DNA from: Phellopilus nigrolimitatus
Taxonomy: Eukaryota > Basidiomycota > Agaricomycetes > Hymenochaetales > Hymenochaetaceae
Length of the DNA stretch: 64,000 nt
Direction: 5' to 3'
Assembly (NCBI GenBank): GCA_021029095.1
Contig: JAJOHG010000077.1
Span: forward strand, 59,277-123,276
Shown here: positions 1 through 64,000 of the stretch, piece after piece
How the letters are laid out: every line of letters begins with the position of its first letter
Numbering within the stretch: position 1 is the stretch's first letter
The notes under the pieces: generated by a model
Databases searched by the model: none
Seen by the model: the letters and a program-made list of their open reading frames with translations, nothing else
What the model was told of the DNA's origin: nothing
Position numbers and translations under genes: made by a program

Positions 1-1483
1 AGTGCGGGTTCTTGACCACTGCAATGATGCGCTGCAAGGTAATTGGTCGGGGTGAGCAGCAGAGCTCTTTGAACGAGCGCATGATGTAGTTTGTGAAGTC
101 ACCTGGTGTGAAGCGCCCTGCGAGCGCGCTGCAAAACTACGTGCAGGTCCATCATGGATAGTTTGAACGAGCGCGTGATGTAGTTTGTGAGGTCCGGAGC
201 GCGAGGCGCAACGAGAAGACCAGGAACTTACCTGAGGGCGGGATCATCGACCGCTTCTCGGACCCGCGAAGCCGATATTGGTTCCGCGCGTCCATGTACT
301 GGCTCTGACGAGTGCGTCGGCGGCACTCTTCCCAGGTACGCACCTGCGTCGCGGCGAGAGCACTTGCTTGAGTTTTGAAAGGCTGGAGCTGGCGCGCATC
401 GCGAGCACGACCTTCGTCTTGCCAATGTTGATGAGGTGGATCCCATCCGGCTGCCATCTCCACACGTTGAAATCTTCGCCCTGATGTGGCACTGCGCAGA
501 GAGCAAGCTTGTCGTCGAGTCGAGCCAAACGTGGCGCAGGTGAGCAGGAGTTTGGTGATGTGGGAACGGAAAAGGCCAGGAAGACCCCCTGAGAAGCAAA
601 AGCTTTGAAGGGAGAAAAAAAGTCTAGTATCTGCAAAGGGGTGAATCGAACCGGCGACTACATTTTAAATACAACACTTAATTGAACACGGACCGATTTG
701 CCGAGTGCTCATTCGTTGTCAGCGTCATTAAACAGAACCGGGCGAAAGGCTATACACTTAGAGCAGAGAGAGGATAACTCATAATCATTAAGCATTGAAT
801 GATAACTTTCTACAATTTTTTGTTACGCTTTTTCTGCTAAGTCCGAGTAAGTTCAAAGAAGAATTTATTTTATTTTGGATCAACTTCGCTCCAGCGACGA
901 AGTTTGCACCACCTTTGGATATTGAAAGAAAACATTTCGTCAAGCATACAAGACGGCACATCAATTCATATGTCAAGACAATAGGAGAATATTTGACGGA
1001 AGCACATGAAAATGACCGAATCACGAACGTAGCGGGATGACAGCATCGACCATCAAGAAAGTGCTAAAAGGCACTGAGAAACCAAGAAAGAACAACGGAG
1101 AACGCAAGGGTAACAACAGACTAAAGGAGCAGAAGCGAGGGAGTTACAGGCCTGACACCCCCAGGATGAAGTTTCACCGAAAAGCGAGAGTAGAGCAAGA
1201 GAAGAGCGAAAGACGGGGTACAAACACGATCAATAGTGCATGAAGCATGAAGCGACGGAGTGTTGAATAAAGAAAGGCATGTTATGAAGGACTGCGCGCC
1301 TTGTTGCTGAGTGCCAGATGGTTGTGGTAAGGGTCGACACCTATCTGTCTCCTTCATGGGGACGCGTGAGGGGGGCGGAGGGTGAGTGCGCGAACATCCG
1401 AGACCACGAAAGATGGAGGAGCAAGAAGCATGAAGTCGACAAAGAAGTGGAAATGGTTTCCGAATAGGTCTAGAGCAAGGACA
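1..1483. other. Gene-poor left edge with a short direct repeat
   Basis: No gene can be supported here. A 30-bp sequence starting gaacgagcgc occurs at 71-100 and again, with two changes, at 165-194. A minus-strand ORF covers 244-636 (130 residues) with no recognised domain; overlapping open frames in all directions make it doubtful. From about 640 to 1480 the sequence is AT-richer and holds only short ORFs. A B-box-like string on the minus strand near 641-652 is treated under rejected items. Confidence 0.5.
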
Positions 1484-4400
1484 TTAAACATTCGTTTCTG
1501 GCAACAAACCTAACGCGCGGCGACGAAGCTTCATCCGAAGGGGCCGGCGACGGACTAGCTTCTCGCCAGAGGTTGCCGTGAGATAGGTCGAAGGCCAAGT
1601 TTGAGGCAAAGGCTGAGAATATTCCGAATAGACTTCGCGCCACAATACAGCGAAGTCGACGGCGAGATGCTTGCGAATTGATGCTTGTTTCTCTGCATAT
1701 GCTTTTAATCCGGAAGCGACGTCAGGCGCGACGTCAGGACGACGGTCCGGAAGGGATCTCCACCACGTAGCCTTGTAGTCCATGAATGTGAGTGTGCGCC
1801 GCATTTCCTCTTGTACCAATAATACTTCCTCTTCCCAGCGTTCCACGCGGGCTTTCGATTTCGCCCACTCGACCTTGAGACCTGAAGACGAGTTACAGAA
1901 AGTTAGAAAAAACACCTCCTTAGGTTGCGGCACATATATGACATACCTTCCTCTAATTCATCATCATTACCCTCTCGACTAATTCTCCAGATCCATGACA
2001 ATTTCCTCCTACCCTCGCTCTGAAACTCCTGCGTGCGAAGCGGAGGTCGGACATCATTTTCGCGGAGTGGATAGAAATGTCGCATCCAATTGCCTGTAGG
2101 ATCAAGCTCCAGGAGGGACTTGCGAGCAGCTCGGTAGCGTTCTGCGTCGCGGTGAACCTTCCCAGCATATCTTCTGATCAGGTCTTGCATCCGTGTGTTC
2201 GGCTTCGTACCCGTGCCTGCGGTATGTGTTGATTTGTGGTCGAGCACGTTGCACGCAATACGAAGGTGACGCCGCAGGGTCACAAGGGCATCAGCCGCTT
2301 GTGCAAAGCGAAGACGCCTCTCCTTGTCTTCTAAACCCGGGATGCATGCGGCATAGCGGACATCGTTCTCAAGGGAGGAGGGGAGGTTCAGGGGAATGTC
2401 GAAGGACGCAACAGTTGATTTAGACGGAGCTTCGTCTGGATCGCCGGATTCGTCGTCAGCGTCGACGGGAGTCACATCAAAACTAGTTGCCGCAATGCCC
2501 GGCATGTATACGCGCTGCACGTTCTGCCAAATAACTATCTTCCGCCGCAACGAAATCTCTTTCTCCTCGAGGTTGAGCGAGCGCGTTGTAGCGTTGATAC
2601 TTTTCCTTTCTTGATGAAGAGCATGAAGCGAGCGTCTGTTTTTTTATATACTCAGACAAGCAGGGGATGACAAATCTGTATTATACGCACTGTTGTTCCT
2701 CAAGCTCTAAACCAGTCGCAAGGAATTGGCTGACAGACGTTTGATGAAGCGGCAATACACCTCTCGAAACCTCGGCATCCTCTTCTGCATTGAGTTCGCG
2801 CCGGACATCATTAATGGTGGTATCTGTATGAAATGTTATCGTCTCTGAATACCTCCAGGAAACGAAAAGCTTACTCGGTTCAGGCTCCAGATAGGGGTCG
2901 GGTGATGAGAGCGGGTCTGCATTCCAATTGTCGACTAACTGCGTCCATTTTTGTATATTGGCCGGCGTAAACGTTGCCGTGAATTCACTATGTTGAGCGC
3001 GTTGGTCGCGAGACTCGAGTAAAGCTTCCTCAAACCGGCGAGCTAGAGTTGAACCTACAACTTTTAAGTCAATACTATAACAGCGTAGCTGCACATATAC
3101 GTACCGAGTTTTGTAAGAATGCACCAGTTCCATGATGCCCACTGATCATCTAGCGTGTCATGGCGAGAACCAAGCCCCATCTCGCGCGTGCTAAGGGAGG
3201 CCGGATTCATCCAGGACCAACCTCTCTCAATATTTTCTCCATCCGTACGTGCCATCAAAGGTCGGAAGTTAAGGGAGTAGCGGCTCTGGCACGACTGGCC
3301 ATGAGCCCTGATATGGAATTTCGGTATGACATATTCGAAGATGGGCGCATCATCCGAACTAGGATTGTGGAACTGTAGACCGGACGGCAGCCCCGCAATG
3401 CGCGCGAAATGATTCCGATTCCACTGACAAGCAATATCGTAAGAGATGACCATTCGTGGGACACCATGGCCTTTGACGGCCGACCAGAAGATAAAGTCCA
3501 TGTTGCAATACCTAGATTGGCGTCAATGATACATTAGTCCTGGACACAAATGCGAAACGAACGCAAACCCACTTTTCTCCTTTCTGCAAATCACCAACTC
3601 CGTTCTTCCGGACGAGCATATGCCGACATTGACAAGCGCCGACGCCGCTGACGGTGTAAGCATCATTTCCGCGCGCATTTGCGTGATCCACTGCGTGGAG
3701 ACCAGAGTCGCATACATTCATCTATGGGCCATCAGATACAAACTTCTACCAAATAGCTAGTACATACTTCAATTTGCGGACCGCAGGAGCTAAGAAATTT
3801 CTTGTATGAAGTGTCCTCGACGTAGTAAGCCAGGCCAGAACCCAGGGCAGGATCATCAATAGATCTATCCTTGCACTTAAGACGAAAATTAGCGTCAAGC
3901 ATGACGAAAAGAGAATCCAGCCAGCTAAGACATAAATTAGTTCTGATAGGAATACAACGTGGATAAAATAATACCTTTCAGACTCATTAGTGGGACGAGG
4001 ACTTGCTTCAGGGTGTGGGCAGGCTGGGCATTCCACGGCACATGACCCAAGGGGCGCGGAAGCGACCCCACCAGGTAAATGAGCGACACCGGCTCGCTTT
4101 AACATCTTCATGTGGCGCCAGAAACGACAGGTTTTCATAAATTCATCATATCGACTCTAAAATGATTATTAATCAGCACGAGCTTTGAAGCGAGCATATT
4201 GTACGTACAGGAGGAGGGTTTATTCCTGTATTGTCAGTCTTGCGGACAAGGGTCTGATAGTAATCATACCCTGTCAGTTTACCCTGCACCGTCATGAGGT
4301 GGAAGTCCTCGAGACAGTTGAAGGTCGTGACCGTCTGCGGCAGTCTGTGCGAAGCCGGGAACCAACGCTGTCGTATTAACTGGACGTATGCATGCCCCGC

Positions 4401-5836
4401 ATTACCGGACGAAGCGCTGCATCCGCAAAACACGACATTCACACTGTGAATTCCACCGATGTCCATCACAGTTATCGTCCGGATTGAGCCTTCGGGTGCC
4501 GGGCATATGGGAACCGATTCGGAACAGTCATGATTCAGGTGAACGACGAGACCGAGCGTTTTGAGGGATGTAGACTGCCAGTGTAACCCATTCCACTCCT
4601 TTTGTAAAAGATGTTAGGAAAACATTTACTACAGGTATTAAAAAAACATACTCACGTCAATGCGGTGAAGCGGAGAGCGACGGTGCGTCCGGACAGTACA
4701 GTCTCCACACATATACCCGGGTCCATGGCAGTCCTTGCATCGATAGCGCGAGACGAGCTCTTCCTCGCAATTCAAACAATGGGTATGAATGTAACTAGGG
4801 CATACCACGAGTCCCTAGAACCCGTGGAAACCCGTGACCCGACCTGGACTGCAGATCCGTATTCACGGATCACCCGTGTACGGGTGATCCGTGGGAAACG
4901 GATTGTCACGGGTCCGGGTTGAGAATTTGTACTTTTACAATACCCGTGGGTAGTTCATAGGTATATTTTTCGCCGGTTCATTCATTTGTATATTGTACAT
5001 ATGTTGTATGTATCAACTTGCATACTTGTAACTTATTCATTCAACAACCTAATATAATTTTATAATCAGTAAAGACCCGCAGGGAGCTGTGAACAAACCC
5101 GTGACCTCCGTGATCTGGAACCGTGGGAATTTGGTGACCCGTAGATCCGTGTCCCAACGGGTCCAGGTCATGCCGGGTCCGGGTTGAGGATTTTGGGTCA
5201 CGGGTAGATCCGCCAACAGGTCCGGGTCAACCCGGGAATCGACTCGTGGTATGCCCTAAATGTAACCGTCGTGTCGAAGTAGCTCGTCGAGGATCGCATT
5301 GCGCATCGGGACCCAGTCGAGCAACGAGCCAACCTGTACGTAGACAGTCAGAACTAATCTGAGGATGAACTGAAAAGACTAACTTTGTTTTTGTCAGACC
5401 CTCTCTTCGCAACAAACTCAGATATGTCCGTAGCGTCGAGGTCATCTTCAATGTCGAAAGAGGCAGGTACGAAGCTGGTCGACGTGACATCGTCGGTATC
5501 AAAAAGGGTCGGAGTGACGCCCAAGAAAATGTCGGACTCTTCGTCCTCGCTGTCGCTGTCGTCCATCGGCCGGAAGTAGGCCATTTCTTCGTCGAAAGCC
5601 TCCTCGGGCGTGTTGACAGTGACATGGGCATCCAACTCCATAACGAGCTGGTCTTCCTCTTTGTCTATAGTTAGCCGAATGGAGGGACGAGAGCAAGGCG
5701 TTATGTAGCTAGAAATGCTTCGGGTTGTCGAAGCCACAAGACGAGGAGGGGGACACAAGATTGAGTCCGACTCGCTACCGGAGGACAGGTCCTGGCTGCA
5801 ATACACTTCGACCTTCCGCCTTTTAAAGCCAGACAT
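1484..5836 (-). CDS. KDZ transposase with CxC2-like cysteine cluster, split by a MITE
   Basis: Transposase of the Kyakuja-Dileera-Zisupton (KDZ) superfamily, a cut-and-paste DNA transposon group common in basidiomycetes. Reading right to left: an acidic N-terminus (MSGFKRRKVE at 5836), then VGSLLDWVPMRNAILDELL, a cysteine cluster (CLNCEEE, RCKDC, CGDCTV, PLHRID; about 4660-5330), FCGC and RQRWFPA (about 4380-4430), KMLKRAGVAHLPGG (about 4080), DANFRLKCKDRSIDDPALGS (about 3850), CDSGLHAVDHANARG (about 3700), SYDIACQW (about 3440), PKFHIRAH, DGENIERGW, STREMGLGSRHDTLDDQW (about 3160), and the family's C-terminal helical part with LRFAQAADALVTLRR (about 2300) and VEWAKSKARVERWEEEV (about 1870). 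About ten exons with ordinary short introns. The coding exon of the cysteine cluster is interrupted at 4796-5258 by a hAT MITE, so the present copy is probably inactive. Ends of the KDZ element itself were not found. Confidence 0.9.
4796..5258. mobile_element. 463-bp hAT-family MITE inserted in the KDZ gene
   Basis: Non-autonomous hAT element. Both ends are the perfect 18-bp inverted repeat TAGGGCATACCACGAGTC, and the element is flanked by the 8-bp target duplication aatgtaac (4788-4795 and 5259-5266), the length expected for hAT transposons. The body is little more than the two subterminal regions of the family, rich in CCCGTG, GACCCG and GGTCCGGGT motifs. A 30-bp inverted repeat beginning cacggatcacccg is at about 4864-4893. 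Relative to the element at 9202-11314 it is inserted in the opposite orientation: its left end matches that element's right end. It lies inside a KDZ exon, so it arrived after the KDZ copy. Confidence 0.93.
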
Positions 5837-5886
5837 CGCAACCCGTATGCGCGACGCAGGTCGCAATGCAGCGAGAGATTCCACAT

Positions 5887-6557
5887 TTTAACGTTGCGGA
5901 CGAATGAATGACGTGGGTCAAAAGGATGAACGACGCGGATCGAAAGGATGAACGACGCGGGTCGAGAGCGCGTACCAACCAGCTCACGTGCACGACATGA
6001 TGTGGCGTTAAATAGCTATTCCTAGTAAGCCACAAGCAGAAGAAGTTAGTTATGCAAGGCGTGCTTTACACAATTTAGCTCGTAATAGAATGCGAAACAC
6101 CTTTTTTATATCTTTTGTATCTTTTCACGCATCATGTTTGCCTCCTGGCACTACTTCCTTCACTTGGATCTCAAGAACCAACTCGCATGGACGATAAAAT
6201 GAGCTCTTCTCTGCGGCCGTAAACATACTTTCGAAAATTTATAGGTCATGTTACTTCTACAGTTCCACAGCAGGAAGAAGACTATTCATATTGAGGAAAA
6301 TTAGGGACACGCTTTCTGCGAGCTGCAAGTGGAGTCCTGTGGTTTGTTCAAGTACAACCTGAAACGGGTGCGAAGACAAGACAGCTTACCCGCCGAATGA
6401 TTAAACTCGCAGTGAACTACCTCTTCTTGTAACCTCATTGTTGAGACACATGGGCTGGGACAGCCTCGAGGATGGAAAGACAATTGGAAAAAAACAAGAT
6501 ATTGAAGTAAAAATGCTGTCCGAATTTGTCTTCTCATTACCAAACATCCAAATCTAC
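5887..6557. other. Intergenic stretch between KDZ gene and next hAT element
   Basis: No supported gene. Two near-identical 25-bp phrases (gaatgacg/gaacgacgcgg...tcgaaagg) repeat around 5905-5965, just upstream of the KDZ start, in what would be its promoter region. The remainder is AT-rich with only short ORFs. Confidence 0.4.
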
Positions 6558-6738
6558 TAGAGCATAGCACGAGTAGAACCTCGGGTTGACCCGGACCTGT
6601 TGGCGGGTCACCCGTGGCAAAAAATCCTAGACCTGGACCCGGCTTGACCTGGACCCGTTGGGACACGGATCTGCAGGTCACCAAATTCCCACGGTTCCAG
6701 GTCACGGAGGTCACGAGTTTGTTCGCGGCTCCCTCAAC

Positions 6739-7640
6739 TCAACATCTAACGCTTCCTCCATCGGACGGCATCGACATCGCCAATTTGCCCAACCAAGTGC
6801 ACCTTTGTCTCGTTTTCCCCGCCCCTCCCCCGCGCCACGCGCTGACCCGCCCCGTAGAAGCACAAGATCGTCGCGAAGTGCGGCGCGCACTTCACGGTGA
6901 TGGTCGTCGGCGAGTCGGGGCTGGGCAAGACGACGCTCGTGAACACGCTCTTCGCGACGGAGCTCTACTCGCCAAAGAACTACTCGCGGCGGCACCTCAA
7001 GCAGCTCGACAAGCTCACGGAGGTCGAGATTATCAAGACCGAGCTCAAGGAGAAGCAGTTCAAGGTGAAGCTCACTGTGATTGACATGCCCGGCTTTGGC
7101 GACTACGTGAACAACCGCAACTCGTGGGTGCCCATCATCGACTTCGTCAACACCAGCACGAGATATACATGCGCCGGGAGCAGCAGCCGCAGCGCGCGAA
7201 CAAGAGCGACCTCCGCGTGCACGCGTGCCTGTACTTCATCCGCCCGACGTGCTACACGTGAGCCCGGCCTGCTCTTTCTTTTTTGGTGCGGCGGACTGAT
7301 GCCCCATCTGCGTAGGTTCAAGCCTCTCGACATCGAGGTGATGAAGCGCCTCGGCACGCGCGTCAACCTCAGCCCCATCGTCGCCAAGGCCGACACGCTG
7401 ATGCAGGTCGACCTCGCGGTCTTCAAGCAGCGCGTAAGCCCCTTCCTCTCTTCAGCTGAAAAAAAGGTACACTGCTGAAACCCGTCTTGCCGTCAGATCC
7501 GCGAGGCGATCAACGTGCAGGGCATCCGCATCTACCAACCGCCGATCGACGTCGACGACGACTCGAGCGCGGAGCACGCGCGCATCCTGGTGGACGCGAT
7601 CCCGTTCTCCATCATCGGGAGCACGGAGGACGTGAAGACG
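6739..7640 (+). pseudogene. Captured septin fragment (Cdc3-like)
   Basis: Septins are GTP-binding proteins that form filaments at septa and bud necks. Visible parts: DGIDIANLPNQ at about 6762-6796, an intron at 6797-6857, KHKIVAKCGAHFTVMVVG, the P-loop GESGLGKTT, the switch-like DMPGFGDYVNNR, RVHACLYFIRP, an intron at 7258-7315, KPLDIEVMKRLGTRVNL, the G4 motif AKAD, an intron at 7434-7496, and IRIYQPPIDVDDD through FSIIGSTEDVKTPDG. The GIANLPNQ-HKI phrase suggests the Cdc3 subgroup. Near 7140-7150 a small deletion shifts the frame between DFVN and the expected HEIYMRREQQ. After KTPDG (about 7640) septin similarity stops, so the septin-unique element and C-terminus are missing. Retained introns show capture from genomic DNA, not from mRNA. 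Confidence 0.9.
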
Positions 7641-8460
7641 CCCGACGGGCACGCGGCCAGTGCGCCCGCGCACAGCAGGCATCGACCGCCTCCACGGGGC
7701 CTCGCCGCGAGCAGCGGCGCGTCGCCTGTCGTGCCCATGAAACCACACGCCCAGAAAAAGGGCTCGGTCGAGAGCACCGAGTCGCCCTTCCGCATCGCGC
7801 GGCCACCGCCGCGCACATCCTCGGCGTGCAGCACGCCCTTCGACACCTCGTCCCTTTCCGAGCTTGTCGACATCGCCTCGCGCCAGTCCACGCCGTCGCT
7901 CGTGCAGTCGCGGCCGTCCCCCGCAGTCAGCTCGCACTCGCACTCACACTCGCACGCTGCTGCGAAGGCCGCTAGCCAATTACGGCGCGCCGTCACCCCT
8001 GCACATGTGCCACCTGCATCTGCTCGCGCAGCTCATGCCGAGCTTTGCGGATGCGCTCGTCTCGCGCTAGCACGGGCCGCTCGAGTTCGAGAAGGACGGC
8101 CACTGCTACCGTACGCGCTCGAAGCCGAAGAGCCTCAGGGCCGAGATCCAGGAGCGCGGGCACGAGGACAACCTCCTGCACGTCCGCCGCGGGCAGCCGC
8201 CGCGCACGTCCCGCCCACAAAGCAGCCACTCATCGCCGTACGGGCGTAGCGCAGTGCCGTCGCCACGCGCACCAGTACGCGCCGCCTCCTGAGATCCGCT
8301 TGCCGCCAAAAGTATGCATCTCACCATCGCCGCACGTGAATGTGGCCTCATCTTACCAACGCTGCACAATCAACGCGGTCCCGACGACCTCTGCACTGAT
8401 GTGCTCTTCTGTGAAAAGAGCTGGACTCGCGTTTCCTGACTACCGAATTCACTGCTAGGC
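7641..8460 (+). pseudogene. Second captured segment in the same element, identity unknown
   Basis: Directly after the septin part the frame continues into Ser/Pro/His-rich sequence (SPFRIARPPPRTSSACS, SHSHSHSH), followed in another frame by a plausible globular stretch (HMCHLHLLAQLMPSFADAL at about 8005-8065, then a TAG, then a charged stretch HGPLEFEKDGHCYRTRSKPK). The shifts and the stop suggest a decayed fragment of a second host gene fused to the septin piece inside the transposon. I do not recognise the family. Confidence 0.45.
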
Positions 8461-8776
8461 TTACGCATGGCTTCCTTCCATGGCAATTTCTTTGTTCGCT
8501 CTACGTACCATACATATATATGACATACAAATAAATGTACTTTTGCTACTCTAATCTTGAAAACCTGTGTGAACTACCCGCAGGTTTTGAAAAAACACAA
8601 TTTCTCAACCCGGACCCGCGAAAACCCGTTTCCCACGGATCACCCGTGCACGGGTGATCCGTGAATACGGGTCTGCAGTCCGAGTCGGGTCGCGGATACC
8701 TGCGGGTTCCAGGGAGTCGTGCTAGGCTCTAAAATCTACAGGTAAAAAGACATTATGCAATCTACCGTGCCTCGTA

Positions 8777-9201
8777 GCCTCAGCGTAATCCGACCCCAGG
8801 ATCTCGTTATTCCTCCACTCGAGAGAATACGCCTTCGGAGCACGCTTCTATCTCGACGGTCGATGACAAACTTAAGACGGCACGACTGGCCCAACTCAAG
8901 CGAAGCAGGGAGAAGGAGCCGGAGGTCGAACTTGAGCGCGCACGGGGTACTAAAAGGCAGAAGGTCAGTGCCTCGCCTGCCAGTCCGCAAAAGAGCATTT
9001 CCAGCTTCAGCGGAAGAACTCGTGTGCCGAGCATGAAGATTCGCCAGCACAATGAACCCGAAGTGAAAGTTGAAGGCATCGAAGACGTTCCTTTGCATGG
9101 ACCCGTTGGCCGCACTTCTAGGAATAGTCAGAAGAAGAATACCGAGCCCGAGAATGCCGGTCTTATCTCGTCTAGCCTCAGACGTTCGCACCGCTGCGCG
9201 A
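8777..9201 (+). pseudogene. Open frame fragment truncated by a hAT insertion
   Basis: A frame without stops runs from about 8777 into the left end of the hAT element at 9202. It encodes a charged, probably nuclear protein segment (SRYSSTRENTPSEHASIS, KLKTARLAQLKRSREKEPE, TKRQKVSASPASPQKS, KVEGIEDVPLHGPVG, SRNSQKKNTEPENAGLISSS). There is no ATG near its start, so it is an internal exon or remnant. The final 25 or so residues recur at about 12177-12245 with mostly silent changes, which supports this frame as the real one. Function unknown. Confidence 0.45.
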
Positions 9202-9486
9202 TAGGGCATACCACGAGTCGATCCCCGGGTTGACCCGGACCTGTTGGCGGATCTACCCGTGACCCAAAATCCTCAACCCGGACCCGCTTCGACCTGGACC
9301 CGTTGGGACTCGGATTCACAGGTGCCCCCAAACCCGTGGGTCCAGGTCACGGAGGTCAGTGGGTATATTTACGGTTCCCTATGGGTTTTTGAATCAATTA
9401 AATATATTAGTAAACGAGCACTGGCCGCATTCTCACGCTCTTCTTCCACACCGCTCGCCGAAGCTGTCGCCCTCATTGATGTCAAC

Positions 9487-9894
9487 AACCTCCGTTGAAG
9501 ACGCCGCGGCGCTGCTCGCGGCGTGCGCTCCTTCTAGTCCGAGGACAACATCATTCTTGATCGTAATTGATTGAACCGCCGCGACGCCCTCCATCAGGTC
9601 CAGCCCCGCAAAACGAGGTCCGCCGAGTCGACATTATCAGCAAGGACGGTTGGGATCGCACGCAGGGCCCGCGCGAAAGCCTCGGCAGCGAGTGCCTGTT
9701 TGCCCGCGACGCACCGCGCGTCGTCATCCACTGCACAGCTCATGCGCATCTGCGCATCCACGCGTGTCGCGGTCGGTCTGTGAGAGCACGGACAGGGCGT
9801 CGTGTAGCGAGTGCTCGGCCTCGTCGACCATCTGTGTCGTCGAACCGCCCAATACTGCCGTGCATGCCTGTCCCGCGGCGACACCGGAAAGCTT
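9487..9894 (-). pseudogene. Captured chaperonin fragment, CCT2 (TCP-1 beta)
   Basis: CCT2 is one of eight subunits of the cytosolic chaperonin that folds actin and tubulin. The minus strand reads [71 protein letters not shown], and in a shifted frame AGLDLMEGVAAVQSITIKND VVLGLEGA. These phrases correspond in order to the apical and lower equatorial domains of CCT2 (DEAERSLHDAL, ADNAGYDSADLV, AGLDM). The GGG-containing loop before CAVDD is altered to AQMRM and a frameshift lies near 9605, so it cannot make a working chaperonin. It lies antisense to the ARPC3 piece in the same transposon. Confidence 0.88.
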
Positions 9895-9896
9895 GA

Positions 9897-10527
9897 TCAG
9901 TTGGGAAGGCTCAGTTGTAAGTCATAAGTTGAGGTTTTTGATGGGTTCTGAGCACAGAGACTACCACAGGCTGGTTCACCTCGTCTAAGGACAGGGATAC
10001 AAAGGCACTCGTTCTTTGCATTCCTGTCCCGCTCGCACGGCTCTGGATCTGGTTCGGCAAGCTCCTCTTCGATGCCTTCAACTGCTTCGCTCTCGACACC
10101 CGAATCTTCGTCTGTCTTCAGCACACCCGCGTCTGTCTCCGCCTCCGTAGGAACCGTGTCCGCTCAGGCGCAAACACATTGTTCGCTGCTTTCGCTTAGT
10201 TCCTCATGTTTCGGCTAGTCGAGCGCGGGGCGGCTTGTGCGCACGTTCGCGTTCGGCACGGTTGCGGTGCGCCTCGTAAATGTGCCGCTCGAGAACGTCG
10301 ACTACGCTAGCATCGGCGCGCGCGTCCTCGCGGAGTCACTCGCCGGCGCGCCCGCGCTATTCGGGATCCCCGAGTGCCCTGCAGCGGAGGGGCGCAGGCT
10401 CCACGTACTGGCTGAGCTGGGTGCGTTCGACCTCGCACTCGGCGTGAACATCGTGTACAAGGCGGCGCAAGCCTGCAGGCGTGGTCGTCTAGCACAGCGT
10501 GCAGGCGTACCACTCATCCTTCAATGA
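9897..10527. other. Unidentified cargo between CCT2 and ARPC3 fragments
   Basis: Two open segments that look like pieces of genes but match nothing I recognise. On minus, 9897-10124 encodes an acidic stretch (EAVEGIEEELAEPDPEPCE) followed by a Cys-containing one (NECLCIPVLRRGEPACGS). On plus, 10237-10527 encodes RLVNVPLENVDYASIGARVL then LHVLAELGAFDLALGVNIVY. Either could be a third captured fragment; the second also overlaps the intron or upstream part of the ARPC3 fragment. Confidence 0.3.
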
Positions 10528-10900
10528 GCTCCCCGACGTCCATCAGGTCGACAACGTGTCCATTCTCCCCATCAGGACAAAGGTTCGCGGACCCGCGCCA
10601 ATAGGTGCGTCTCTACATGCTGTTTGCACAAATATAACCGACCCGAGACTACCAGCGGATGCCAGTGAGGCCGACGTTTTTGACGAGACACTCGATCTCT
10701 TCTGCGCCAACTCGCTTTTCCGCAACTTCGAGATCAAGGGACTCTCTGACCGTGTCCTCATCGTCCTCATTCTTTTTGTCTCCGACTGCCTCGCCAAAAT
10801 CAGTTCCGCGTGCACCGTGCCGGCCCAGATCAAGGCATTCAAGACCCTCAACACGCTCGCCATCGACAGCTTCGCAATTCCTGGCGATGCGAGCTTCCCT
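10505..10900 (+). pseudogene. Captured ARPC3 (Arp2/3 complex subunit 3, Arc18) fragment
   Basis: ARPC3 is the 21-kDa subunit of the Arp2/3 complex that nucleates branched actin. The segment begins at a splice acceptor (gtgcag before 10505) with AYHSSFNELPDV, continues SILPIRTKVRGPAPI, contains a canonical intron at 10605-10655, then reads ADASEADVFDETLDLFCANS, LFRNFEIKGLSDRVLIVLIL, FVSDCLAKIS, KTLNTLAIDSFAIPGDASFP. This is about the first two thirds of the family (usual length near 175-180 residues). The start-codon exon is missing and similarity ends at about 10900, so the C-terminus is absent. The retained intron again indicates genomic capture. Confidence 0.92.
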
Positions 10901-11375
10901 TGTACTCATACACCTCGTCGTGCCCCTGCGCCGGACGCACTGCGGAGTCGAGCACGATCGAGTGCGTCTTCGACACCAACTCTGGGGAGGAGGGTGCAAC
11001 CTGCGCGGCGCATATGCCCGCGTGTACCATGTCAATCCATATTGCTTTTGTGCTTATGTGCTTATGTGCGTTGGGGTCATTGCTGATTCAAATTGTATTT
11101 CCATGCATACATAAATATAACATAAAAATGAACGAACTGCCTCCTCAGACCTGTGAACTACCCACGGGTATTAAAAATCGAGAATTCTCAACCCGGACCC
11201 GCGACAAACCGTTTCCCACGGTTCACCCGTGTACGGGTGATCCGTGAATACGGATCTGTAGTCCAGGTCGGGTCACGGGTACCCACGAGTTCTAGGGACT
11301 CGTGGTATGCCCTACTGCGCGATCATTATTATATTTCTTTCTATTATACTTTTACTTATTACACACTAAACTAGT

Positions 11376-11515
11376 TTACCTTGTATTAGGTTAGTTAAAG
11401 ATATAGACATTTGCACCGCCGCACGATCGACTGAACTTACCTTGTATTAGGTTAGTTAACAATATAGACATTTGCACCGCCGTGCGATCGACTGAGCTTA
11501 CCTTGTATTAGGTTG
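11376..11515. repeat. 61-bp tandem repeat, 2.3 copies
   Basis: A unit beginning ttaccttgtattaggttagt and ending cgatcgactga occurs at about 11376-11437 and 11438-11498, with a third partial unit to about 11515. Only a few substitutions separate the copies. It starts 60 bp right of the hAT element end. Confidence 0.8.
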
Positions 11516-11559
11516 TCTCTCGCGCGGATCCTGTCTCACCCTGCAAAAGAAGGCCAAGT

Positions 11560-12290
11560 GTGACGGACGAAAGTGTAGTCAGTTCTGCTGAAGAGCAACC
11601 TGTGGATGATGATGGTGACGACCGTCGTGACAAGACATTCTGGCCTGCGTTACCTTCTCTTCCTCCTGTGGGCGATGGAATTAGGCGTACAGGATTGCTG
11701 AACATGCGCCCGAACCCCATGCTTGTCTCACGCTGGAGGACCAGTCCAGTACGCTCGACGCATTCATCAGACAGTACGCCTAATCTTGTCGACGACGACA
11801 CGGATGAGGGCACATCCGACGAACATCCCGCTACGCCGGAGAACAATGGCAGTACCCCAGAAGCTGTGGAGAGCACAGAGACCAGTCATGACATGCCGCC
11901 GAACTCTGATGATGATGAGGAGAATGAGAACGACGTGGAAAACACTGCTTGTTTGTCGAAGAGACTGACGGTCTCCACTTTCAAGAGCTTTGGTCTCATC
12001 GCGAAACCGAGCCCCTTAGCATTGTCGAAGCGTGTCTGAGCGCTGCCAGCACCGATAGCAGATCCCGATTGTGAGGAACTAAACCCTCTGGCGCCCAGTG
12101 AGCCAATGTCACCTAAGCGAAAGCGCCGCAAACACACCCCCACACCTTCCCCTACTCAGCCATTACATGGAGCGTTGGCTGCACTTCTAGGAATAGTCAG
12201 AAGAGAAATTCCGAGCCTGAGAATGCCATTCTTATCTCATCTAGCCACAATAGAGGAAGGCTATGTACGACGCATGAGAGTGTAGCCAGT
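11560..12290 (+). pseudogene. Acidic ORF with one in-frame TGA
   Basis: An ORF starts at 11560 (MTDESVVSSAEE) and runs 159 residues to a TGA at 12037-12039. It is rich in Asp, Glu, Ser and Thr (DDDTDEGTSDE, NSDDDEENENDVEN). The same frame stays open after the TGA to about 12282 and contains a basic patch (SPKRKRRKHTP), so the ancestral protein was probably longer and nuclear. From about 12172 the DNA matches 9100-9180, but the conserved reading frame there is a different one. No known domain. Confidence 0.4.
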
Positions 12291-12406
12291 CCTCGTTGTC
12301 ACTAGGTAATGCTTGAGCTGGTATAGGCAGTCTTCTCGTGGATGTTGCGAAGAGCTGCCCCTAGATGCCTTCGATTCCTGGTCAACTCATTAGCTCTTGC
12401 GTAGTA

Positions 12407-12838
12407 AAGCATTCCATGGAGTTGCTAATGCCCTAATCAACATAACGACTCAAAGTGATATAGACTGACTCGTACCGACGTAGCTCCAGCTTGTTCAGTT
12501 CAGGGTACTGGAAGATGCAATGAAACATGTCTGACTGCTCATTGTTATGGGGAGCAAGGACAATGAAATATACAACATTCTCGAGAGTGTTGAGTACGTT
12601 TTGTGAGACCAGTACTAGTCGAGCATTTCATGAAGTTGCTAAAGCCCTAATTAACATAAAGACTCAAAGTGATATAGACTGACTCGTACCGACGTAGCTC
12701 CAGCTTGGTCAGTTCAGGGTGCTGGAAGATGCAATGAAGCATGTCTGACTGCTCATTGTTGTGGGGAGCAAGGACAATGAAATATACAACATTCTCGAGA
12801 GTGTTGAGTACATTTTGTGAGACCAGTACTAGTCGAGC
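12407..12838. repeat. 214-bp tandem duplication
   Basis: The block starting gcattccatggagttgct (about 12407) is repeated from about 12621 (gcatttcatgaagttgct) with roughly 95% identity and a period of 214 bp. On the minus strand the second copy has a 65-residue ORF (12647-12844) containing LVLVSQNVLNTLENVVYFIV and HPELTKLELRR, reminiscent of leucine-rich tails of fungal F-box proteins, so this may be a duplicated gene remnant. Confidence 0.75.
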
Positions 12839-12844
12839 TTGCAC

Positions 12845-13413
12845 CAGATCTAATAAAGACCGGGACGATCACGAAAACATGCCAGTTTCATTCGAGCTAA
12901 ATGTCTGTCTCCTCTATACCCAGGGGGCTCGAGGATGTACAGTTAATTTATTCATCGGAGCAGCTGTCTGTTGTAATGTCTCACTCGTAGTCGGCTTTCA
13001 AATTTCAAGTTCATGGTTTACATATTATTATTATTTATGTTTAAATACTCGTTTCATTTCATTGGATCTCTTCCTGTGTCTCATGCCTCAGACATTTTCG
13101 ACACTGATAAATCAGCTGGGATTTCTATGAGATCTGTGCTGGCATCATCGTTGCATAGAGTTCCAAGCAGCAAACCCAAGTAGTTATAAAGGAGCAAATA
13201 TAATCACTGATATTCGGATGACATACTACAAAACAGAAGACAATACCGAGTCAATAGGGAGCGCGAAAGCAAGATACCATGGAAGGTAGGCACAACACAC
13301 GATACGTAGTACGCAAGTTTTTAAAAAACAGAGAAAGATCAACAACTGTATGCATAACCAAGACGGGATCTGTAGTCCGAATCCGAGACGAGAATGACAG
13401 CTTGTACAGATTT
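12845..13413. other. AT-rich stretch without a gene
   Basis: Only short ORFs are present. It lies downstream of the minus-strand gene at 13414-15078 and would hold its 3' untranslated region and terminator, which cannot be pinpointed by eye. Confidence 0.4.
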
Positions 13414-15078
13414 CTATTCTAGTACAAGAGGATTATTGAGGGGATCATCCGGAAGGCCCGTGTATCCTGTAGGCAAGCGCGAAATAATCGTGTCAAACTC
13501 AACGTCCGTTGGATACTCCGTGGACGCCGCCGAGGCTATCGACAAACCCATGCCATCGTCACTACGGGACGTACCATCCACCGAAAAAGCAGTAGAGCTT
13601 GCAGCATCGTCCACCGAAACTGCAGTTGAGCTTAAATCCGAGGGCAAGCTAGCTGAACCGACAGAAGGAGCTAAATCGGCAGAAGGATCTGAAACAGAAG
13701 AAGGTCCGTGAGGAAACAGAAAGTGGGAAGTAAGCATTGTAGTCGCAGACACGGGGGACTGAGGCGCAGGTGCGAGAGACTGATATTCAGGTGCCGGGGA
13801 CTGAGGCGTAGACGCGGGCGATTGAGGCGCGGGCGCGGGCGACTGAGGCGTCGACTCGGGCGATTGAGGCGCATGCGCGGGCGACTGAGGCGCGGACGTG
13901 GACGACTGAGGCGCGGACGCGGATGACTGAAGCGTGGGCGACTGAGGCGCGGGCGCGATGGACGGACGCGTGGACGAAAGAGAATGAAACGAGGAACGAG
14001 CCGGTGTATACGAAGGTGCGGGCGGGATTACGGCAGTAGATCCCGCAATGTGCGTCGCGTCAGACGTATGTGTAGAGGTTGACTCTACGGGAGTAGGAAT
14101 GGATGACAGCGACGGAATGGATGACAGCGACGGATTATTGTCTTCGTTAGCAACGGGACGGTTTGATGCCACAGATGCAAGGGGAAAAGATGCGGAAGCA
14201 GTATTTGAAACGTGAGCCATGGCGGGCAATGGCAGCGGCCTGGCGCGAATAGGTGTAGAACTCGCTGGCATCCTGAGCCAGGCAGATATCCTCCTCGACA
14301 ATGGAGCCTGGACAGGGGGAGCCTCACTCGGCGAAGATTCGCCAGAAGCATGTCTAGACGACGAAGTCCTTTCGACTGGAAAAGTCGCAGTCGTTGACGG
14401 CTCAACAGGGTGAGGCGAGGGATAAATAAATGACGTTTGTGCCGCGGATTCCATGCGTGCATTGGGAGGAGCCGATCTATGTAACCTGTCAGTCGTTGGG
14501 TCTTAAAATACACATATACAAAAAACTTACGGATTAGGGTCCACAACGCGAGTTGGAATATCGGCACTAAAAAATATGTGAGAATGAATTTGGTGCGGAA
14601 TGTGTAATGAAGAGTACATACGTTGCGGCCAAATCGGCGAGGGTCATATCGACCCTGAAAACGGCCCCGCGTCTGACGGCATCGTTGAACGCCAGTGTCG
14701 CCTGAGCCCTGCTGGAGTATCGTTGCATAGACTGACCCGGCACCCCGTCTGTTAGAGCCGTGGCTTCGTCTCTACAATTTCATCAGTTTAAAATTCATAA
14801 GTAAAAGCGGCCACTCACTCGCTGCGAAATAGTCCAACGTCTCGCCCTACGAAGACCACATACCAATGCGTATTAAGGTCCGCAGCGAGAGTAAAAGAGG
14901 CTTCAAGCAATTCCTGTGTCTCCGAAAAAATGGCATCGACGTCAAGACCGGAGACAATGACTACAGCCTGGGCAAAAGCGACAATGACAGTGGCGGAGAC
15001 GCGGAGCAGCAGGACAAATAACAAAACGAGGACACGGTTTGGCGCGCGCGCGACTCTAGGCGGCGGGTTATCTGGCAT
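13414..15078 (-). CDS. RNase H1 N-terminal (viroplasmin-like) domain protein with APQSP repeats
   Basis: Four exons read cleanly: 14819-15078, 14622-14771, about 14530-14572, and about 14475 to 13414. The start MPDNPPPRVARAPNRV is followed by a strongly hydrophobic segment (VLVLLFVLLLRVSATVIVAF) that could be a membrane anchor. Next comes a motif typical of the RNaseH1_N/Cauli_VI domain: WYVVFVGRDVGLFRSE across the first intron to ALTDGVPGQSMQRYSSRAQA and FNDAV. This small domain binds RNA-DNA hybrids or dsRNA in RNase H1; many Agaricomycete proteins carry it without an RNase H catalytic part, as here. The long C-terminal exon is Ser/Pro/Ala-rich with about eight imperfect copies of a 7-8 residue APQSP unit (13750-13960). 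No catalytic domain is seen. Function unknown. Confidence 0.7.
13750..13965 (-). repeat. Coding minisatellite encoding APQSP-type units
   Basis: Within the last exon of the RNaseH1_N-like gene, a 21-24 bp unit with core gactgaggcgc (plus strand) repeats about eight to nine times. It encodes units such as APAPQSP and ASTPQSP. Copy number is likely to vary between strains. Confidence 0.8.
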
Positions 15079-15429
15079 CGTCGTTTCTGCGTGTTCTGGG
15101 CTAGACAAACATATGAGTTGTATCACCATTAGATACTAGAGGTGAGTGACTCTGACGTACCTAGTGCTTAAGAAATGATTGAGACGCTCTTTGGAGTAGT
15201 GCGGGTGATATGGGGGGATGAAACGAGGTGAACGGTCATCCTATTCATCTACCCAGCAGAAGTGTAAGTTTAGATGGTGCTTCCGTGCTAAAGGCCGATC
15301 TTTCCACGTCGATGCGGGTCATAGGGGATGTAGAAGTCTTCGAAACTCACAGGAATGCTTCTGAAGATCCTCCGAGACAGAAATACAAAGTAGCGATACT
15401 GCGCATTTATTCAAAGAATAAAATTTGTT
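15079..15429. other. Upstream region of the RNaseH1_N-like gene
   Basis: No gene supported. It should include the promoter of the minus-strand gene that starts at 15078. No clear TATA or CAAT motif can be assigned. Confidence 0.35.
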
Positions 15430-15606
15430 TGTCGACAGACTTGATGACACCAATAGCGACAGTCTGCCTCATGTCACGAACGGCGAAACGACCGAGAGGA
15501 GGGTACTCGTTGTAGCTCTCAACGCACATCGGCTTCGAAGGGATAAGGTTGGCGATGCAAGCATCACCAGACTTCACGAACTTCGGCGAGGCCTCCATCT
15601 TATAGT
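15430..15606 (-). pseudogene. TEF1 (elongation factor 1-alpha) 3' exon fragment
   Basis: The minus strand encodes [40 protein letters not shown] and [17 protein letters not shown], the near C-terminal part of eEF1A, which delivers aminoacyl-tRNA to the ribosome. Similarity begins right after a splice-acceptor-like tataag, so the piece was copied from genomic DNA at an exon boundary. It stops at SVDK, before the usual Lys-rich tail; after that come unrelated residues and a stop. Upstream sequence (15613-15739) is not eEF1A. This is a stray fragment, not a functional gene. Confidence 0.88.
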
Positions 15607-15612
15607 TTGTGG

Positions 15613-16102
15613 CAACGTTAGAAGAAAAGAAGAACTGAGCGGGAGTATTTCGATCTTGAAGTAGATCTATACGAGCCTCAAAGAAACAGCACCAGAAGAA
15701 CGATACACTTCTTATGAGTTCAAAATACAAAGACTGCACAAAGGAGAACTCACGGAACGTAGCTAAGGTGGCTGGCTTGCTTTACTAGAAAAGAAGGTGT
15801 ACTTCGTTTACTTGCTTCTCTCTAAGTTCCATGGAGAAGCCCGGCTTTAAATCAGCGGTATTTGCGCGACCTCTGGAACAGCAATGAGGATTGGACACAA
15901 TATTTATTTCTTTGCTGGATGAGCATACGACACAAACGAATCGGCGGCATTCAAAAAGCGAGCTCAGTAGATGTAGCATTGAGTCATACACCACGCATAG
16001 TAGAATCGGATTTTCTGTTGAACGATAGGAAAAAAAGAACTCGGTTAATATTTTTTGGAACAGTTTATCTTTACTTCAGTAACTTACCCTGCGTTGATTT
16101 AA
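15613..16102. other. No gene seen between TEF1 fragment and orphan exon
   Basis: Only short ORFs; no second exon for the orphan first exon at 16103-16318 could be found here, although it would be expected in this direction. Confidence 0.35.
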
Positions 16103-16105
16103 GTT

Positions 16106-16318
16106 AATCCTACTCGCCGCGAGATCTATCGAGTAGTCCACAGCACAGAGCTCATCGTCTGTCGGAAGACGGTCGGGATAATCATAAAACCATTGCTCGA
16201 AAAGGCGACGGAAAAAAGGCCCTTTTTTTTGCAAGCAGGCCGCGCGATGAAATGCTGGGTAGTGTCCACGGAGCCATATGCGCTGTTCAGGCGTCGCCCA
16301 TGTGAAGCTGAAAGCCAT
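16106..16318 (-). pseudogene. Orphan first exon of the WFNN-type family
   Basis: The minus strand encodes MAFSFTWATPEQRIWLRGHY, AFHRAACLQKKGPFFRRLFE, QWFYDYPDRLPTDDELCAV and ends at a good splice donor (caggGTAAGT). The pattern matches the start of the complete gene at 17818-20605: a Trp, an EQ-xx-WL phrase, an FF-xx-L-xxx-WF phrase, then Pro and acidic residues. In the complete gene the next exon begins RIKAWFNNHS; nothing like it follows here. Either the gene is truncated or distant exons were lost. Confidence 0.6.
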
Positions 16319-17124
16319 ACGAAATATGTTGAGGATTGTCTAAATTGACTGCGAGATAAGCTCTTCATATAATTCTGCAACAACTCACTTTTTTTTCTCT
16401 TCGCCTCGGCATTATTCAGGGTGAAACGAGACTTCGGGATCCTCAGGGCAGATCAAATCAAGGATAAGGCCTGTTACATTAGTCGGTGGAATCTAAATAA
16501 AGGTCGTTGGTAGCGAAGGAAGTGGTGCCGTCGTGCGTGAAAGACACGTACAGCATCGCGCACGGAAGCGCTCGAGGCGTGAGAACTAACTACCGAGTAC
16601 GACCTATATACGGAATGAACTCATGACACGCAGCGATTTTGACATAGGGTGCGCCGTTCATTTTGTGAGTCGCGCTTTCTCACAATACGCAGCGTTTCTG
16701 ACAAGATTACACCGTTCCCCGTTTTCTCTGTGGGACAAGCACACCTCTCGGATGACGCTCCATCTCCTGATCGCAACGCTCGACATCGCATTCCCAACCA
16801 CGAATTCTTGGACATGTGGCTCGCACATTTTTGTAAAGAGGAGAGTGATGCAGGCGCTCTCAATGCACCCAGCACAACACTCGTATCAACATGATAATAT
16901 ATTGGCCTGTTAAGAGACGACCTCCTCATCTATCCCCCCCTTAATACGAGGCTATTCGCCTTCCCCATCAACCCGTCCCTTCTCGAGCAGGTAAACAATT
17001 CACTTGTCACCGCAGAAGTCAATAATAAAGTTGAACCATACGCCTTATGTACCACCTTCTGATACGCTATAAGAATGAATGAATATTATATATCGCACGT
17101 CTTAAGCACAAGCACTTACTCGGG
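16319..17124. other. Spacer between two orphan exons, one weak plus-strand frame
   Basis: A plus-strand frame at 16649-16894 (RNARHRIPNHEFLDMWLAHF) can be followed in part to about 16990 (LLRDDLLIYPPLNTRLFAFP) past stops. It may be a relic of a gene, but no family is recognised. Confidence 0.25.
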
Positions 17125-17127
17125 CTG

Positions 17128-17347
17128 TCTTTCGAACTTGATACATGCGCGCGGCGTGCACCGAATAGTTTGTGGCCGCAAGCTCGACATCCGTTGCAGG
17201 TCGGGGAGGGAATACGCGAAACCAGTCGTCGTACAGCGAGTGAAAGAATAATGTTGTCGTATCTCTCTGGTACGCACGATGGAAATATGGGTAGCGTTCC
17301 AAAAGCCAAACGTGTTGTTCGTATGTTGCCCACGCAATCCGAGCCAT
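17128..17347 (-). pseudogene. Second orphan first exon of the WFNN-type family
   Basis: Minus-strand exon encoding MARIAWATYEQHVWLLERYP, FHRAYQRDTTTLFFHSLYDD, WFRVFPPRPATDVELAATNY and ending at a clean donor (cccgaGTAAGT). It aligns in pattern with 16106-16318 and with the first exon of 17818-20605 but is much diverged. No downstream exon with a WFNN motif is seen toward lower coordinates. It lies head to head with the complete gene, 470 bp apart. Confidence 0.6.
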
Positions 17348-17817
17348 GCTGAATACGCAGCGTAATGATGATTGTTGGAAGACAAGTCAGTAGGTGGCTC
17401 CCCTACGACTTCGCTGTCCTGGTCACGAGGTGTCGCAGCGAACTTAAATTCAACATTTCCTTTACGAATGGAGATTAAAACACGTGTATTGCGATCACGG
17501 TGGATATGGCATTGCCGTTGTTCCCTATGCGATCTGAAACGTACATTGGAGAAAGACTGTTGATGCAAATCGCTTGAGTTGCGGGAGAATAAAAAAAGAT
17601 TGACCAATTTGATCATACCTATCAGAAAAAAGGAAAGCAAGATTCACGTCAACAGGACACCACGGAGATTTGATCCTCACGACTTCTTGAAAATAATACA
17701 GGACTTGATATAGTTGACCACAGCGAACGCTGGTCTGTTTGATTAGTGGTAAACATTCGCGTATCACCCCATATCACGTATCACCCCATATCGCAGCTTT
17801 GCGTCTTCTCATTCACA
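17348..17817. promoter_or_regulatory. Shared upstream region between divergent family members
   Basis: 470 bp between the divergent starts at 17347 (minus) and 17818 (plus). A short direct repeat, gtatcaccccatatcac, occurs just upstream of the plus gene (about 17760-17793). No core promoter element is certain. Confidence 0.35.
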
Positions 17818-20605
17818 ATGCCCGGACGCAAATGGGCAGAAGGTCGCTCTCTCAAACTCTTGACTGACAACATCGCTGCCTATGAGAAAGCACAGGACGA
17901 CAAATCGTTGAAGGTCTTTTTCATCGACTTTTTCATTGTCTGGTTCCGAGAGATCCCGACCCCGCCGTCTGTCAACAGAGAGATGCAGATCGCGTTCATA
18001 AAAAAGGTGAGCTTTTGTGAGCATGAAAGTGAAGGAAATACGAACTCACTTTTTGCCAGCGTATCAAAGCCTGGTTCAACAATCACAGCGGTGCCCGAGG
18101 CGACAAGCGTCTTCAAGGAGGGCGCACCATTCGAAAAGCCTTGGAAGCTTTGGTCATCGGCAAGGGTCCATCGCGCAAAAAGCAAAAACTTCAGCCTGTC
18201 CAGGCGTACTCTGAGCTGTACTGGCGTGACAAGCTGCGCGGTCCGATCTTAGAGGCATGGGAGGACGAGAAGAGGAAGAATACGGCCCTTTCACACAGAG
18301 ACTATATCGCGTTCATGAACGCGAAGCTCAGGATTCTTTTACAGAACGAAACTCCGGAGGTCCAGGCACTTGTTGAGGAGCATCGCAGCAAAGCTTCCAA
18401 CATCGCTGAGCCTGCGGATACCGCTCTACTTCATGCTGGCGAAGAGGTCTTGCCAAAGGTTGAGCAAACTCGCCTCTCGAGTGCACGCGCGAAACAGATG
18501 TGAGTTTTTGGAGCATCTCAGAATTCAAACGACAGGATACTGAGACGTGTTTCAGGTGTATCGATAACTTGCAGCCAGTCTTAGCAGAGCTAGTATCGAC
18601 CATCTACGAGCACACCGGACTAGTGTCCTTCGTCGTGGTTGGTGGCCCACAACCTGGACGCGACGGACGCTCAGTCGTGTATACGTAAGTATTTGTCTCT
18701 ATTTGCGAGTTTTTACTCAACATACCTACAGTGTCTCTTCTGGGTGCACCATTGACACCGAGCAACGATTCGAAGAGTACCATCCCCACTTCAAACAACA
18801 GGTGCATGGGCCGTTTAAACAATTCGCTCGAGACTGCTATAGTGAGTTTTCATATGCTTACACGGCCACTCGTATAAGAAACCTAATATATTTCACTTGC
18901 TTGTAGACGATGAGCAGCGCAAAAATTTGAGCCTCAAACCTCTCTGCGAGCCGACCTACACAACGGATGAGTATCTATCGGACATCTTCGCTCCTGAAGA
19001 TCCAGAGCCGGCTTCTGCGTCGATCCCTGTGGCTGTTGCGCTGTCCTCGGTCGTTGATGGTTTCGGTGTGACACCTCCTTCGCTGTCTTCTTCCGTCTTC
19101 GATTCTGCTTCCAAGAAGAGGAAGCGCACGAAATCAAAAGATGCTGAAGCTAATTCGGACTCGGATGAATCAGACGACGACTTCGACTTTCCGCTCCTGC
19201 TTGAAGACTCCGACGATGGCGTCGACGACTTCATTGACATCGGCCCCTTCGCTGCGAAACCTCCTTTCAGTCCTACTTCGGCAGATGATGTCGGTCTTGA
19301 TGTCGTCGCGCAGCGCGTTGATGAAAGCGGCGCAAAATATGTGAAGATCCGTGGCCGTGATGGATGGATCACAGATTACGAACTCATTCGCCTGCGGAAC
19401 ATCGGGCGTAATAACGCTCTTATGCGCTCAATGGACATTTCAGACACCACATACTCCATTCCTACGCTTATCCCTCAAAAATACTCTGTCGACAAGACCG
19501 CGGAAGTGTTATTCCCCCGCAAGAGTTTACCTCGTCACGCGAAAAACGGTTTTACTTAGTAGGTCGCTGTCTCGTCGTATTTTATACTGTGTGCTCATCT
19601 ATATACTTGCAGCGAACTTGATGTTGCAGACAAGGACGTCAATGACGGCCTTGTCGTTTTTGATGATCAGCGCGATCGCTATGACCGCTCAAGCTTTTTA
19701 TTATCCGCCGACCAGGATAGCCGTCGCGAGAGCGTAGTGCCGACGCCGCTTTATGAGCCAGTCACGTCTTTCGCCATCGACCCCTCTACAACACTCACAG
19801 CAGCGCACGCACATACGCAATATGTAGCTCCGCCGACGCCGACGCCTCCATCCACGCCTGTTGCCGTGCACGAGGTCGCGTCCATCAACGTCAATGAGCT
19901 ACCGGACTGGCTTCAGGTCCCAGGTCAACACATGCTCGATAACTTTCGCGGTGTGGACGAAGACGATATTTTAAGCAACTGGTTCGCGATTGAGAAGTCT
20001 CTAGCAGAAACAACGGTACGACACTCACATATCTCATTAACGTATCCAGTATCTAAACTTCTTGTTAGCTATCTAATCAGCTTATGGGTACGCATGATCG
20101 ACCGACGGAAGTTCCGGCTTGGACGAGGGCGAAGCGGAACACAAACAGTACTCCCAAGCTAGACCTCGATACCTTCCCTCCAAAATGGCGCTCATGGTGG
20201 TCCTCTCTTCAGCCCTTCTGGCGCCCGCAGGAGGGTATGGATTGGCCTTTGGGATTCGCCGAGCCTGCGAATGAAGAGTGGCTACACGTTAGGAAGGCAG
20301 GGAAAAATGGTATTTTTCTTATCGTACTCACCCTCTATTGGTGGCGTATCGCAGCCGAGACTGATGCGCAGAAGGCAGAGTATCGTTCTGCTCTTGAGGA
20401 CGTGGCGTGGGTCTTCGCTAGACTCGCGTCACTGCCACCACCTCTCGCAATCAGTTCGACTACACCCACTCGTCACCGCCCGAAGCCGTCGCGCAAGGAA
20501 GGCTCAACTGCTACCGGTACGACCTCGCCTGCCACTAGATCCAGGATTAGCAAATCGGCACCGGGTGAGAAAAATGTACTGCGTCGGTCAGGAAGGAAGG
20601 TTTAG
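17818..20605 (+). CDS. Agaricomycete-specific nuclear-type protein with a WFNN motif
   Basis: Seven exons joined by clean GT-AG introns: 17818-18006, 18060-18497, about 18557-18684, about 18731-18839, about 18907-19558, about 19612-20015, about 20081-20605. The N-terminus (KWAEGRSLKLL, FFIDFFIVWFREIP) leads into RIKAWFNNHSGARGDKR, which resembles the recognition helix of a homeodomain (WF-N), then AYSELYWRDKLRGPILEAWE. A long acidic, Ser-rich middle with a KKRKR basic patch follows (about 19110). The C-terminal part has LPDWLQVPGQHMLDNF and a Trp-rich block (FPPKWRSWWSSLQPFWRPQE, VRKAGKNGIFLIVLTLYWWR). I know this architecture as a large family of unknown function in mushroom genomes. DNA binding is inference from the WFNN phrase only. 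The frame appears uninterrupted. Confidence 0.65.
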
Positions 20606-20783
20606 TGAGCGCATCTGTCGTTTTCTCATCAAGTCTACTGTTCTCGGTCCGTCGTACCCCCTTTTTTTTGTCCCTTCACTATTATCCTTCAATTTTTATC
20701 CTATTGCGTGACGCCATTATCAAAAAAAAAGCCCTACAATCTCTATTTCTTGCTGTCTTGTCGCCTTTACTCCATCACTAATA

Positions 20784-21252
20784 ATGTTGCACCGTCGAGT
20801 CTCTGTCGCATCGCGTGCTCCCCCTTCCCCTTTCTTGTTCTTGCCGTGTCGCCGTCGCGTCGCACGCCCCCCCATTTCTTGTCCCCGCCGCGTCGAGTCG
20901 CTGTCGCGTCACGTGCTCTCCCCCCATTTCTTGTCCCCGCCGCGTCGAGTCGCTGTCGCGTCGCGTGCTCTCCCTTCCCTTTTCTTGTTCTCGCCGTGTC
21001 GCTGTGGCATCGCGCGCCCCCCATTTCTTGTCCCCGCCGCGTGTCCCCATTTCTTGTCCTCGCCGTGTTGCTGTCGCATCGCGTGCCACCATTTGCTTGT
21101 TCTTGTCGTGTCGTGGCCGCATTGCGTGCCCCCACTTTCTTATTCCCGCCGCGTCGCGTGTCCCCCGCCGAGTCGCTCCCATGTCGCGTGCATTCCCATT
21201 CCTTTTTATCGCTAGAAAAACTAATATTGTTACCGCTGTGTCTGCTGCGTCG
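20784..21252. repeat. GC-rich minisatellite, left part
   Basis: Degenerate tandem repeats of a pyrimidine-rich unit of roughly 25-60 bp with cores cgccgcgtcgagtcgctgtcgc and ccatttcttgtcc. Long open frames on both strands here are by-products of the repeat. The array is cut by the hAT transposon at 21253 and resumes at 27502. Confidence 0.85.
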
Positions 21253-21269
21253 TAGGGCATAGCACGGGT

Positions 21270-21764
21270 CACGTTTACCCGCGGATCCCCACGGGTAGAT
21301 CCGTGGCAATACCCACGGGTTCGGGTCACCCCGTGCACGGGTCACCCGTTTCCCACGGTTCAGACACGGGTTCGGGTCTGATTTTTTGGCAATCTACGGG
21401 TTACCCGCAGGTAATTCAAGACCCGTGCTTGTAGAGGGTAGTACAAATGTTCAGTAATTGTGAAGCCTATTATGTTTTGAAGAAACACCGTCGGTAAATT
21501 ATCAAGTTTGGAAACAATATGGGATCGGGTTGAGGAGCATCACGTGCCGAAGATGATCTTCGAGAGTAGAGAATCAGTCGAAGAAGAGACTGTTGAAGGT
21601 GTTGAAGGAGTGGTCGGCCTCGCTGGTATACAGCTCAAGGAACTATCTTTACGGGACGCGGAAAGTGTGAGTGCGGATGGAAGTGTTTCGTTTGCCATTC
21701 AGATGTATAGATGACAATTGTTTATATAACTCATTTTCGAGAGTAGTGCGAAGCTACGAGACTA
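21270..21764. other. Left subterminal region of the hAT element
   Basis: Repeated CCCGTG/CACGGG motifs lie between 21270 and 21430, probably transposase-binding sites as in other hAT elements. A 68-residue plus ORF at 21508-21714 (EEETVEGVEGVVGLAGIQ) has no recognised domain. Confidence 0.5.
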
Positions 21765-23592
21765 TTATATACTAAAATCACTGAGCAACCCCGGCATGTC
21801 ACTATATTCATCATCTGAAAGTACCGCAATACTCTGCAGTCTGGTGATGTGAGCGAGTGCAGACTCGGACGTTGTCGCTGAGTCGGTCGTGCCGGATGCG
21901 ATTGTCATAGTAAAGCCAGGGGTATCAATAAGACTAAAGTACACGGAAAAAAGGTCCATCTTGTCCCAGACGGAGTTGCCACCCTCCGCACGGCCCTCCT
22001 GGTAGAACTTGACGATCTCCTTGCCGGCCTGCGAATTCTTCTCCTGCTCCGAACACGAGATACCCGAGTCCTGAAGCAGCTGCTGCCGCTCGTGCAGCAG
22101 ACATGTAAACTCGTCCGTGCTCGCATTAAACCCAGCGTGCGTCAGGTGCACGGGGTCGTACGGCATGCTAATCTCGGGCTTCTCCACGTGCGCGCCATTC
22201 TTGCCCGAGCCCGAAATAGAGCCTGAGGCTAACCCCGAAGCGCTCGAGGGGCCCGACTTGGATGCGGAGCGCGAGCACGGGGCGAATGTGTGCTCGGGGG
22301 AGACGTCGATGTGGGTGGGGGCAGAGGCAGGCGGGGGCGGGGAGTGGAGCGCAGGCTCGGCGGCGTAGTAAGGGTCAGGAGCAGGCGGCGGTGCACTAGG
22401 CAGCGAAAGGCGGCGGTGCGCTGCGCGCTCGGGGGCCTCCTGTTGTGGGATGGATAGGTCATTGAAGTCGACGGTATTCTGGCGCGAGGGGCGCGGCCGG
22501 GGCGAGGTCGCGGCGGCCATGCTGCTGTCGTCGTCCTGCCCTCCGCTGCTGCTTGCGCTGGCGGGATGTTTTCTGGAGACTGGCACGGACGCGGTCGCGG
22601 CACGGGAAGGTGGAGGTGCTGCTGATGCTGCTGCCTTCTCCACGTGCGCGCCATTCGTGCCCGAGCCCGAGATAGAGCCTGAGGCCGACCCCGAAGCGCT
22701 CGAGGGACCCGACTTGGACGTGGAGCGCGAGCGCGGGGCGAACGTGTGCTCGGGGGAGACGTCGATGTGGGTGGGGGCAGAGGCAGGCGGGGGCGGGGAG
22801 TGGAGCGCAGGCTCGGCGGCGTAGTAAGGGTCAGGAGCAGGCGGCGGTGCACTAGGCAGCGAAAGGCGGCGCTGTGCTGCGCGCTCTGGGGGCTCCTGTT
22901 GTGGGGTGAATAAGTCGTTGAGGTTGGCGGTGTTCTGGCGCGAGGGGCACGGCGGGGGTGAGGTAGCGGCGGCCATGGTGCTGTCGTCGTCCTGCCTCTG
23001 CTGCTGCTTGCGCTGGCGGGGTGTTTTTTGGAGACTGGCGCGAACGCGCTCGCGGCGCGGGGAGGTGGAGGTGCTGTTGATGCCGCTGCCGCTGCCCGTT
23101 GTCGCAGCCGTCGTCGTCAGCGTCGTCTGCAGCGGAGGCGTCTTCGCACGATGAAGAGGGGTAGGCGTGAACGGCGGCTGCAAGGACTGTTTCGTCACGA
23201 TCGATGGGGACGGAGAGCGCGATTCAAAAGAGCGTGCTCACCTGATGACTTGCGTGCGCTACCGCCTGGATGGCCCCGTCTGCGAGCACGTTGTCGTATT
23301 CCTGGATGGACGTCCTACTCGGCCTGATGTACTCGACGTCGAGGCGCGCGGGGTCGAGAATAGGCGGCGTACCAGGTTCGCTGAAGTATGCGAAAGTGAG
23401 GCAGAAAGGCGTATGGTGCAGTGAAAGTGGAACTGGTGCGCGTTCCGTCGTTACCTTCGGCTTGCTCGACACTGTCGTCGTCGCGGATGGCCTCGTCTGC
23501 GAGCGCGTCGTTGTATTCCTGGCCTGATGTACTCGACCGTCGCCTTCGGCTTGCTCGTCACTGTCGTCGTTGTGGATGCACTGTTGCTGCAC
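21765..23592 (-). CDS. PAK-type CRIB-domain protein lacking a kinase domain (transposon cargo)
   Basis: The main minus-strand ORF (21765-23198, 477 residues) ends with a CRIB/p21-binding domain typical of Ste20/PAK kinases: EISMPYDPVHLTHAGFNAST (about residue 342), DEFTCLLHERQQLLQDSGIS, EQEKN, EIVKFYQEG, VWDKM. CRIB domains bind GTP-loaded Cdc42 or Rac. The kinase domain that normally follows is absent; the protein ends about 75 residues later. The usual HVGF and LPKEW are changed to HAGF and LHERQ, so binding may be weakened. Upstream is low-complexity Ser/Pro/Ala sequence with an in-frame 152-residue tandem duplication. A further exon may lie at about 23242-23592 (TPPILDPARLDVEYIRPSRT), joined by a donor at 23241 and an acceptor near 23187. 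It runs antisense to the transposase. It looks like a captured and rearranged N-terminal half of a PAK gene; expression is unknown. Confidence 0.75.
22180..23092 (-). repeat. 456-bp tandem duplication inside the CRIB gene
   Basis: The segment beginning tctccacgtgcgcgccattc at 22181 recurs at about 22637 with very high identity. The period of 456 bp is divisible by three, so the protein keeps its frame and repeats 152 residues (for example PSAPPPAPDPYYAAEPALHS occurs twice). The high similarity suggests a recent duplication. Confidence 0.88.
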
Positions 23593-24086
23593 GGCCGAGA
23601 TGGTGATGTGGGGTGAAGGTGAAGTCGACTAATCAGGTCCCAATTAGGATGCAGCTGATTCAGCTGCGAGTTTGCCAGCTCACCACGCTCCTACCTACCG
23701 TACTCCACGACTCTCCACGACTCACTCAACAATGTATCGTGGAGGCCTTTTAGCCCAAGCTCCGTGCGCTGCGCAGTCTGCGCGTTTTAATTTCTGTGCT
23801 TCTTTCTGACTTTCGCGGCGCTGGCAACTGTTTTTTTTACCTCTGGACTTTTCTCGTGCCCCGTGCCGGACCTCTTCACATCGCGTCGCACATCGTCTGT
23901 CGTGTCTGTTATGTCTTATTGCTGTGGACAACGGTAATCCGTTCCTTCTGCCCGATGGAGTCTATGATTGGTGAGTTCCCCGCTGCTGAACAGCTGTCTT
24001 CAATATCTGTATAAATAGTAGTCTAATTTTCTATCAGTCTGATCGTGCTCGTCTCCCCCCATTGTTCCCCGCCTTAAACTCATCAA
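23593..24086. other. Spacer between the two divergent genes of the hAT element
   Basis: Non-coding stretch between the minus-strand CRIB gene and the plus-strand transposase, probably holding both promoters. Short direct repeats (cctaccgtactccacgactc/ctccacgactcactc) occur near 23690-23730. No further gene is seen. Confidence 0.4.
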
Positions 24087-27000
24087 ATGACAAAAAAACG
24101 GTCGGCGCGCAGCAAGCGGAAAGCGAAGGTCATCGAGATCAGTGACGACGAAGGTGGCGGGTTTTCGCGCGAGTCGTCTCAAGCGGTCAGCAGTACGACT
24201 GCGCCCGAAGTCGGCGGGCGCAAATCCAAGAAGCGTGTCAAGAAGCTGTTTGAAGATCGCTTCGACACTGCTACGAACAGCAACCAAGCAGTGCTCAGTA
24301 TGTCCTTCTCTTCTTTCCGCTTCTCTTCTTTTTGAAATAAATACTCAAGTATATTATAGCTGCGCAAATGAAGCTATGGAACTCGCCGGTCTACGCTCAC
24401 TTCCACTCACCACCCGAAATCAAGACCTTCGCGGACGGTACAGTCAAATATATGTTCAAGTGCGGAAGGTGAGTCGCTCGTCTTATTTATTCTCTAATTT
24501 ATTCTTTATTGATATATTATTTTAATTATTAATAATTACATAGAGTACCATCGGCGCTATTGGTCGGGCGAGCGCGCGATGACACATCGACAGCAAATCT
24601 CAGGCGCCATGTCAGATCCTGCGCGCCGCTAGAAAACTCGCAGACCCAGCTCCTCAAAGCCTTCGCGCAGGGATCAACATATTCTCAGTCGCGTTTACGG
24701 TTTCTTCTCGTCATGTGGATTGTTCGGCATCACCGCCCGTTTGCAATTGTGCATGACGCGGAGCTAATCGCAATTTTCCATATGTTCTGTTCTTCGGTCA
24801 TCGTCCCCTCACCTTCTACGATATCACGCAACATTCAGGATGTCTTCCGCTTGGCCAAGAAAAACATGTTAGCAAAGCTTGAGGTACGTTTCGAGTTTAC
24901 TTTAGTTTTACTTAACTAACTTTAAGCTATGTAGGCATATCCAGGGAAGTTCCACGTCGGTATTGACGGTTGGACTTCCCCGAATGTCATATCGTTTCTA
25001 GGTGTAGTTGTCCATATGGTCGAGGATAATAAAATGATATCGTTTATATTAGACTTCGTAAAGTAAGTAACTGATATTGCCTCGCCATCTACCATTCGCT
25101 CACTATCTAAACCAGGCTCACGAAAGCTCACAAAGGTGACTACCTCGCTCAACAGTTAGTGAAATGTCTAAAAGAGTTCGGCATCGACAAGAAGGTACGC
25201 ATTGCGACCTCAGACCCGTCCTTATATTTATATGGCTTATATTAACAGATTCTCGGTGTTGTCTGTGATAACGCATCGAACAACGACACCCTTATTTCGG
25301 AGCTTGAACTTGCTTTAAACAGTCATAATGGGTCTCACACTCGCATCCGCTGCTTCGCACATATTTTGAATCTTGTTGTTAAGGTTAGTCGCTCGTTACG
25401 GTGTCTACGCATTATATGCTCAACAAATACCTAGGCTCTCCTATCCCTTTTCAACTACGAAAAGCCCGCAATCATATTTGCGGGCTCGGCCAGTGACAGT
25501 GTCGAAGATGACGGGAACGACAGTATTGACGAAGAGGAGGACATCAGCGACACTGCTGATGGTGACGGCAGTGACAGCAACACAGACGACGAGGAAGATG
25601 AATCCGAGTCAGAGGAGGACAACAGCGGAGAGGAGGACTCTGACGGTGATGACGACGATGATGACGATGATGACGATGATGACAACACATCCGTCCTGCA
25701 AACACCTGAAAATACTGACGTTGATGTTGATGCTGACCGCGAGGCCAGCGACGATAGGTACTTGAACGAGCTCATAAAGGAGATCAATAAGAACGAGAAA
25801 CTGAGGCCGGACCAAATTCGCCTTGGTCGCGGAGCCATAACTAAGGTATGTTTCTTTCTACTTTATTTATTATGATAGTTCAAAGGCTAATACATTGTAT
25901 GTCGTAGCTCAAGAGACTCGCGAAACGAACCTGCCACTCACCGAACCTCGTTAAGGACCTCAAGATGTGTTGCCGCTCGACAGGTGTTAGTCCGGCAAAA
26001 AAAATGCTTCGACCAGTCGCGACTCGATGGAATTCTGTTACGGAGGCGCTTGGTCGCGCGATCTACCTGCGGCGCGCGTTGGACAAACTCGTGGACCTCA
26101 AGCATCATAATGGGCCACGCACGTCCCAGCTCAAGCGTTATAAGTTCAAGCCAGACGAGTGGGACATTATGATCCAGCTTTACGCTGTCCTTAAGGTATG
26201 TTTAAATAGCCATAATCTTTTCTCTGCGAGATATTGCCTGACTGTCTTTCTAAGCCTTTTTTACACGCAACAACAAGAATATCGAAATCGAAGGTCCCCC
26301 TTCTTCACGAGGTTATTCCCCTTATTGACGTGCTCACAAAACGGCTGGACACCGCGATCCTCAACAAGAATAACCACCCCGTTGTTCGTGCAGCTGCCGC
26401 ACGCGGTCGCGAAATGCTCAATAAATACTATGCGAAAACTGACGATTCAATCATGTATCGAATGTCTATGAGTACGTCCACCTCTCTTCTTGCAACGGGT
26501 TCGAATGGATCCTTGGAAAGCAGTACTGCAAGACTGCGCGCTCTCAAACGCGATATTGCCTCCGTACTGTGTCTTTTCTGCGACGTAATCTGACATCGTC
26601 TTTCCTTCAACAGTGCTACATCCCGGGTACAAGACCATATACTTCGAGAAGCAAGGCTGGCCATCTGAATGGATTGAGACCGCGAAACAGGTGCTTAAAG
26701 ATGAGTGGGACGACAACTACAGGCCTGTGGAAGAAAGTCACGTCGAGGCCGAAGATAATGTACGTTGGCCTTAATTTCTAATTGAAAAGTATATTAATGT
26801 CTTTATAATAGTCTGTATCAGATATCGAAGATAGCAATGGCCTTTTCTCCAACATCGACAACTGGGGAAAAGGGGGAGCCTTGCGTACGAAGATGGATGA
26901 GTACATGCAGAGCCCGATTCTTCCGAAGGTTAAGGACCCTATCGGATGGTGGTCAACGATAGCAGATACAGGTGATTCGTTTGCTCGCATGGCTCTTAAC

Positions 27001-27275
27001 TACTTGTCTGCTCCTGGTACGTCTCATTTTCCTCTTTATATCCCTTATTAATTTATTAAATTATAGCTACGTCTGTTGATGTCGAGCGTGCATTCTCGCG
27101 AGGAACGCTGACTGTATCAAAATATCGGCATGCTCTCACGGATGAGTCCACGCGTGCTCAGGTTGTTCTCGGTTCATGGTCACAAGTTTCAGGCATTATA
27201 GATGAGTCGGAGGTCCTGCACACATTTGACGGCAAGTCTAATAAGCAGAGAAGGAGGAGAAGGGCCTTAAAGTAG
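24087..27275 (+). CDS. hAT superfamily transposase
   Basis: About twelve exons with short GT-AG introns. The start MTKKRSARSKRKAK is basic, followed by a BED-like zinc finger region (FADGTVKYMFKCGR, then TSTANLRRHVRSC at about 24590). The RNase H-like catalytic core follows: FHVGIDGWTS with the first Asp (about 24955), VVCDNASNNDTL with the second Asp (about 25265), CFAHILNLVVK (about 25355), a long acidic linker (about 25500-25690), then LRPVATRWNSV (about 26005). The C-terminal hAT dimerisation region has WWSTIADTGDSFARMALNYL (about 26950) and ATSVDVERAFSRGTLTVSKY (about 27067), supplying the catalytic Glu. The protein ends KQRRRRRALK at 27275. I saw no stop or frameshift inside the exons, so it may be active and may mobilise the related non-autonomous elements. 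Confidence 0.93.
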
Positions 27276-27501
27276 TTTCTATCTAATTATATTGTCGTAG
27301 AGATTTTTTGCTACTCAATACTGAAGACCCGCGGGTGACCTGCCATACCCACCCTGACCCGGACTCACCATACCCGGACCCGCAGGTGTACTGACCTGCG
27401 GGTCCAAGGGTCATGCACGGGTTCAGGTCAAGATTCTGAAAATCTCATACCTGTTTAAACGGGTCCGGGTCTACCTGCGGATCGACCCGTGCTATGCCCT
27501 A
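27276..27501. other. Right subterminal region of the hAT element
   Basis: Dense GACCCG, CCCGCAGG and related motifs up to the right terminal repeat at 27484-27501, mirroring the left end. Confidence 0.6.
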
Positions 27502-27615
27502 CTGCGTCGCATGTCGCCCTTTCTTGTCAACGCCGTGTCGCTGCCGCGTCGCGTCCCCCTTTCTTATCCTCGCCATATTGCTGCCGCGTCTCGTGTCTGC
27601 CATTCTTGTCGCCGA
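27502..27615. repeat. GC-rich minisatellite, right part
   Basis: The same cgtcgcgtccccctttcttatcc-type units as at 20784-21252 resume immediately after the hAT target duplication and fade by about 27615. Confidence 0.8.
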
Positions 27616-28152
27616 TCATTCCTTGTTAAAAAGGCTAATCTCTAAAACTTACTTTCTTGTCTTGCCTTCTTGATGCCGATCATTCGGTGCTGTGTTGTCA
27701 TGATATTGATGTAGATACCCCGTCCTTACTTCTTGTTGCTGTCTACTGCGAAACTGTCCGTAAATAGTTCTGAATATCATACAGCCTTCTCATGTGGTTG
27801 TGACTTTTGCAGTGAAAAAAAAAAGCCGGCTCCATCCCTTGATCTTGCCAACAGAAAATAGACAGATCATTTATCAGCTGACAACAAATTGATGAATGAT
27901 GCGGAAAAGGCCATTCTGTCGCAGGCACGCAGATTTGGAGGTTGTCCACTAATTCATATTATTAAACTGCCTACAAAGGTATACATAGTAGTAAAACAGA
28001 TAAAACAACAAGATACCCAGTCCCTACTATATAAAGTCATTGAATATGTGTGCAACCCGTAATAGGGCAGCTTAGGTAAGGCACTCCAAACTCAAGCATT
28101 TGCTGAGATTGATGCAACATGTCACCGAGAGCGTTCGCTGACCTTGAATCAA
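27616..28152. other. Intergenic, no gene supported
   Basis: AT-rich with short ORFs only. It contains the downstream side of the minus-strand gene that ends at 28153. Confidence 0.4.
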
Positions 28153-29163
28153 TCAGGCAGCTGGTACCAGTGGCCGATTGGCCCACTTCCACAGGGGCAC
28201 CACCGCCACCGCCGCCTCCGGCTCCTCCGCTGGCACCTCCGCCTCTGCAGCCGCCTTCGCCGCCCCCGCCGTCCCATCCGCCTCCTCCCTCCGCCCCGTC
28301 TCCGTCTTCCCTGTGTCCGTCGTCCCCTCCGCCTCCTCCCTTCGCCCCGCCTCCGCCACCCGCTCCGCCTCCGCCGCCCGCTCCGTCTCTGCAGCCGCCG
28401 CCGCTACCTCCCGCTCCCCCTCCGAAGGCGCCGTCGCTGCGGCTACCGCCGCGCCCGCCGACGCCGCCCTTGTCTCCGCCTGCTCGCCCCCAACGGGCGG
28501 CGGCGTCCCGACCTCAGGCCCAAGCGTGGCCGGGTCGTCCTCACCCTCGGCGTCGGCGGTACCCGCCGCGTCCTCCTCGACCCGCGCGACCTTAAGACCG
28601 GCGAGCGCTCCTTCGGCGTGCTCCGACGACGCGGCACGTTTGCGTGCACCCGTCGTCGTCGCACTGTCGGCCACGGACGGCGCACGGTCCGACCCCTGTA
28701 CCATACTCAGCACCCACCCAACAAAATAAGAACGTCCTGACTTACCAGTGTATCCGCCGCTGCCTCCACCTTCACGGGCACGAGATCCGCTCCAACGAGC
28801 GCATCGACCGCGCTCAGGACGCTGAGATCCCCGCCCGCGTTCTCCACCCGGCCGACCAGCGCGTCGAGCAACTTTTTGAGCGCGGTCTTCTCGCGCACGA
28901 CCTCCACCCGCTCCTTGAGGCTCAACGCGCCCCGACGCGCCTGGATCGCGTCGTCCAGGTTCTTCTGCGTCCCTCCATATGTCAGCGACGTGCCCGAGCG
29001 AATACGAGACACAACGAACTTACGTAGACGGCTCGCGCCGCGCCGACGTACTCCACCAGGACGTCCACCTCCTCCTCTTTCTCCGCGTCGGCCAGGACCG
29101 CCCGGAGCTCTTCACACGCCGCGCTCACGGGATCCGTCGTTCGAGCCGAGACAGTCGCCATTG
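28153..29163 (-). CDS. Ala/Glu-rich hypothetical protein, three exons
   Basis: Exon 1 (about 29024-29163) reads MATVSARTTDPVSAACEEL, RAVLADAEKEEEVDVLVEYV and ends at GTAAGT. Exon 2 (about 28747-28965) reads KNLDDAIQARRGALSLKERV, EVVREKTALKKLLDALVGRV and ends at GTAAGT. Exon 3 (about 28708 down to 28153) begins YGTG/MVQGSDRAP-type sequence depending on phase and becomes extremely Ala/Glu/Thr-rich (AAAAAETERAAEAERVAEAG). Exons 1-2 predict helices, perhaps a coiled coil. No domain is recognised. The Pro-rich open frame on the opposite strand (28119-28595) is a shadow of the Ala/Glu codons. Confidence 0.55.
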
Positions 29164-29339
29164 ACAGTAATACAAAGGACGCTGTTGAGCGTCGAGGGCG
29201 GGGGAGAAACGAAGAAACGAAGACGCGAAGGTCGTGCTTAAACTACAAAATTTGCTTCCGCCCCCCCATCAGTCGGCTAGCCCGATTCGGCGACGCCCCC
29301 CCCTCCCGCTTTTCTCGCCACCCGGCAACTCCCGTACCC

Positions 29340-30797
29340 TGCCGATCACCCGCGGCATGGCCCCTCAAGCACCACCCCACTTTCATTTTCCTCAACTAGC
29401 AAAGTACACGCATCGGCCGCTCTTCTCTACTGTCGGCTCCGCACCCGACTCCCTCAACTACCGTCGCCCCGCGTCGGACGTCCTCCCCTCCGTCCTCCCC
29501 GTGTCGGCCGCACGTTTCCACGGTCGATCCGCGACGGATCTCCATCCGCCCCGCCCCACCGCCACTCCCGCCGGCCGCACAGTCCCTCACAAACCCGGGC
29601 CACGTATCACCCGACCATCGGACTACTCCGCCACGGTCACCGATGATCGGCCGACACCTTCCTTGCCCGACCGCTCGTATGACAACGCACCCCAGCTGGG
29701 CCACCCACCCGGCGTCCGATAACAATCTCTTATCATCGTCGGCTGCGGCCCGACCTCCCTTCCCGCATGGTCGTATCTCGGCTATCGTCGCTCTGATATC
29801 GGCTCGCCATGCGCACCGCCTCCCTTCGGACGCGGCCCACTTATATCAACACCCCTCAACAACCGCCCTCACTACCCGCTCCTCCGACATTCCCTTCATG
29901 TACGCCCTCAGTCGGCCCACCCCCATCCCGCGCGCCCCGCTTCCCCGCCCCGGCCAACCGGCCGCGCCGTCTCCTGTCGGGCTCCCCTACACCCTCCCCT
30001 TCTTCCTCGTCAATGTCGCATGGGTCGGCATTGCACAGGATATCGGCGAACCGCAGCTTGTCCCTCTCGCCATCGAATACGCCGGCCCCCGTTACACCGC
30101 TCAATGGCGCGCGGTTCCCACCGACCCCGCCGCTCCATGGGGCTCATTCATCAACGGCCTCATAACACTATACCCTGAGATCCTGCCCGCCCTCGACCCA
30201 CAGAAAGTCCTCCGCCTCCAGCCGCAGATCGGCCGACTACTTTTGGAAGACATCGGACACGATGCACCCCTCACTTTTGAAGGGTTCTACTGGATGGATG
30301 ACATTCTACATGCTTTCGCTACCCGCTTTGGGCTCCCGTATCGGCCCCAGGACTCATTGTCGCATAATTTTACGAAAATCGCGCTCTCCGCCGCCTTCCG
30401 ACGTCTCCGCGACGTTGAAAACCACGTCGGCCTACGGAACGACGGCCCTCTTCCCCCTATTCCAGGGCCGAACCTCTTCCGCGATCTCCCTCCCCACCTC
30501 GTGCAGCGCCCTCGCGCCCGGCTTGTGCCCGCCCTCAACCTGCAACATGACCCTCCCAACAATATCGCAGTCCCCGCTCCCCCGCAGCGCCCGCGCGCCC
30601 CCGCTATATCCGACCAAGTCAACCAAGCCGCCGCCGACGACCCTTCGCAACCGCTTATCGGCCCCGCCATTCCCGACTTTTCTATTCTCCCCAACTTCCC
30701 CGACCTACCACCCGCCGTCTTCAACTTCCCTCCGGTCATTTCCTTTTTCGACGACGACGACGACGGCACTTCTACTCTTCACGCCACAGCAGAGTGA
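29340..30797 (+). CDS. Gag-like ORF, possible LTR-retrotransposon remnant
   Basis: The longest frame ends at 30797; starts at 29643 or 29898 (MYALSRPTPIPR) are both possible, and an overlapping frame (29234-29722) lies upstream. After a Pro-rich leader comes a helical, Trp-containing stretch (AAPWGSFINGLITLYPEILP, LLLEDIGHDAPLTFEGFYWM, DSLSHNFTKIALSAAFRRLR), then an acidic tail (FFDDDDDG). The W-x-x-F-to-LYPE pattern resembles Gag-like proteins of basidiomycete Ty3-type elements. The stop is followed after 22 bp by a polypurine tract and a TG-starting candidate LTR. No protease, reverse transcriptase or integrase is present, so this would be a truncated or non-autonomous element. An ordinary host gene cannot be excluded. 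Confidence 0.4.
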
Positions 30798-30820
30798 CCG
30801 AGGACGGTCACGATTTTAGT

Positions 30821-31356
30821 GGGGGGGAGGTGTACCAGTATCCGACTGGGTACAGTCCGATTTCGTACCTACACCAGCATGCGGCGGCCTCCGACGTCGG
30901 CAAGCGGCTGTCGGCCGATCACGGTTCACGAAGCGTCGGCCGAAACGGACATCGGTCGGAGGATGGATAGACTTATTACGACACTCCGCGTGCGGTCGGC
31001 CGGCCGGTGGAGTCGGACGAGGGATAGGCGACGGCTAGCAGCTTAGCGGATAGCGATAAGGAAGATATGCGGCCCGGTCGCCGCCTTATTTAGAGTAGAG
31101 TTTCGCATCATGTACTGCAGTCGATCCTGGCCCGTCCTTCCTCTATAGAGTTCATTCCCCACTTCTCTTCCCTCTGTCCGACGTCGATCCGGTTCACGTC
31201 TTCTCGAGGCTTCGCGCTACTTTGTTCCGCTCTGCACTCCGACAGTCGGCTCCGCCGCGACAGATCGAGTCGGCCCCGCGCCCGACGAGGACGCGGCTGT
31301 TTCTGATCCGACCCAGTGTTGAGTCCGACTTCGGCTTGTTCCCTCCTGGCTAAAAC
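30821..31356 (+). repeat. Candidate polypurine tract and 3' LTR
   Basis: A purine run gggggggagg (30821-30830) is directly followed by TGTACCAG at 30831; a possible end AAAACA lies at 31351-31356, giving a 526-bp TG...CA unit. A TATA-like tatttagagtag is at about 31085. No second copy of this sequence occurs in the window, so a 5' LTR is missing and the call rests on layout alone. Confidence 0.35.
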
Positions 31357-31486
31357 ACTGTAGATTCACTGAACGGCGGACGTACGGTCCTTCGACCGTT
31401 TTTCCCGCTCGGCACGAAAGGATCTCGTAAACCGCCACGATCGAGGTCTCGAGTCCGACTCCAGACTGGAGGCTGCGACGGACAAT

Positions 31487-32980
31487 TTGCGCTCCTCACT
31501 AGCTCGGGCTCGTGAGTTTGATAGGAGGCTGGCGCCGTTGCGGTCTGATAATCCGGCTTGGCAACGTCTTCGTGATCAAGGGCAGGAGGCGCCTCGTCCC
31601 CGCCTCCCACCATTCGACTTTGAGCTGCACCGCCGATGTCCTTCGCCTGCTATGTCTCTCACTGTGCCCTTTGGCGATGCAAACAGTAATGGAAATCCAA
31701 GTCAAAGCGCAGGGGCGCCAAGTTCCTTTGATCAAGATCACAACCATTCTTTTGCTACGGAGAATGCTAATACAAGTTATCTCCCGAGATCTGTTCATTC
31801 CTCGTCTTCGTCAACATCCAATATAAGTTCTGCTCCTGCGTCTGGGGCGTCTTTCGGAAATAGCGCAGGTGCTGGAAACTCTTTTTTCGCCGGTGCTAGA
31901 GTGTCATCCATGAATGCGAACACTCGCAGAAACAGAAACCCATCTCCGGAACCGATGCGCTTTAGCTTGCCGCTTGCTTTAGATGATGACGAGGATGATA
32001 TTGACGACGAGCTGGACGACATCGATCGTGAACTGGATGGAGAAGGAGTTCCGTCGCGCATCGAAACTGCTCCTCTGAACGAGAGCAGTGGACGGCAGAG
32101 CAGCACTAGCGCTAACGAAAATTCGAGTGTTGGGATCCGTGGCCAGACGTCGTTGCTGCGCGACCGCGTTGTATCCCTCTTGGGCGAGATGGATTCTGGG
32201 TCCTTGTCCGCAAGCGACTTCGAAGATGAGCACATAGGCAGGGCCAGAGGCGATAGCTCACCGGCTTGCCGACACTCGTCGTTCCTTTCGTCGCGCCAGG
32301 GCCTGCGTCCTTCGCGCTCACCCGTAGGCGAGTCCGCTACGGATAGCTCCCGGCGTGCTGGCAGTGCCTAGTCGAGCGCGTCGGGCTAGCTTCCCCCGCC
32401 GTTCGCGTTGTCCTCCTTGTTCAGCAGGGTTGGCACCGTTCATAATAGCGGGAGCTCGAGCGCGGCCGTCCGGCACCCTGTCTCGCACCTGAATCCGCGG
32501 CTCGAGCGCATGATGAACCGTAGCCAAGGTCAGACGGAGCAGACAGGCCTGGGTGGGGATCGTATTAGTACCTGGCTGTGGAGCCCGCTTCCCTTACCCG
32601 ACAGGGAGGAGCGTGCTGGTGCAGGTTCGGGTGTTGGCCCTCCTTCTGCTCCTGCTTCCGCTCCTGCACGTGGTGCGCCCTTACACGAGTTCTCGGCCCC
32701 GCAGTCTGCAGCATCGTCGTCGTTCTCGTTAAGCGGGCCTGGCCCTGCGGCAGGCGAGTTCGAGAGCGAGCAGATCGGGCGCATGGTGCGCCTCGATATG
32801 GAGATGGACGTCCGCCCTCAGACACATACGCATGTGCATAACCACAACCACAACCACAACCACATGCACACGCATTCGCATATAGCGCAGAGCAGGACAT
32901 TGCCTTCGCCTCCGCCGCAGCGCCTGAGCTTGCCGGTGCTCCGGTCGTCGATGTATGGCTCTGAGTCGCTCGTTGGGTAG
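31487..32980 (+). pseudogene. Ser-rich ORF pair separated by two in-frame TAG codons
   Basis: ORF 31487-32371 (294 residues) and ORF 32408-32980 (190 residues) are in the same frame and are separated only by two TAG stops (32369 and 32387). The first holds a helical start (RSSLARAREFDRRLAPLRSD), a Ser-rich part and an acidic stretch (DDDEDDIDDELDDIDRELDG). The second ends with a His-Asn tract (HVHNHNHNHNHMHTHSH, 32830-32880). Continuous composition across the stops suggests one ancestral protein of about 490 residues. A 26-bp intron would be too short to remove both stops. Family unknown. Confidence 0.4.
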
Positions 32981-33084
32981 GATGGCGATCTGACAATCTG
33001 CGCATGTCCTTCCTGCCATTGGGCGCACCCGTTGCGCACTCCGTCGACCAGTCAAACCAGCCGATCGTCAACTATCTCTATGCC

Positions 33085-33137
33085 TATGACGTACTACTCG
33101 CTTTATTTCTTCTCGGCAAAGCGAGTGGTACGTCATA
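33085..33137. repeat. 20-bp near-perfect inverted repeat (hairpin)
   Basis: tatgacgtactactcgcttt at 33085-33104 is the reverse complement of 33118-33137 with one mismatch, with a 13-nt loop. It lies between two degraded coding stretches. Confidence 0.8.
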
Positions 33138-33329
33138 ATATGCAGTGCATGGGTAGACCCGTGATGATACCCACGGCACGGTCGTCCCTCCACTCGCGCG
33201 CGCTCCGGGTCTGTCTCTTTCTCCCTCTCCCGCTCACCGTCCCCGTCGCCCTCGTGCGAGGACGACTCCTCTTTCCTCACCATCCCGCCGTCGTCCCCGA
33301 CGCTCTCCACCCGTTCCACCCGTTCCTAG

Positions 33330-34222
33330 ACGGGCCATTACCCGACGTCACTGGCGCTGCGAGATAACCGGCCCGAAGGGCAAACGGGGCTCTCGAGCCT
33401 CACAGTCCTCCGCCCCAACTCGCCGATCCATGGACACATGCGCAAGAGCTCCTTTGTGTCGACACTCGCTGGCTCCGACAGTGATGAGCCGCGACAAGCC
33501 CGACAATCGGCAATCCTGTCTCTGCCCGTCTGTCCGTAGGCAGGGCTATGGCCTGAGTATTGACGGCTACCAGAGCCATTTGCGATGCACGAACATCACC
33601 ATCACCGCACCATCTTCTCCCGGCAGAGGCGGCAGCTGCGGCGACGCAGATGCCTCTGCTTCAGGAAAGCACGAAGAAGGCCAGAAAAGCAAATCCAATA
33701 CAGACACGGCAAGAGGAGGGAGGAAGGAGAAGGAGCGAGAGGAGCGAAAATGGCAGATTGCGCTCGGTAGCGATCCAGGAGCGTAGGCGGATATGGGCCC
33801 GTTCCCTGCACAGCTCAGCGCGCTCGCGCTCGCGCGGCTTGTCGACCCGAAGAGTCTGCACATACTTGAGGCACTCGGCGGCAGGCACGCGCCGCGGACT
33901 GTCCAATCTGCAGTCCTCGAAGAGGGCGGAGCCCGGCGGTGGGGAAGGCCGAAAGGGATGCGGCGATGGCACGCTCCCCGTGTTCTCCAACGCGGAATTG
34001 GGGGCACACGCGTTGCACACGGACAGCCAGTATGGGCAGAACGTGCTCCCCACGCGCGTGAGCAAGAGCCTGCTGCTGCTTATGTGGCTAAGGAGGACCG
34101 TGGTGGCGTGCACAAGGCACGTACTCATGTCCTCTCCTGTGCCCCGCCCTAGTCCGCACAGGCTGTCTAGTAGAGTTGCAAGATGTGTCCATTTCGAGGA
34201 CACTCGCACAGCATTTATTTTG
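33330..34222 (+). pseudogene. Degenerate coding remnant, family unknown
   Basis: Several plausible protein phrases occur in different frames: LTVLRPNSPIHGHMRKSSFV and STLAGSDSDEPRQARQ near 33400-33510, then KGCGDGTLPVFSNAELGAHA, LHTDSQYGQNVLPTRVSKSL and LLLMWLRR near 33950-34095, ending FEDTRTAFIL at 34222. Stops and frame changes separate them. It may be a broken host gene; I cannot name it. Confidence 0.35.
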
Positions 34223-34846
34223 TAGTATGGTCTTATTGTATAAACACAATCAATTACTATCAGACAACATTGAAAAAAAGTGATACAAATAAGACATAAA
34301 TGATGCGCGCAACTGAGACAATACAGACCAGCACACGAGTAGAATAGAAAAGAAGATTCAAACCTGCGTTTGCGTGGGTAGAAACAGGCGTCACGCAGGG
34401 AGCAAGCAACGGAACGATTTTTCATGAAGTCTAGCTACAACATAAGCACAAAAAAATTACATGAGAGCATAGCCAAGATACTGCCCATCCCTCCAGAAAA
34501 GAAAAATAGACTGTACGAGCAGATATAAAAGAAAAAAAGGGGGAAATACGAACCGAAAACCTCACGAGGAAGAGTGTGACGTGTGGCGGTGTCGTGTGGC
34601 TGTGACCCCTCCCCATTCTAAGGCATACGTTCCCACACTCTTTGTACACTTTTCCGCTACGTTGTACACTTTTTTGTAATAGTGACCGTGACAAAGTGCA
34701 CAGCCACTGCAATCGAAAACGAGGAAGTGGAAAGGACGATCCTTTGCAGGAATCGTAACTTGAAGGTGGCCACCGTCGTCAGCGACTTCAACCTTCCATC
34801 TCACCCTCCATCACTTACTCCAAAACCTTCGCTAACTTTCTCATCC
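34223..34846. other. Upstream region of an F-box gene
   Basis: AT-rich, no gene. It should include the promoter of the F-box gene starting at 34847; CT-rich tracts (ccatctcaccctccatcactt) just before the start are typical of fungal promoters. Confidence 0.4.
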
Positions 34847-36653
34847 ATGCCTCATCACACTTGGTCTGCATGCCATGGGGTTTTCAACTCTGCGGAACTC
34901 CGGAGATTCATCTTCTCGTTCGTGAATGAGCACAAGTCCCTCGCACAATGCGCGATGGTCTGCTCATTATGGTCAGGCTCTGCTCTTGACGCATTGTGGA
35001 GGGAGATGTACAGTATAGCCCCGCTCCTTTCCCTCGCAGGGCTCTTGAAACCCGTGAGTTGTCCAGGGAAAACCTCGGTGCTGTTAGCTGATCGTTCCAA
35101 CAGATGAGTCCAAAATGTGTAAAGTGGACGACGGTCGAGGGCTATCTTTACGACCAGTGTCGATTTCAAAACTATGCAAACAGAATCGAGGAACTCATCC
35201 TCCATGATCTGGATGGCTTCACATGCAATGTCATCTCAGAATTACTTCTGAAGACGGGTAAACCATGTCTTCTCCCGAACTTGAAAAACCTGGATAGCAA
35301 CCAAGCCGACTCCGAAGCTCTCGATTTCGTCTTTTCCCTCACACATGAAAAGTTAGAAAATCTGGCTCTTTCTATTCCATCAGATACCCACGAGGTATCG
35401 AATCTCCTTAAAGAAGTAACCATTCGATTCCCAGGCTTGAAGAGTCTTTTGCTAAGACCCAGCGAAGACGAAACGGACACGAAGGATTTCGAATCTGGAA
35501 TCCTCGAATCACTTCCTAAGATGAAGTCTTTGGAAGTTGTCAAACTTCCAATGAACTCATTGACATCGCCGATTATGGAGACTCTTTCGAATCTGCCGCG
35601 ATTAAAGCAGATTCAATGGGAACATAAAGATCCCATATTTTTTTGCACAATACCGGATGTCGCGAGATTCCCAACACTTCATAACGGCTCCTTTATTTTA
35701 CTCACTCGTCTTGAAATATCACAGAGTTTCTCATCCGTGATCAAACTACTTCAATTTATCCCTAACTTGACTGGTCTATTTTTGCGATCGTGGGACCTCG
35801 AGACTGCAGAAATGCTGCAGAGACTTCTAATGTCCATTTCCTGCTCGTGTCGTTCTCTCGTGGACATCATGGTCGATGCAATGCCCATAGGTTTTAATCT
35901 CGATTTTCTATCCTACATCCGCGAAGGCAGCTTGCACGTCTCCCCATCGACATTCCAATATCTTTCCCTGCCAAGTTTGGCCGCTTTCACCATAGTGTGG
36001 CCTAAACCGTTCAACTTCTCGAACATCGATCTGGCGCTGTTAATTTCTCGCCTACCGTCATTAACTGACCTGGAGTTCAACTGCTATCCAGTAGTTGATA
36101 TAGGATTACCCAAACTCACATTGGACTTCCTTCCGTACATTGCTAAATTGTGTCCGAGACTCCGATCGTTGGGGCTTTACGTGAACTGTCATGTGGCTCT
36201 CAATCGTCCTTCTGAAGATGCTTATTCGGATGACGCGGATGCTTCAGGAGCATTTCAGATATTGGAAGTGCTTAATCTTGGACTATCTAAGACACCTACG
36301 AACCCGATCCCACTGGCCGAGTATCTCAGCAGGATAGTGCCTTCTTTCTGCTCCTTCACATCCGACCGGGAGTTTTGGTGCGAAGACGTCGGAGAACAAG
36401 TCGTATCTCGGCACGGCAAAAAGTACACCGAGAATAAATGGGTCACAGTCGCAGAGAGATTACAAGAAACATGCCGGACCCTGATCAAAGCCAACGAGGA
36501 AGAGAGGATAATTACCGCTAGTATGGAAAAGCGCATCCAGGAGCTTGAGGCTCACGTTCAGGAGCTAGAGGTAAGCACACTTTGTACGGCGACTGGAAAC
36601 TTTGATCATTATTGAGCGCAAAAATCGGATAGAATGAGTTCCCGGACATCTGA
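34847..36653 (+). CDS. F-box/leucine-rich repeat-like protein
   Basis: Three exons: 34847-35053, 35104-36570, 36633-36653; introns 35054-35103 and 36571-36632 are GT-AG. The N-terminus has an F-box-like segment (ELRRFIFSFVNEHKSLAQCA, MVCSLWSGSALDALWREM), the usual basidiomycete form that binds Skp1 in SCF ubiquitin ligases. The body carries irregular leucine-rich repeats (for example LPNLKNLDSN, FPGLKSLLLRPS, LPRLKQIQW, IPNLTGLFLRSWD, CPRLRSLGLYV). The C-terminus is a short coiled coil (EERIITASMEKRIQELEAHV). Length about 565 residues. It does not belong to the MSTMATF/MSTMRIF group found downstream. The substrate is unknown; the frame is intact. Confidence 0.75.
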
Positions 36654-37492
36654 TCATGTTGCGTCCGAAGCTATGATAAACCGATGCAGATCTTATGGGA
36701 GAGACGAAGGTGTACTTTGTGATAACGAAAGAAGGAGAGGGCTTAGCATGAACATGTAAATGTGCCTATGGTGAGGATATCTTTCGTAGAATCACAAGAA
36801 AGACAGGATTACTGCTGGGATGCCGCTTATTGAACGGAATCTAGAGACTTAATTGGATTTATTCATTTGTTTGGCGCGCTCTAATCTTTGAGGCTTACAA
36901 TGGATGCAAGCTATGTAAAGATACATTTGCCTTTCCAAATTGCTGTATTTGTTTTTAAATAAAAACTCTTCAAATCGTTATTTGTGCCAGCACGGGTCAA
37001 CTGCTAATATCAGTATCAATAAGACAACAGTATTACTGTAATACACTGTGCCATACGTCTGCAAAACTCGGAGCTCTACGCGATGCCTGCTCCAGGCGCT
37101 CGATGGAAGAACAGCGGAGGCAGCAGGAAGTTTGGTTATGATCAACTCATTTGAAATGAGTGGCACAGGGTTGCGGAAGAATAAATGCAAGATTAGGAAA
37201 CAGAGCATGGGGGAGCAAGAATGCATGTTGCGATGATCTCGGACTCAAATGTACGCACTGCGCCGTCACGTTGTATCCTCCGGATTCTTTTCCGATTCTT
37301 TTCCGACTGGATACGTAGTGAAGACTTCGTCAATTTAAATCCTGAATTGTCGGTTCTATATCTCCGACGCTTCGTTCTTTTCCCGTTATTACATGTACAT
37401 GTACATATAAGACCGTCCTCTTTGTTGTACCTATCCCTTTGGCAACATGTCTCAAATTCAATCCCATCTCTGAAGTAAACATCGCCTCTGCA
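36654..37492. other. Convergent intergenic region
   Basis: Lies between the 3' ends of the F-box genes on plus and minus. Short ORFs only. Simple repeats are present (ttttccgattcttttccgac at about 37289 and an acatgtacatgtacat run at about 37392). Confidence 0.4.
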
Positions 37493-39256
37493 TCAAATTA
37501 TCAACAAACCTGAGAGCCTCAATACTGGCTCGAATGTATTGCCACTGGCATCTACTATTTCCAAAGTTCCTGCTTTGCTTTCATCATCTTCGCAATCCCT
37601 TAACACGCATTCGGAAGGGGTACAGTTATCTATTCGTCTGTAGATAAACACGAATATGGTCAGCTTGCGCGTTCGATAAAAGAGGGGAAAAGGCGAACCG
37701 TCTTCTTCCGCAGAAAAAGGCGAACCACCTTCTTCCGAAGAAAAAGGCGAATAGCATGCACCCAAAAGCCTATCGAAGTCTTCAGAGTTTTCAGTGTACA
37801 AAACGCGGCCTTCAATCACCAGCCCTTCCGAGATAAACGCACGAATCATGAGAGTATTTGCGCGATTTAAGGATAGATCAAAAATCGAAACTTTCCGAAG
37901 TGTACGGCCTGCACGCCAGCGAGATGCGACCATCTGGCAGAAGCCTTCCGAGGACCAATAATACCGGTGCGCGGGAAGGCTGATTGATTCCAGTCCTGGA
38001 CACAGATTATCTGGCTCGAAAACCGCAGAGCCTGGCGTGATTGTCAGCGCATGCAAGAACGCATCGCCGAGATGGTACATCTGGAGCGATAGATGCCTCA
38101 ACTCCGGGATCATGGAAAGGAGATCCGTTACGTGGGTTGTGTCGTCCGAACCAGTATGCCCGTAAGACGAGAGGCAAAGACTTAAGGAGGTCAAGGGGCA
38201 CTTGGAGCGAAGAAGTAAAGACCTGATGCTGATGAAAAGACTGCTCACGTTTGCAGTTGTGTCTTCACCGGTGACTGTGATATCAAGGCTCTCGAGATTC
38301 GGCATAGTGAGCTGGCTAAGAGCGTGACTGAGCGCTCCTCGCTGCACTTCCGCAAGCTCGAAGCTTGCTTCACGAACCATGGGAAAGACAAGCTCGGTCG
38401 TATCTCGCACATCATCAACAGAAAGTACAAGCTTTTCGATGAACTGCAACTGTGGAGCAAAGCGCACGGTTTCAATGAAATTGTTCCATGTCAAACCGAG
38501 AACAATGCTGGTCCGGTTGCGAATGGATAAGCTGCTGAGTTTTCCCAATGTCGGCGCGGGGTCATGGAGGCAGCATATGTCGAACATTCGGAGTTCCCTT
38601 AGACGAGGAGAATGGGACAGGTCAAGACAAACCCTTTCTGCAGGGTTTCCCCATCCTGCGTAGACACTGATAGACAATGTTTCTAGGAGAGGCATGTCGC
38701 ACATCTTGTACGTGTACGTCTTGCCATAAACTTTGTGCGGAAAACCAATGTCGATGTGCTTCCACCGTCGCTGATGAGAAAGCGTCATGACAAGAAGCTC
38801 GTCTATTTCCTTATATTCGTCTGAAGGCCATTGTATAAATTTCGGGTCAAATCTAATGAGCAAAGGTGAACTGCGAGATCTGGCTAGCCAGATAGCCCAC
38901 GCCTTAACTGCCGCCGCGATCCTCGGATGAGTAAAGTCTGGGGGAAGTGGATCCCTTTGTTCGAAAAAATGAAGCTTCGTCCAGAGGGCTGAGTTCGACA
39001 CGGCGGAGTATCGCCAGGTCCGGCAGACTTGCGACACGTTAAGCGGGGCATCAGTATTCGATGGATATGCAAGATTCGGAAGCGGGAGCCAAGAAATTAT
39101 TTGGGCGAGGATGTCGGCGTTAATGCCGCTCGCGTGCATGCCGCGCAATTCTGCAAGTCTGTGGCTAAGGCGCTTCAATTCCCGGGCGTCAGCGACATGA
39201 GACTCCATCTGCTTTCTGACGGCAACAATTTCGCGAAAGGTGGCCATGGTCGACAT
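37493..39256 (-). CDS. F-box-like protein, paralogue 1 (full length)
   Basis: A single exon of 587 residues. N-terminus: MSTMATFREIVAVRKQMESH, a helical stretch (LKRLSHRLAELRGMHASGIN), then the F-box-like ADILAQIISWLPLPNLAY and VSQVCRTWRYSAVSNSALWT. The remainder is a series of leucine-rich units (MPLLETLSISV, SPRLRELRMFDIC, MPNLESLDITV, IPELRHLSLQMYH, CPGLESISLP). It is the longest of five close paralogues here; its tail past YRTRKLTIFVFIYRR continues for about 50 residues (SECVLRDCEDDESKAGTLEI), where the other copies are cut by stops or frameshifts, so it is the best model of the ancestral protein. F-box proteins recruit targets to SCF ubiquitin ligases; no target is known. Confidence 0.75.
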   Translation of the reverse strand: MSTMATFREIVAVRKQMESHVADARELKRLSHRLAELRGMHASGINADILAQIISWLPLPNLAYPSNTDAPLNVSQVCRTWRYSAVSNSALWTKLHFFEQRDPLPPDFTHPRIAAAVKAWAIWLARSRSSPLLIRFDPKFIQWPSDEYKEIDELLVMTLSHQRRWKHIDIGFPHKVYGKTYTYKMCDMPLLETLSISVYAGWGNPAERVCLDLSHSPRLRELRMFDICCLHDPAPTLGKLSSLSIRNRTSIVLGLTWNNFIETVRFAPQLQFIEKLVLSVDDVRDTTELVFPMVREASFELAEVQRGALSHALSQLTMPNLESLDITVTGEDTTANVSSLFISIRSLLLRSKCPLTSLSLCLSSYGHTGSDDTTHVTDLLSMIPELRHLSLQMYHLGDAFLHALTITPGSAVFEPDNLCPGLESISLPAHRYYWSSEGFCQMVASRWRAGRTLRKVSIFDLSLNRANTLMIRAFISEGLVIEGRVLYTENSEDFDRLLGACYSPFSSEEGGSPFSAEEDGSPFPLFYRTRKLTIFVFIYRRIDNCTPSECVLRDCEDDESKAGTLEIVDASGNTFEPVLRLSGLLII

Positions 39257-39540
39257 CGTGGTGTTCGCGTTAGAAGCGAGTCGGTCGAAGTCCTTGTAAT
39301 GCTTGATAAGAAAGCTAGTTGAGGCGATGGTGATTCAATTCTGATTGATTTTTCTGAGGAAAAAAAAGGGAATTCAAGAGTCGAGACGATGGTAGTAAGA
39401 GCGTAAGAGATGAGCAGGCGTGTAAACGAGAGCAAGAAGTCTTAAAAGGTGATTTCAACAAGCCAAAGCGTGACACAGGCCTCACGACCCATATGCGGAT
39501 TGATGGTCTCACGCCACTTAGACCGTTCAGCCACAGTGGC

Positions 39541-40792
39541 CTACAGGTGGGTGTAGAAAGTCTCCGTGATCGCCATGGATATCCGAAAAAGGAAAACATG
39601 AATTTATATGTGGGGTGCCCACATATTAGGGGGGGAGCGAAGCGTGTGTGACTAAGGCTTATTCTGAGCTTTTTTATTTTAGCTTTCTATTACCATTGCT
39701 TTAATATTTTCAGTGTAGTGTAAATGGTTAAATTTTTCCACTAGTAATGTTAGCTTTTGTATACTTCAATGTGTAGAGAGGATGGCCCAGAGCAAAGTTC
39801 TCATGTAAGGGGGCTACACTCTCCCTGGTCACGTGATGTGCATTAGGGAGGCCGGTAAGTCCAATTTTTTTCTTACCAGACCTGATTTAATTTTGTAAGC
39901 AGAGTGCAGAATTTATTTGCTAAGATCAAGAGTTGAAGTGTGGAAGGATGAAAGGAAGAGGAGAGAGGAAGCAAGCATACAGGTGGGTGTAGAAAGTCTC
40001 CGGGATCGACATGGACATCCGAAAAAGGAAATAAGCTGAAAAACTTGCAGACATGTACATATCACGACCGCTATCCTACTGTGCATGTTACGGAATCAAG
40101 GTGTGATGCTTAAATATTTGATATACAGTTTTCAGACACTACAGTTTGTGCAAATTTTGAAGCAGAGTAAATCGTTTTCAAGACTTTGTAACCTGTTTCC
40201 TTTTTCGGATGTCCATGTCGATCCCGGAGACTTTCTACACCCACCTGTACATGCAGCGGCTCGCAGCATCATAAGCAGTTCTCAAGGCATGCAGCTGGTC
40301 ACGTGATAGACTTTTGGGAACCCTACCGTGGTAATTATCTCCCCAAATTTCTTTAAATAATATTTTTGGTAAGCAAAAGTGCAGGATTTATTTGCTGGGC
40401 TCAGGAGTTCAAGTTTTTTTTGCGGAGGGAGGGAGAGAAAGAGAAGAGAGACGGTTGCATGCCTCACCATTTACGGCCAGTTCTCACGGGGGAGGCCACA
40501 CAGCCACTCCGCAAACATCACGTGATAGCTTTTTGGGAGCCCTACCCCGGTAAGAGGGAGCTTCGCTCCCAATAAACTGGAAAACTTGCAGACATGTGCG
40601 CACCACCACCTCTATCCTACCGTGCATGATACAAGATCAAGTCATAATGTATTTATTCCTAATATAATGTGTTTAGAGACTACAATTCGCGCAAATTTCG
40701 AAGTAGAGGGTCGTTTCCGAGGCCTTGTAACCTGTTTCCTTTTCCGGATGTCCATGTCGATCACGGAGACTTTCTACACCCACCTGTAAGTA
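39541..40792. mobile_element. Cluster of small Tc1/mariner-like MITEs
   Basis: A terminal sequence of about 50 bp starting TACAGGTGGGTGTAGAAAGT occurs four times: forward at 39541 and 39978, and reversed ending at about 40252 and 40792. Every copy is flanked by TA. The inner pair makes a complete 275-bp element (39978-40252). The outer left end (39541) and the outer right end (40792, whose interior from about 40570 matches 40033-40252) are parts of one or two other copies. Blocks with ctggtcacgtgat and atttatttgct are also duplicated (39836-39925 and 40296-40410). No transposase. TA flanks suggest the Tc1/mariner superfamily. Confidence 0.65.
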
Positions 40793-41380
40793 TTTTCAGA
40801 TTGACATATAAAGCATCAGCAAAGCATTCCAAGCAGCTCTACTACTTCCAATCCTTTTCTAAATGAAAGGAGATCTCTGTGGACGTAGAAATGACTGCCA
40901 AAGACTCGACGCTTTGAGATTCTCCTATGAGCTAACCGATACTCTAATTCCAGAGATACTATCCAGTGGATAGAGAGGGAAAAGCCTCCCATATGAGCTT
41001 TGACGAAGGCCTCTGTGTGCTTGGCCTATTTTTTGCAGCATGTCTGGGATATTGTGAGCTTTGTTGGCTTTGGCTTTGCCATTGTATTATAGTGGGGCAC
41101 AGCTTGGTAACGTGCCTCCCGATTCCGAAACGCAATCGTCGTTACGTTGATATTTTCTCCCACCTTTGCTTTCCAAAAATAACTCGACTTACTCCTGCCC
41201 TGTTTCTTGATTACTCGTACTCATCTGCGTCCCATCAAATGCGGAAGCCTAAATTCAAGCAGGAGTTTCTCGCCAGTACGCACTAGTCGTCTGGTATGCT
41301 CTCCTCCGATGTCCCCGCGTCTTTGGCGTTTTATAAAAAGTTTCCAACGTATTCCGAAAACAACATAATTCTGGACATGA
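40793..41380. other. Intergenic, no gene supported
   Basis: A 106-residue ORF at 40966-41286 has a hydrophobic start (VLGLFFAACLGYCELCWLWL) but overlaps nothing recognisable and lacks intron or family support. Confidence 0.3.
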
Positions 41381-42925
41381 TCAGGGAGTTTCTGCAGTCT
41401 CTTCAGTCTCTTCGATCTCCAGCCCTTCTGCGACAAGATTATCGATCACGTCGCGCGTTTCACGACTTGCATCCTCCAGGTATATGCCAGCAATGCCAAC
41501 CTGCCAAAGCATCTGGCCTGCGCGCCGATAGCGAGAGGCGACCATTTGATAGAAGCCTTCCGCTGACATGTCGTGTCGCGAATCGGGAAACATGATCGAT
41601 GCCAAGGCTGGGCACAGAGTATTCTGCGGCTCGGAATCTGCAGAGGCTGGTGCGATGGTCAGCGCACGCAGAAATGCATCGTCGAGGTTGCGCATATAGA
41701 GGATCAGATGCCTCAGCTTCGGGAGCGCATGCAGGAGATCGAGTATGCGGTTTCTGTCGTGGTCTGGTTGAGAAACTCCATAGCCCAAGAGGTTAAGCTT
41801 TAAGTAAGTCAGGGGACAATGGGAACGAAGAAGTAGAGACTTGATGCCGGTGAAGACACTGCTCAAATCTGCGGGTATATGAACTTCGTCGTCAAAGACT
41901 GAGATGACGAACGTTACGAGACTCGGCATAACGAGCTGGCTGAGGGCGCAGTATACCGCATTAGGCTGCCTTTCTGTGAGCTGGAATGTTGCTTCACGGA
42001 CCAGAGGCAAGATAACCTCCGGCGCATCTCGTACGTCACTAACATCAAGCGTAGCATCTTCGATGGACTGCAACTGTGGTGCACAGCGCAAGGTTTGGAT
42101 GAAAACATTCCACGTCAAATTCGCGTGATCAAAGTAATCATCATCCGAACAATCGTCGTCCGACATGGCCAAAATGCGAAGGTTGCATAACGTCGGCATG
42201 GGATCCTTGAGACAGGTTATTTGGGTCATTCGGAGCTCCCTGAGCCGAGGAGCACAGGACAGGTCAAGGCAGACATCTAGCTTCCCGCACGTACTACCTT
42301 CTCTCCGGACTGCGTAAACAAAGATAGATAATGTTTCCAGCAAAGGCATGTCGCACATGGTAAAGGCCACGTCATGAGCTTTGTGTGGAAAATCAATCTT
42401 AATGTACTTCCATCGTTTCTGGTGAGAAAGAGTCATGGTAAGAATTTTAATTATTCGCTTGTAGTCGTCTAGAGACCACTGCAGAGCATCCAGGTAGATT
42501 TCAATGCCCAGAGGAGAGCTTCCAGATCTGACCAGCCAGACGTCCCATGCCTCGACTGCCGCCTCGAACCTGGGATGAAAAATGTTGTCTATTGATTCCT
42601 CTTGGTTAGGAAATGCTGGCTCCGAGTCCGCATCTCCGTAAAGCCTAAATTTCGACCAGAGAATCGGGTTCGATAGAGTAACGAACCTCCAAGCCCGGCA
42701 GACGTGCGATACGTTCAGTGGGGCATCAGATTTCGATGGATAGGCGAGGTTAGGGGGCAGGAGCCAAGAAAAGATCTCGACAAGGACATCGGCGTTTATG
42801 GCGTTTGCATGCGCACCGCGCAGCTCTGCTAGTTTGTGGCTAAGACACGTCACTTCCCGGGCATCAGCGGTCTCCATCTGCTGCTTGACGAAAAGAATTT
42901 CGCGAAAGATACGCATGGTCGACAT
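41381..42925 (-). CDS. F-box-like protein, paralogue 2
   Basis: Single-exon ORF. The start at 42925 (MSTMRIFREILFVKQQMETA) is preferred over 42967 because it matches the start conserved in the other paralogues. The F-box-like region reads ADVLVEIFSWLLPPNLAYP and VSHVCRAWRFVTLSNPILWS. Leucine-rich units follow (APRLRELRMTQIT, MPSLVTFVISV, LPKLRHLILYMRN, CPALASIMFP). The protein ends EGLEIEETEETAETP, about 75 residues before the end of paralogue 1. The 5' flank is shared in inverted orientation with the gene at 50125. The frame is intact and the gene is potentially functional in an SCF ubiquitin ligase. Confidence 0.72.
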   Translation of the reverse strand: MSTMRIFREILFVKQQMETADAREVTCLSHKLAELRGAHANAINADVLVEIFSWLLPPNLAYPSKSDAPLNVSHVCRAWRFVTLSNPILWSKFRLYGDADSEPAFPNQEESIDNIFHPRFEAAVEAWDVWLVRSGSSPLGIEIYLDALQWSLDDYKRIIKILTMTLSHQKRWKYIKIDFPHKAHDVAFTMCDMPLLETLSIFVYAVRREGSTCGKLDVCLDLSCAPRLRELRMTQITCLKDPMPTLCNLRILAMSDDDCSDDDYFDHANLTWNVFIQTLRCAPQLQSIEDATLDVSDVRDAPEVILPLVREATFQLTERQPNAVYCALSQLVMPSLVTFVISVFDDEVHIPADLSSVFTGIKSLLLRSHCPLTYLKLNLLGYGVSQPDHDRNRILDLLHALPKLRHLILYMRNLDDAFLRALTIAPASADSEPQNTLCPALASIMFPDSRHDMSAEGFYQMVASRYRRAGQMLWQVGIAGIYLEDASRETRDVIDNLVAEGLEIEETEETAETP

Positions 42926-43567
42926 CGTGGTTACGCGCACTGAAGGCAAGCTTGAGCAAGACTCCACAACATACTATATGGTACCGAATGCCGCGACGTA
43001 TTATACGACTACGCACCAGTATTATGAGCCTGAAGAGACCGTATATGGGTCACTCAAATATATTGCAGAGGCGACGCGACAAGGCTTCTGGTTTCAAAGC
43101 CCAGTCACTACTGACTGGCGTTGATAATCGCCACCCTTAGAGGATGCTCGATGGAGAGATTGATCGTGGAGGCGGGGGTAAAAGAGACACAGTCATAATC
43201 ATTTTGTCTGAGAGATGGAGTGCAGAATTGCCAACAAGGTCTACCCGTTGAGCCTCCCGCCTGCGCCGTGCCAAAAGAGGTTCTGCGGAATTGAAGTTTG
43301 CGATGGCTCGCACAAAAAAGAGCTCGATTGTGACTGCCGACGACTCGGACGCCCCTATGCCGAAACCGATGCTGAGCCTCCTGAGATAATAAACAGTCAC
43401 TCGAACAAAGGGGATGGAGCCTCTTGTGTGTGCTGACTCACGAGTTTTCGAGCTCAATTGTACAGGATAACCCGAGCCAACACCGTACCTGCTCAATGTA
43501 GAGCGAATCGAGTCTCGACAGCGGATTCTATCAGACAGACATACCCAACAAACCCGACAACTCCACA
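42926..43567. promoter_or_regulatory. Upstream flank of paralogue 2, inverted copy of that of paralogue 3
   Basis: The segment 42926-43110 (cagtattatgagcctgaaga, cactcaaatatattgcagag) is the reverse complement of 49957-50124 upstream of the F-box gene at 50125 with moderate divergence, so promoter and gene were duplicated together. No gene is seen from 43110 to 43567. Confidence 0.6.
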
Positions 43568-44185
43568 TCACTCAACTGCCCCTCCCAGATCTAGCAAATA
43601 CTTCGAGCTTACTTGCTCGGCGCCGTCCACAGGACGCACCCACGCCGCCCTATCCTTCCCATAATATTCCACCTGCGGTACCGCGGTCTCTCCATGCCGG
43701 ACCGGGACGTCCGCAGGCGCGCCGGGGAAGTCGTCGAGCGCACTGTAGAAGACGGCGAGCGTACGCTCGGCATCGGGCCCGGCGGCGTTGCTGTTGTACA
43801 GCGGCGCGGAGCAGAGGCCGCAGAAGCGGCGGAGGAGCGCATTCCCGGAGTCCTGCGCGGAGTCGTGAAAGGTGCGAACAAGCGGCGCGCCCTTCGTTAC
43901 GTTCACAGTCTGCGGGGCACGTGCCGGGTTAGGCTAAGGCCCAAGATAAGTCGCCAAGACGATCGGAGGCTCACGTCGGCAGGAAAGACGACGTTCGTCG
44001 TGAAAACGGTTCCCGTGTACTTCTTGCAGTTCTTGCAATGACAACAGGTTACCCTATTTCGAGTCCGAGCATGATCAGCTAGCGATCCGGGTACATATCT
44101 TGTCAATCTCTTACAATATAGGTTCGGCATGCACCTCGAAGTTAACTTCGCCGCACAAGCACGAGCCATGGTACGTTGGGGTCAT
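43568..44185 (-). CDS. GFA (CENP-V/Gfa-like) zinc-binding protein
   Basis: Three exons: 44115-44185, 43975-44053 and 43909 down to 43568, with GT-AG introns of 61 and 65 bp. The start MTPTYHGSCLCGEVNFEVHA gives the first CxCG motif. Exon 2 adds CCHCKNCKKYTGTVFTTNVV, and exon 3 TFHDSAQDSGNALLRRFCGL and CSAPLYNS. These Cys sets are the zinc ligands of the GFA fold, whose members include glutathione-dependent formaldehyde-activating enzyme and many fungal proteins of unknown reaction. CSAPL replaces the usual CGSPL. The length of about 160 residues fits the family. A good donor (CAAGTAAGC) near 43612 may mean that the last 15 residues belong to an intron and a further short exon. Confidence 0.82.
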
Positions 44186-45085
44186 TCTGGTCGCCTAAGG
44201 AGGAACAGTGATACGGACAGACAGCTCCAGGTTTCCAATTGATCCACTTGGCGGCTTACTTAGTCAGGGGTTTGAATTGATAGCGTCATTATTTGGAGAA
44301 AAGCACAAAGTTCCCTGCAAACATTGCTAAAGGAGACGACAGAGATATTCAGAGCGAGGAGTCCAATACTATAAGTATATTGCACTGTGAGGTCTGCTGG
44401 CTCTGACTAAGTTTTGCTCTTGAGGTTTTACTTCAGATCACCGCCACAATGCACTAATACTGGTAAAATTTCCTTTTCTGTCCGCTCGTCTTCCTCCTCA
44501 CGAGCGGAGAAGGCGATCTCGAAACAGAGGCTCAAATACGTTCCATATTGGCATATGTCGCGGCTGTATGTAGACATAAAGGTCTATACTTCAAAGAATT
44601 CTTGCACACGCAAGATGCAAGATATCATAATATATTCAACAGTGCGCAACCACAAGCGTTAAGAATCTCTAATCACCCATAATTATGACTCGGATCGGTG
44701 GACAACGTAACGCGAATATTATTGAGCCTATGCATAATAAGCCTCACCATGGAGGCTTCAAAGCGAGAGAAAGATCATCGGTATAAGAGTTGACAGGGGG
44801 GATGATAAAGCACCGCTTACCCTTTTCCTGGGGATCAAGGCGCCTCAGTATTGCCGGATAATTGTCCTGGAGTATGATCAAGTAAAACATAAGCAAAGAA
44901 TCACACACGAGGACAGCAGTGGTGTCCGAAAAATCAAAGAAACGTAAGAAAAAGAAAACAAAGCGTTGCCCGCTTTGACGAACAAAGCCACCAACAACCC
45001 GGATGAACGATCACGTGTGGGCCACTAGAATGCGCGTACAAAAGGTGCGCAGATCCAGTCACCAGTCACCATCTTCTCCTCCACG
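44186..45085. other. Left part of duplicated block A
   Basis: From about 44400 the sequence resembles 54500-55300 (cttgcacacgcaagatgcaaga... versus cttgcccatgcgagatgcaa...; tctctaatcaccca; tatgcataataa). It contains an aatactggtaaaatttcctt phrase that recurs near 59693 and 59877. No gene. Confidence 0.55.
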
Positions 45086-46900
45086 ATGGACTTGGACTAT
45101 GAGTTCCCGCAGGCCTCTCGCCCTCAAACGTCAACTGTTGACGGCGAGCAGCAACGTCTTTTGTCGCCAAGTCTCTCGTCGACACCAACAGAGTTTGTCG
45201 ACTACGGCGGGGACGGACAATGCATCGGACTCGCTTTCCCTTTTCTGTGTCAACCGCTGGGATACCCAGCCAGCATGAGTGGAGAATCGCTGTGGGCCTA
45301 TCCGTCCATGGTGCACGATGACCATGTCGCTGCTCCCACTGGCGGGGAAGACCCAGTGTCTTTCCTGCAAAACAATCACACCAATAAAGAAGATGGGCCA
45401 GCATCCCTGCGCGTTTCGGGAGATGCTTACAGCGTCACCTCCGTTTCTACTGCCGAGATTCTCTTGCAGAGAATCACATCCGAGCTCGACATCGGGCCTT
45501 CGGTCAGTGCCATAGACAGATGGCTGCATAGCCTATCATACAGCCACCGGGAGGATGCTCGGCGCTCGTAAGAGAGAAAGTCGTCCATCTTTTCCTGGAT
45601 ATCTGGGACCCGGTGAGTGTGCCCTCCTCTTTCTCGCATGCCGCTGACTGACATCCAGCATTCAGTCCTGCAACCATCGGTTTATCGGGGAGTACGAGCT
45701 CTTCGTCGCGCCTAGTTCACTCCTTGAGAGTGATGAAAACCTTCCCCTGCGCCTCGTCCATACGAAGAAGGGCACCGTCGTCGCAGAGCTCCTTGGCGAG
45801 ATGTTCCGTGCCAACATCGTCGCCAGCCACGACATTGCTGACGCCGCAGAGCTCCTCTTCGAGCATCGTTGGTCGAACGGATATATGATCGGGCTCAACA
45901 CCCTCCTCAGTACCGCAGGCGATGAAATATGCCGATACGCGGCCCAACCTCGCATACTCTCCCTTGCTCAAAATTTGGAGGATTTCAAAGTTGAGTATGG
46001 GATACTGGGCATATCGATGGAACACTTCGTCGGGGTAAGTCTTTGAGAAATCATTCGTCATTGATACTCGAGCTGACTGTGAACGCACCTAGGGTATCGC
46101 CGAAATGATCTACAAATTCCAAGAGATTCAGGAAATCTCGGAAGATGAAGACACTTGATGTTATTCCTACGCATTCCTGGTGTATGATAGCGTAGTGTGC
46201 ATTCCGTGTAATCATCGCTCGTTCCGTTATCTTAAACAATATCAAGCGCAAGCTACTCACTTGAATCTGATTCTCAATGCGTGCGCTACTTGTTCACAAA
46301 ATAGGTGCGATTTCCTGACCGCACCATCCACAATACCAGTGAGCCTGTACGATGGATAGGAAACAGAAAATCTTTTCAGACCTCGATGACTAGCGATGAC
46401 AGTGTGCGTTGTTCACTGGGTAGGTAACATACGTACGGCGATGAGGCTGGCTTTCGCCTGTACCTCAGAATTTGTACATGGCGACAACGCTGTTCGAAAA
46501 TTTTCAGGCCTTGAAAACTGGGAGTTATCAACGACGACGTTAAATAGATAAGAACCCATCGCACCTATGCGTTGTACAAAGGCACATTTCGGCGTAAAGA
46601 TCTCAGATTTGTTCTCGATCATGAATGGGGTCGAAGTTGCGCGAAGTTTTAAGAACGGAAGAATAGACAAATACCATTATGCCGTTGTCGTAAAATTTAC
46701 GGCAATAGACAGAAAAGCAGGGATGAAAGCCACCAGAAGGCTCATGGAAGTGGGTAAGAAAAGCGACCAAATCGGGCGGAGGCTCGGAATCGGAGAGCAC
46801 GTGCTCATAGGACTTCCTTTCAATTCCGTCAACTTTCCCCAGACGGAAAGACTTACAGTAATTGGCGTTCTGTACGTATGTGAATCTTGAAGATGACCAT
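44400..46900 (+). repeat. Segmental duplication, copy A (partner 54500-56960)
   Basis: About 2.5 kb, including the unknown-family gene and both flanks, is repeated in the same orientation at 54500-56960 at clearly recognisable but diverged identity with many small indels. F-box paralogues flank both copies. Confidence 0.8.
45086..46158 (+). pseudogene. Unknown-family gene, copy A (helical, possibly MIF4G-like)
   Basis: Start MDLDYEFPQASRPQT at 45086 after a short leader. A low-complexity N-terminal part is followed by helical sequence: STAEILLQRITSELDIGPSV, IDRWLHSL, REKVVHLFLDIWDP, an intron with donor near 45613 and acceptor near 45660, HRFIGEYELFVAPSSLLESD, VAELLGEMFRANIVASHDIA, LLFEHRWSNGYMIGLNTLLS, an intron near 46033-46091, and GIAEMIYKFQEIQE to a stop at 46158. 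The order of helices loosely resembles the HEAT-type MIF4G domain, but I am not confident. A one-base frame change separates REDARRS from REKVV near 45560, so this copy is probably broken, unless an unseen intron repairs it. Confidence 0.45.
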
Positions 46901-47051
46901 CTTAGAAAAGCCACGTAAAAGTACTGAGTTTTGCTGATCTGAGGGCATTATGATTCCGAAGTCACTTAATTATTAGGCTCGGTAGTATTGCACGAGATCC
47001 GTTTGCGATATGTATACTTAGCAAAGGAAAAAGAGTGTATTAACGATGATG
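46159..47051. other. Right part of duplicated block A and LARP7-like 3' side
   Basis: 46160-46900 matches 56380-56960 (gcacatttcggcgtaaagat versus gcacatgtcggcgcaaagat). A 107-residue plus ORF at 46567-46890 looks semi-coding (FGVKISDLFSIMNGVEVARS) but is interrupted in the other copy. Confidence 0.45.
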
Positions 47052-48805
47052 TTATCCATGCTTCCTGCGTTTACGCTTTTTGCCGCCAGCATCAGCCCCG
47101 CCCGCGCCTTGGTCCCCATTACGCACTGCGGCATCCTCGAACACGCCCTGTGCTTTCGCGACAGCTTGCTTCCTGATCTTCTCAGGCACCTTCTCCCAGT
47201 AGACCTCTTCCTTCTTTCCCTGCACGAGCACGATCTCGATGGACGTGTCTCCTGCGGGCGGCGCACCCTCGCTATCCAGCGCGCTTGCTTGGGTGATTTT
47301 TCGGTCGGAAAAATGGGCGACGAGTGCGCGTGCGTGCTGAGGCGCTGTCAGTCGGAGAAGGCACTGTGAACGAGCCCAGCGACGTCAGAGATAATATGAG
47401 AGGCTCAGATAGAGGAAGGAAGCACGTACGCTGTCAAGCCCTTTGTTGTAGTCCACGTAATCGATCGCGTCGGCGGCTCCGCTCGCAACCCCGCCGAGCG
47501 CATGCGTAAAGAGCGAACGAAGCGTCGTCTTGTTCGTCTCTGGGTGTACATTTTTGACGAAGACGAGACAGTCCGCTGGATAAGGAAGCGTTGTCTGATG
47601 TGCAGGGGCAGGGGCAGGAACAGGAGTTTCTTTTGCTTCGGTGTAGTTTTGCCGAAGTGCTTGTTCCTGAGCATCCAAGACTCTCACGGATGGGCCAGGC
47701 CTGCTGGAGGTCATGGTCTTTTCGAGCAGCTGGCGCTGCAGAGAAAGATACTCCATCTTCAGCCTGTCCCACTCTTTCTTCGACAGGCAGCGGAATCCAA
47801 GCTCGACAGCTTCGGCCACGACCCCTGGCGTGTCCACAAGTGCCTGGGACGGATGCGAGTCAAGACTCCAGGGCCAGCGCTGCAGGAGGTGCTCCGCGTC
47901 TTTCACATGCAGAAGCACGACGAAAGCGAAGCCTCTGCTTTTGGTCGGGGGCGGCGTGCCTGGCTTGTCGTCACGATGAAAAGGGAAGGTTATGATTTGC
48001 ACTGACTCCGTCTGAGATGTTCCTGGGTCCGTCCCGTCAGCCAGGAGCTCGCGAACGAACTGGTACACGGCCGGAACCGTGCGCACAGAGTGAGGCAGGT
48101 TTTCCTGCGGTGTCCTTCAGCTGCCATGTAGATGCACATAGATAGATAGCATACGCACGACATAGATCGTCTTGCTGTCCCATTGAAAAGACGTGTATTT
48201 GCGGATCCGCTCTCGCACCTTCGTCCAGTCCTTGCGCCGCACCTCGAACCCGCCTTGTCCCGCTGAACTGCCTCCCCTCTGTCCAATCCACGCATCCTGA
48301 CATGGCTCCGCGATAACCATGCGACCTTCCAGAACCGAGCTGGACTTAATACAGCGCATGAGTGCCAACTCCGGCGGTATGGGCGTCATGCCTGCAAACG
48401 CTGGCGCCGAGGATGTCACATAACTGAGAGGAACGACTTCGAGCTCGATCAAACTCAGAAAAGATAACCTCGAAGCGGAAGAGCCTTACAACCATCCTCA
48501 TTCGTTTCCATTATCTCTAACATCTCCCGGCTCGACCATAATGCGTGGTCAGATAGTGCCAGCTCGAGGAGGGCAGCATATGCGCCGTCGTCCAAATACG
48601 CTTCCTTTTGCTTGAGCCTGCCAGTCTGTCTTCGCGCTCGCACACTTTCTGAGTCGTCTCCTCCTCCTGCGTACATCTCTCCGGCCTTTGCATGAGTAGA
48701 CTCGGCTATCTTTGACGACGAAGCGACCTGGCGTGCGGGCTTGACCGGTTTTTCGCCGGACTTGGCGAGCTTTCTCGGCACGAATGCGAAACCTGGAGTA
48801 GCCAT
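47052..48805 (-). CDS. La-related protein, LARP7-like (La module plus C-terminal xRRM-like)
   Basis: Four exons: 48805 to about 48468, about 48423 to 48161, about 48107 to 47430, about 47366 to 47052. A Lys-rich N-terminus precedes a La-motif-like helical part (LLELALSDHALWSSREMLEI, LALMRCIKSSSVLEGRM). It continues FEVRRKDWTKVRERIRKYTS and SKTIYVENLPHSVRTVPAVY, the RNP-type strand of an RRM. GFAFVVLLHVKDAEHLL is another RRM strand. The C-terminal part reads DCLVFVKNVHPETNKTTLRS, IDYVDYNKGLDS, then HARALVAHFSDRKITQAS and YWEKVPEKIRKQAV, as in the xRRM of LARP7/p65/Pof8 proteins. It ends with a basic tail (KKRKRRKHG). LARP7 proteins bind RNA polymerase III transcripts or telomerase RNA. The first intron has a weak donor (GTTATC). 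All frames are intact; probably a functional gene. Confidence 0.78.
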
Positions 48806-48993
48806 GCTATCAAGCCAGAATAACCAGTTAACCCAGACGATATGGGCTCAATGCAGCTCAGAACATGCCAGCTCAAAAGGTCGCCTAAAAGTCTCAAGAA
48901 GAGTTACGGGACGCGCGACGACGCGTACGAAACGCGTGATACCGAGCGTGACCTTCCGTTATTGCATTACCTCCAAGACTCCAAGTTCTCGAA
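48806..48993. promoter_or_regulatory. Upstream region of the LARP7-like gene
   Basis: Short region right of the LARP7-like start. Repeated gcgacgacgcgtacgaaacg sequences occur near 48916, possibly part of the SNRNP40 relic that follows. Confidence 0.3.
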
Positions 48994-49092
48994 AGTCGTC
49001 CGCGGGCGGCGCGAGCAAAAGGATTCATGCGCATCGTGAAGCGCACGAACGAATTCGAGATACTCGCCGGCGCGCACGCGGTGAAATGTCCG
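48994..49092 (+). pseudogene. Relic of SNRNP40-like exon 1
   Basis: This 99-bp segment aligns with 60050-60150, the end of exon 1 of the WD40 gene at 59962: shared strings include gtccgcgggcg, cgcgagcaa, gtgaagcgcacga and ctcgcyggcgcgcac, with a 12-bp deletion. It is a truncated copy 11 kb from the main gene, in the same orientation. Confidence 0.7.
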
Positions 49093-50124
49093 CCCACCAA
49101 AAACATACTTTTTTTAGTAGGCCGCTCAGCTTTTCAGTCGTCTCACAGTCCTTTCTCACACCCACCCACTTTCTCTCTTCTTGTTCACGGCTCATGCGTA
49201 CAGTGAGGCCATGTGAGCCGATTGCGCTCCCCGCCTCACGCTAGAGTGCCCGGCGCGGGATCCCTCACAGGCGAGTACGTCTGCCTTTTAATCTGAACAA
49301 GAAAGACACAAGAAGCTATTCGCGGTATGCAGCAAAGCATATTCCATTGTTCTATACATATTAGAACAAGCGAGAAATGCTCCAACGATCGTCTCCATTT
49401 AGGGCGTGCCATCCTAAACTCAAGTCCGCCGAGCCTCCAATTTCTGGTGCATCGTGTCGAAGGCTCGGCGCATAGTGAAAGGCGCAATGGCCGCTTGAAC
49501 TTTGCAATGCACCAAGACATCGTTATTGAATTCAATCCCTCCGGCATATTCTTGGGAGCAATCAAAACATGCAGGACTGACAGACTTCTCCGGAAGTTAA
49601 CTTGGAATCTGGCATTGCTTCAAGGTCAGGAATCCTAACTAGACGAACCATGTCAGTTCAAGTAATTGAAGGAAGGCGCCGTGGACGAGTGGCGTGGAAC
49701 CACTCTATCCCTTTGTGAAGCCTCCATTGTCGACAATTCTGCATCTCTCAGCCGAAATGAATATAAGGGAGTCTTTGCGCCCGCCTTCGCGACCAATCTC
49801 TCCATCGAAATTTTTGGAAACGTAGCGATGCTCTACTGTATCAATACAAGCCAGTAGACAGTACGATACGGTATGTACCCATATTTGAGTAATACGACAT
49901 CACTGATGCTGATATGTTTTATTTCTGCTTATTGGCCATTGCTCATCAACATTTTTGTTTCAAGCCATATAATCCACTTGAAACCAGAAGCCTCGTCACG
50001 TCGCCTCTGCAACATATTTGAGTGACTCGTACACGGCCTCTTCCTCTGGCTCATAATACTGGTACGTAACTTTAAAATACGTCGCGGAACTTTGCTCAAG
50101 CTTGCCTCCAGTGTGCACACCACG
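49093..50124. other. Intergenic between SNRNP40 relic and F-box paralogue 3
   Basis: No supported gene from 49093 to 49950. The last 170 bp is the inverted copy of the flank of the F-box gene at 41381-42925. Confidence 0.4.
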
Positions 50125-51705
50125 ATGTCGACCATGCGTATCTTTCGCGAAATTCTTTTCGTCAAGCAGCAGATGGAGACCGCTGATGCCCGGGAAGTGA
50201 CGTGTCTTAGCCACAAACTAGCAGAGCTGCGCGGTGCGCATGCAAACGCCATAAACGCCGATGTCCTTGTCGAGATCTTTTCTTGGCTCCCGCTCCCGAA
50301 CCTCGCCTATCCCTCGAAATCTGATGCCCCACTTAACGTGTCGCACGTCTGCCGGACCTGGGGATATTCCGCTGTCTCGAACTCAGCCCTCTGGGCGAAG
50401 CTTTATTTTTACGCACAGAAGGATCTGTTCTCCAACTGGACAGACTCGACAGAACTTTCAGAAATGATTCATCCGAGGATCGAGGCGGCAGTAAAGGCGT
50501 GGAGTATCTGGCTAGCCAGATCTCGCAGCTCACCTTTACGCATTAAATTTGACCTGACCCTTATAAATTTGTCTTCAGACGATTATAAAGAAATATTCAG
50601 GCTTCTTTCCATGACTCTTTCTCACCAGCGTCGCTGGAAGTATATCGACATTGATTTTTCGCTTGAAGAACATGATGTCGCCTTTACGATGAGCGACATG
50701 CCTCTGCTGGAAGCATTATCTGTCCGTGTCAATTATGAACGCGCAAACCCTGTAGGTGACAGAAGGGTTAATCTTGACCTGTCCCGTTCTCCTCATCTCA
50801 AAAAACTCCGAACGTTCGGCATATGCTACCTCCATGAACCTGCACCGACATTTGAAAACCTTAGCAGCTTATCCATAGGCAGCTATGCCTTCGGTTTGAC
50901 ATGGAACCATTTCATCCAAACCGTGCGCTTTGCCCCACAGTTAAAATACGTTAAAGAGCTTGCACTTCCTATCGACGATGTGCGAGATACTGCCAAGGTT
51001 GTCTTGCCCATGGTTTGTGAAGCAAAATTCGAGCTTGCAGAAACGCAGCCTCGAGCACTCAACCACGCTCTTGGTCAACTCACTATGCCAAATCTGGAGA
51101 GTCTTTATGTCACAGTCTATGATACGGACACAACTGCAAACGTGAGCGGTCTTTGCGTCAGCATCAGGTCTTTAATTCTTCGCTCCAAGTGCCCCTTGAC
51201 CTCCTTAAGTCTTTGTCCCTCGTCTAACCCTGGTTCGGACGACACAATCCACGTACTCGACCTCCTGTCCACGGTCCCGGAGTTGAGGCATCTATGTCTC
51301 GAAATTCACGACCTCGACGATGCATTCCTGCATGCGCTGACGATCATGCCAGACTCTGCTGATTTCGAGTCAGGAGATAATTTATGCCCCAAACTGGAAT
51401 CAATCGACTTACCCGACGAGTCGCAGCATCGTATGTCCTTGGATAGCATCTGTGAAATGATCGCATCTCGCTGGCGTGCAGGCGGCACGCTTCGGAAAGT
51501 TTCCTTTTCCATCAGATACCTATTACGCGCAAATTCTCGCGCGCAGAGCATGATTTTTGAATTCGCCTCGGAAGGATTGGTGATTGAATTCTACGATTCG
51601 CGTTTGAAAGGCTACAATTCGCCTTCGGAAGACGACGGTTCGCCCTTTCCCCTCCTTGATCGAATGCTCAAGCTGACCATATTCGTGTCTATGTATACAG
51701 AGTAA
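50125..51705 (+). CDS. F-box-like protein, paralogue 3
   Basis: Single exon; the start at 50125 (MSTMRIFREILFVKQQMETA) is shared with paralogue 2, although the frame is open from 50092. The F-box-like part reads ADVLVEIFSWLPLPNLAYP and VSHVCRTWGYSAVSNSALWA. Leucine-rich units follow (MPLLEALSVRV, SPHLKKLRTFGIC, MPNLESLYVTV, VPELRHLCLEIHD, CPKLESIDLP). It ends LKLTIFVSMYTE, where paralogue 1 reads on for about 60 more residues; the homologous DNA continues past the stop (cgaaggcgatgaaagcaaag at 51757), so this copy lost its tail. Its first part is closest to paralogue 2 and its later part to paralogue 1, suggesting recombination or gene conversion. Confidence 0.72.
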   Translation: MSTMRIFREILFVKQQMETADAREVTCLSHKLAELRGAHANAINADVLVEIFSWLPLPNLAYPSKSDAPLNVSHVCRTWGYSAVSNSALWAKLYFYAQKDLFSNWTDSTELSEMIHPRIEAAVKAWSIWLARSRSSPLRIKFDLTLINLSSDDYKEIFRLLSMTLSHQRRWKYIDIDFSLEEHDVAFTMSDMPLLEALSVRVNYERANPVGDRRVNLDLSRSPHLKKLRTFGICYLHEPAPTFENLSSLSIGSYAFGLTWNHFIQTVRFAPQLKYVKELALPIDDVRDTAKVVLPMVCEAKFELAETQPRALNHALGQLTMPNLESLYVTVYDTDTTANVSGLCVSIRSLILRSKCPLTSLSLCPSSNPGSDDTIHVLDLLSTVPELRHLCLEIHDLDDAFLHALTIMPDSADFESGDNLCPKLESIDLPDESQHRMSLDSICEMIASRWRAGGTLRKVSFSIRYLLRANSRAQSMIFEFASEGLVIEFYDSRLKGYNSPSEDDGSPFPLLDRMLKLTIFVSMYTE

Positions 51706-52619
51706 TACATAACTGTACTCCTTTCAAATGAGTCTTATAGGACTGCGAAGGCGATGAAAGCAAAGCAGGAACGTTGGGAAGAACAGATGTCGGTCGAGTA
51801 GTGGCAATTCATTCGACTAGGGTCGAAGCTCCCAGGTTTGCTAATTATTTAATGCTGAGGTGATATTTACTTCAGAAATGGCGTTGGACTTGAGACATGT
51901 TGTCAAGGAATAAGTACAACAGAGAGTATTGTCTTGCATGCAAACCGAATTTGTGGATCACTGGGATTGATGATCTAGCATACCAGATGAGGCTCGGATT
52001 TTTTTGCGCTCAACTGCTTGAGTCTCCAAAATCCATGCAACCATCGTACACAAAGGAGTGGCTGCAGTTAAATAAACTTCTTATAAGACATCATAGAGGC
52101 GGGGACAAACCAAGACCGACAAAGTTTAATATACCATGTAAATTCTGCAAGATATTTCGTTTAGGCACGAAGAGGAGCTGCTTTCGTTAAGAGTGAATCG
52201 GCATCCAACTCAAAATCGTCGTCAAAGCTCGTACAGGAGTTTAACTGGACTCTGGGCATCGATTAATTTAAAAAACTATTGAATCATAACATTTTATGAA
52301 CAGAGCACTAGCTTAATTCAGGAGAAGATTGGTAGTAATAGAGCTGCTGGGCAAGTGCTGACGGTGCTTTGTGCATGAATCTGAGAGAATCCTTAGACCA
52401 CTGTGGCTGGACGGTCCAAGTGGCGTGAGACGATCAATCCGCGTACCGACTCTGACTTGTTGAACTTTCTTTTAAGATTTCTTGCTCTCGTTTGCACGTC
52501 TGCTCTTACTATCAACGTCTCGATTTTGGAACAACTTTTCTTTTCAAACGAATCAATCGGACTCGAGTCTTCGACTAGACAACAACGACTTCGACCGACT
52601 CGCTTCTAACGCCGACACC
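51706..52619. other. Decayed 3' tail and spacer between F-box paralogues 3 and 4
   Basis: The first 150 bp is the decayed tail of paralogue 3. About 51900-51950 (gtattgtcttgcatgcaaac) resembles 59480-59515 downstream of paralogue 5. The upstream CT-rich stretch (cttgctctcgtttgcacgtc, 52481-52500) is conserved before paralogues 1 and 5. No other gene. Confidence 0.5.
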
Positions 52620-54400
52620 ATGTTGTCGACCATGGCCACCTTTCGCGAAATCGTTGCCATCAGAAAGCAGATGGAGTCCCATGTCGCTGATGCCCGGGAA
52701 TTGAAGTGCTTTAGCCACAGACTTGCAGAATTGCGCGGCATGCATGCGAGCGGCATAAACGCTGACGTCCTAGCCCAGATAATTTCTTGGCTCCCTCTTC
52801 CGAATCTCGCGTATCCATCGAATACTGATGCCCCGCTTAACGTGTCGCAAGTCTGCCGGACCTGGAGATACTCCACTGTCTCTAACTCAGCCCTCTGGGC
52901 GAATATTTCTTTTTACGCACAAAAGGATCCGTCATTCGACTTGACAAACTCGTTGGTATACCCTGAAGTTATCCAACCAAGGATCTTTATTCAACCAAGG
53001 ATCGAGGCAGCAGTTAAAGCGTGGGCTATTTGGCTAGCCAGATCTTGCAGCTCACCTTTGTTCATTAGACTTGACCCGAACCTTATAGTATGGACTTCGG
53101 ATGAGCATGAGGGAATAACCAAGCTTCTTGTCATGACGCTTTCTCATCAGCGACGCTGGAAACACATCGACATTGGCTTTCCACAAGAATACTATGATAT
53201 GAAGTATACGATGTGCGATATGCCTCTGCTGGAAACATTGTCTGTCGATGTCCAATTAGCATGGGCAAAGCCTGCAGGAAGGGTTTGTCTTGACCTGTCC
53301 TGTTCTCTCCTCATCTCAGGGAACTCCGGATGTCCGACATATGCTACCTCCATGACCCCGCACCGACATTTGGAAAACTTAACAAATTATCCATACGCAA
53401 CCGGAATGGCCTCCTTTTCGGTCCGACATGGAAGGATTTTATCCAAACAGCGCGCTTTGCTCCACAGTTGCAGTTCATCGAAAAGCTTATACTTTATGTC
53501 GCCAATGTGCGAGATACGACAGAGGTTGTCTTGCCCATGGTTCGTGAAGCACGTTTCGAGCTTGTGGCAACGCAGCCTCGAGCACTCAGACACGCTCTTA
53601 GCCAGCTCACTATGCCGAATCTTGAGAGCCTTGATATCACCGTCTATGGTACGCACATAGCTGCAAACGGGAGCAGTCTTTTCATCAGCATCAAGTCTTT
53701 GATTCTTCGCTCCAAGTGTCCCTTGACCTCCTTAAGTCTTTGCCCTCGCCTGACTGGCGTTATGAATCGGACGACACAACCCACGTACTCGACCTCCTGT
53801 CTATGATCCCGGAGTTAAGGCATCTATCGCTCAGATTGCACAATCTCGGCGATGCATTCTTGCATGCGCTGACGATCACGCCAGGCTCTGCGGTTTTCGA
53901 GCCAGAAGTTAATCTGTGTCCAGGACTGGAATCAATCAGCTTTGCCGGGTGCCGGCATTTCATGACCTCGGAAGGCTTCTGCCAGATGGTCGCATCTCGC
54001 TGGCGTGCAGGCGGCACACTTCGGAAAGTTTCCGTTTCCTACATGCACCTAGACCTCGCAAGTTCTCAAACGCGTAGTATGATTAATGGATTCCTCTCGG
54101 AAGGATTGGCGATTGAAAGCGACGGTTTGGATTTGAAACGCTGCGGTTCGCCTTTGGAATACTACGATTCGTCTTCAAAAGACTACGGTTCGCCCTTTCC
54201 CCTCCTTGATCGAACGCAAGCTGACCATAATCGTGTCTATGTACAGACTAATACATAACTATACTCTTTTCGAATGTGTCCTATAGGATTGTGCGGGTGA
54301 CGAAAGCAAAGCAGGAACGTTGGGAAGAGTAGATGTCACTGGAATGATGGCAATACATTCAAGCTAAGATTAGGCTCTCAGGATTGTTGAGAATTTGATG
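52620..54400 (+). pseudogene. F-box-like pseudogene, paralogue 4
   Basis: Starts MLSTMATFREIVAIRKQ at 52620 and follows the family (FREIVAIRKQMESHVADARE, DVLAQIISWLPLPNLAYP, VSQVCRTWRYSTVSNSALWA). A single-base deletion near 53305 (DLSCS then frame change before LRELRMSDICYLH) and a second shift near 53750 (SLCPRLTG versus SDDTTHVLDLL) break the ORF. A third shift near 54215 alters the C-terminus. All three segments remain clearly recognisable, so inactivation is recent. A base or assembly error cannot be excluded for any single site, but three in one gene favour a true pseudogene. Confidence 0.8.
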
Positions 54401-54499
54401 CAGGGCGATATTTACTTCAGAGACGGGGTCGGATTTGAGACGTGTATAAGATAATTTAAAATTTTAATTAACAAAGTCTCCATCACGTATCCAGTGTTG

Positions 54500-56960
54500 G
54501 CTTTGTGGTAACTGCAGTTTGGGATCGAACACATTAGACAAGACTTTTAAAGTCTTGTGCCCAAGCGCGCCAGAGAACATGGTGAGCTGGGGAGACAGCA
54601 GCTGCCAGCACTGTTTTCAAAACTCTACTACTCCGACGTACGGATCGTATCGATGGCGAATTTCTGGAGCACTTCTGATCTGCAATGGAGGAGCAAGGAC
54701 ACTGGGAAGGTTTGGAGAAAGCCACAATCGTCGGGTGTCGCGGGCTGAGAAAAAGAACAGAAAAAGCGAATTCACAGAGGTTCGAATGGATTTCACATTG
54801 GGATTGGTCGCAATTGTAAACATAGAGGCTTTATGCTTCAGGAATCTTGCCCATGCGAGATGCAAGGTATATTTTATAGTGTGCAATCACAAATGTCAAG
54901 AATCTCTAATCACCCAATATTATGATCCTCGATGAATAACGCAACGCGATGTTATTGCTTCTATGCATAATAAACCTTCGCCAAAGCGAGCAAAAAATCA
55001 TCAATGAGTAGGAGGATGATAAATCGCTTACCCTCTTTCTCTTGGGGATCGAGACGCTCAACATTGTCAGAGGATTTCTCTGGAATGTGATAAAGTAACC
55101 CATAAGTAAAGTATCACACGCGAGAACAGGCTGAAAAGTTAAGTAATATAAAATACAAGCATTGCCCGTTTCGATGAACAAAGCCACCAACACAAAGCCA
55201 CCAACAACCCGGTGAACGATCACGTGCGGGCCACCAGAATGCGCGTACAAAAGGCTCGCGGATCCAGCCACCAGCCGCCAGCCACCATCATCTCCTCCAC
55301 GATGGACTTGGACTATGGATTCCCGCAGACCCCACCTGCCACCCCTCGCCCTCAAACGTTGAGTTTACCCCCTTGTGACGGCGAGCAGCAACTTCCTTGT
55401 CCCCAACTCTCTCATCGACACCAGCAGAATTCGTCGACTATGGCGGGAACGGCCAGTGCATCGGACTCATTTTCCCGTCTTTGTGTCAACCGCTGGGATA
55501 CCCAGCAGCATGAGTGGAGAATCGCTATGGGCATATCCGTCCATGGCACGATGACCATGTCGCTGCTCCCGCCGGCGGGGAAGACCCAGTGTCCTCCCTG
55601 CAAGACAATGTCAACCCTTTAGGGGATGCGCCGACATCCCCACACTTGGGGATGCTTACAGCGTCACCTCCATTACTAGCGCCGAGATTCTCTTGCAGAG
55701 AATCACATCTGAGCTCGACATCGGGCCTTCGGTCGGTGCCATAGACAGCTGGCTGCATAGCCTACCGTCCAGCCACAGGATGACGCTCTGCTCTCTATAA
55801 GAGAGAAAGTCGTCCATCTATTCCTGGATATCTGGGATCCGGTGAGTATGCCCTCCTCTCTCTCGCATGCCACTGACTGACATCCAGCATCAGTCTACAG
55901 CCATCGTTTCATTGGGGAGTACGAGCTCTTCGTCGCGCCTAGTTCACTCCTTGAGAGTGATGAAACCTTCCCCTGCGCCTCGTCCATACGAAGAAGGGGA
56001 TCGTCGTCGCAAAACTCTTGGCGAGATGTTCCGTGCCCACATCGTCGCCAGCCACGACATTGCTGACGCCGCCGAGCTCCTCTTCGAGCACCGTTGGTCG
56101 AACGGATATGTGATCGGGCTCAACACCCTCCTCAGTGCCGCAGGCGATGAAATATGCCGATACGCGGCCCAACCTCGCATTTTAACCCTTGCTCAACATT
56201 GGAAGATTTCAAAGTCGAGTATGGGATACTGGGCTTATCGATGGAATACTTCGTCGGGGTAAGCCTTGAGAAATCATTCGTTCTTGATACACGAGCTGAA
56301 TGACGTACCTAGGGCATCGCTCAAATGATCTATGAGTTCCAAGGGAATCAGGGAAGCTCGGGAGATGAAGATGCTTGATGTTCTATCTACGTTCCTAGTA
56401 TTATAGCGTAGTGTGCATTCCGTGTAATCATCGCTCGTTCCATTACTTAAAAATATTAAGCGCAAGCTACTCACTTGAATCTCAATGGGTGCGCTAGTCG
56501 TTCGCAAGATAGGTGCGATATCCCGATCGCTCCATCCACGAGATCAGCGAGTCTGCATAATGATAAGAAACAAGATTCTTCTCAGACGTGTTCTTACCAG
56601 TCAGAGGGTAGGTGGAATTCGTACAATGATGGGCTGGCTTCCGCCTGTACCTCGAATGTGTAGACGGTGAACGCGGTTCAAAAGACTCCAAGGCTTGAAG
56701 ACTAGGAGGAGACAGAGAGTTGTCAACACGACGTTAAGATAAGAACCCATGCGTCCCTGCGTGTTGTAGAAAGGCACATGTCGGCGCAAAGATCTCAAAT
56801 GTTCTTGATCATGAATGGGGCCGAAGTGCGAGAAGTTTGAAAAATGGGAGAATAAACAAAGACCATCAGGCTATTGTCGGAAAATTATGAAAAAAGCCAT
56901 CATAGTAGGAGACTGATGTAAGTGAGGGAGGCAATGCCTGCCAAAAGAGTGTGCACGCTT
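54500..56960 (+). repeat. Segmental duplication, copy B (partner 44400-46900)
   Basis: Second copy of the 2.5-kb block, same orientation. Flanking non-coding DNA is conserved on both sides (for example caagaatctctaatcaccca and catgaatggggycgaagt), so the block was copied as genomic DNA. Confidence 0.8.
55301..56378 (+). pseudogene. Unknown-family gene, copy B
   Basis: Homologue of 45086-46158. The start MDLDYGFPQTPPATPRPQT at about 55301 leads into a frame that differs from the one needed for SAEILLQRITSELDIGPSVG near 55680, and again from the one for REKVVHLFLDIWDP near 55815. Exon 2 (HRFIGEYELFVAPSSLLESD, AELLFEHRWSNGYVIGLNTL) also shows shifts near 55975 and 56205. It has more lesions than copy A and is a pseudogene. 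Confidence 0.7.
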
Positions 56961-57677
56961 TGTATTCTGACAGATGATCGGCACATGCCAATTTAAGAAA
57001 CTCGCCAGCTTGACGAAATTCAGCCACTCCTTGCTGACTTTTCTCTTTAAAGAGCCATAAAACTGTGATTTAAGGCTATAATACAATGAACACTTGATAT
57101 AATGTAGCTTATTTATGTGGAAAAATAGCGAAGAAAAGAGCAGGAGGTGAGCACATTTTCGGTTGTCACGTGATCTCAGCGCGCACAGGAATGCCGCGCA
57201 TACATGCAAATGCGCAGAACAAGTTTCTGAGCTCAATTCTCCACAGTTCTGCCAAATTTATGCTGGAAATGTTTCGGGCGATATGGGGCTGGGACGTCTG
57301 CTTGGCCGAATTTTTAATTTCTCCCTCAAGGTGGCAAAACGATGGTCTTACATGTCTGTTCTGACACGTTGAGGGATAAATAAAAAAATCGACCAATTAG
57401 ACCTCCCAGACCCATATCACCCGAAAATTTTCAACTTAAATCGTGCAAAATGGTGGAGACTTGAGCTCCAAAACTTACCTTGTAGCTCGCCTTTCACTCA
57501 TGAGCCGCACAATTTCCATTTTGGTAGATGTGTAAACAACTACAAAGGCACACTCTTTTGCCTCCCCTCTGCTCATCTCTTACGCTCTTACTATCATCAT
57601 CTCGGTTCTTGAGTTATTTTTTTTTCTCAGAAGAATCAATCAGAATTGAGTCACCATCGTTCGACTGACTCGCTACC
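56379..57677. other. Right part of block B and spacer before F-box paralogue 5
   Basis: 56380-56960 belongs to the duplication. From 56960 to 57677 no gene is seen; the final 150 bp is the conserved F-box upstream region (ttgagttatttttttttctc, cagaattgagtcaccatcgt). Confidence 0.45.
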
Positions 57678-59237
57678 ATGATGTCGACCATGGCCACCTT
57701 TCGCGAAATCGTTGCCGTCAAAAAGCAGATGGAGTCTCATGTCGCTGATTCCCGGGAATTGAAGCATCTTAACCACAGACTAGCAGAATTGCGCGGCGCG
57801 CATGCGAGCGGTTTAAACTCCGACATCCTCGCCCAGATAATTTCTTGGCTCCCGCTTCCGAATCTCGCATATCCGTCGAATACCGACGCCCCACTTAACG
57901 TGTCGCAAGTCTGCCGGACCTGGCGATACTCCGCCGTGTCGAACTCAGCCATCTGGACGAAGCTTTATTTTTACGCACAAAAGGATCCACTTTTCAACGA
58001 ACAAATCTTGTTGGGACACCCGGAAGCTATTCGTCCGAGAATCGAGGCGTCAGTTAAGGCGTGGGCTATCTGGCTAGCCAGATCTCGCAGCTCACCTTTG
58101 CTCATTAGATTTGACCCGAAATTTATACGATGGTCTTCAGACGAATATAAGGAAATGGACAAGCTTCTTGCCATGACGCTTTCTCACCAGCGACGCTGGA
58201 AGCATATCGACTTTGGTTTTCCGCCAAAATATCACGACATGATGTTTACGATGCGCGACTTGCCTCTGCTAGAAACACTGTCTATCAGTGTAAAAGCAGG
58301 ATGGAGAACACCTGTAGAAGGCGAATGTCTCTATCTTGACCTGTCCTATTCTCCTCGTCTAAGGGAACTCCGAATGTTCGATGTATGCTGCCTCCATGAC
58401 CCCGCACCGACATTTGGAAAACTTAACAAGTTAACCATACGCAACCGGAACGGCCTTCTTTTCGGTCCGACATGGAGGGATTTTATCCAAATTGCGCGCT
58501 TTGCTCCACAGTTGCAGTTCATCGAAAAACTTATGCTTTATTGACGAAGTGCGAGATACGACCGAGGTTGTTTTACCCATGGTTCGTGAGGCAAGTTTCA
58601 AGCTTACGGAATTGCAGCCACGAACGCTCAGCCACGCTCTTAGCCAGCTCACTATGCCGAATCTCGAGAGCCTTGATACCGCAGTCTGTCGTACTGCAAA
58701 CGCGAGCAATCTTTGCTTCGGCATCAAGTCTTTACTTCTTCGCTCCAAGTGCTCCTTGACCTCCTTAAGTCTTTGGTTCTCGTCTGCCTGGCACCCTGGA
58801 TCGGACGATACAGTTCACTTAGCCGACCTCCTGTCTACGATCCCGGAGTTGAGGCATCTATCCCTCAAAATAAACAACCTCGACAATGCATTCTTGCATG
58901 CGCTGGCTATCATACCAGGCTCTGCGGATTTCGAGCCAGAGCATAATCTGTGTCCAGGACTGGAATCAATCAGCGTTGCCGAGTGCCAGTCCTTGGAAAG
59001 CTTCTTCCAAATGGTCGCATCTCGCTGGCGTGCAGGCCGCACACTTCGAAAGTTTTCGTTGACGACATCTACCTTCGATACGTAAGTTATCGAACGCGTA
59101 GCATGATTAATGGGTTCGTCTCGGAAGGATTGGTGATCCAAAGCAACAGGTTACATTTAGGAGGTTGCAATTCGCCTTTGGAAAACCACGATTCGTCTTC
59201 GGAAGACGACGGTTCGCCCTTTCCCCTCCTTAATTGA
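57678..59237 (+). pseudogene. F-box-like pseudogene, paralogue 5
   Basis: Starts MMSTMATFREIVAVKKQMES and matches paralogue 1 closely through LAQIISWLPLPNLAYPSNTD, VSQVCRTWRYSAVSNSAIWT and LRELRMFDVCCLHDPAPTFG. At 58542 a small deletion puts a stop after LQFIEKLMLY; the family sequence resumes in another frame (EVRDTTEVVLPMVREASFKL) to about 59070, then shifts again (SYRTRSMINGFVSEGLVIQS) to a stop at 59237. So it is broken twice. The decayed tail (cgaaggcgatgaaagcaaag) follows at about 59318. Confidence 0.82.
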
Positions 59238-59961
59238 ACACGCAAGCTGACCATATACATGTCTATGTACAGACTAATGTACGACTATACTCTCTTCAAA
59301 TGTCTTATAGGATTACGAAGGCGATGAAAGCAAAGCAGGGACGCTGGAAAGAAGAGGTGCCACTCAAGTAGTGGAAATACAATCAAGCCAGTATTGAGGC
59401 TCTCAGGTTTGTTGATAATCTCATGCAGAGGCGATATTTACTTCAGAGATGGGGTCGGATTTGAGACATTTCCAAGGAAGAGGTATAGCAGAAGGTCGTC
59501 TTGCATGTAAAACCGAAGAAGAACAAACCGTCGGACATGTGTATTTGACAATTTATAATCTAATTGATGATCTCTCCATCACGTATCCAGTGTTGGATTT
59601 ATGGCTAACTGCGATTTGAGATCTAACACGTCAGACAATATTTCTAAGAGTTTCGTGCCCAAGGAGGCACGGGGAGTGTCTGCAGGACACCACCACAAAA
59701 CTTCCTTTTTCGTCCGCTAAGCCCCATGGATCCAGTTCTTCGAGTTGTGCATGCAAGGTGAAGAAAATTCTTAGAAAGATCAGAAACAGAGACAACTATG
59801 CGTAGGAAAAAAAACATTTGGATGCACATATTATATGATAATAGAAAAGAACGGAGTGGCTGTAGATCATCCAATACCAATAAAACTTCCTTTTCCGTCC
59901 GCTCGTCTTTCCTTCCCCGCGCCGTCCGTCGTCCAAACCCACCTCCGCACGCCATCCCCCC
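59238..59961. other. Spacer with short repeated phrases
   Basis: Contains F-box-tail remnants to about 59520, then two copies of aaaacttccttttycgtccgct (59696 and 59882) also seen near 44460. It includes the upstream region of the gene at 59962. Confidence 0.45.
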
Positions 59962-61379
59962 ATGTCAAAACGAGAAGCCTCCCCGCCGCCGTCGGGCGTG
60001 CTCGTGAAGCGCGCGCGCGGGTCGACGCCCGAGATGCAGATCGCCATCTCGTCCGCGGGCGACGCGAGCAAGCAGGGGCTCGTGCGCACCGTGAAGCGCA
60101 CGAGCGGCCTCGAGGCGCCCATCGTCAGCCTCGCTGGCGCGCACACGGTGAGTCGTCCAGAACACTAAGGGTATGCTTTTTTGAGGGCCGAAGCTGACGC
60201 GGCGCGCAGGCGGAGATCATGAGCTGCAGGTTCGACCCCTCCGGCCAGAACGTCGCGGCGTGCTCGGCGGACCGGAGCGTCTGTGCGTATCCTCCCATCT
60301 TTCTCTCAATACGCCCCCGAGGACTACCACCCCGCACCGCCCACAGCGCTCTGGCGCACCTACCCTCCTACATCAAACTACGGACACCTCACGACGCTGC
60401 ACAAAGCGCCCGTGCTCGACCTGCAGTGGTCGCTGTTCGCACCGCTGCTCTACACCCTCCGCGGACGGCTGCCTGCACTACACGGACCTCCGACGGGGGT
60501 GCGCGCGCGCCGCGTGCGCGCACACCGCGGCGTCGTGAACGCGCTGGACCGCACGCTCGCGGCGGCGCGGGCGTCGAGCTCGTCGCGACGGGCGCGGACG
60601 ACGGGCGCGTGCACGTGTGGGAGGGCGGCGACGACGGCACGAAGGGCGCCGTCGCGACGTTCGAGTCGGCTGCCCCGTCACGGCCGTCTGTTGGAGCGCG
60701 GACGGCGCGACGCTGTACGCGGGCGCGCTGGACAACGAGATCCAGTGCGTTTTCTTTTCTTTTCTTTCGTTTCTTTTCCGCGTCTGCGACCCACTCGAAA
60801 AGCTCACTCGCTCACGCGGCTGCAGGTCTTCGACCTGCGCAAGGGCCTCGAGGTGTACGCGCTCACGGGGCACACGGACACGCCGACGTCGCTGGCGCTC
60901 TCGCCGAACGGGCACTTCTGCTCTCACCGTCGTTTGCCTCGCAGACGCTCATCCACGATGTGCGCCCGTTCTCGCCGAGCCCGTCGCGCGTGCACCGCAC
61001 GCTGCTCGGCGCGCCCGCGGGCTTCGAACACACGCTGCTGCGCGCCGCCTGGAGCCGCGACGATGGCGGCGGGCGCGTCGCGGTCGGCGGCGCAGACAGG
61101 ATGGTGTGCATCTGGGACGTGGAGAGTGCGAAAATACTGTACAAGGTGCCTTTACTATCTATGGGAAGGACGCAGAAACTGATGTTCTTTGAAGCTCCCC
61201 GGGCACAAGGGCACCGTCACTGCTGTAGACTTCCACCCGAAGGAGCCCATAAGTGCGTTTCTGTCATTTTTTTCACGGTCTAACTACAGGCGTTTGTTGA
61301 TGTCGCCTCCTCAGTTCTTACGGGTAGCAAGGACGCTACCATGCTTCTTGGCGAGCTGGAGCCGGGGCTGGCTGTTTAG
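59962..61379 (+). pseudogene. U5 snRNP WD40 protein (SNRNP40/Spf38-like), frame-broken
   Basis: SNRNP40 is a seven-bladed WD40 protein of the spliceosomal U5 snRNP. Exon 1: MSKREASPPPSGVLVKRARG to SLAGAHT (60149), then an intron, AEIMSCRFDPSGQNVAACSA, an intron, LWRTYPPTSNYGHLTTLHKA and PVLDLQWSLFAPLLYT. From 60450 to about 60690 the expected order ADGCLHYTDLRRG, RRVRAHRGVVNALDRTL, GAGVELVATGADDGRVHVWE, GCPVTAVCWSADGATLYAGA needs four frame changes. Then FDLRKGLEVYALTGHTDTPT, SLALSPNGHF, LIHDVRPFSPSP, FEHTLLRAAWSRDDGG, GGADRMVCIWDVESAKILYK, LPGHKGTVTAVDFHPKEPI and ILTGSKDATMLLGELEPGLA to a TAG at 61379. The ends are intact; the middle is broken. Either a pseudogene or a GC-rich sequence error in an essential gene. 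Confidence 0.8.
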
Positions 61380-61540
61380 TTACGATATGTGCTGCATGTA
61401 TAACTTATGTCGTAAACGTCACACGTGTACCCGAAAGCAAAGCAAAGCAAAGCAAGAAAGAGTTCGGACACCTAAACTCGCTACGCCGACGTGCTCAGCA
61501 AGCGAAGACGGAGGCAAGGCAGACAGAGCACTCACTTTTC

Positions 61541-62210
61541 TTACACATAGACACAAGCGCGTCGCTCCGCTGCTGCTACCGCTTCGCCTGCGCGAGGGCC
61601 TCCGGGTTGAACAGCGCCTCGTTCATGTTGACGTCGCCGTCGACGTCGACGTCCACGTCCTTGCGCTTCGGCGGCATGACATCCCGGGCCGTACAACACC
61701 CTGTGGTTGTCGAAGTCGTTCAGCACGCCGACGGCGAGGCCCTTGCGGTGGTAGAAGAGGATGTTCGCGGGGGACACGTCGCCATGCGGGAGTGTGCACT
61801 CGGACGCGAGGAGCTGGAGACCTGCACGACACAACAAACGCATAGTCAGTCAGTCGCAGCCACATCACTGCACCACCGCACCACACAGGGCGGGCGCACC
61901 TTGCATCGCGTGCCCCGTCACGAGGAAGAACTCGCGCGTGCCGGGGTGGTTGAGGCGGCGGCTCGTCGCGGTCGGCTTCATCTTCGGGCGAGCGGCGCGG
62001 CGATCGTGCGCTCGCGCGGGTCCGCGCTCGGCGGGGGCAGCGCGCGCAGCCCCGCAGGGGCTCGCGGGGTGTATCTCTGCGTCCGTGCACGGGCGGCCGG
62101 GCTTGGAGGCGGGGCCCGGGTCCTTGCTGGGCGCTGTGGGCGGCGCCGGCGACGGGCTTCCGGGGAAGAAGACTTTGCTTTGGTCGGGTCGTACTTTATG
62201 TCGGTACATG
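61541..62210 (-). pseudogene. FunK1-like kinase C-lobe fragment 1
   Basis: Minus strand. An exon at about 61920-62060 contains RERTIAAPLARRM and TGHAMQ, then an intron (about 61823-61900) leads to LQLLASECTLPHGDVSPANI, LFYHRKGLAVGVLNDFDN. HGD-xx-xx-N and NDFD correspond to the catalytic HRD loop and DFG-like motif of FunK1-type fungal protein kinases. The N-lobe with its ATP-binding Lys is absent, and the frame after FDN degrades into Arg-rich sequence. It is the first of three similar tandem fragments. Confidence 0.6.
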
Positions 62211-62373
62211 AGTGACAGAGAGAGAGAGAGAGGAGAGAGAGAGCGAGGAGAGCGAGGGAGAGCAGCCTGCGATTAGCGACTCGCGTTTCCACACCACGTG
62301 ATTTCAACATGTGGCTTGGTCATAAATATTATTAAAGAAACGATTTAAGGCTACATATCAGCAGATCGTAATC

Positions 62374-63150
62374 CTACACAGCGACAAACGATCCCGGTGC
62401 GGCGGGGGCCCGCCAGCTCAGCCAACTGACGACGAGCTGGCGGCGCTGTACAGAATGTCCACCTCTTCGTGCGCGGCCTCGCGGCGCTCCGCCTCGCTCA
62501 GCTCGCTCGGCGCGGTCCGGGGGGCGTCGATGTCGTTGAGCACGCCAACGAGCCGCCCGTCGTCCTCCCTGTGGTACGCGAGGATCTCCGCCGGGCAGAT
62601 GTACTTGTGCAGCAGGCCGCATTCCCTGACGAGCTTGTGGTGCCCTGTAGGTCAGAACGTTTACATGAGTATGAGTATGCGCATGTGGTCAGCACGGGCC
62701 GCGGCGCACCCTCGACGATGTGGTAGCCCTTCACCAGCATGTCGAGCAGCGTCGTCTTCATGACCATCATCGACGCCATGCGGTGCGCGAGCGGGCCGCG
62801 ATCGTGCGGTCCTCGACGACGCGCGTGTCCTGCCCGGCGATGGTGGCGCGCATGCGCGGCGTGCACGGCAGGCGCCGCAGCCCGCGCGAGGGGTCTGGGA
62901 CGAGGATGATGGCTAGCATGTCGGAATTCGTCTTCGGCTTTGGCGAAGGCTTCGGCTCGACGGCCTCCTTTCCTTTCGCCTTCTCTGCTTTCGCTTTCTC
63001 CTGCTTTTCGACCTGTGGTGCTGCGTTAGGCTCCGGCTCGCCGTCCGTCGTAGCCTCAGCCTCGTCTGCCTTTGGCTGGACCTTCTTGAACTTCCTTCGC
63101 CTTCACTTTCTTCGAGAACGAATTGCTCGAGCGCCTGTGTGCCATCGGGG
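62374..63150 (-). pseudogene. FunK1-like kinase C-lobe fragment 2
   Basis: Minus strand. LRRLPCTPRMRATIAGQDTR and VVEDRTIAA (about 62800-62890) are followed, after a one-base frame change, by PLAHRMASMMVMKTTLLDML and VKGYHIVEG, then an intron to HKLVRECGLLHKYICPAEIL, AYHREDDGRLVGVLNDIDAP at about 62540-62640. The catalytic Asp position is Tyr (HKY), so it cannot be an ordinary active kinase. An Ala/Glu/Lys-rich upstream stretch (62920-63150) may be its N-terminus. The two-exon layout is the same as fragments 1 and 3. Confidence 0.6.
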
Positions 63151-63412
63151 AGCTGCAAAACTGGGTGGTTGTGGTTAGCGAATGCGTGAAAGACTGGGAC
63201 GCGCCGCCGCGCAGTGGCATTGGATTTGGCTTTGGCGTTGGGCCGACCATGCGCGCGTGACTAAGCGCGAGCCACCCACGTTTGGCCAAGGGACAAGGCT
63301 GAGACTGAGCACAATTACGAGTAATACATTGTTTAGAGACACAATCAAAATACATGTACATCCACAACTACATGTAACACATCCATATGCAAAGGGCAGC
63401 GCCCGTCCCGGC

Positions 63413-63917
63413 CTAGTACAGGCTGACCTTGGGCAGCGCTTTGCCGTTCTCGTCCACCGGCCAGCCCGGGGGCGGGAAGTCCCTCGGGCTGCGTGGTATG
63501 TCCAGGTCGCTCAGCACGCCGCGTATCTCCGTCTCGCGGCGGTACAGCCACATCGTCGACACGCGCGAGACGTCGCCGTGCACGCGCCCGTCGCAGTGCT
63601 CGTACAGCGCTTGGATGGCTGCGGGCGGGTGATCAGCCACGCGTCGTGGTGGTGGAAGGGTGAGGGGACGCACCGTGCACCACGTCCTTCGTGAACATGA
63701 CGAGATCCTTGAGACAGTTCGGCATCCCGGACGCGGCGGGGCACGTCATGCGGTGCGCGAGCGGCGCACGTATCGTGCGCCCTCCCACAACTGCGAGATG
63801 CCCGTTCGTGTTTGTGGTGCGCCGCGGCGGCGTCGCAGACGCGGCGCTGCCGTCTGACTTCACCAGGGCGCGGTTGGCGCACTCGGTCGTGGGTTGCTGG
63901 TGAGCTTGGGTGGACAT
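63413..63917 (-). pseudogene. FunK1-like kinase C-lobe fragment 3
   Basis: Minus strand, start MSTQAHQQPTTECANRALVK at 63917, then GGRTIRAPLAHRMTCPAASG and NCLKDLVMFTKDVVHG, an intron at about 63619-63673, and AIQALYEHCDGRVHGDVSRV, STMWLYRRETEIRGVLSDLD, IPRSPRDFPPPGWPVDENGK to a stop near 63413. It retains HGD but lacks the Asn that normally follows in the catalytic loop. The ORF is open from start to stop apart from one intron, so it may be an expressed small pseudokinase-like protein of about 150 residues. Confidence 0.6.
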
Positions 63918-64000
63918 GGTGGGAGACGGGTAGGCGAGGTGTGGTGTTGAGTTCGACGAACGCGAGTCGCTTGTATTTATGTGGCTGCCGCTAACGTGAC

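Follow-up and report, generated by a model that had tools for sequence, protein, structure and literature searches.

Introduction

Pleurotus ostreatus reportedly harbours gene-capturing Helitrons, and the elements described in this study resemble them as basidiomycete mobile elements with gene fragments. Helitrons have neither target-site duplications (TSDs) nor terminal inverted repeats (TIRs), whereas the elements described here have both.

The route by which host DNA enters hAT elements is disputed. Pack-hAT and other Pack-TYPE elements of maize and rice share with the present elements hAT ends, an 8-bp TSD, captured coding DNA and chimeric interiors, and the model favoured for the plant elements is tandem insertion followed by re-mobilisation (PMC8903248), which the nested layout found here does not favour. 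In animals, hAT is the commonest superfamily of Pack-TIRs, with 208 of 370 elements, and gap filling of internal breaks was proposed, close to the mechanism that we prefer (PMC8277862). Only four of the animal Pack-TIRs (1.4%) are multicopy there, and gap filling is tied to single-copy cases (PMC8277862). Here, by contrast, the multicopy elements include at least those with septin and ARPC3 described below. In Pyrenophora tritici-repentis, a hAT element has transduplicated a histone H3-like gene (PMC3538342). As here, the elements of that fungus have extra frames between the TIRs and occur as a longer, likely autonomous form and a shorter one (PMC3538342). In that fungus a single hAT family, present in two forms, carries the histone H3-like cargo, and a Tc1/Mariner case is described too (PMC3538342), whereas the present family involves many host genes and many elements with mosaic and nested interiors, and its best named transposase matches (among the best 12 of 57) are from Agaricomycetes.

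A first-pass annotation of this DNA placed such gene capture mainly in plants, a view now outdated by the animal Pack-TIRs and the Pyrenophora hAT. Gene capture by hAT elements is already known from plants, animals and one ascomycete. Searches of the open-access literature gave us no basidiomycete example of a Pack-hAT family, and the present locus is a rich case with unusually readable nested captures and with empty sites in the same assembly.

Results

We analysed a stretch of 64,000 nucleotides of Phellopilus nigrolimitatus (the window), which lies on contig C611 of an assembly of 56.4 Mb in 635 contigs; the assembly was also searched. The 18-bp consensus TAGGGCATASCACGRGTC, with up to three mismatches allowed, matched the window eight times, at the eight ends of four elements and nowhere else. 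The chance expectation was 0.10, and none of 100 shuffles reached eight matches. Six of the eight ends were perfect, and the two ends of the element at 6558-8731 had two and three mismatches. The four elements are a MITE of 463 bp (4796-5258; 4788..5266 with its TSD copies AATGTAAC), a septin-carrying element of 2174 bp (6558-8731; 6550..8739 with the TSDs AAATCTAC), an ARPC3-carrying element of 2113 bp (9202-11314; 9194..11322 with the TSDs CTGCGCGA), and a transposase-bearing element of 6249 bp (21253-27501; 21245..27509 with the TSDs CTGCGTCG). All four TSDs are 8 bp long, exact on both sides and different from one another. The first-pass annotation had described four elements with 18-bp TIRs of one consensus, altered in the second element, each with its own exact 8-bp duplication, and both points were borne out.

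In the whole assembly, 311 ends (148 + 163) were found at up to two mismatches, compared with one match (0 + 1) of the reversed pattern, which agrees with the earlier claim of one hAT family and shows that it has copies genome-wide. Among the first 100 end places listed, 70 formed 35 inward-facing pairs 376-6592 bp apart, as counted by hand. TSDs were checked at 38 distinct two-ended places, including the four in the window; an insertion retrieved three times was counted as one, and L017 and L018 as two. An exact 8-bp TSD was present at 35 of these 38 places. At L012 3876-9700 the TSD has one mismatch, at L023 301-763 the copies do not match, an exception without explanation, and at L028 301-6892 there is no TSD match and the flanks are exchanged with an inverted neighbour copy. 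This last place is one of two 6.6-kb copies that lie inverted to each other on C423, and their flanks GCTCAAAG and GCTCCAGG are swapped, as expected after recombination between them. Seven more elements were examined afterwards, namely two on C13, the other two copies of the septin element, one on C622 and two on C434; all have an exact TSD, giving 42 of 45 distinct two-ended places with an exact TSD and three without. Comparison of 37 TSDs showed only weak preferences in the target-site consensus.

For the first three elements of the window, the flanks were joined minus one TSD copy and searched in the same assembly. The resulting pre-insertion sequence matched contig C54 continuously. When C54 was read directly, the three sites were empty with a single 8-mer each, and the flanking pieces were 99.4-100% identical. 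Further along, C54 and the window were 99.7% identical over 9.36 kb, followed by a repeat stretch of differing length (98.0% over 354 bp). C54 then continues without a break through the site of the fourth element, with a single CTGCGTCG between both window flanks. All four window insertions are thus present on C611 and absent from C54. The first-pass annotation would have given up the family claim if relatives had no empty sites; such sites were available within the same assembly, which answers that condition. Since one near-identical copy of the region has the insertions and the other has none of them, they are recent. From the contigs alone, C54 may be the allele of the other nucleus or a young duplicate. 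We consider it improbable that C54 is a recent segmental duplication rather than an allele, or that it has lost the four elements by excision. C54 ends within the region and the assembly is in 635 contigs, as would fit such a reading, but hAT excision usually leaves footprints, and all four C54 sites have a single unaltered 8-mer and no footprint. If C54 were a duplicate that lacks the elements, its sites would be empty all the same, and the term allele alone would have to be replaced. The junctions of eight other insertions were also searched with one query, for which 40 of 172 candidates were scored. A continuous match was obtained for five of the eight junctions, three of these five being in multi-copy sequence or having several matches, and the other three junctions had no continuous match among the 40 candidates scored, which says little either way. 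The empty sites on C54, together with the gene-carrying non-autonomous members, support the earlier claim that these are real insertions of a fungal Pack-hAT family.

The element at 21253-27501 contains a putative hAT transposase gene at 24087..27275 on the plus strand. With introns placed by hand, the gene has 12 exons, introns of 50-142 bp, and an open frame of 825 aa with no internal stop. PF05699 (Dimer_Tnp_hAT) was found at aa 716-794 (1.4e-10; 41.2 bits against a cut-off of 21.4), which fits the C-terminal dimerisation that the first-pass annotation listed as a hAT hallmark. The best relative with a solved structure is Hermes (8edg, 2.6e-8). Stretches resembling the catalytic DDE/RNase H motifs are visible by eye. 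The best 12 of 57 homologous proteins showed 36-46% identity over 80-99% of the query; the first match has no name, and those named among the 12 are from Antrodiella, Phanerochaete, Coprinopsis, Trametes, Agrocybe, Ganoderma and Coprinellus. In the same genome, further transposase-like loci were found on C346, C25, C4, C488, C603, C423 (two) and C290, with a partial one on C622 and weaker matches besides. The element had been called autonomous; its putative transposase frame is open, and the element is itself a carrier of gene cargo, a P21-Rho-binding domain (PBD).

The first-pass annotation had also named this element as the probable mobiliser of its neighbours. Its ends are of a G-type (TAGGGCATAGCACGGGTC), and the MITE and the ARPC3 element have a C-type end (TAGGGCATACCACGAGTC). 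The two types differ at 2 of 18 positions, and the septin element carries a third variant. The MITE belongs to a group at 13 distinct places, with copies of 431-474 bp that are mutually 83-100% identical. On C423, transposase-related genes lie between C-type ends in two inverted copies, and on C603 and C488 such genes lie a few kb inward of a C-type end, with one end seen in each case. Both the different end type and the transposase relatives at C-type ends weaken the mobiliser claim. Since the window transposase has G-type ends and its relatives lie at C-type ends, the neighbour is no more than a possible mobiliser of the MITE and the ARPC3 element, by cross-mobilisation.

Three of the elements had been described as holding host-gene pieces, and we found septin (PF00735), ARPC3 (PF04062) and PBD (PF00786) sequences in the three larger elements of the window. 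The septin fragment lies at 6745..7653 on the plus strand (PF00735, 7.8e-41) and is 90% identical to the region C90:366204-367111 over 943 aligned columns. Bases 188-1096 of the element align with the C90 septin locus with the introns kept, and there is a 1-bp frameshift relative to the parent. A second captured fragment at 7647..8204, also on the plus strand, is 78-79% identical to members of a multi-copy family, one of which (L044) has a long ORF that ends in Rua1_C (PF14616, 3.2e-8). The element exists in three full copies; the two others are 98.6-98.8% identical and have their own exact TSDs, CGCCACTG and CTGCCGCA.

The ARPC3 element has a copy at C622:9482-11594 with the TSD CCAGGAAG, identical over the 1721 interior bases compared. 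An older relative on C434 has its own TSD, and another element with a separate TSD is nested within it. Thus filled elements occur in two (ARPC3) or three (septin) copies with different TSDs, and the cargo moves with the element. The ARPC3 piece (P21-Arc family; PF04062, 1.8e-36), at 10480..10899 on the plus strand, is 91% identical without gaps to C223:507422-507841 over 420 bp and keeps an intron-like GT...AG stretch.

The introns retained in the septin and ARPC3 pieces point to copying from DNA. Retroposed host transcripts inserted into the elements are a very improbable source of the cargo. The fragments do derive from many unrelated genes, and an Argonaute piece is without ~150-160 bp that are found in most of its genomic relatives and could be an intron; however, the septin piece still contains its introns in alignment with the parent, the ARPC3 piece has its intron-like stretch, and the fragments cover only internal parts of genes. 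These alignments largely refute retroposition for septin and ARPC3.

The interior of the ARPC3 element is a nested series of fragments in the order methyltransferase, gene Y, chaperonin, gene Y, methyltransferase, ARPC3, methyltransferase. For every gene, its pieces are collinear with the parental sequence. The first methyltransferase piece (9500..9528, plus strand) is 100% identical to L048 117-145. It is interrupted by the first piece of gene Y (9525..9582; L050 743-686, 90%), a gene with loci on C112 and C339. Gene Y is in turn interrupted by a TCP-1 chaperonin piece (9582..9932; L049 488-78, 83-97%) and resumes at 9943..10227 (L050 425-50, 87-95%). The second methyltransferase piece follows at 10228..10474 on the plus strand (L048 162-687 in separate matches, 78-90%), is interrupted by the ARPC3 piece, and resumes with the third at 10905..10983 on the plus strand (L048 732-812, 84%). 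The parental loci are on C157 and C230 for the methyltransferase and on C625, C531 and C185 for the chaperonin. L048 was identified as Methyltransf_16 (PF10294, 1.4e-16) and L049 as a chaperonin (PF00118, 4.6e-42); no Pfam family was found for the gene Y parent L050. As a control, the reversed interior was used as a query and matched none of the four parents.

The methyltransferase is missing ~16 bp at the gene Y insertion and ~44 bp at the ARPC3 insertion. Gene Y is missing ~260 bp at the chaperonin insertion, which is not a small loss and speaks against repair with little loss. The transposase-bearing element has a 110-bp insert at 23339..23448, 98% identical to C90:493658-493767, that separates two bases adjacent in the C457 relative; 0 bp are missing here and there is one extra base at one joint. 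Fragment joints show overlaps of 0-7 bp or 1-10 bp of unexplained sequence, figures that have no chance control behind them.

An alternative to gap filling is joint mobilisation, in which a gene piece lies between two neighbouring insertions and is carried along when their outer ends are mobilised as one unit; for plants, this model has been put forward for Pack-TYPE elements from every DNA superfamily, including hAT (PMC8903248). Several elements do lie close together here, and on C434 one element, with a TSD of its own, is nested in another. Under joint mobilisation, remnants of internal ends would be expected between the fragments, but the TIR pattern at up to three mismatches matched only the eight outer ends in the window, and the fragments are nested inside one another. 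The nesting and the lack of internal ends within three mismatches favour gap filling, and we regard joint mobilisation as unlikely.

The breadth of the cargo was examined in 15 further non-MITE elements with Pfam, first in a pooled scan and then with selected frames singly. The pooled scan covered up to 10 open frames of at least 70 aa per element, or 137 of 244 frames, and left out L008, L012 and L028. Above the curated Pfam cut-off, host-gene families were placed in 8 of the 15 elements: Argonaute/Piwi in L013, CNOT1 in L026, FHA in L029, ribosomal S19e in L030, S19e together with S1 and eIF2-alpha in L033, AMP-binding in L035, Velvet and BET in L036, and CPSase in L039. L010 had a sub-threshold WD40 match only, and in six of the 15 (L015, L021, L031, L032, L034 and L037) no Pfam match was placed in the frames scanned. 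The pooled scan also gave matches without an assigned element, e.g., DUF3819, eIF3a, SUV3_C and IBN_N. Parents were found elsewhere in the genome for septin (C90), ARPC3 (C223), the methyltransferase and the chaperonin. Gene Y, chaperonin, PBD, Rua1-like and Argonaute donors are multi-copy, which leaves septin and ARPC3 as the only pieces with a reasonably clear donor locus.

A bias towards cytoskeletal cargo, suggested by septin, ARPC3 and PBD, was dropped because other elements carry S19e, CNOT1, eIF2-alpha, CPSase, Velvet, BET, FHA, AMP-binding and Argonaute sequences. The idea of the captured Argonaute as a counter-silencing device was also dropped, since the genome has many Argonaute relatives and one extra partial copy tells little. 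From parent to element, C>T/G>A changes numbered 31 against 8 T>C/A>G changes for septin, 22 against 11 for ARPC3 and 11 against 10 for PBD. This mutation bias was uneven, with an unremarkable CpG share and no control, and was not built upon.

The cargo of the transposase-bearing element is a 490-aa frame at 21765..23237 on the minus strand, which has a PBD/CRIB domain (PF00786, 1.3e-13) and is internally duplicated. PBD/CRIB domains bind Cdc42/Rac. Relatives of this frame without stops were found near transposase relatives on C346 (464 aa) and C25 (565 aa), and the transposase DNA of the C611, C346 and C25 places has diverged to 71-77%. The two main C346 matches, which omit residues 196-342, have 78-80% amino-acid identity against 83% DNA identity of the stretch, and this closeness is a hint of constraint on the frame. 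Open relatives were also found at C457 and C179, with no transposase seen there, and other relatives contain stops. The G+C content of the PBD region is 64%, at which long frames arise by chance. It is a tentative and rather unlikely idea, drawn from sequence comparison, that one lineage adopted a captured PBD/CRIB gene and that the element may use the protein as a second functional gene. If so, the protein could, e.g., place the transposase or act on host signalling.

Discussion

The elements described here very probably form a hAT cut-and-paste family that behaves as Pack-hAT, with gap-filled interiors and subsequent transposition and multiplication. The transposase would act on the shared 18-bp ends and make the 8-bp duplications, an action expected from its family membership. 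The element interiors contain DNA copies of pieces of unlinked host genes, which most likely enter when an internal break is repaired with short stretches of other loci as the template. Such repair would usually lose little of the existing sequence, and, as the nesting suggests, later fragments would land inside earlier ones. The filled element would then transpose as a unit and multiply.

We infer from the order of the fragments that interiors are filled when internal breaks are repaired from a foreign template. With nested fragments, parents at hand and empty sites in the same assembly, the order of capture can be read stepwise, and rival capture mechanisms are testable on one genome with hundreds of family ends.

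Copies of the hAT family

Two transposase-bearing copies of 6.6 kb each were found as an inverted pair on contig C423 of the same assembly (C423:5721-19284; positions 301-6892 and 7273 onward of the stretch L028), with a spacing of 380 bp. The TSDs were swapped between the two copies. Judged from the sequence, this swap is the footprint of recombination between them. An older ARPC3-carrying element on contig C434, whose TSD was GTTGGTAG, had a further hAT element nested within it at positions 752-2835 of the stretch L059; this inner element was bordered by a separate TSD, AGAGACGC. A MITE, a short non-autonomous member of the family, had an identical TSD on C114 (L017) and C146 (L018), as expected of either an insertion common to two haplotypes or a duplicated region.

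By eye, a short repeated sequence flanked the transposase-bearing element of the window (20500-21250 and 27500-27900). The length of this short-repeat stretch was unequal between C611, the contig of the window, and its near-identical counterpart C54.

Genes in the window and in the genome

Five long open frames lay on both strands of the window at 37493-58544. They look like mutual paralogues and may be F-box-like genes.

The captured Argonaute piece matched more than 20 places in its own genome at 72-90% DNA identity (C390, C4, C27, C368 and others). Several of these Argonaute/Piwi places shared a contig, and some of those on separate contigs may be alleles. The Argonaute/Piwi gene family looks strongly enlarged in this genome.
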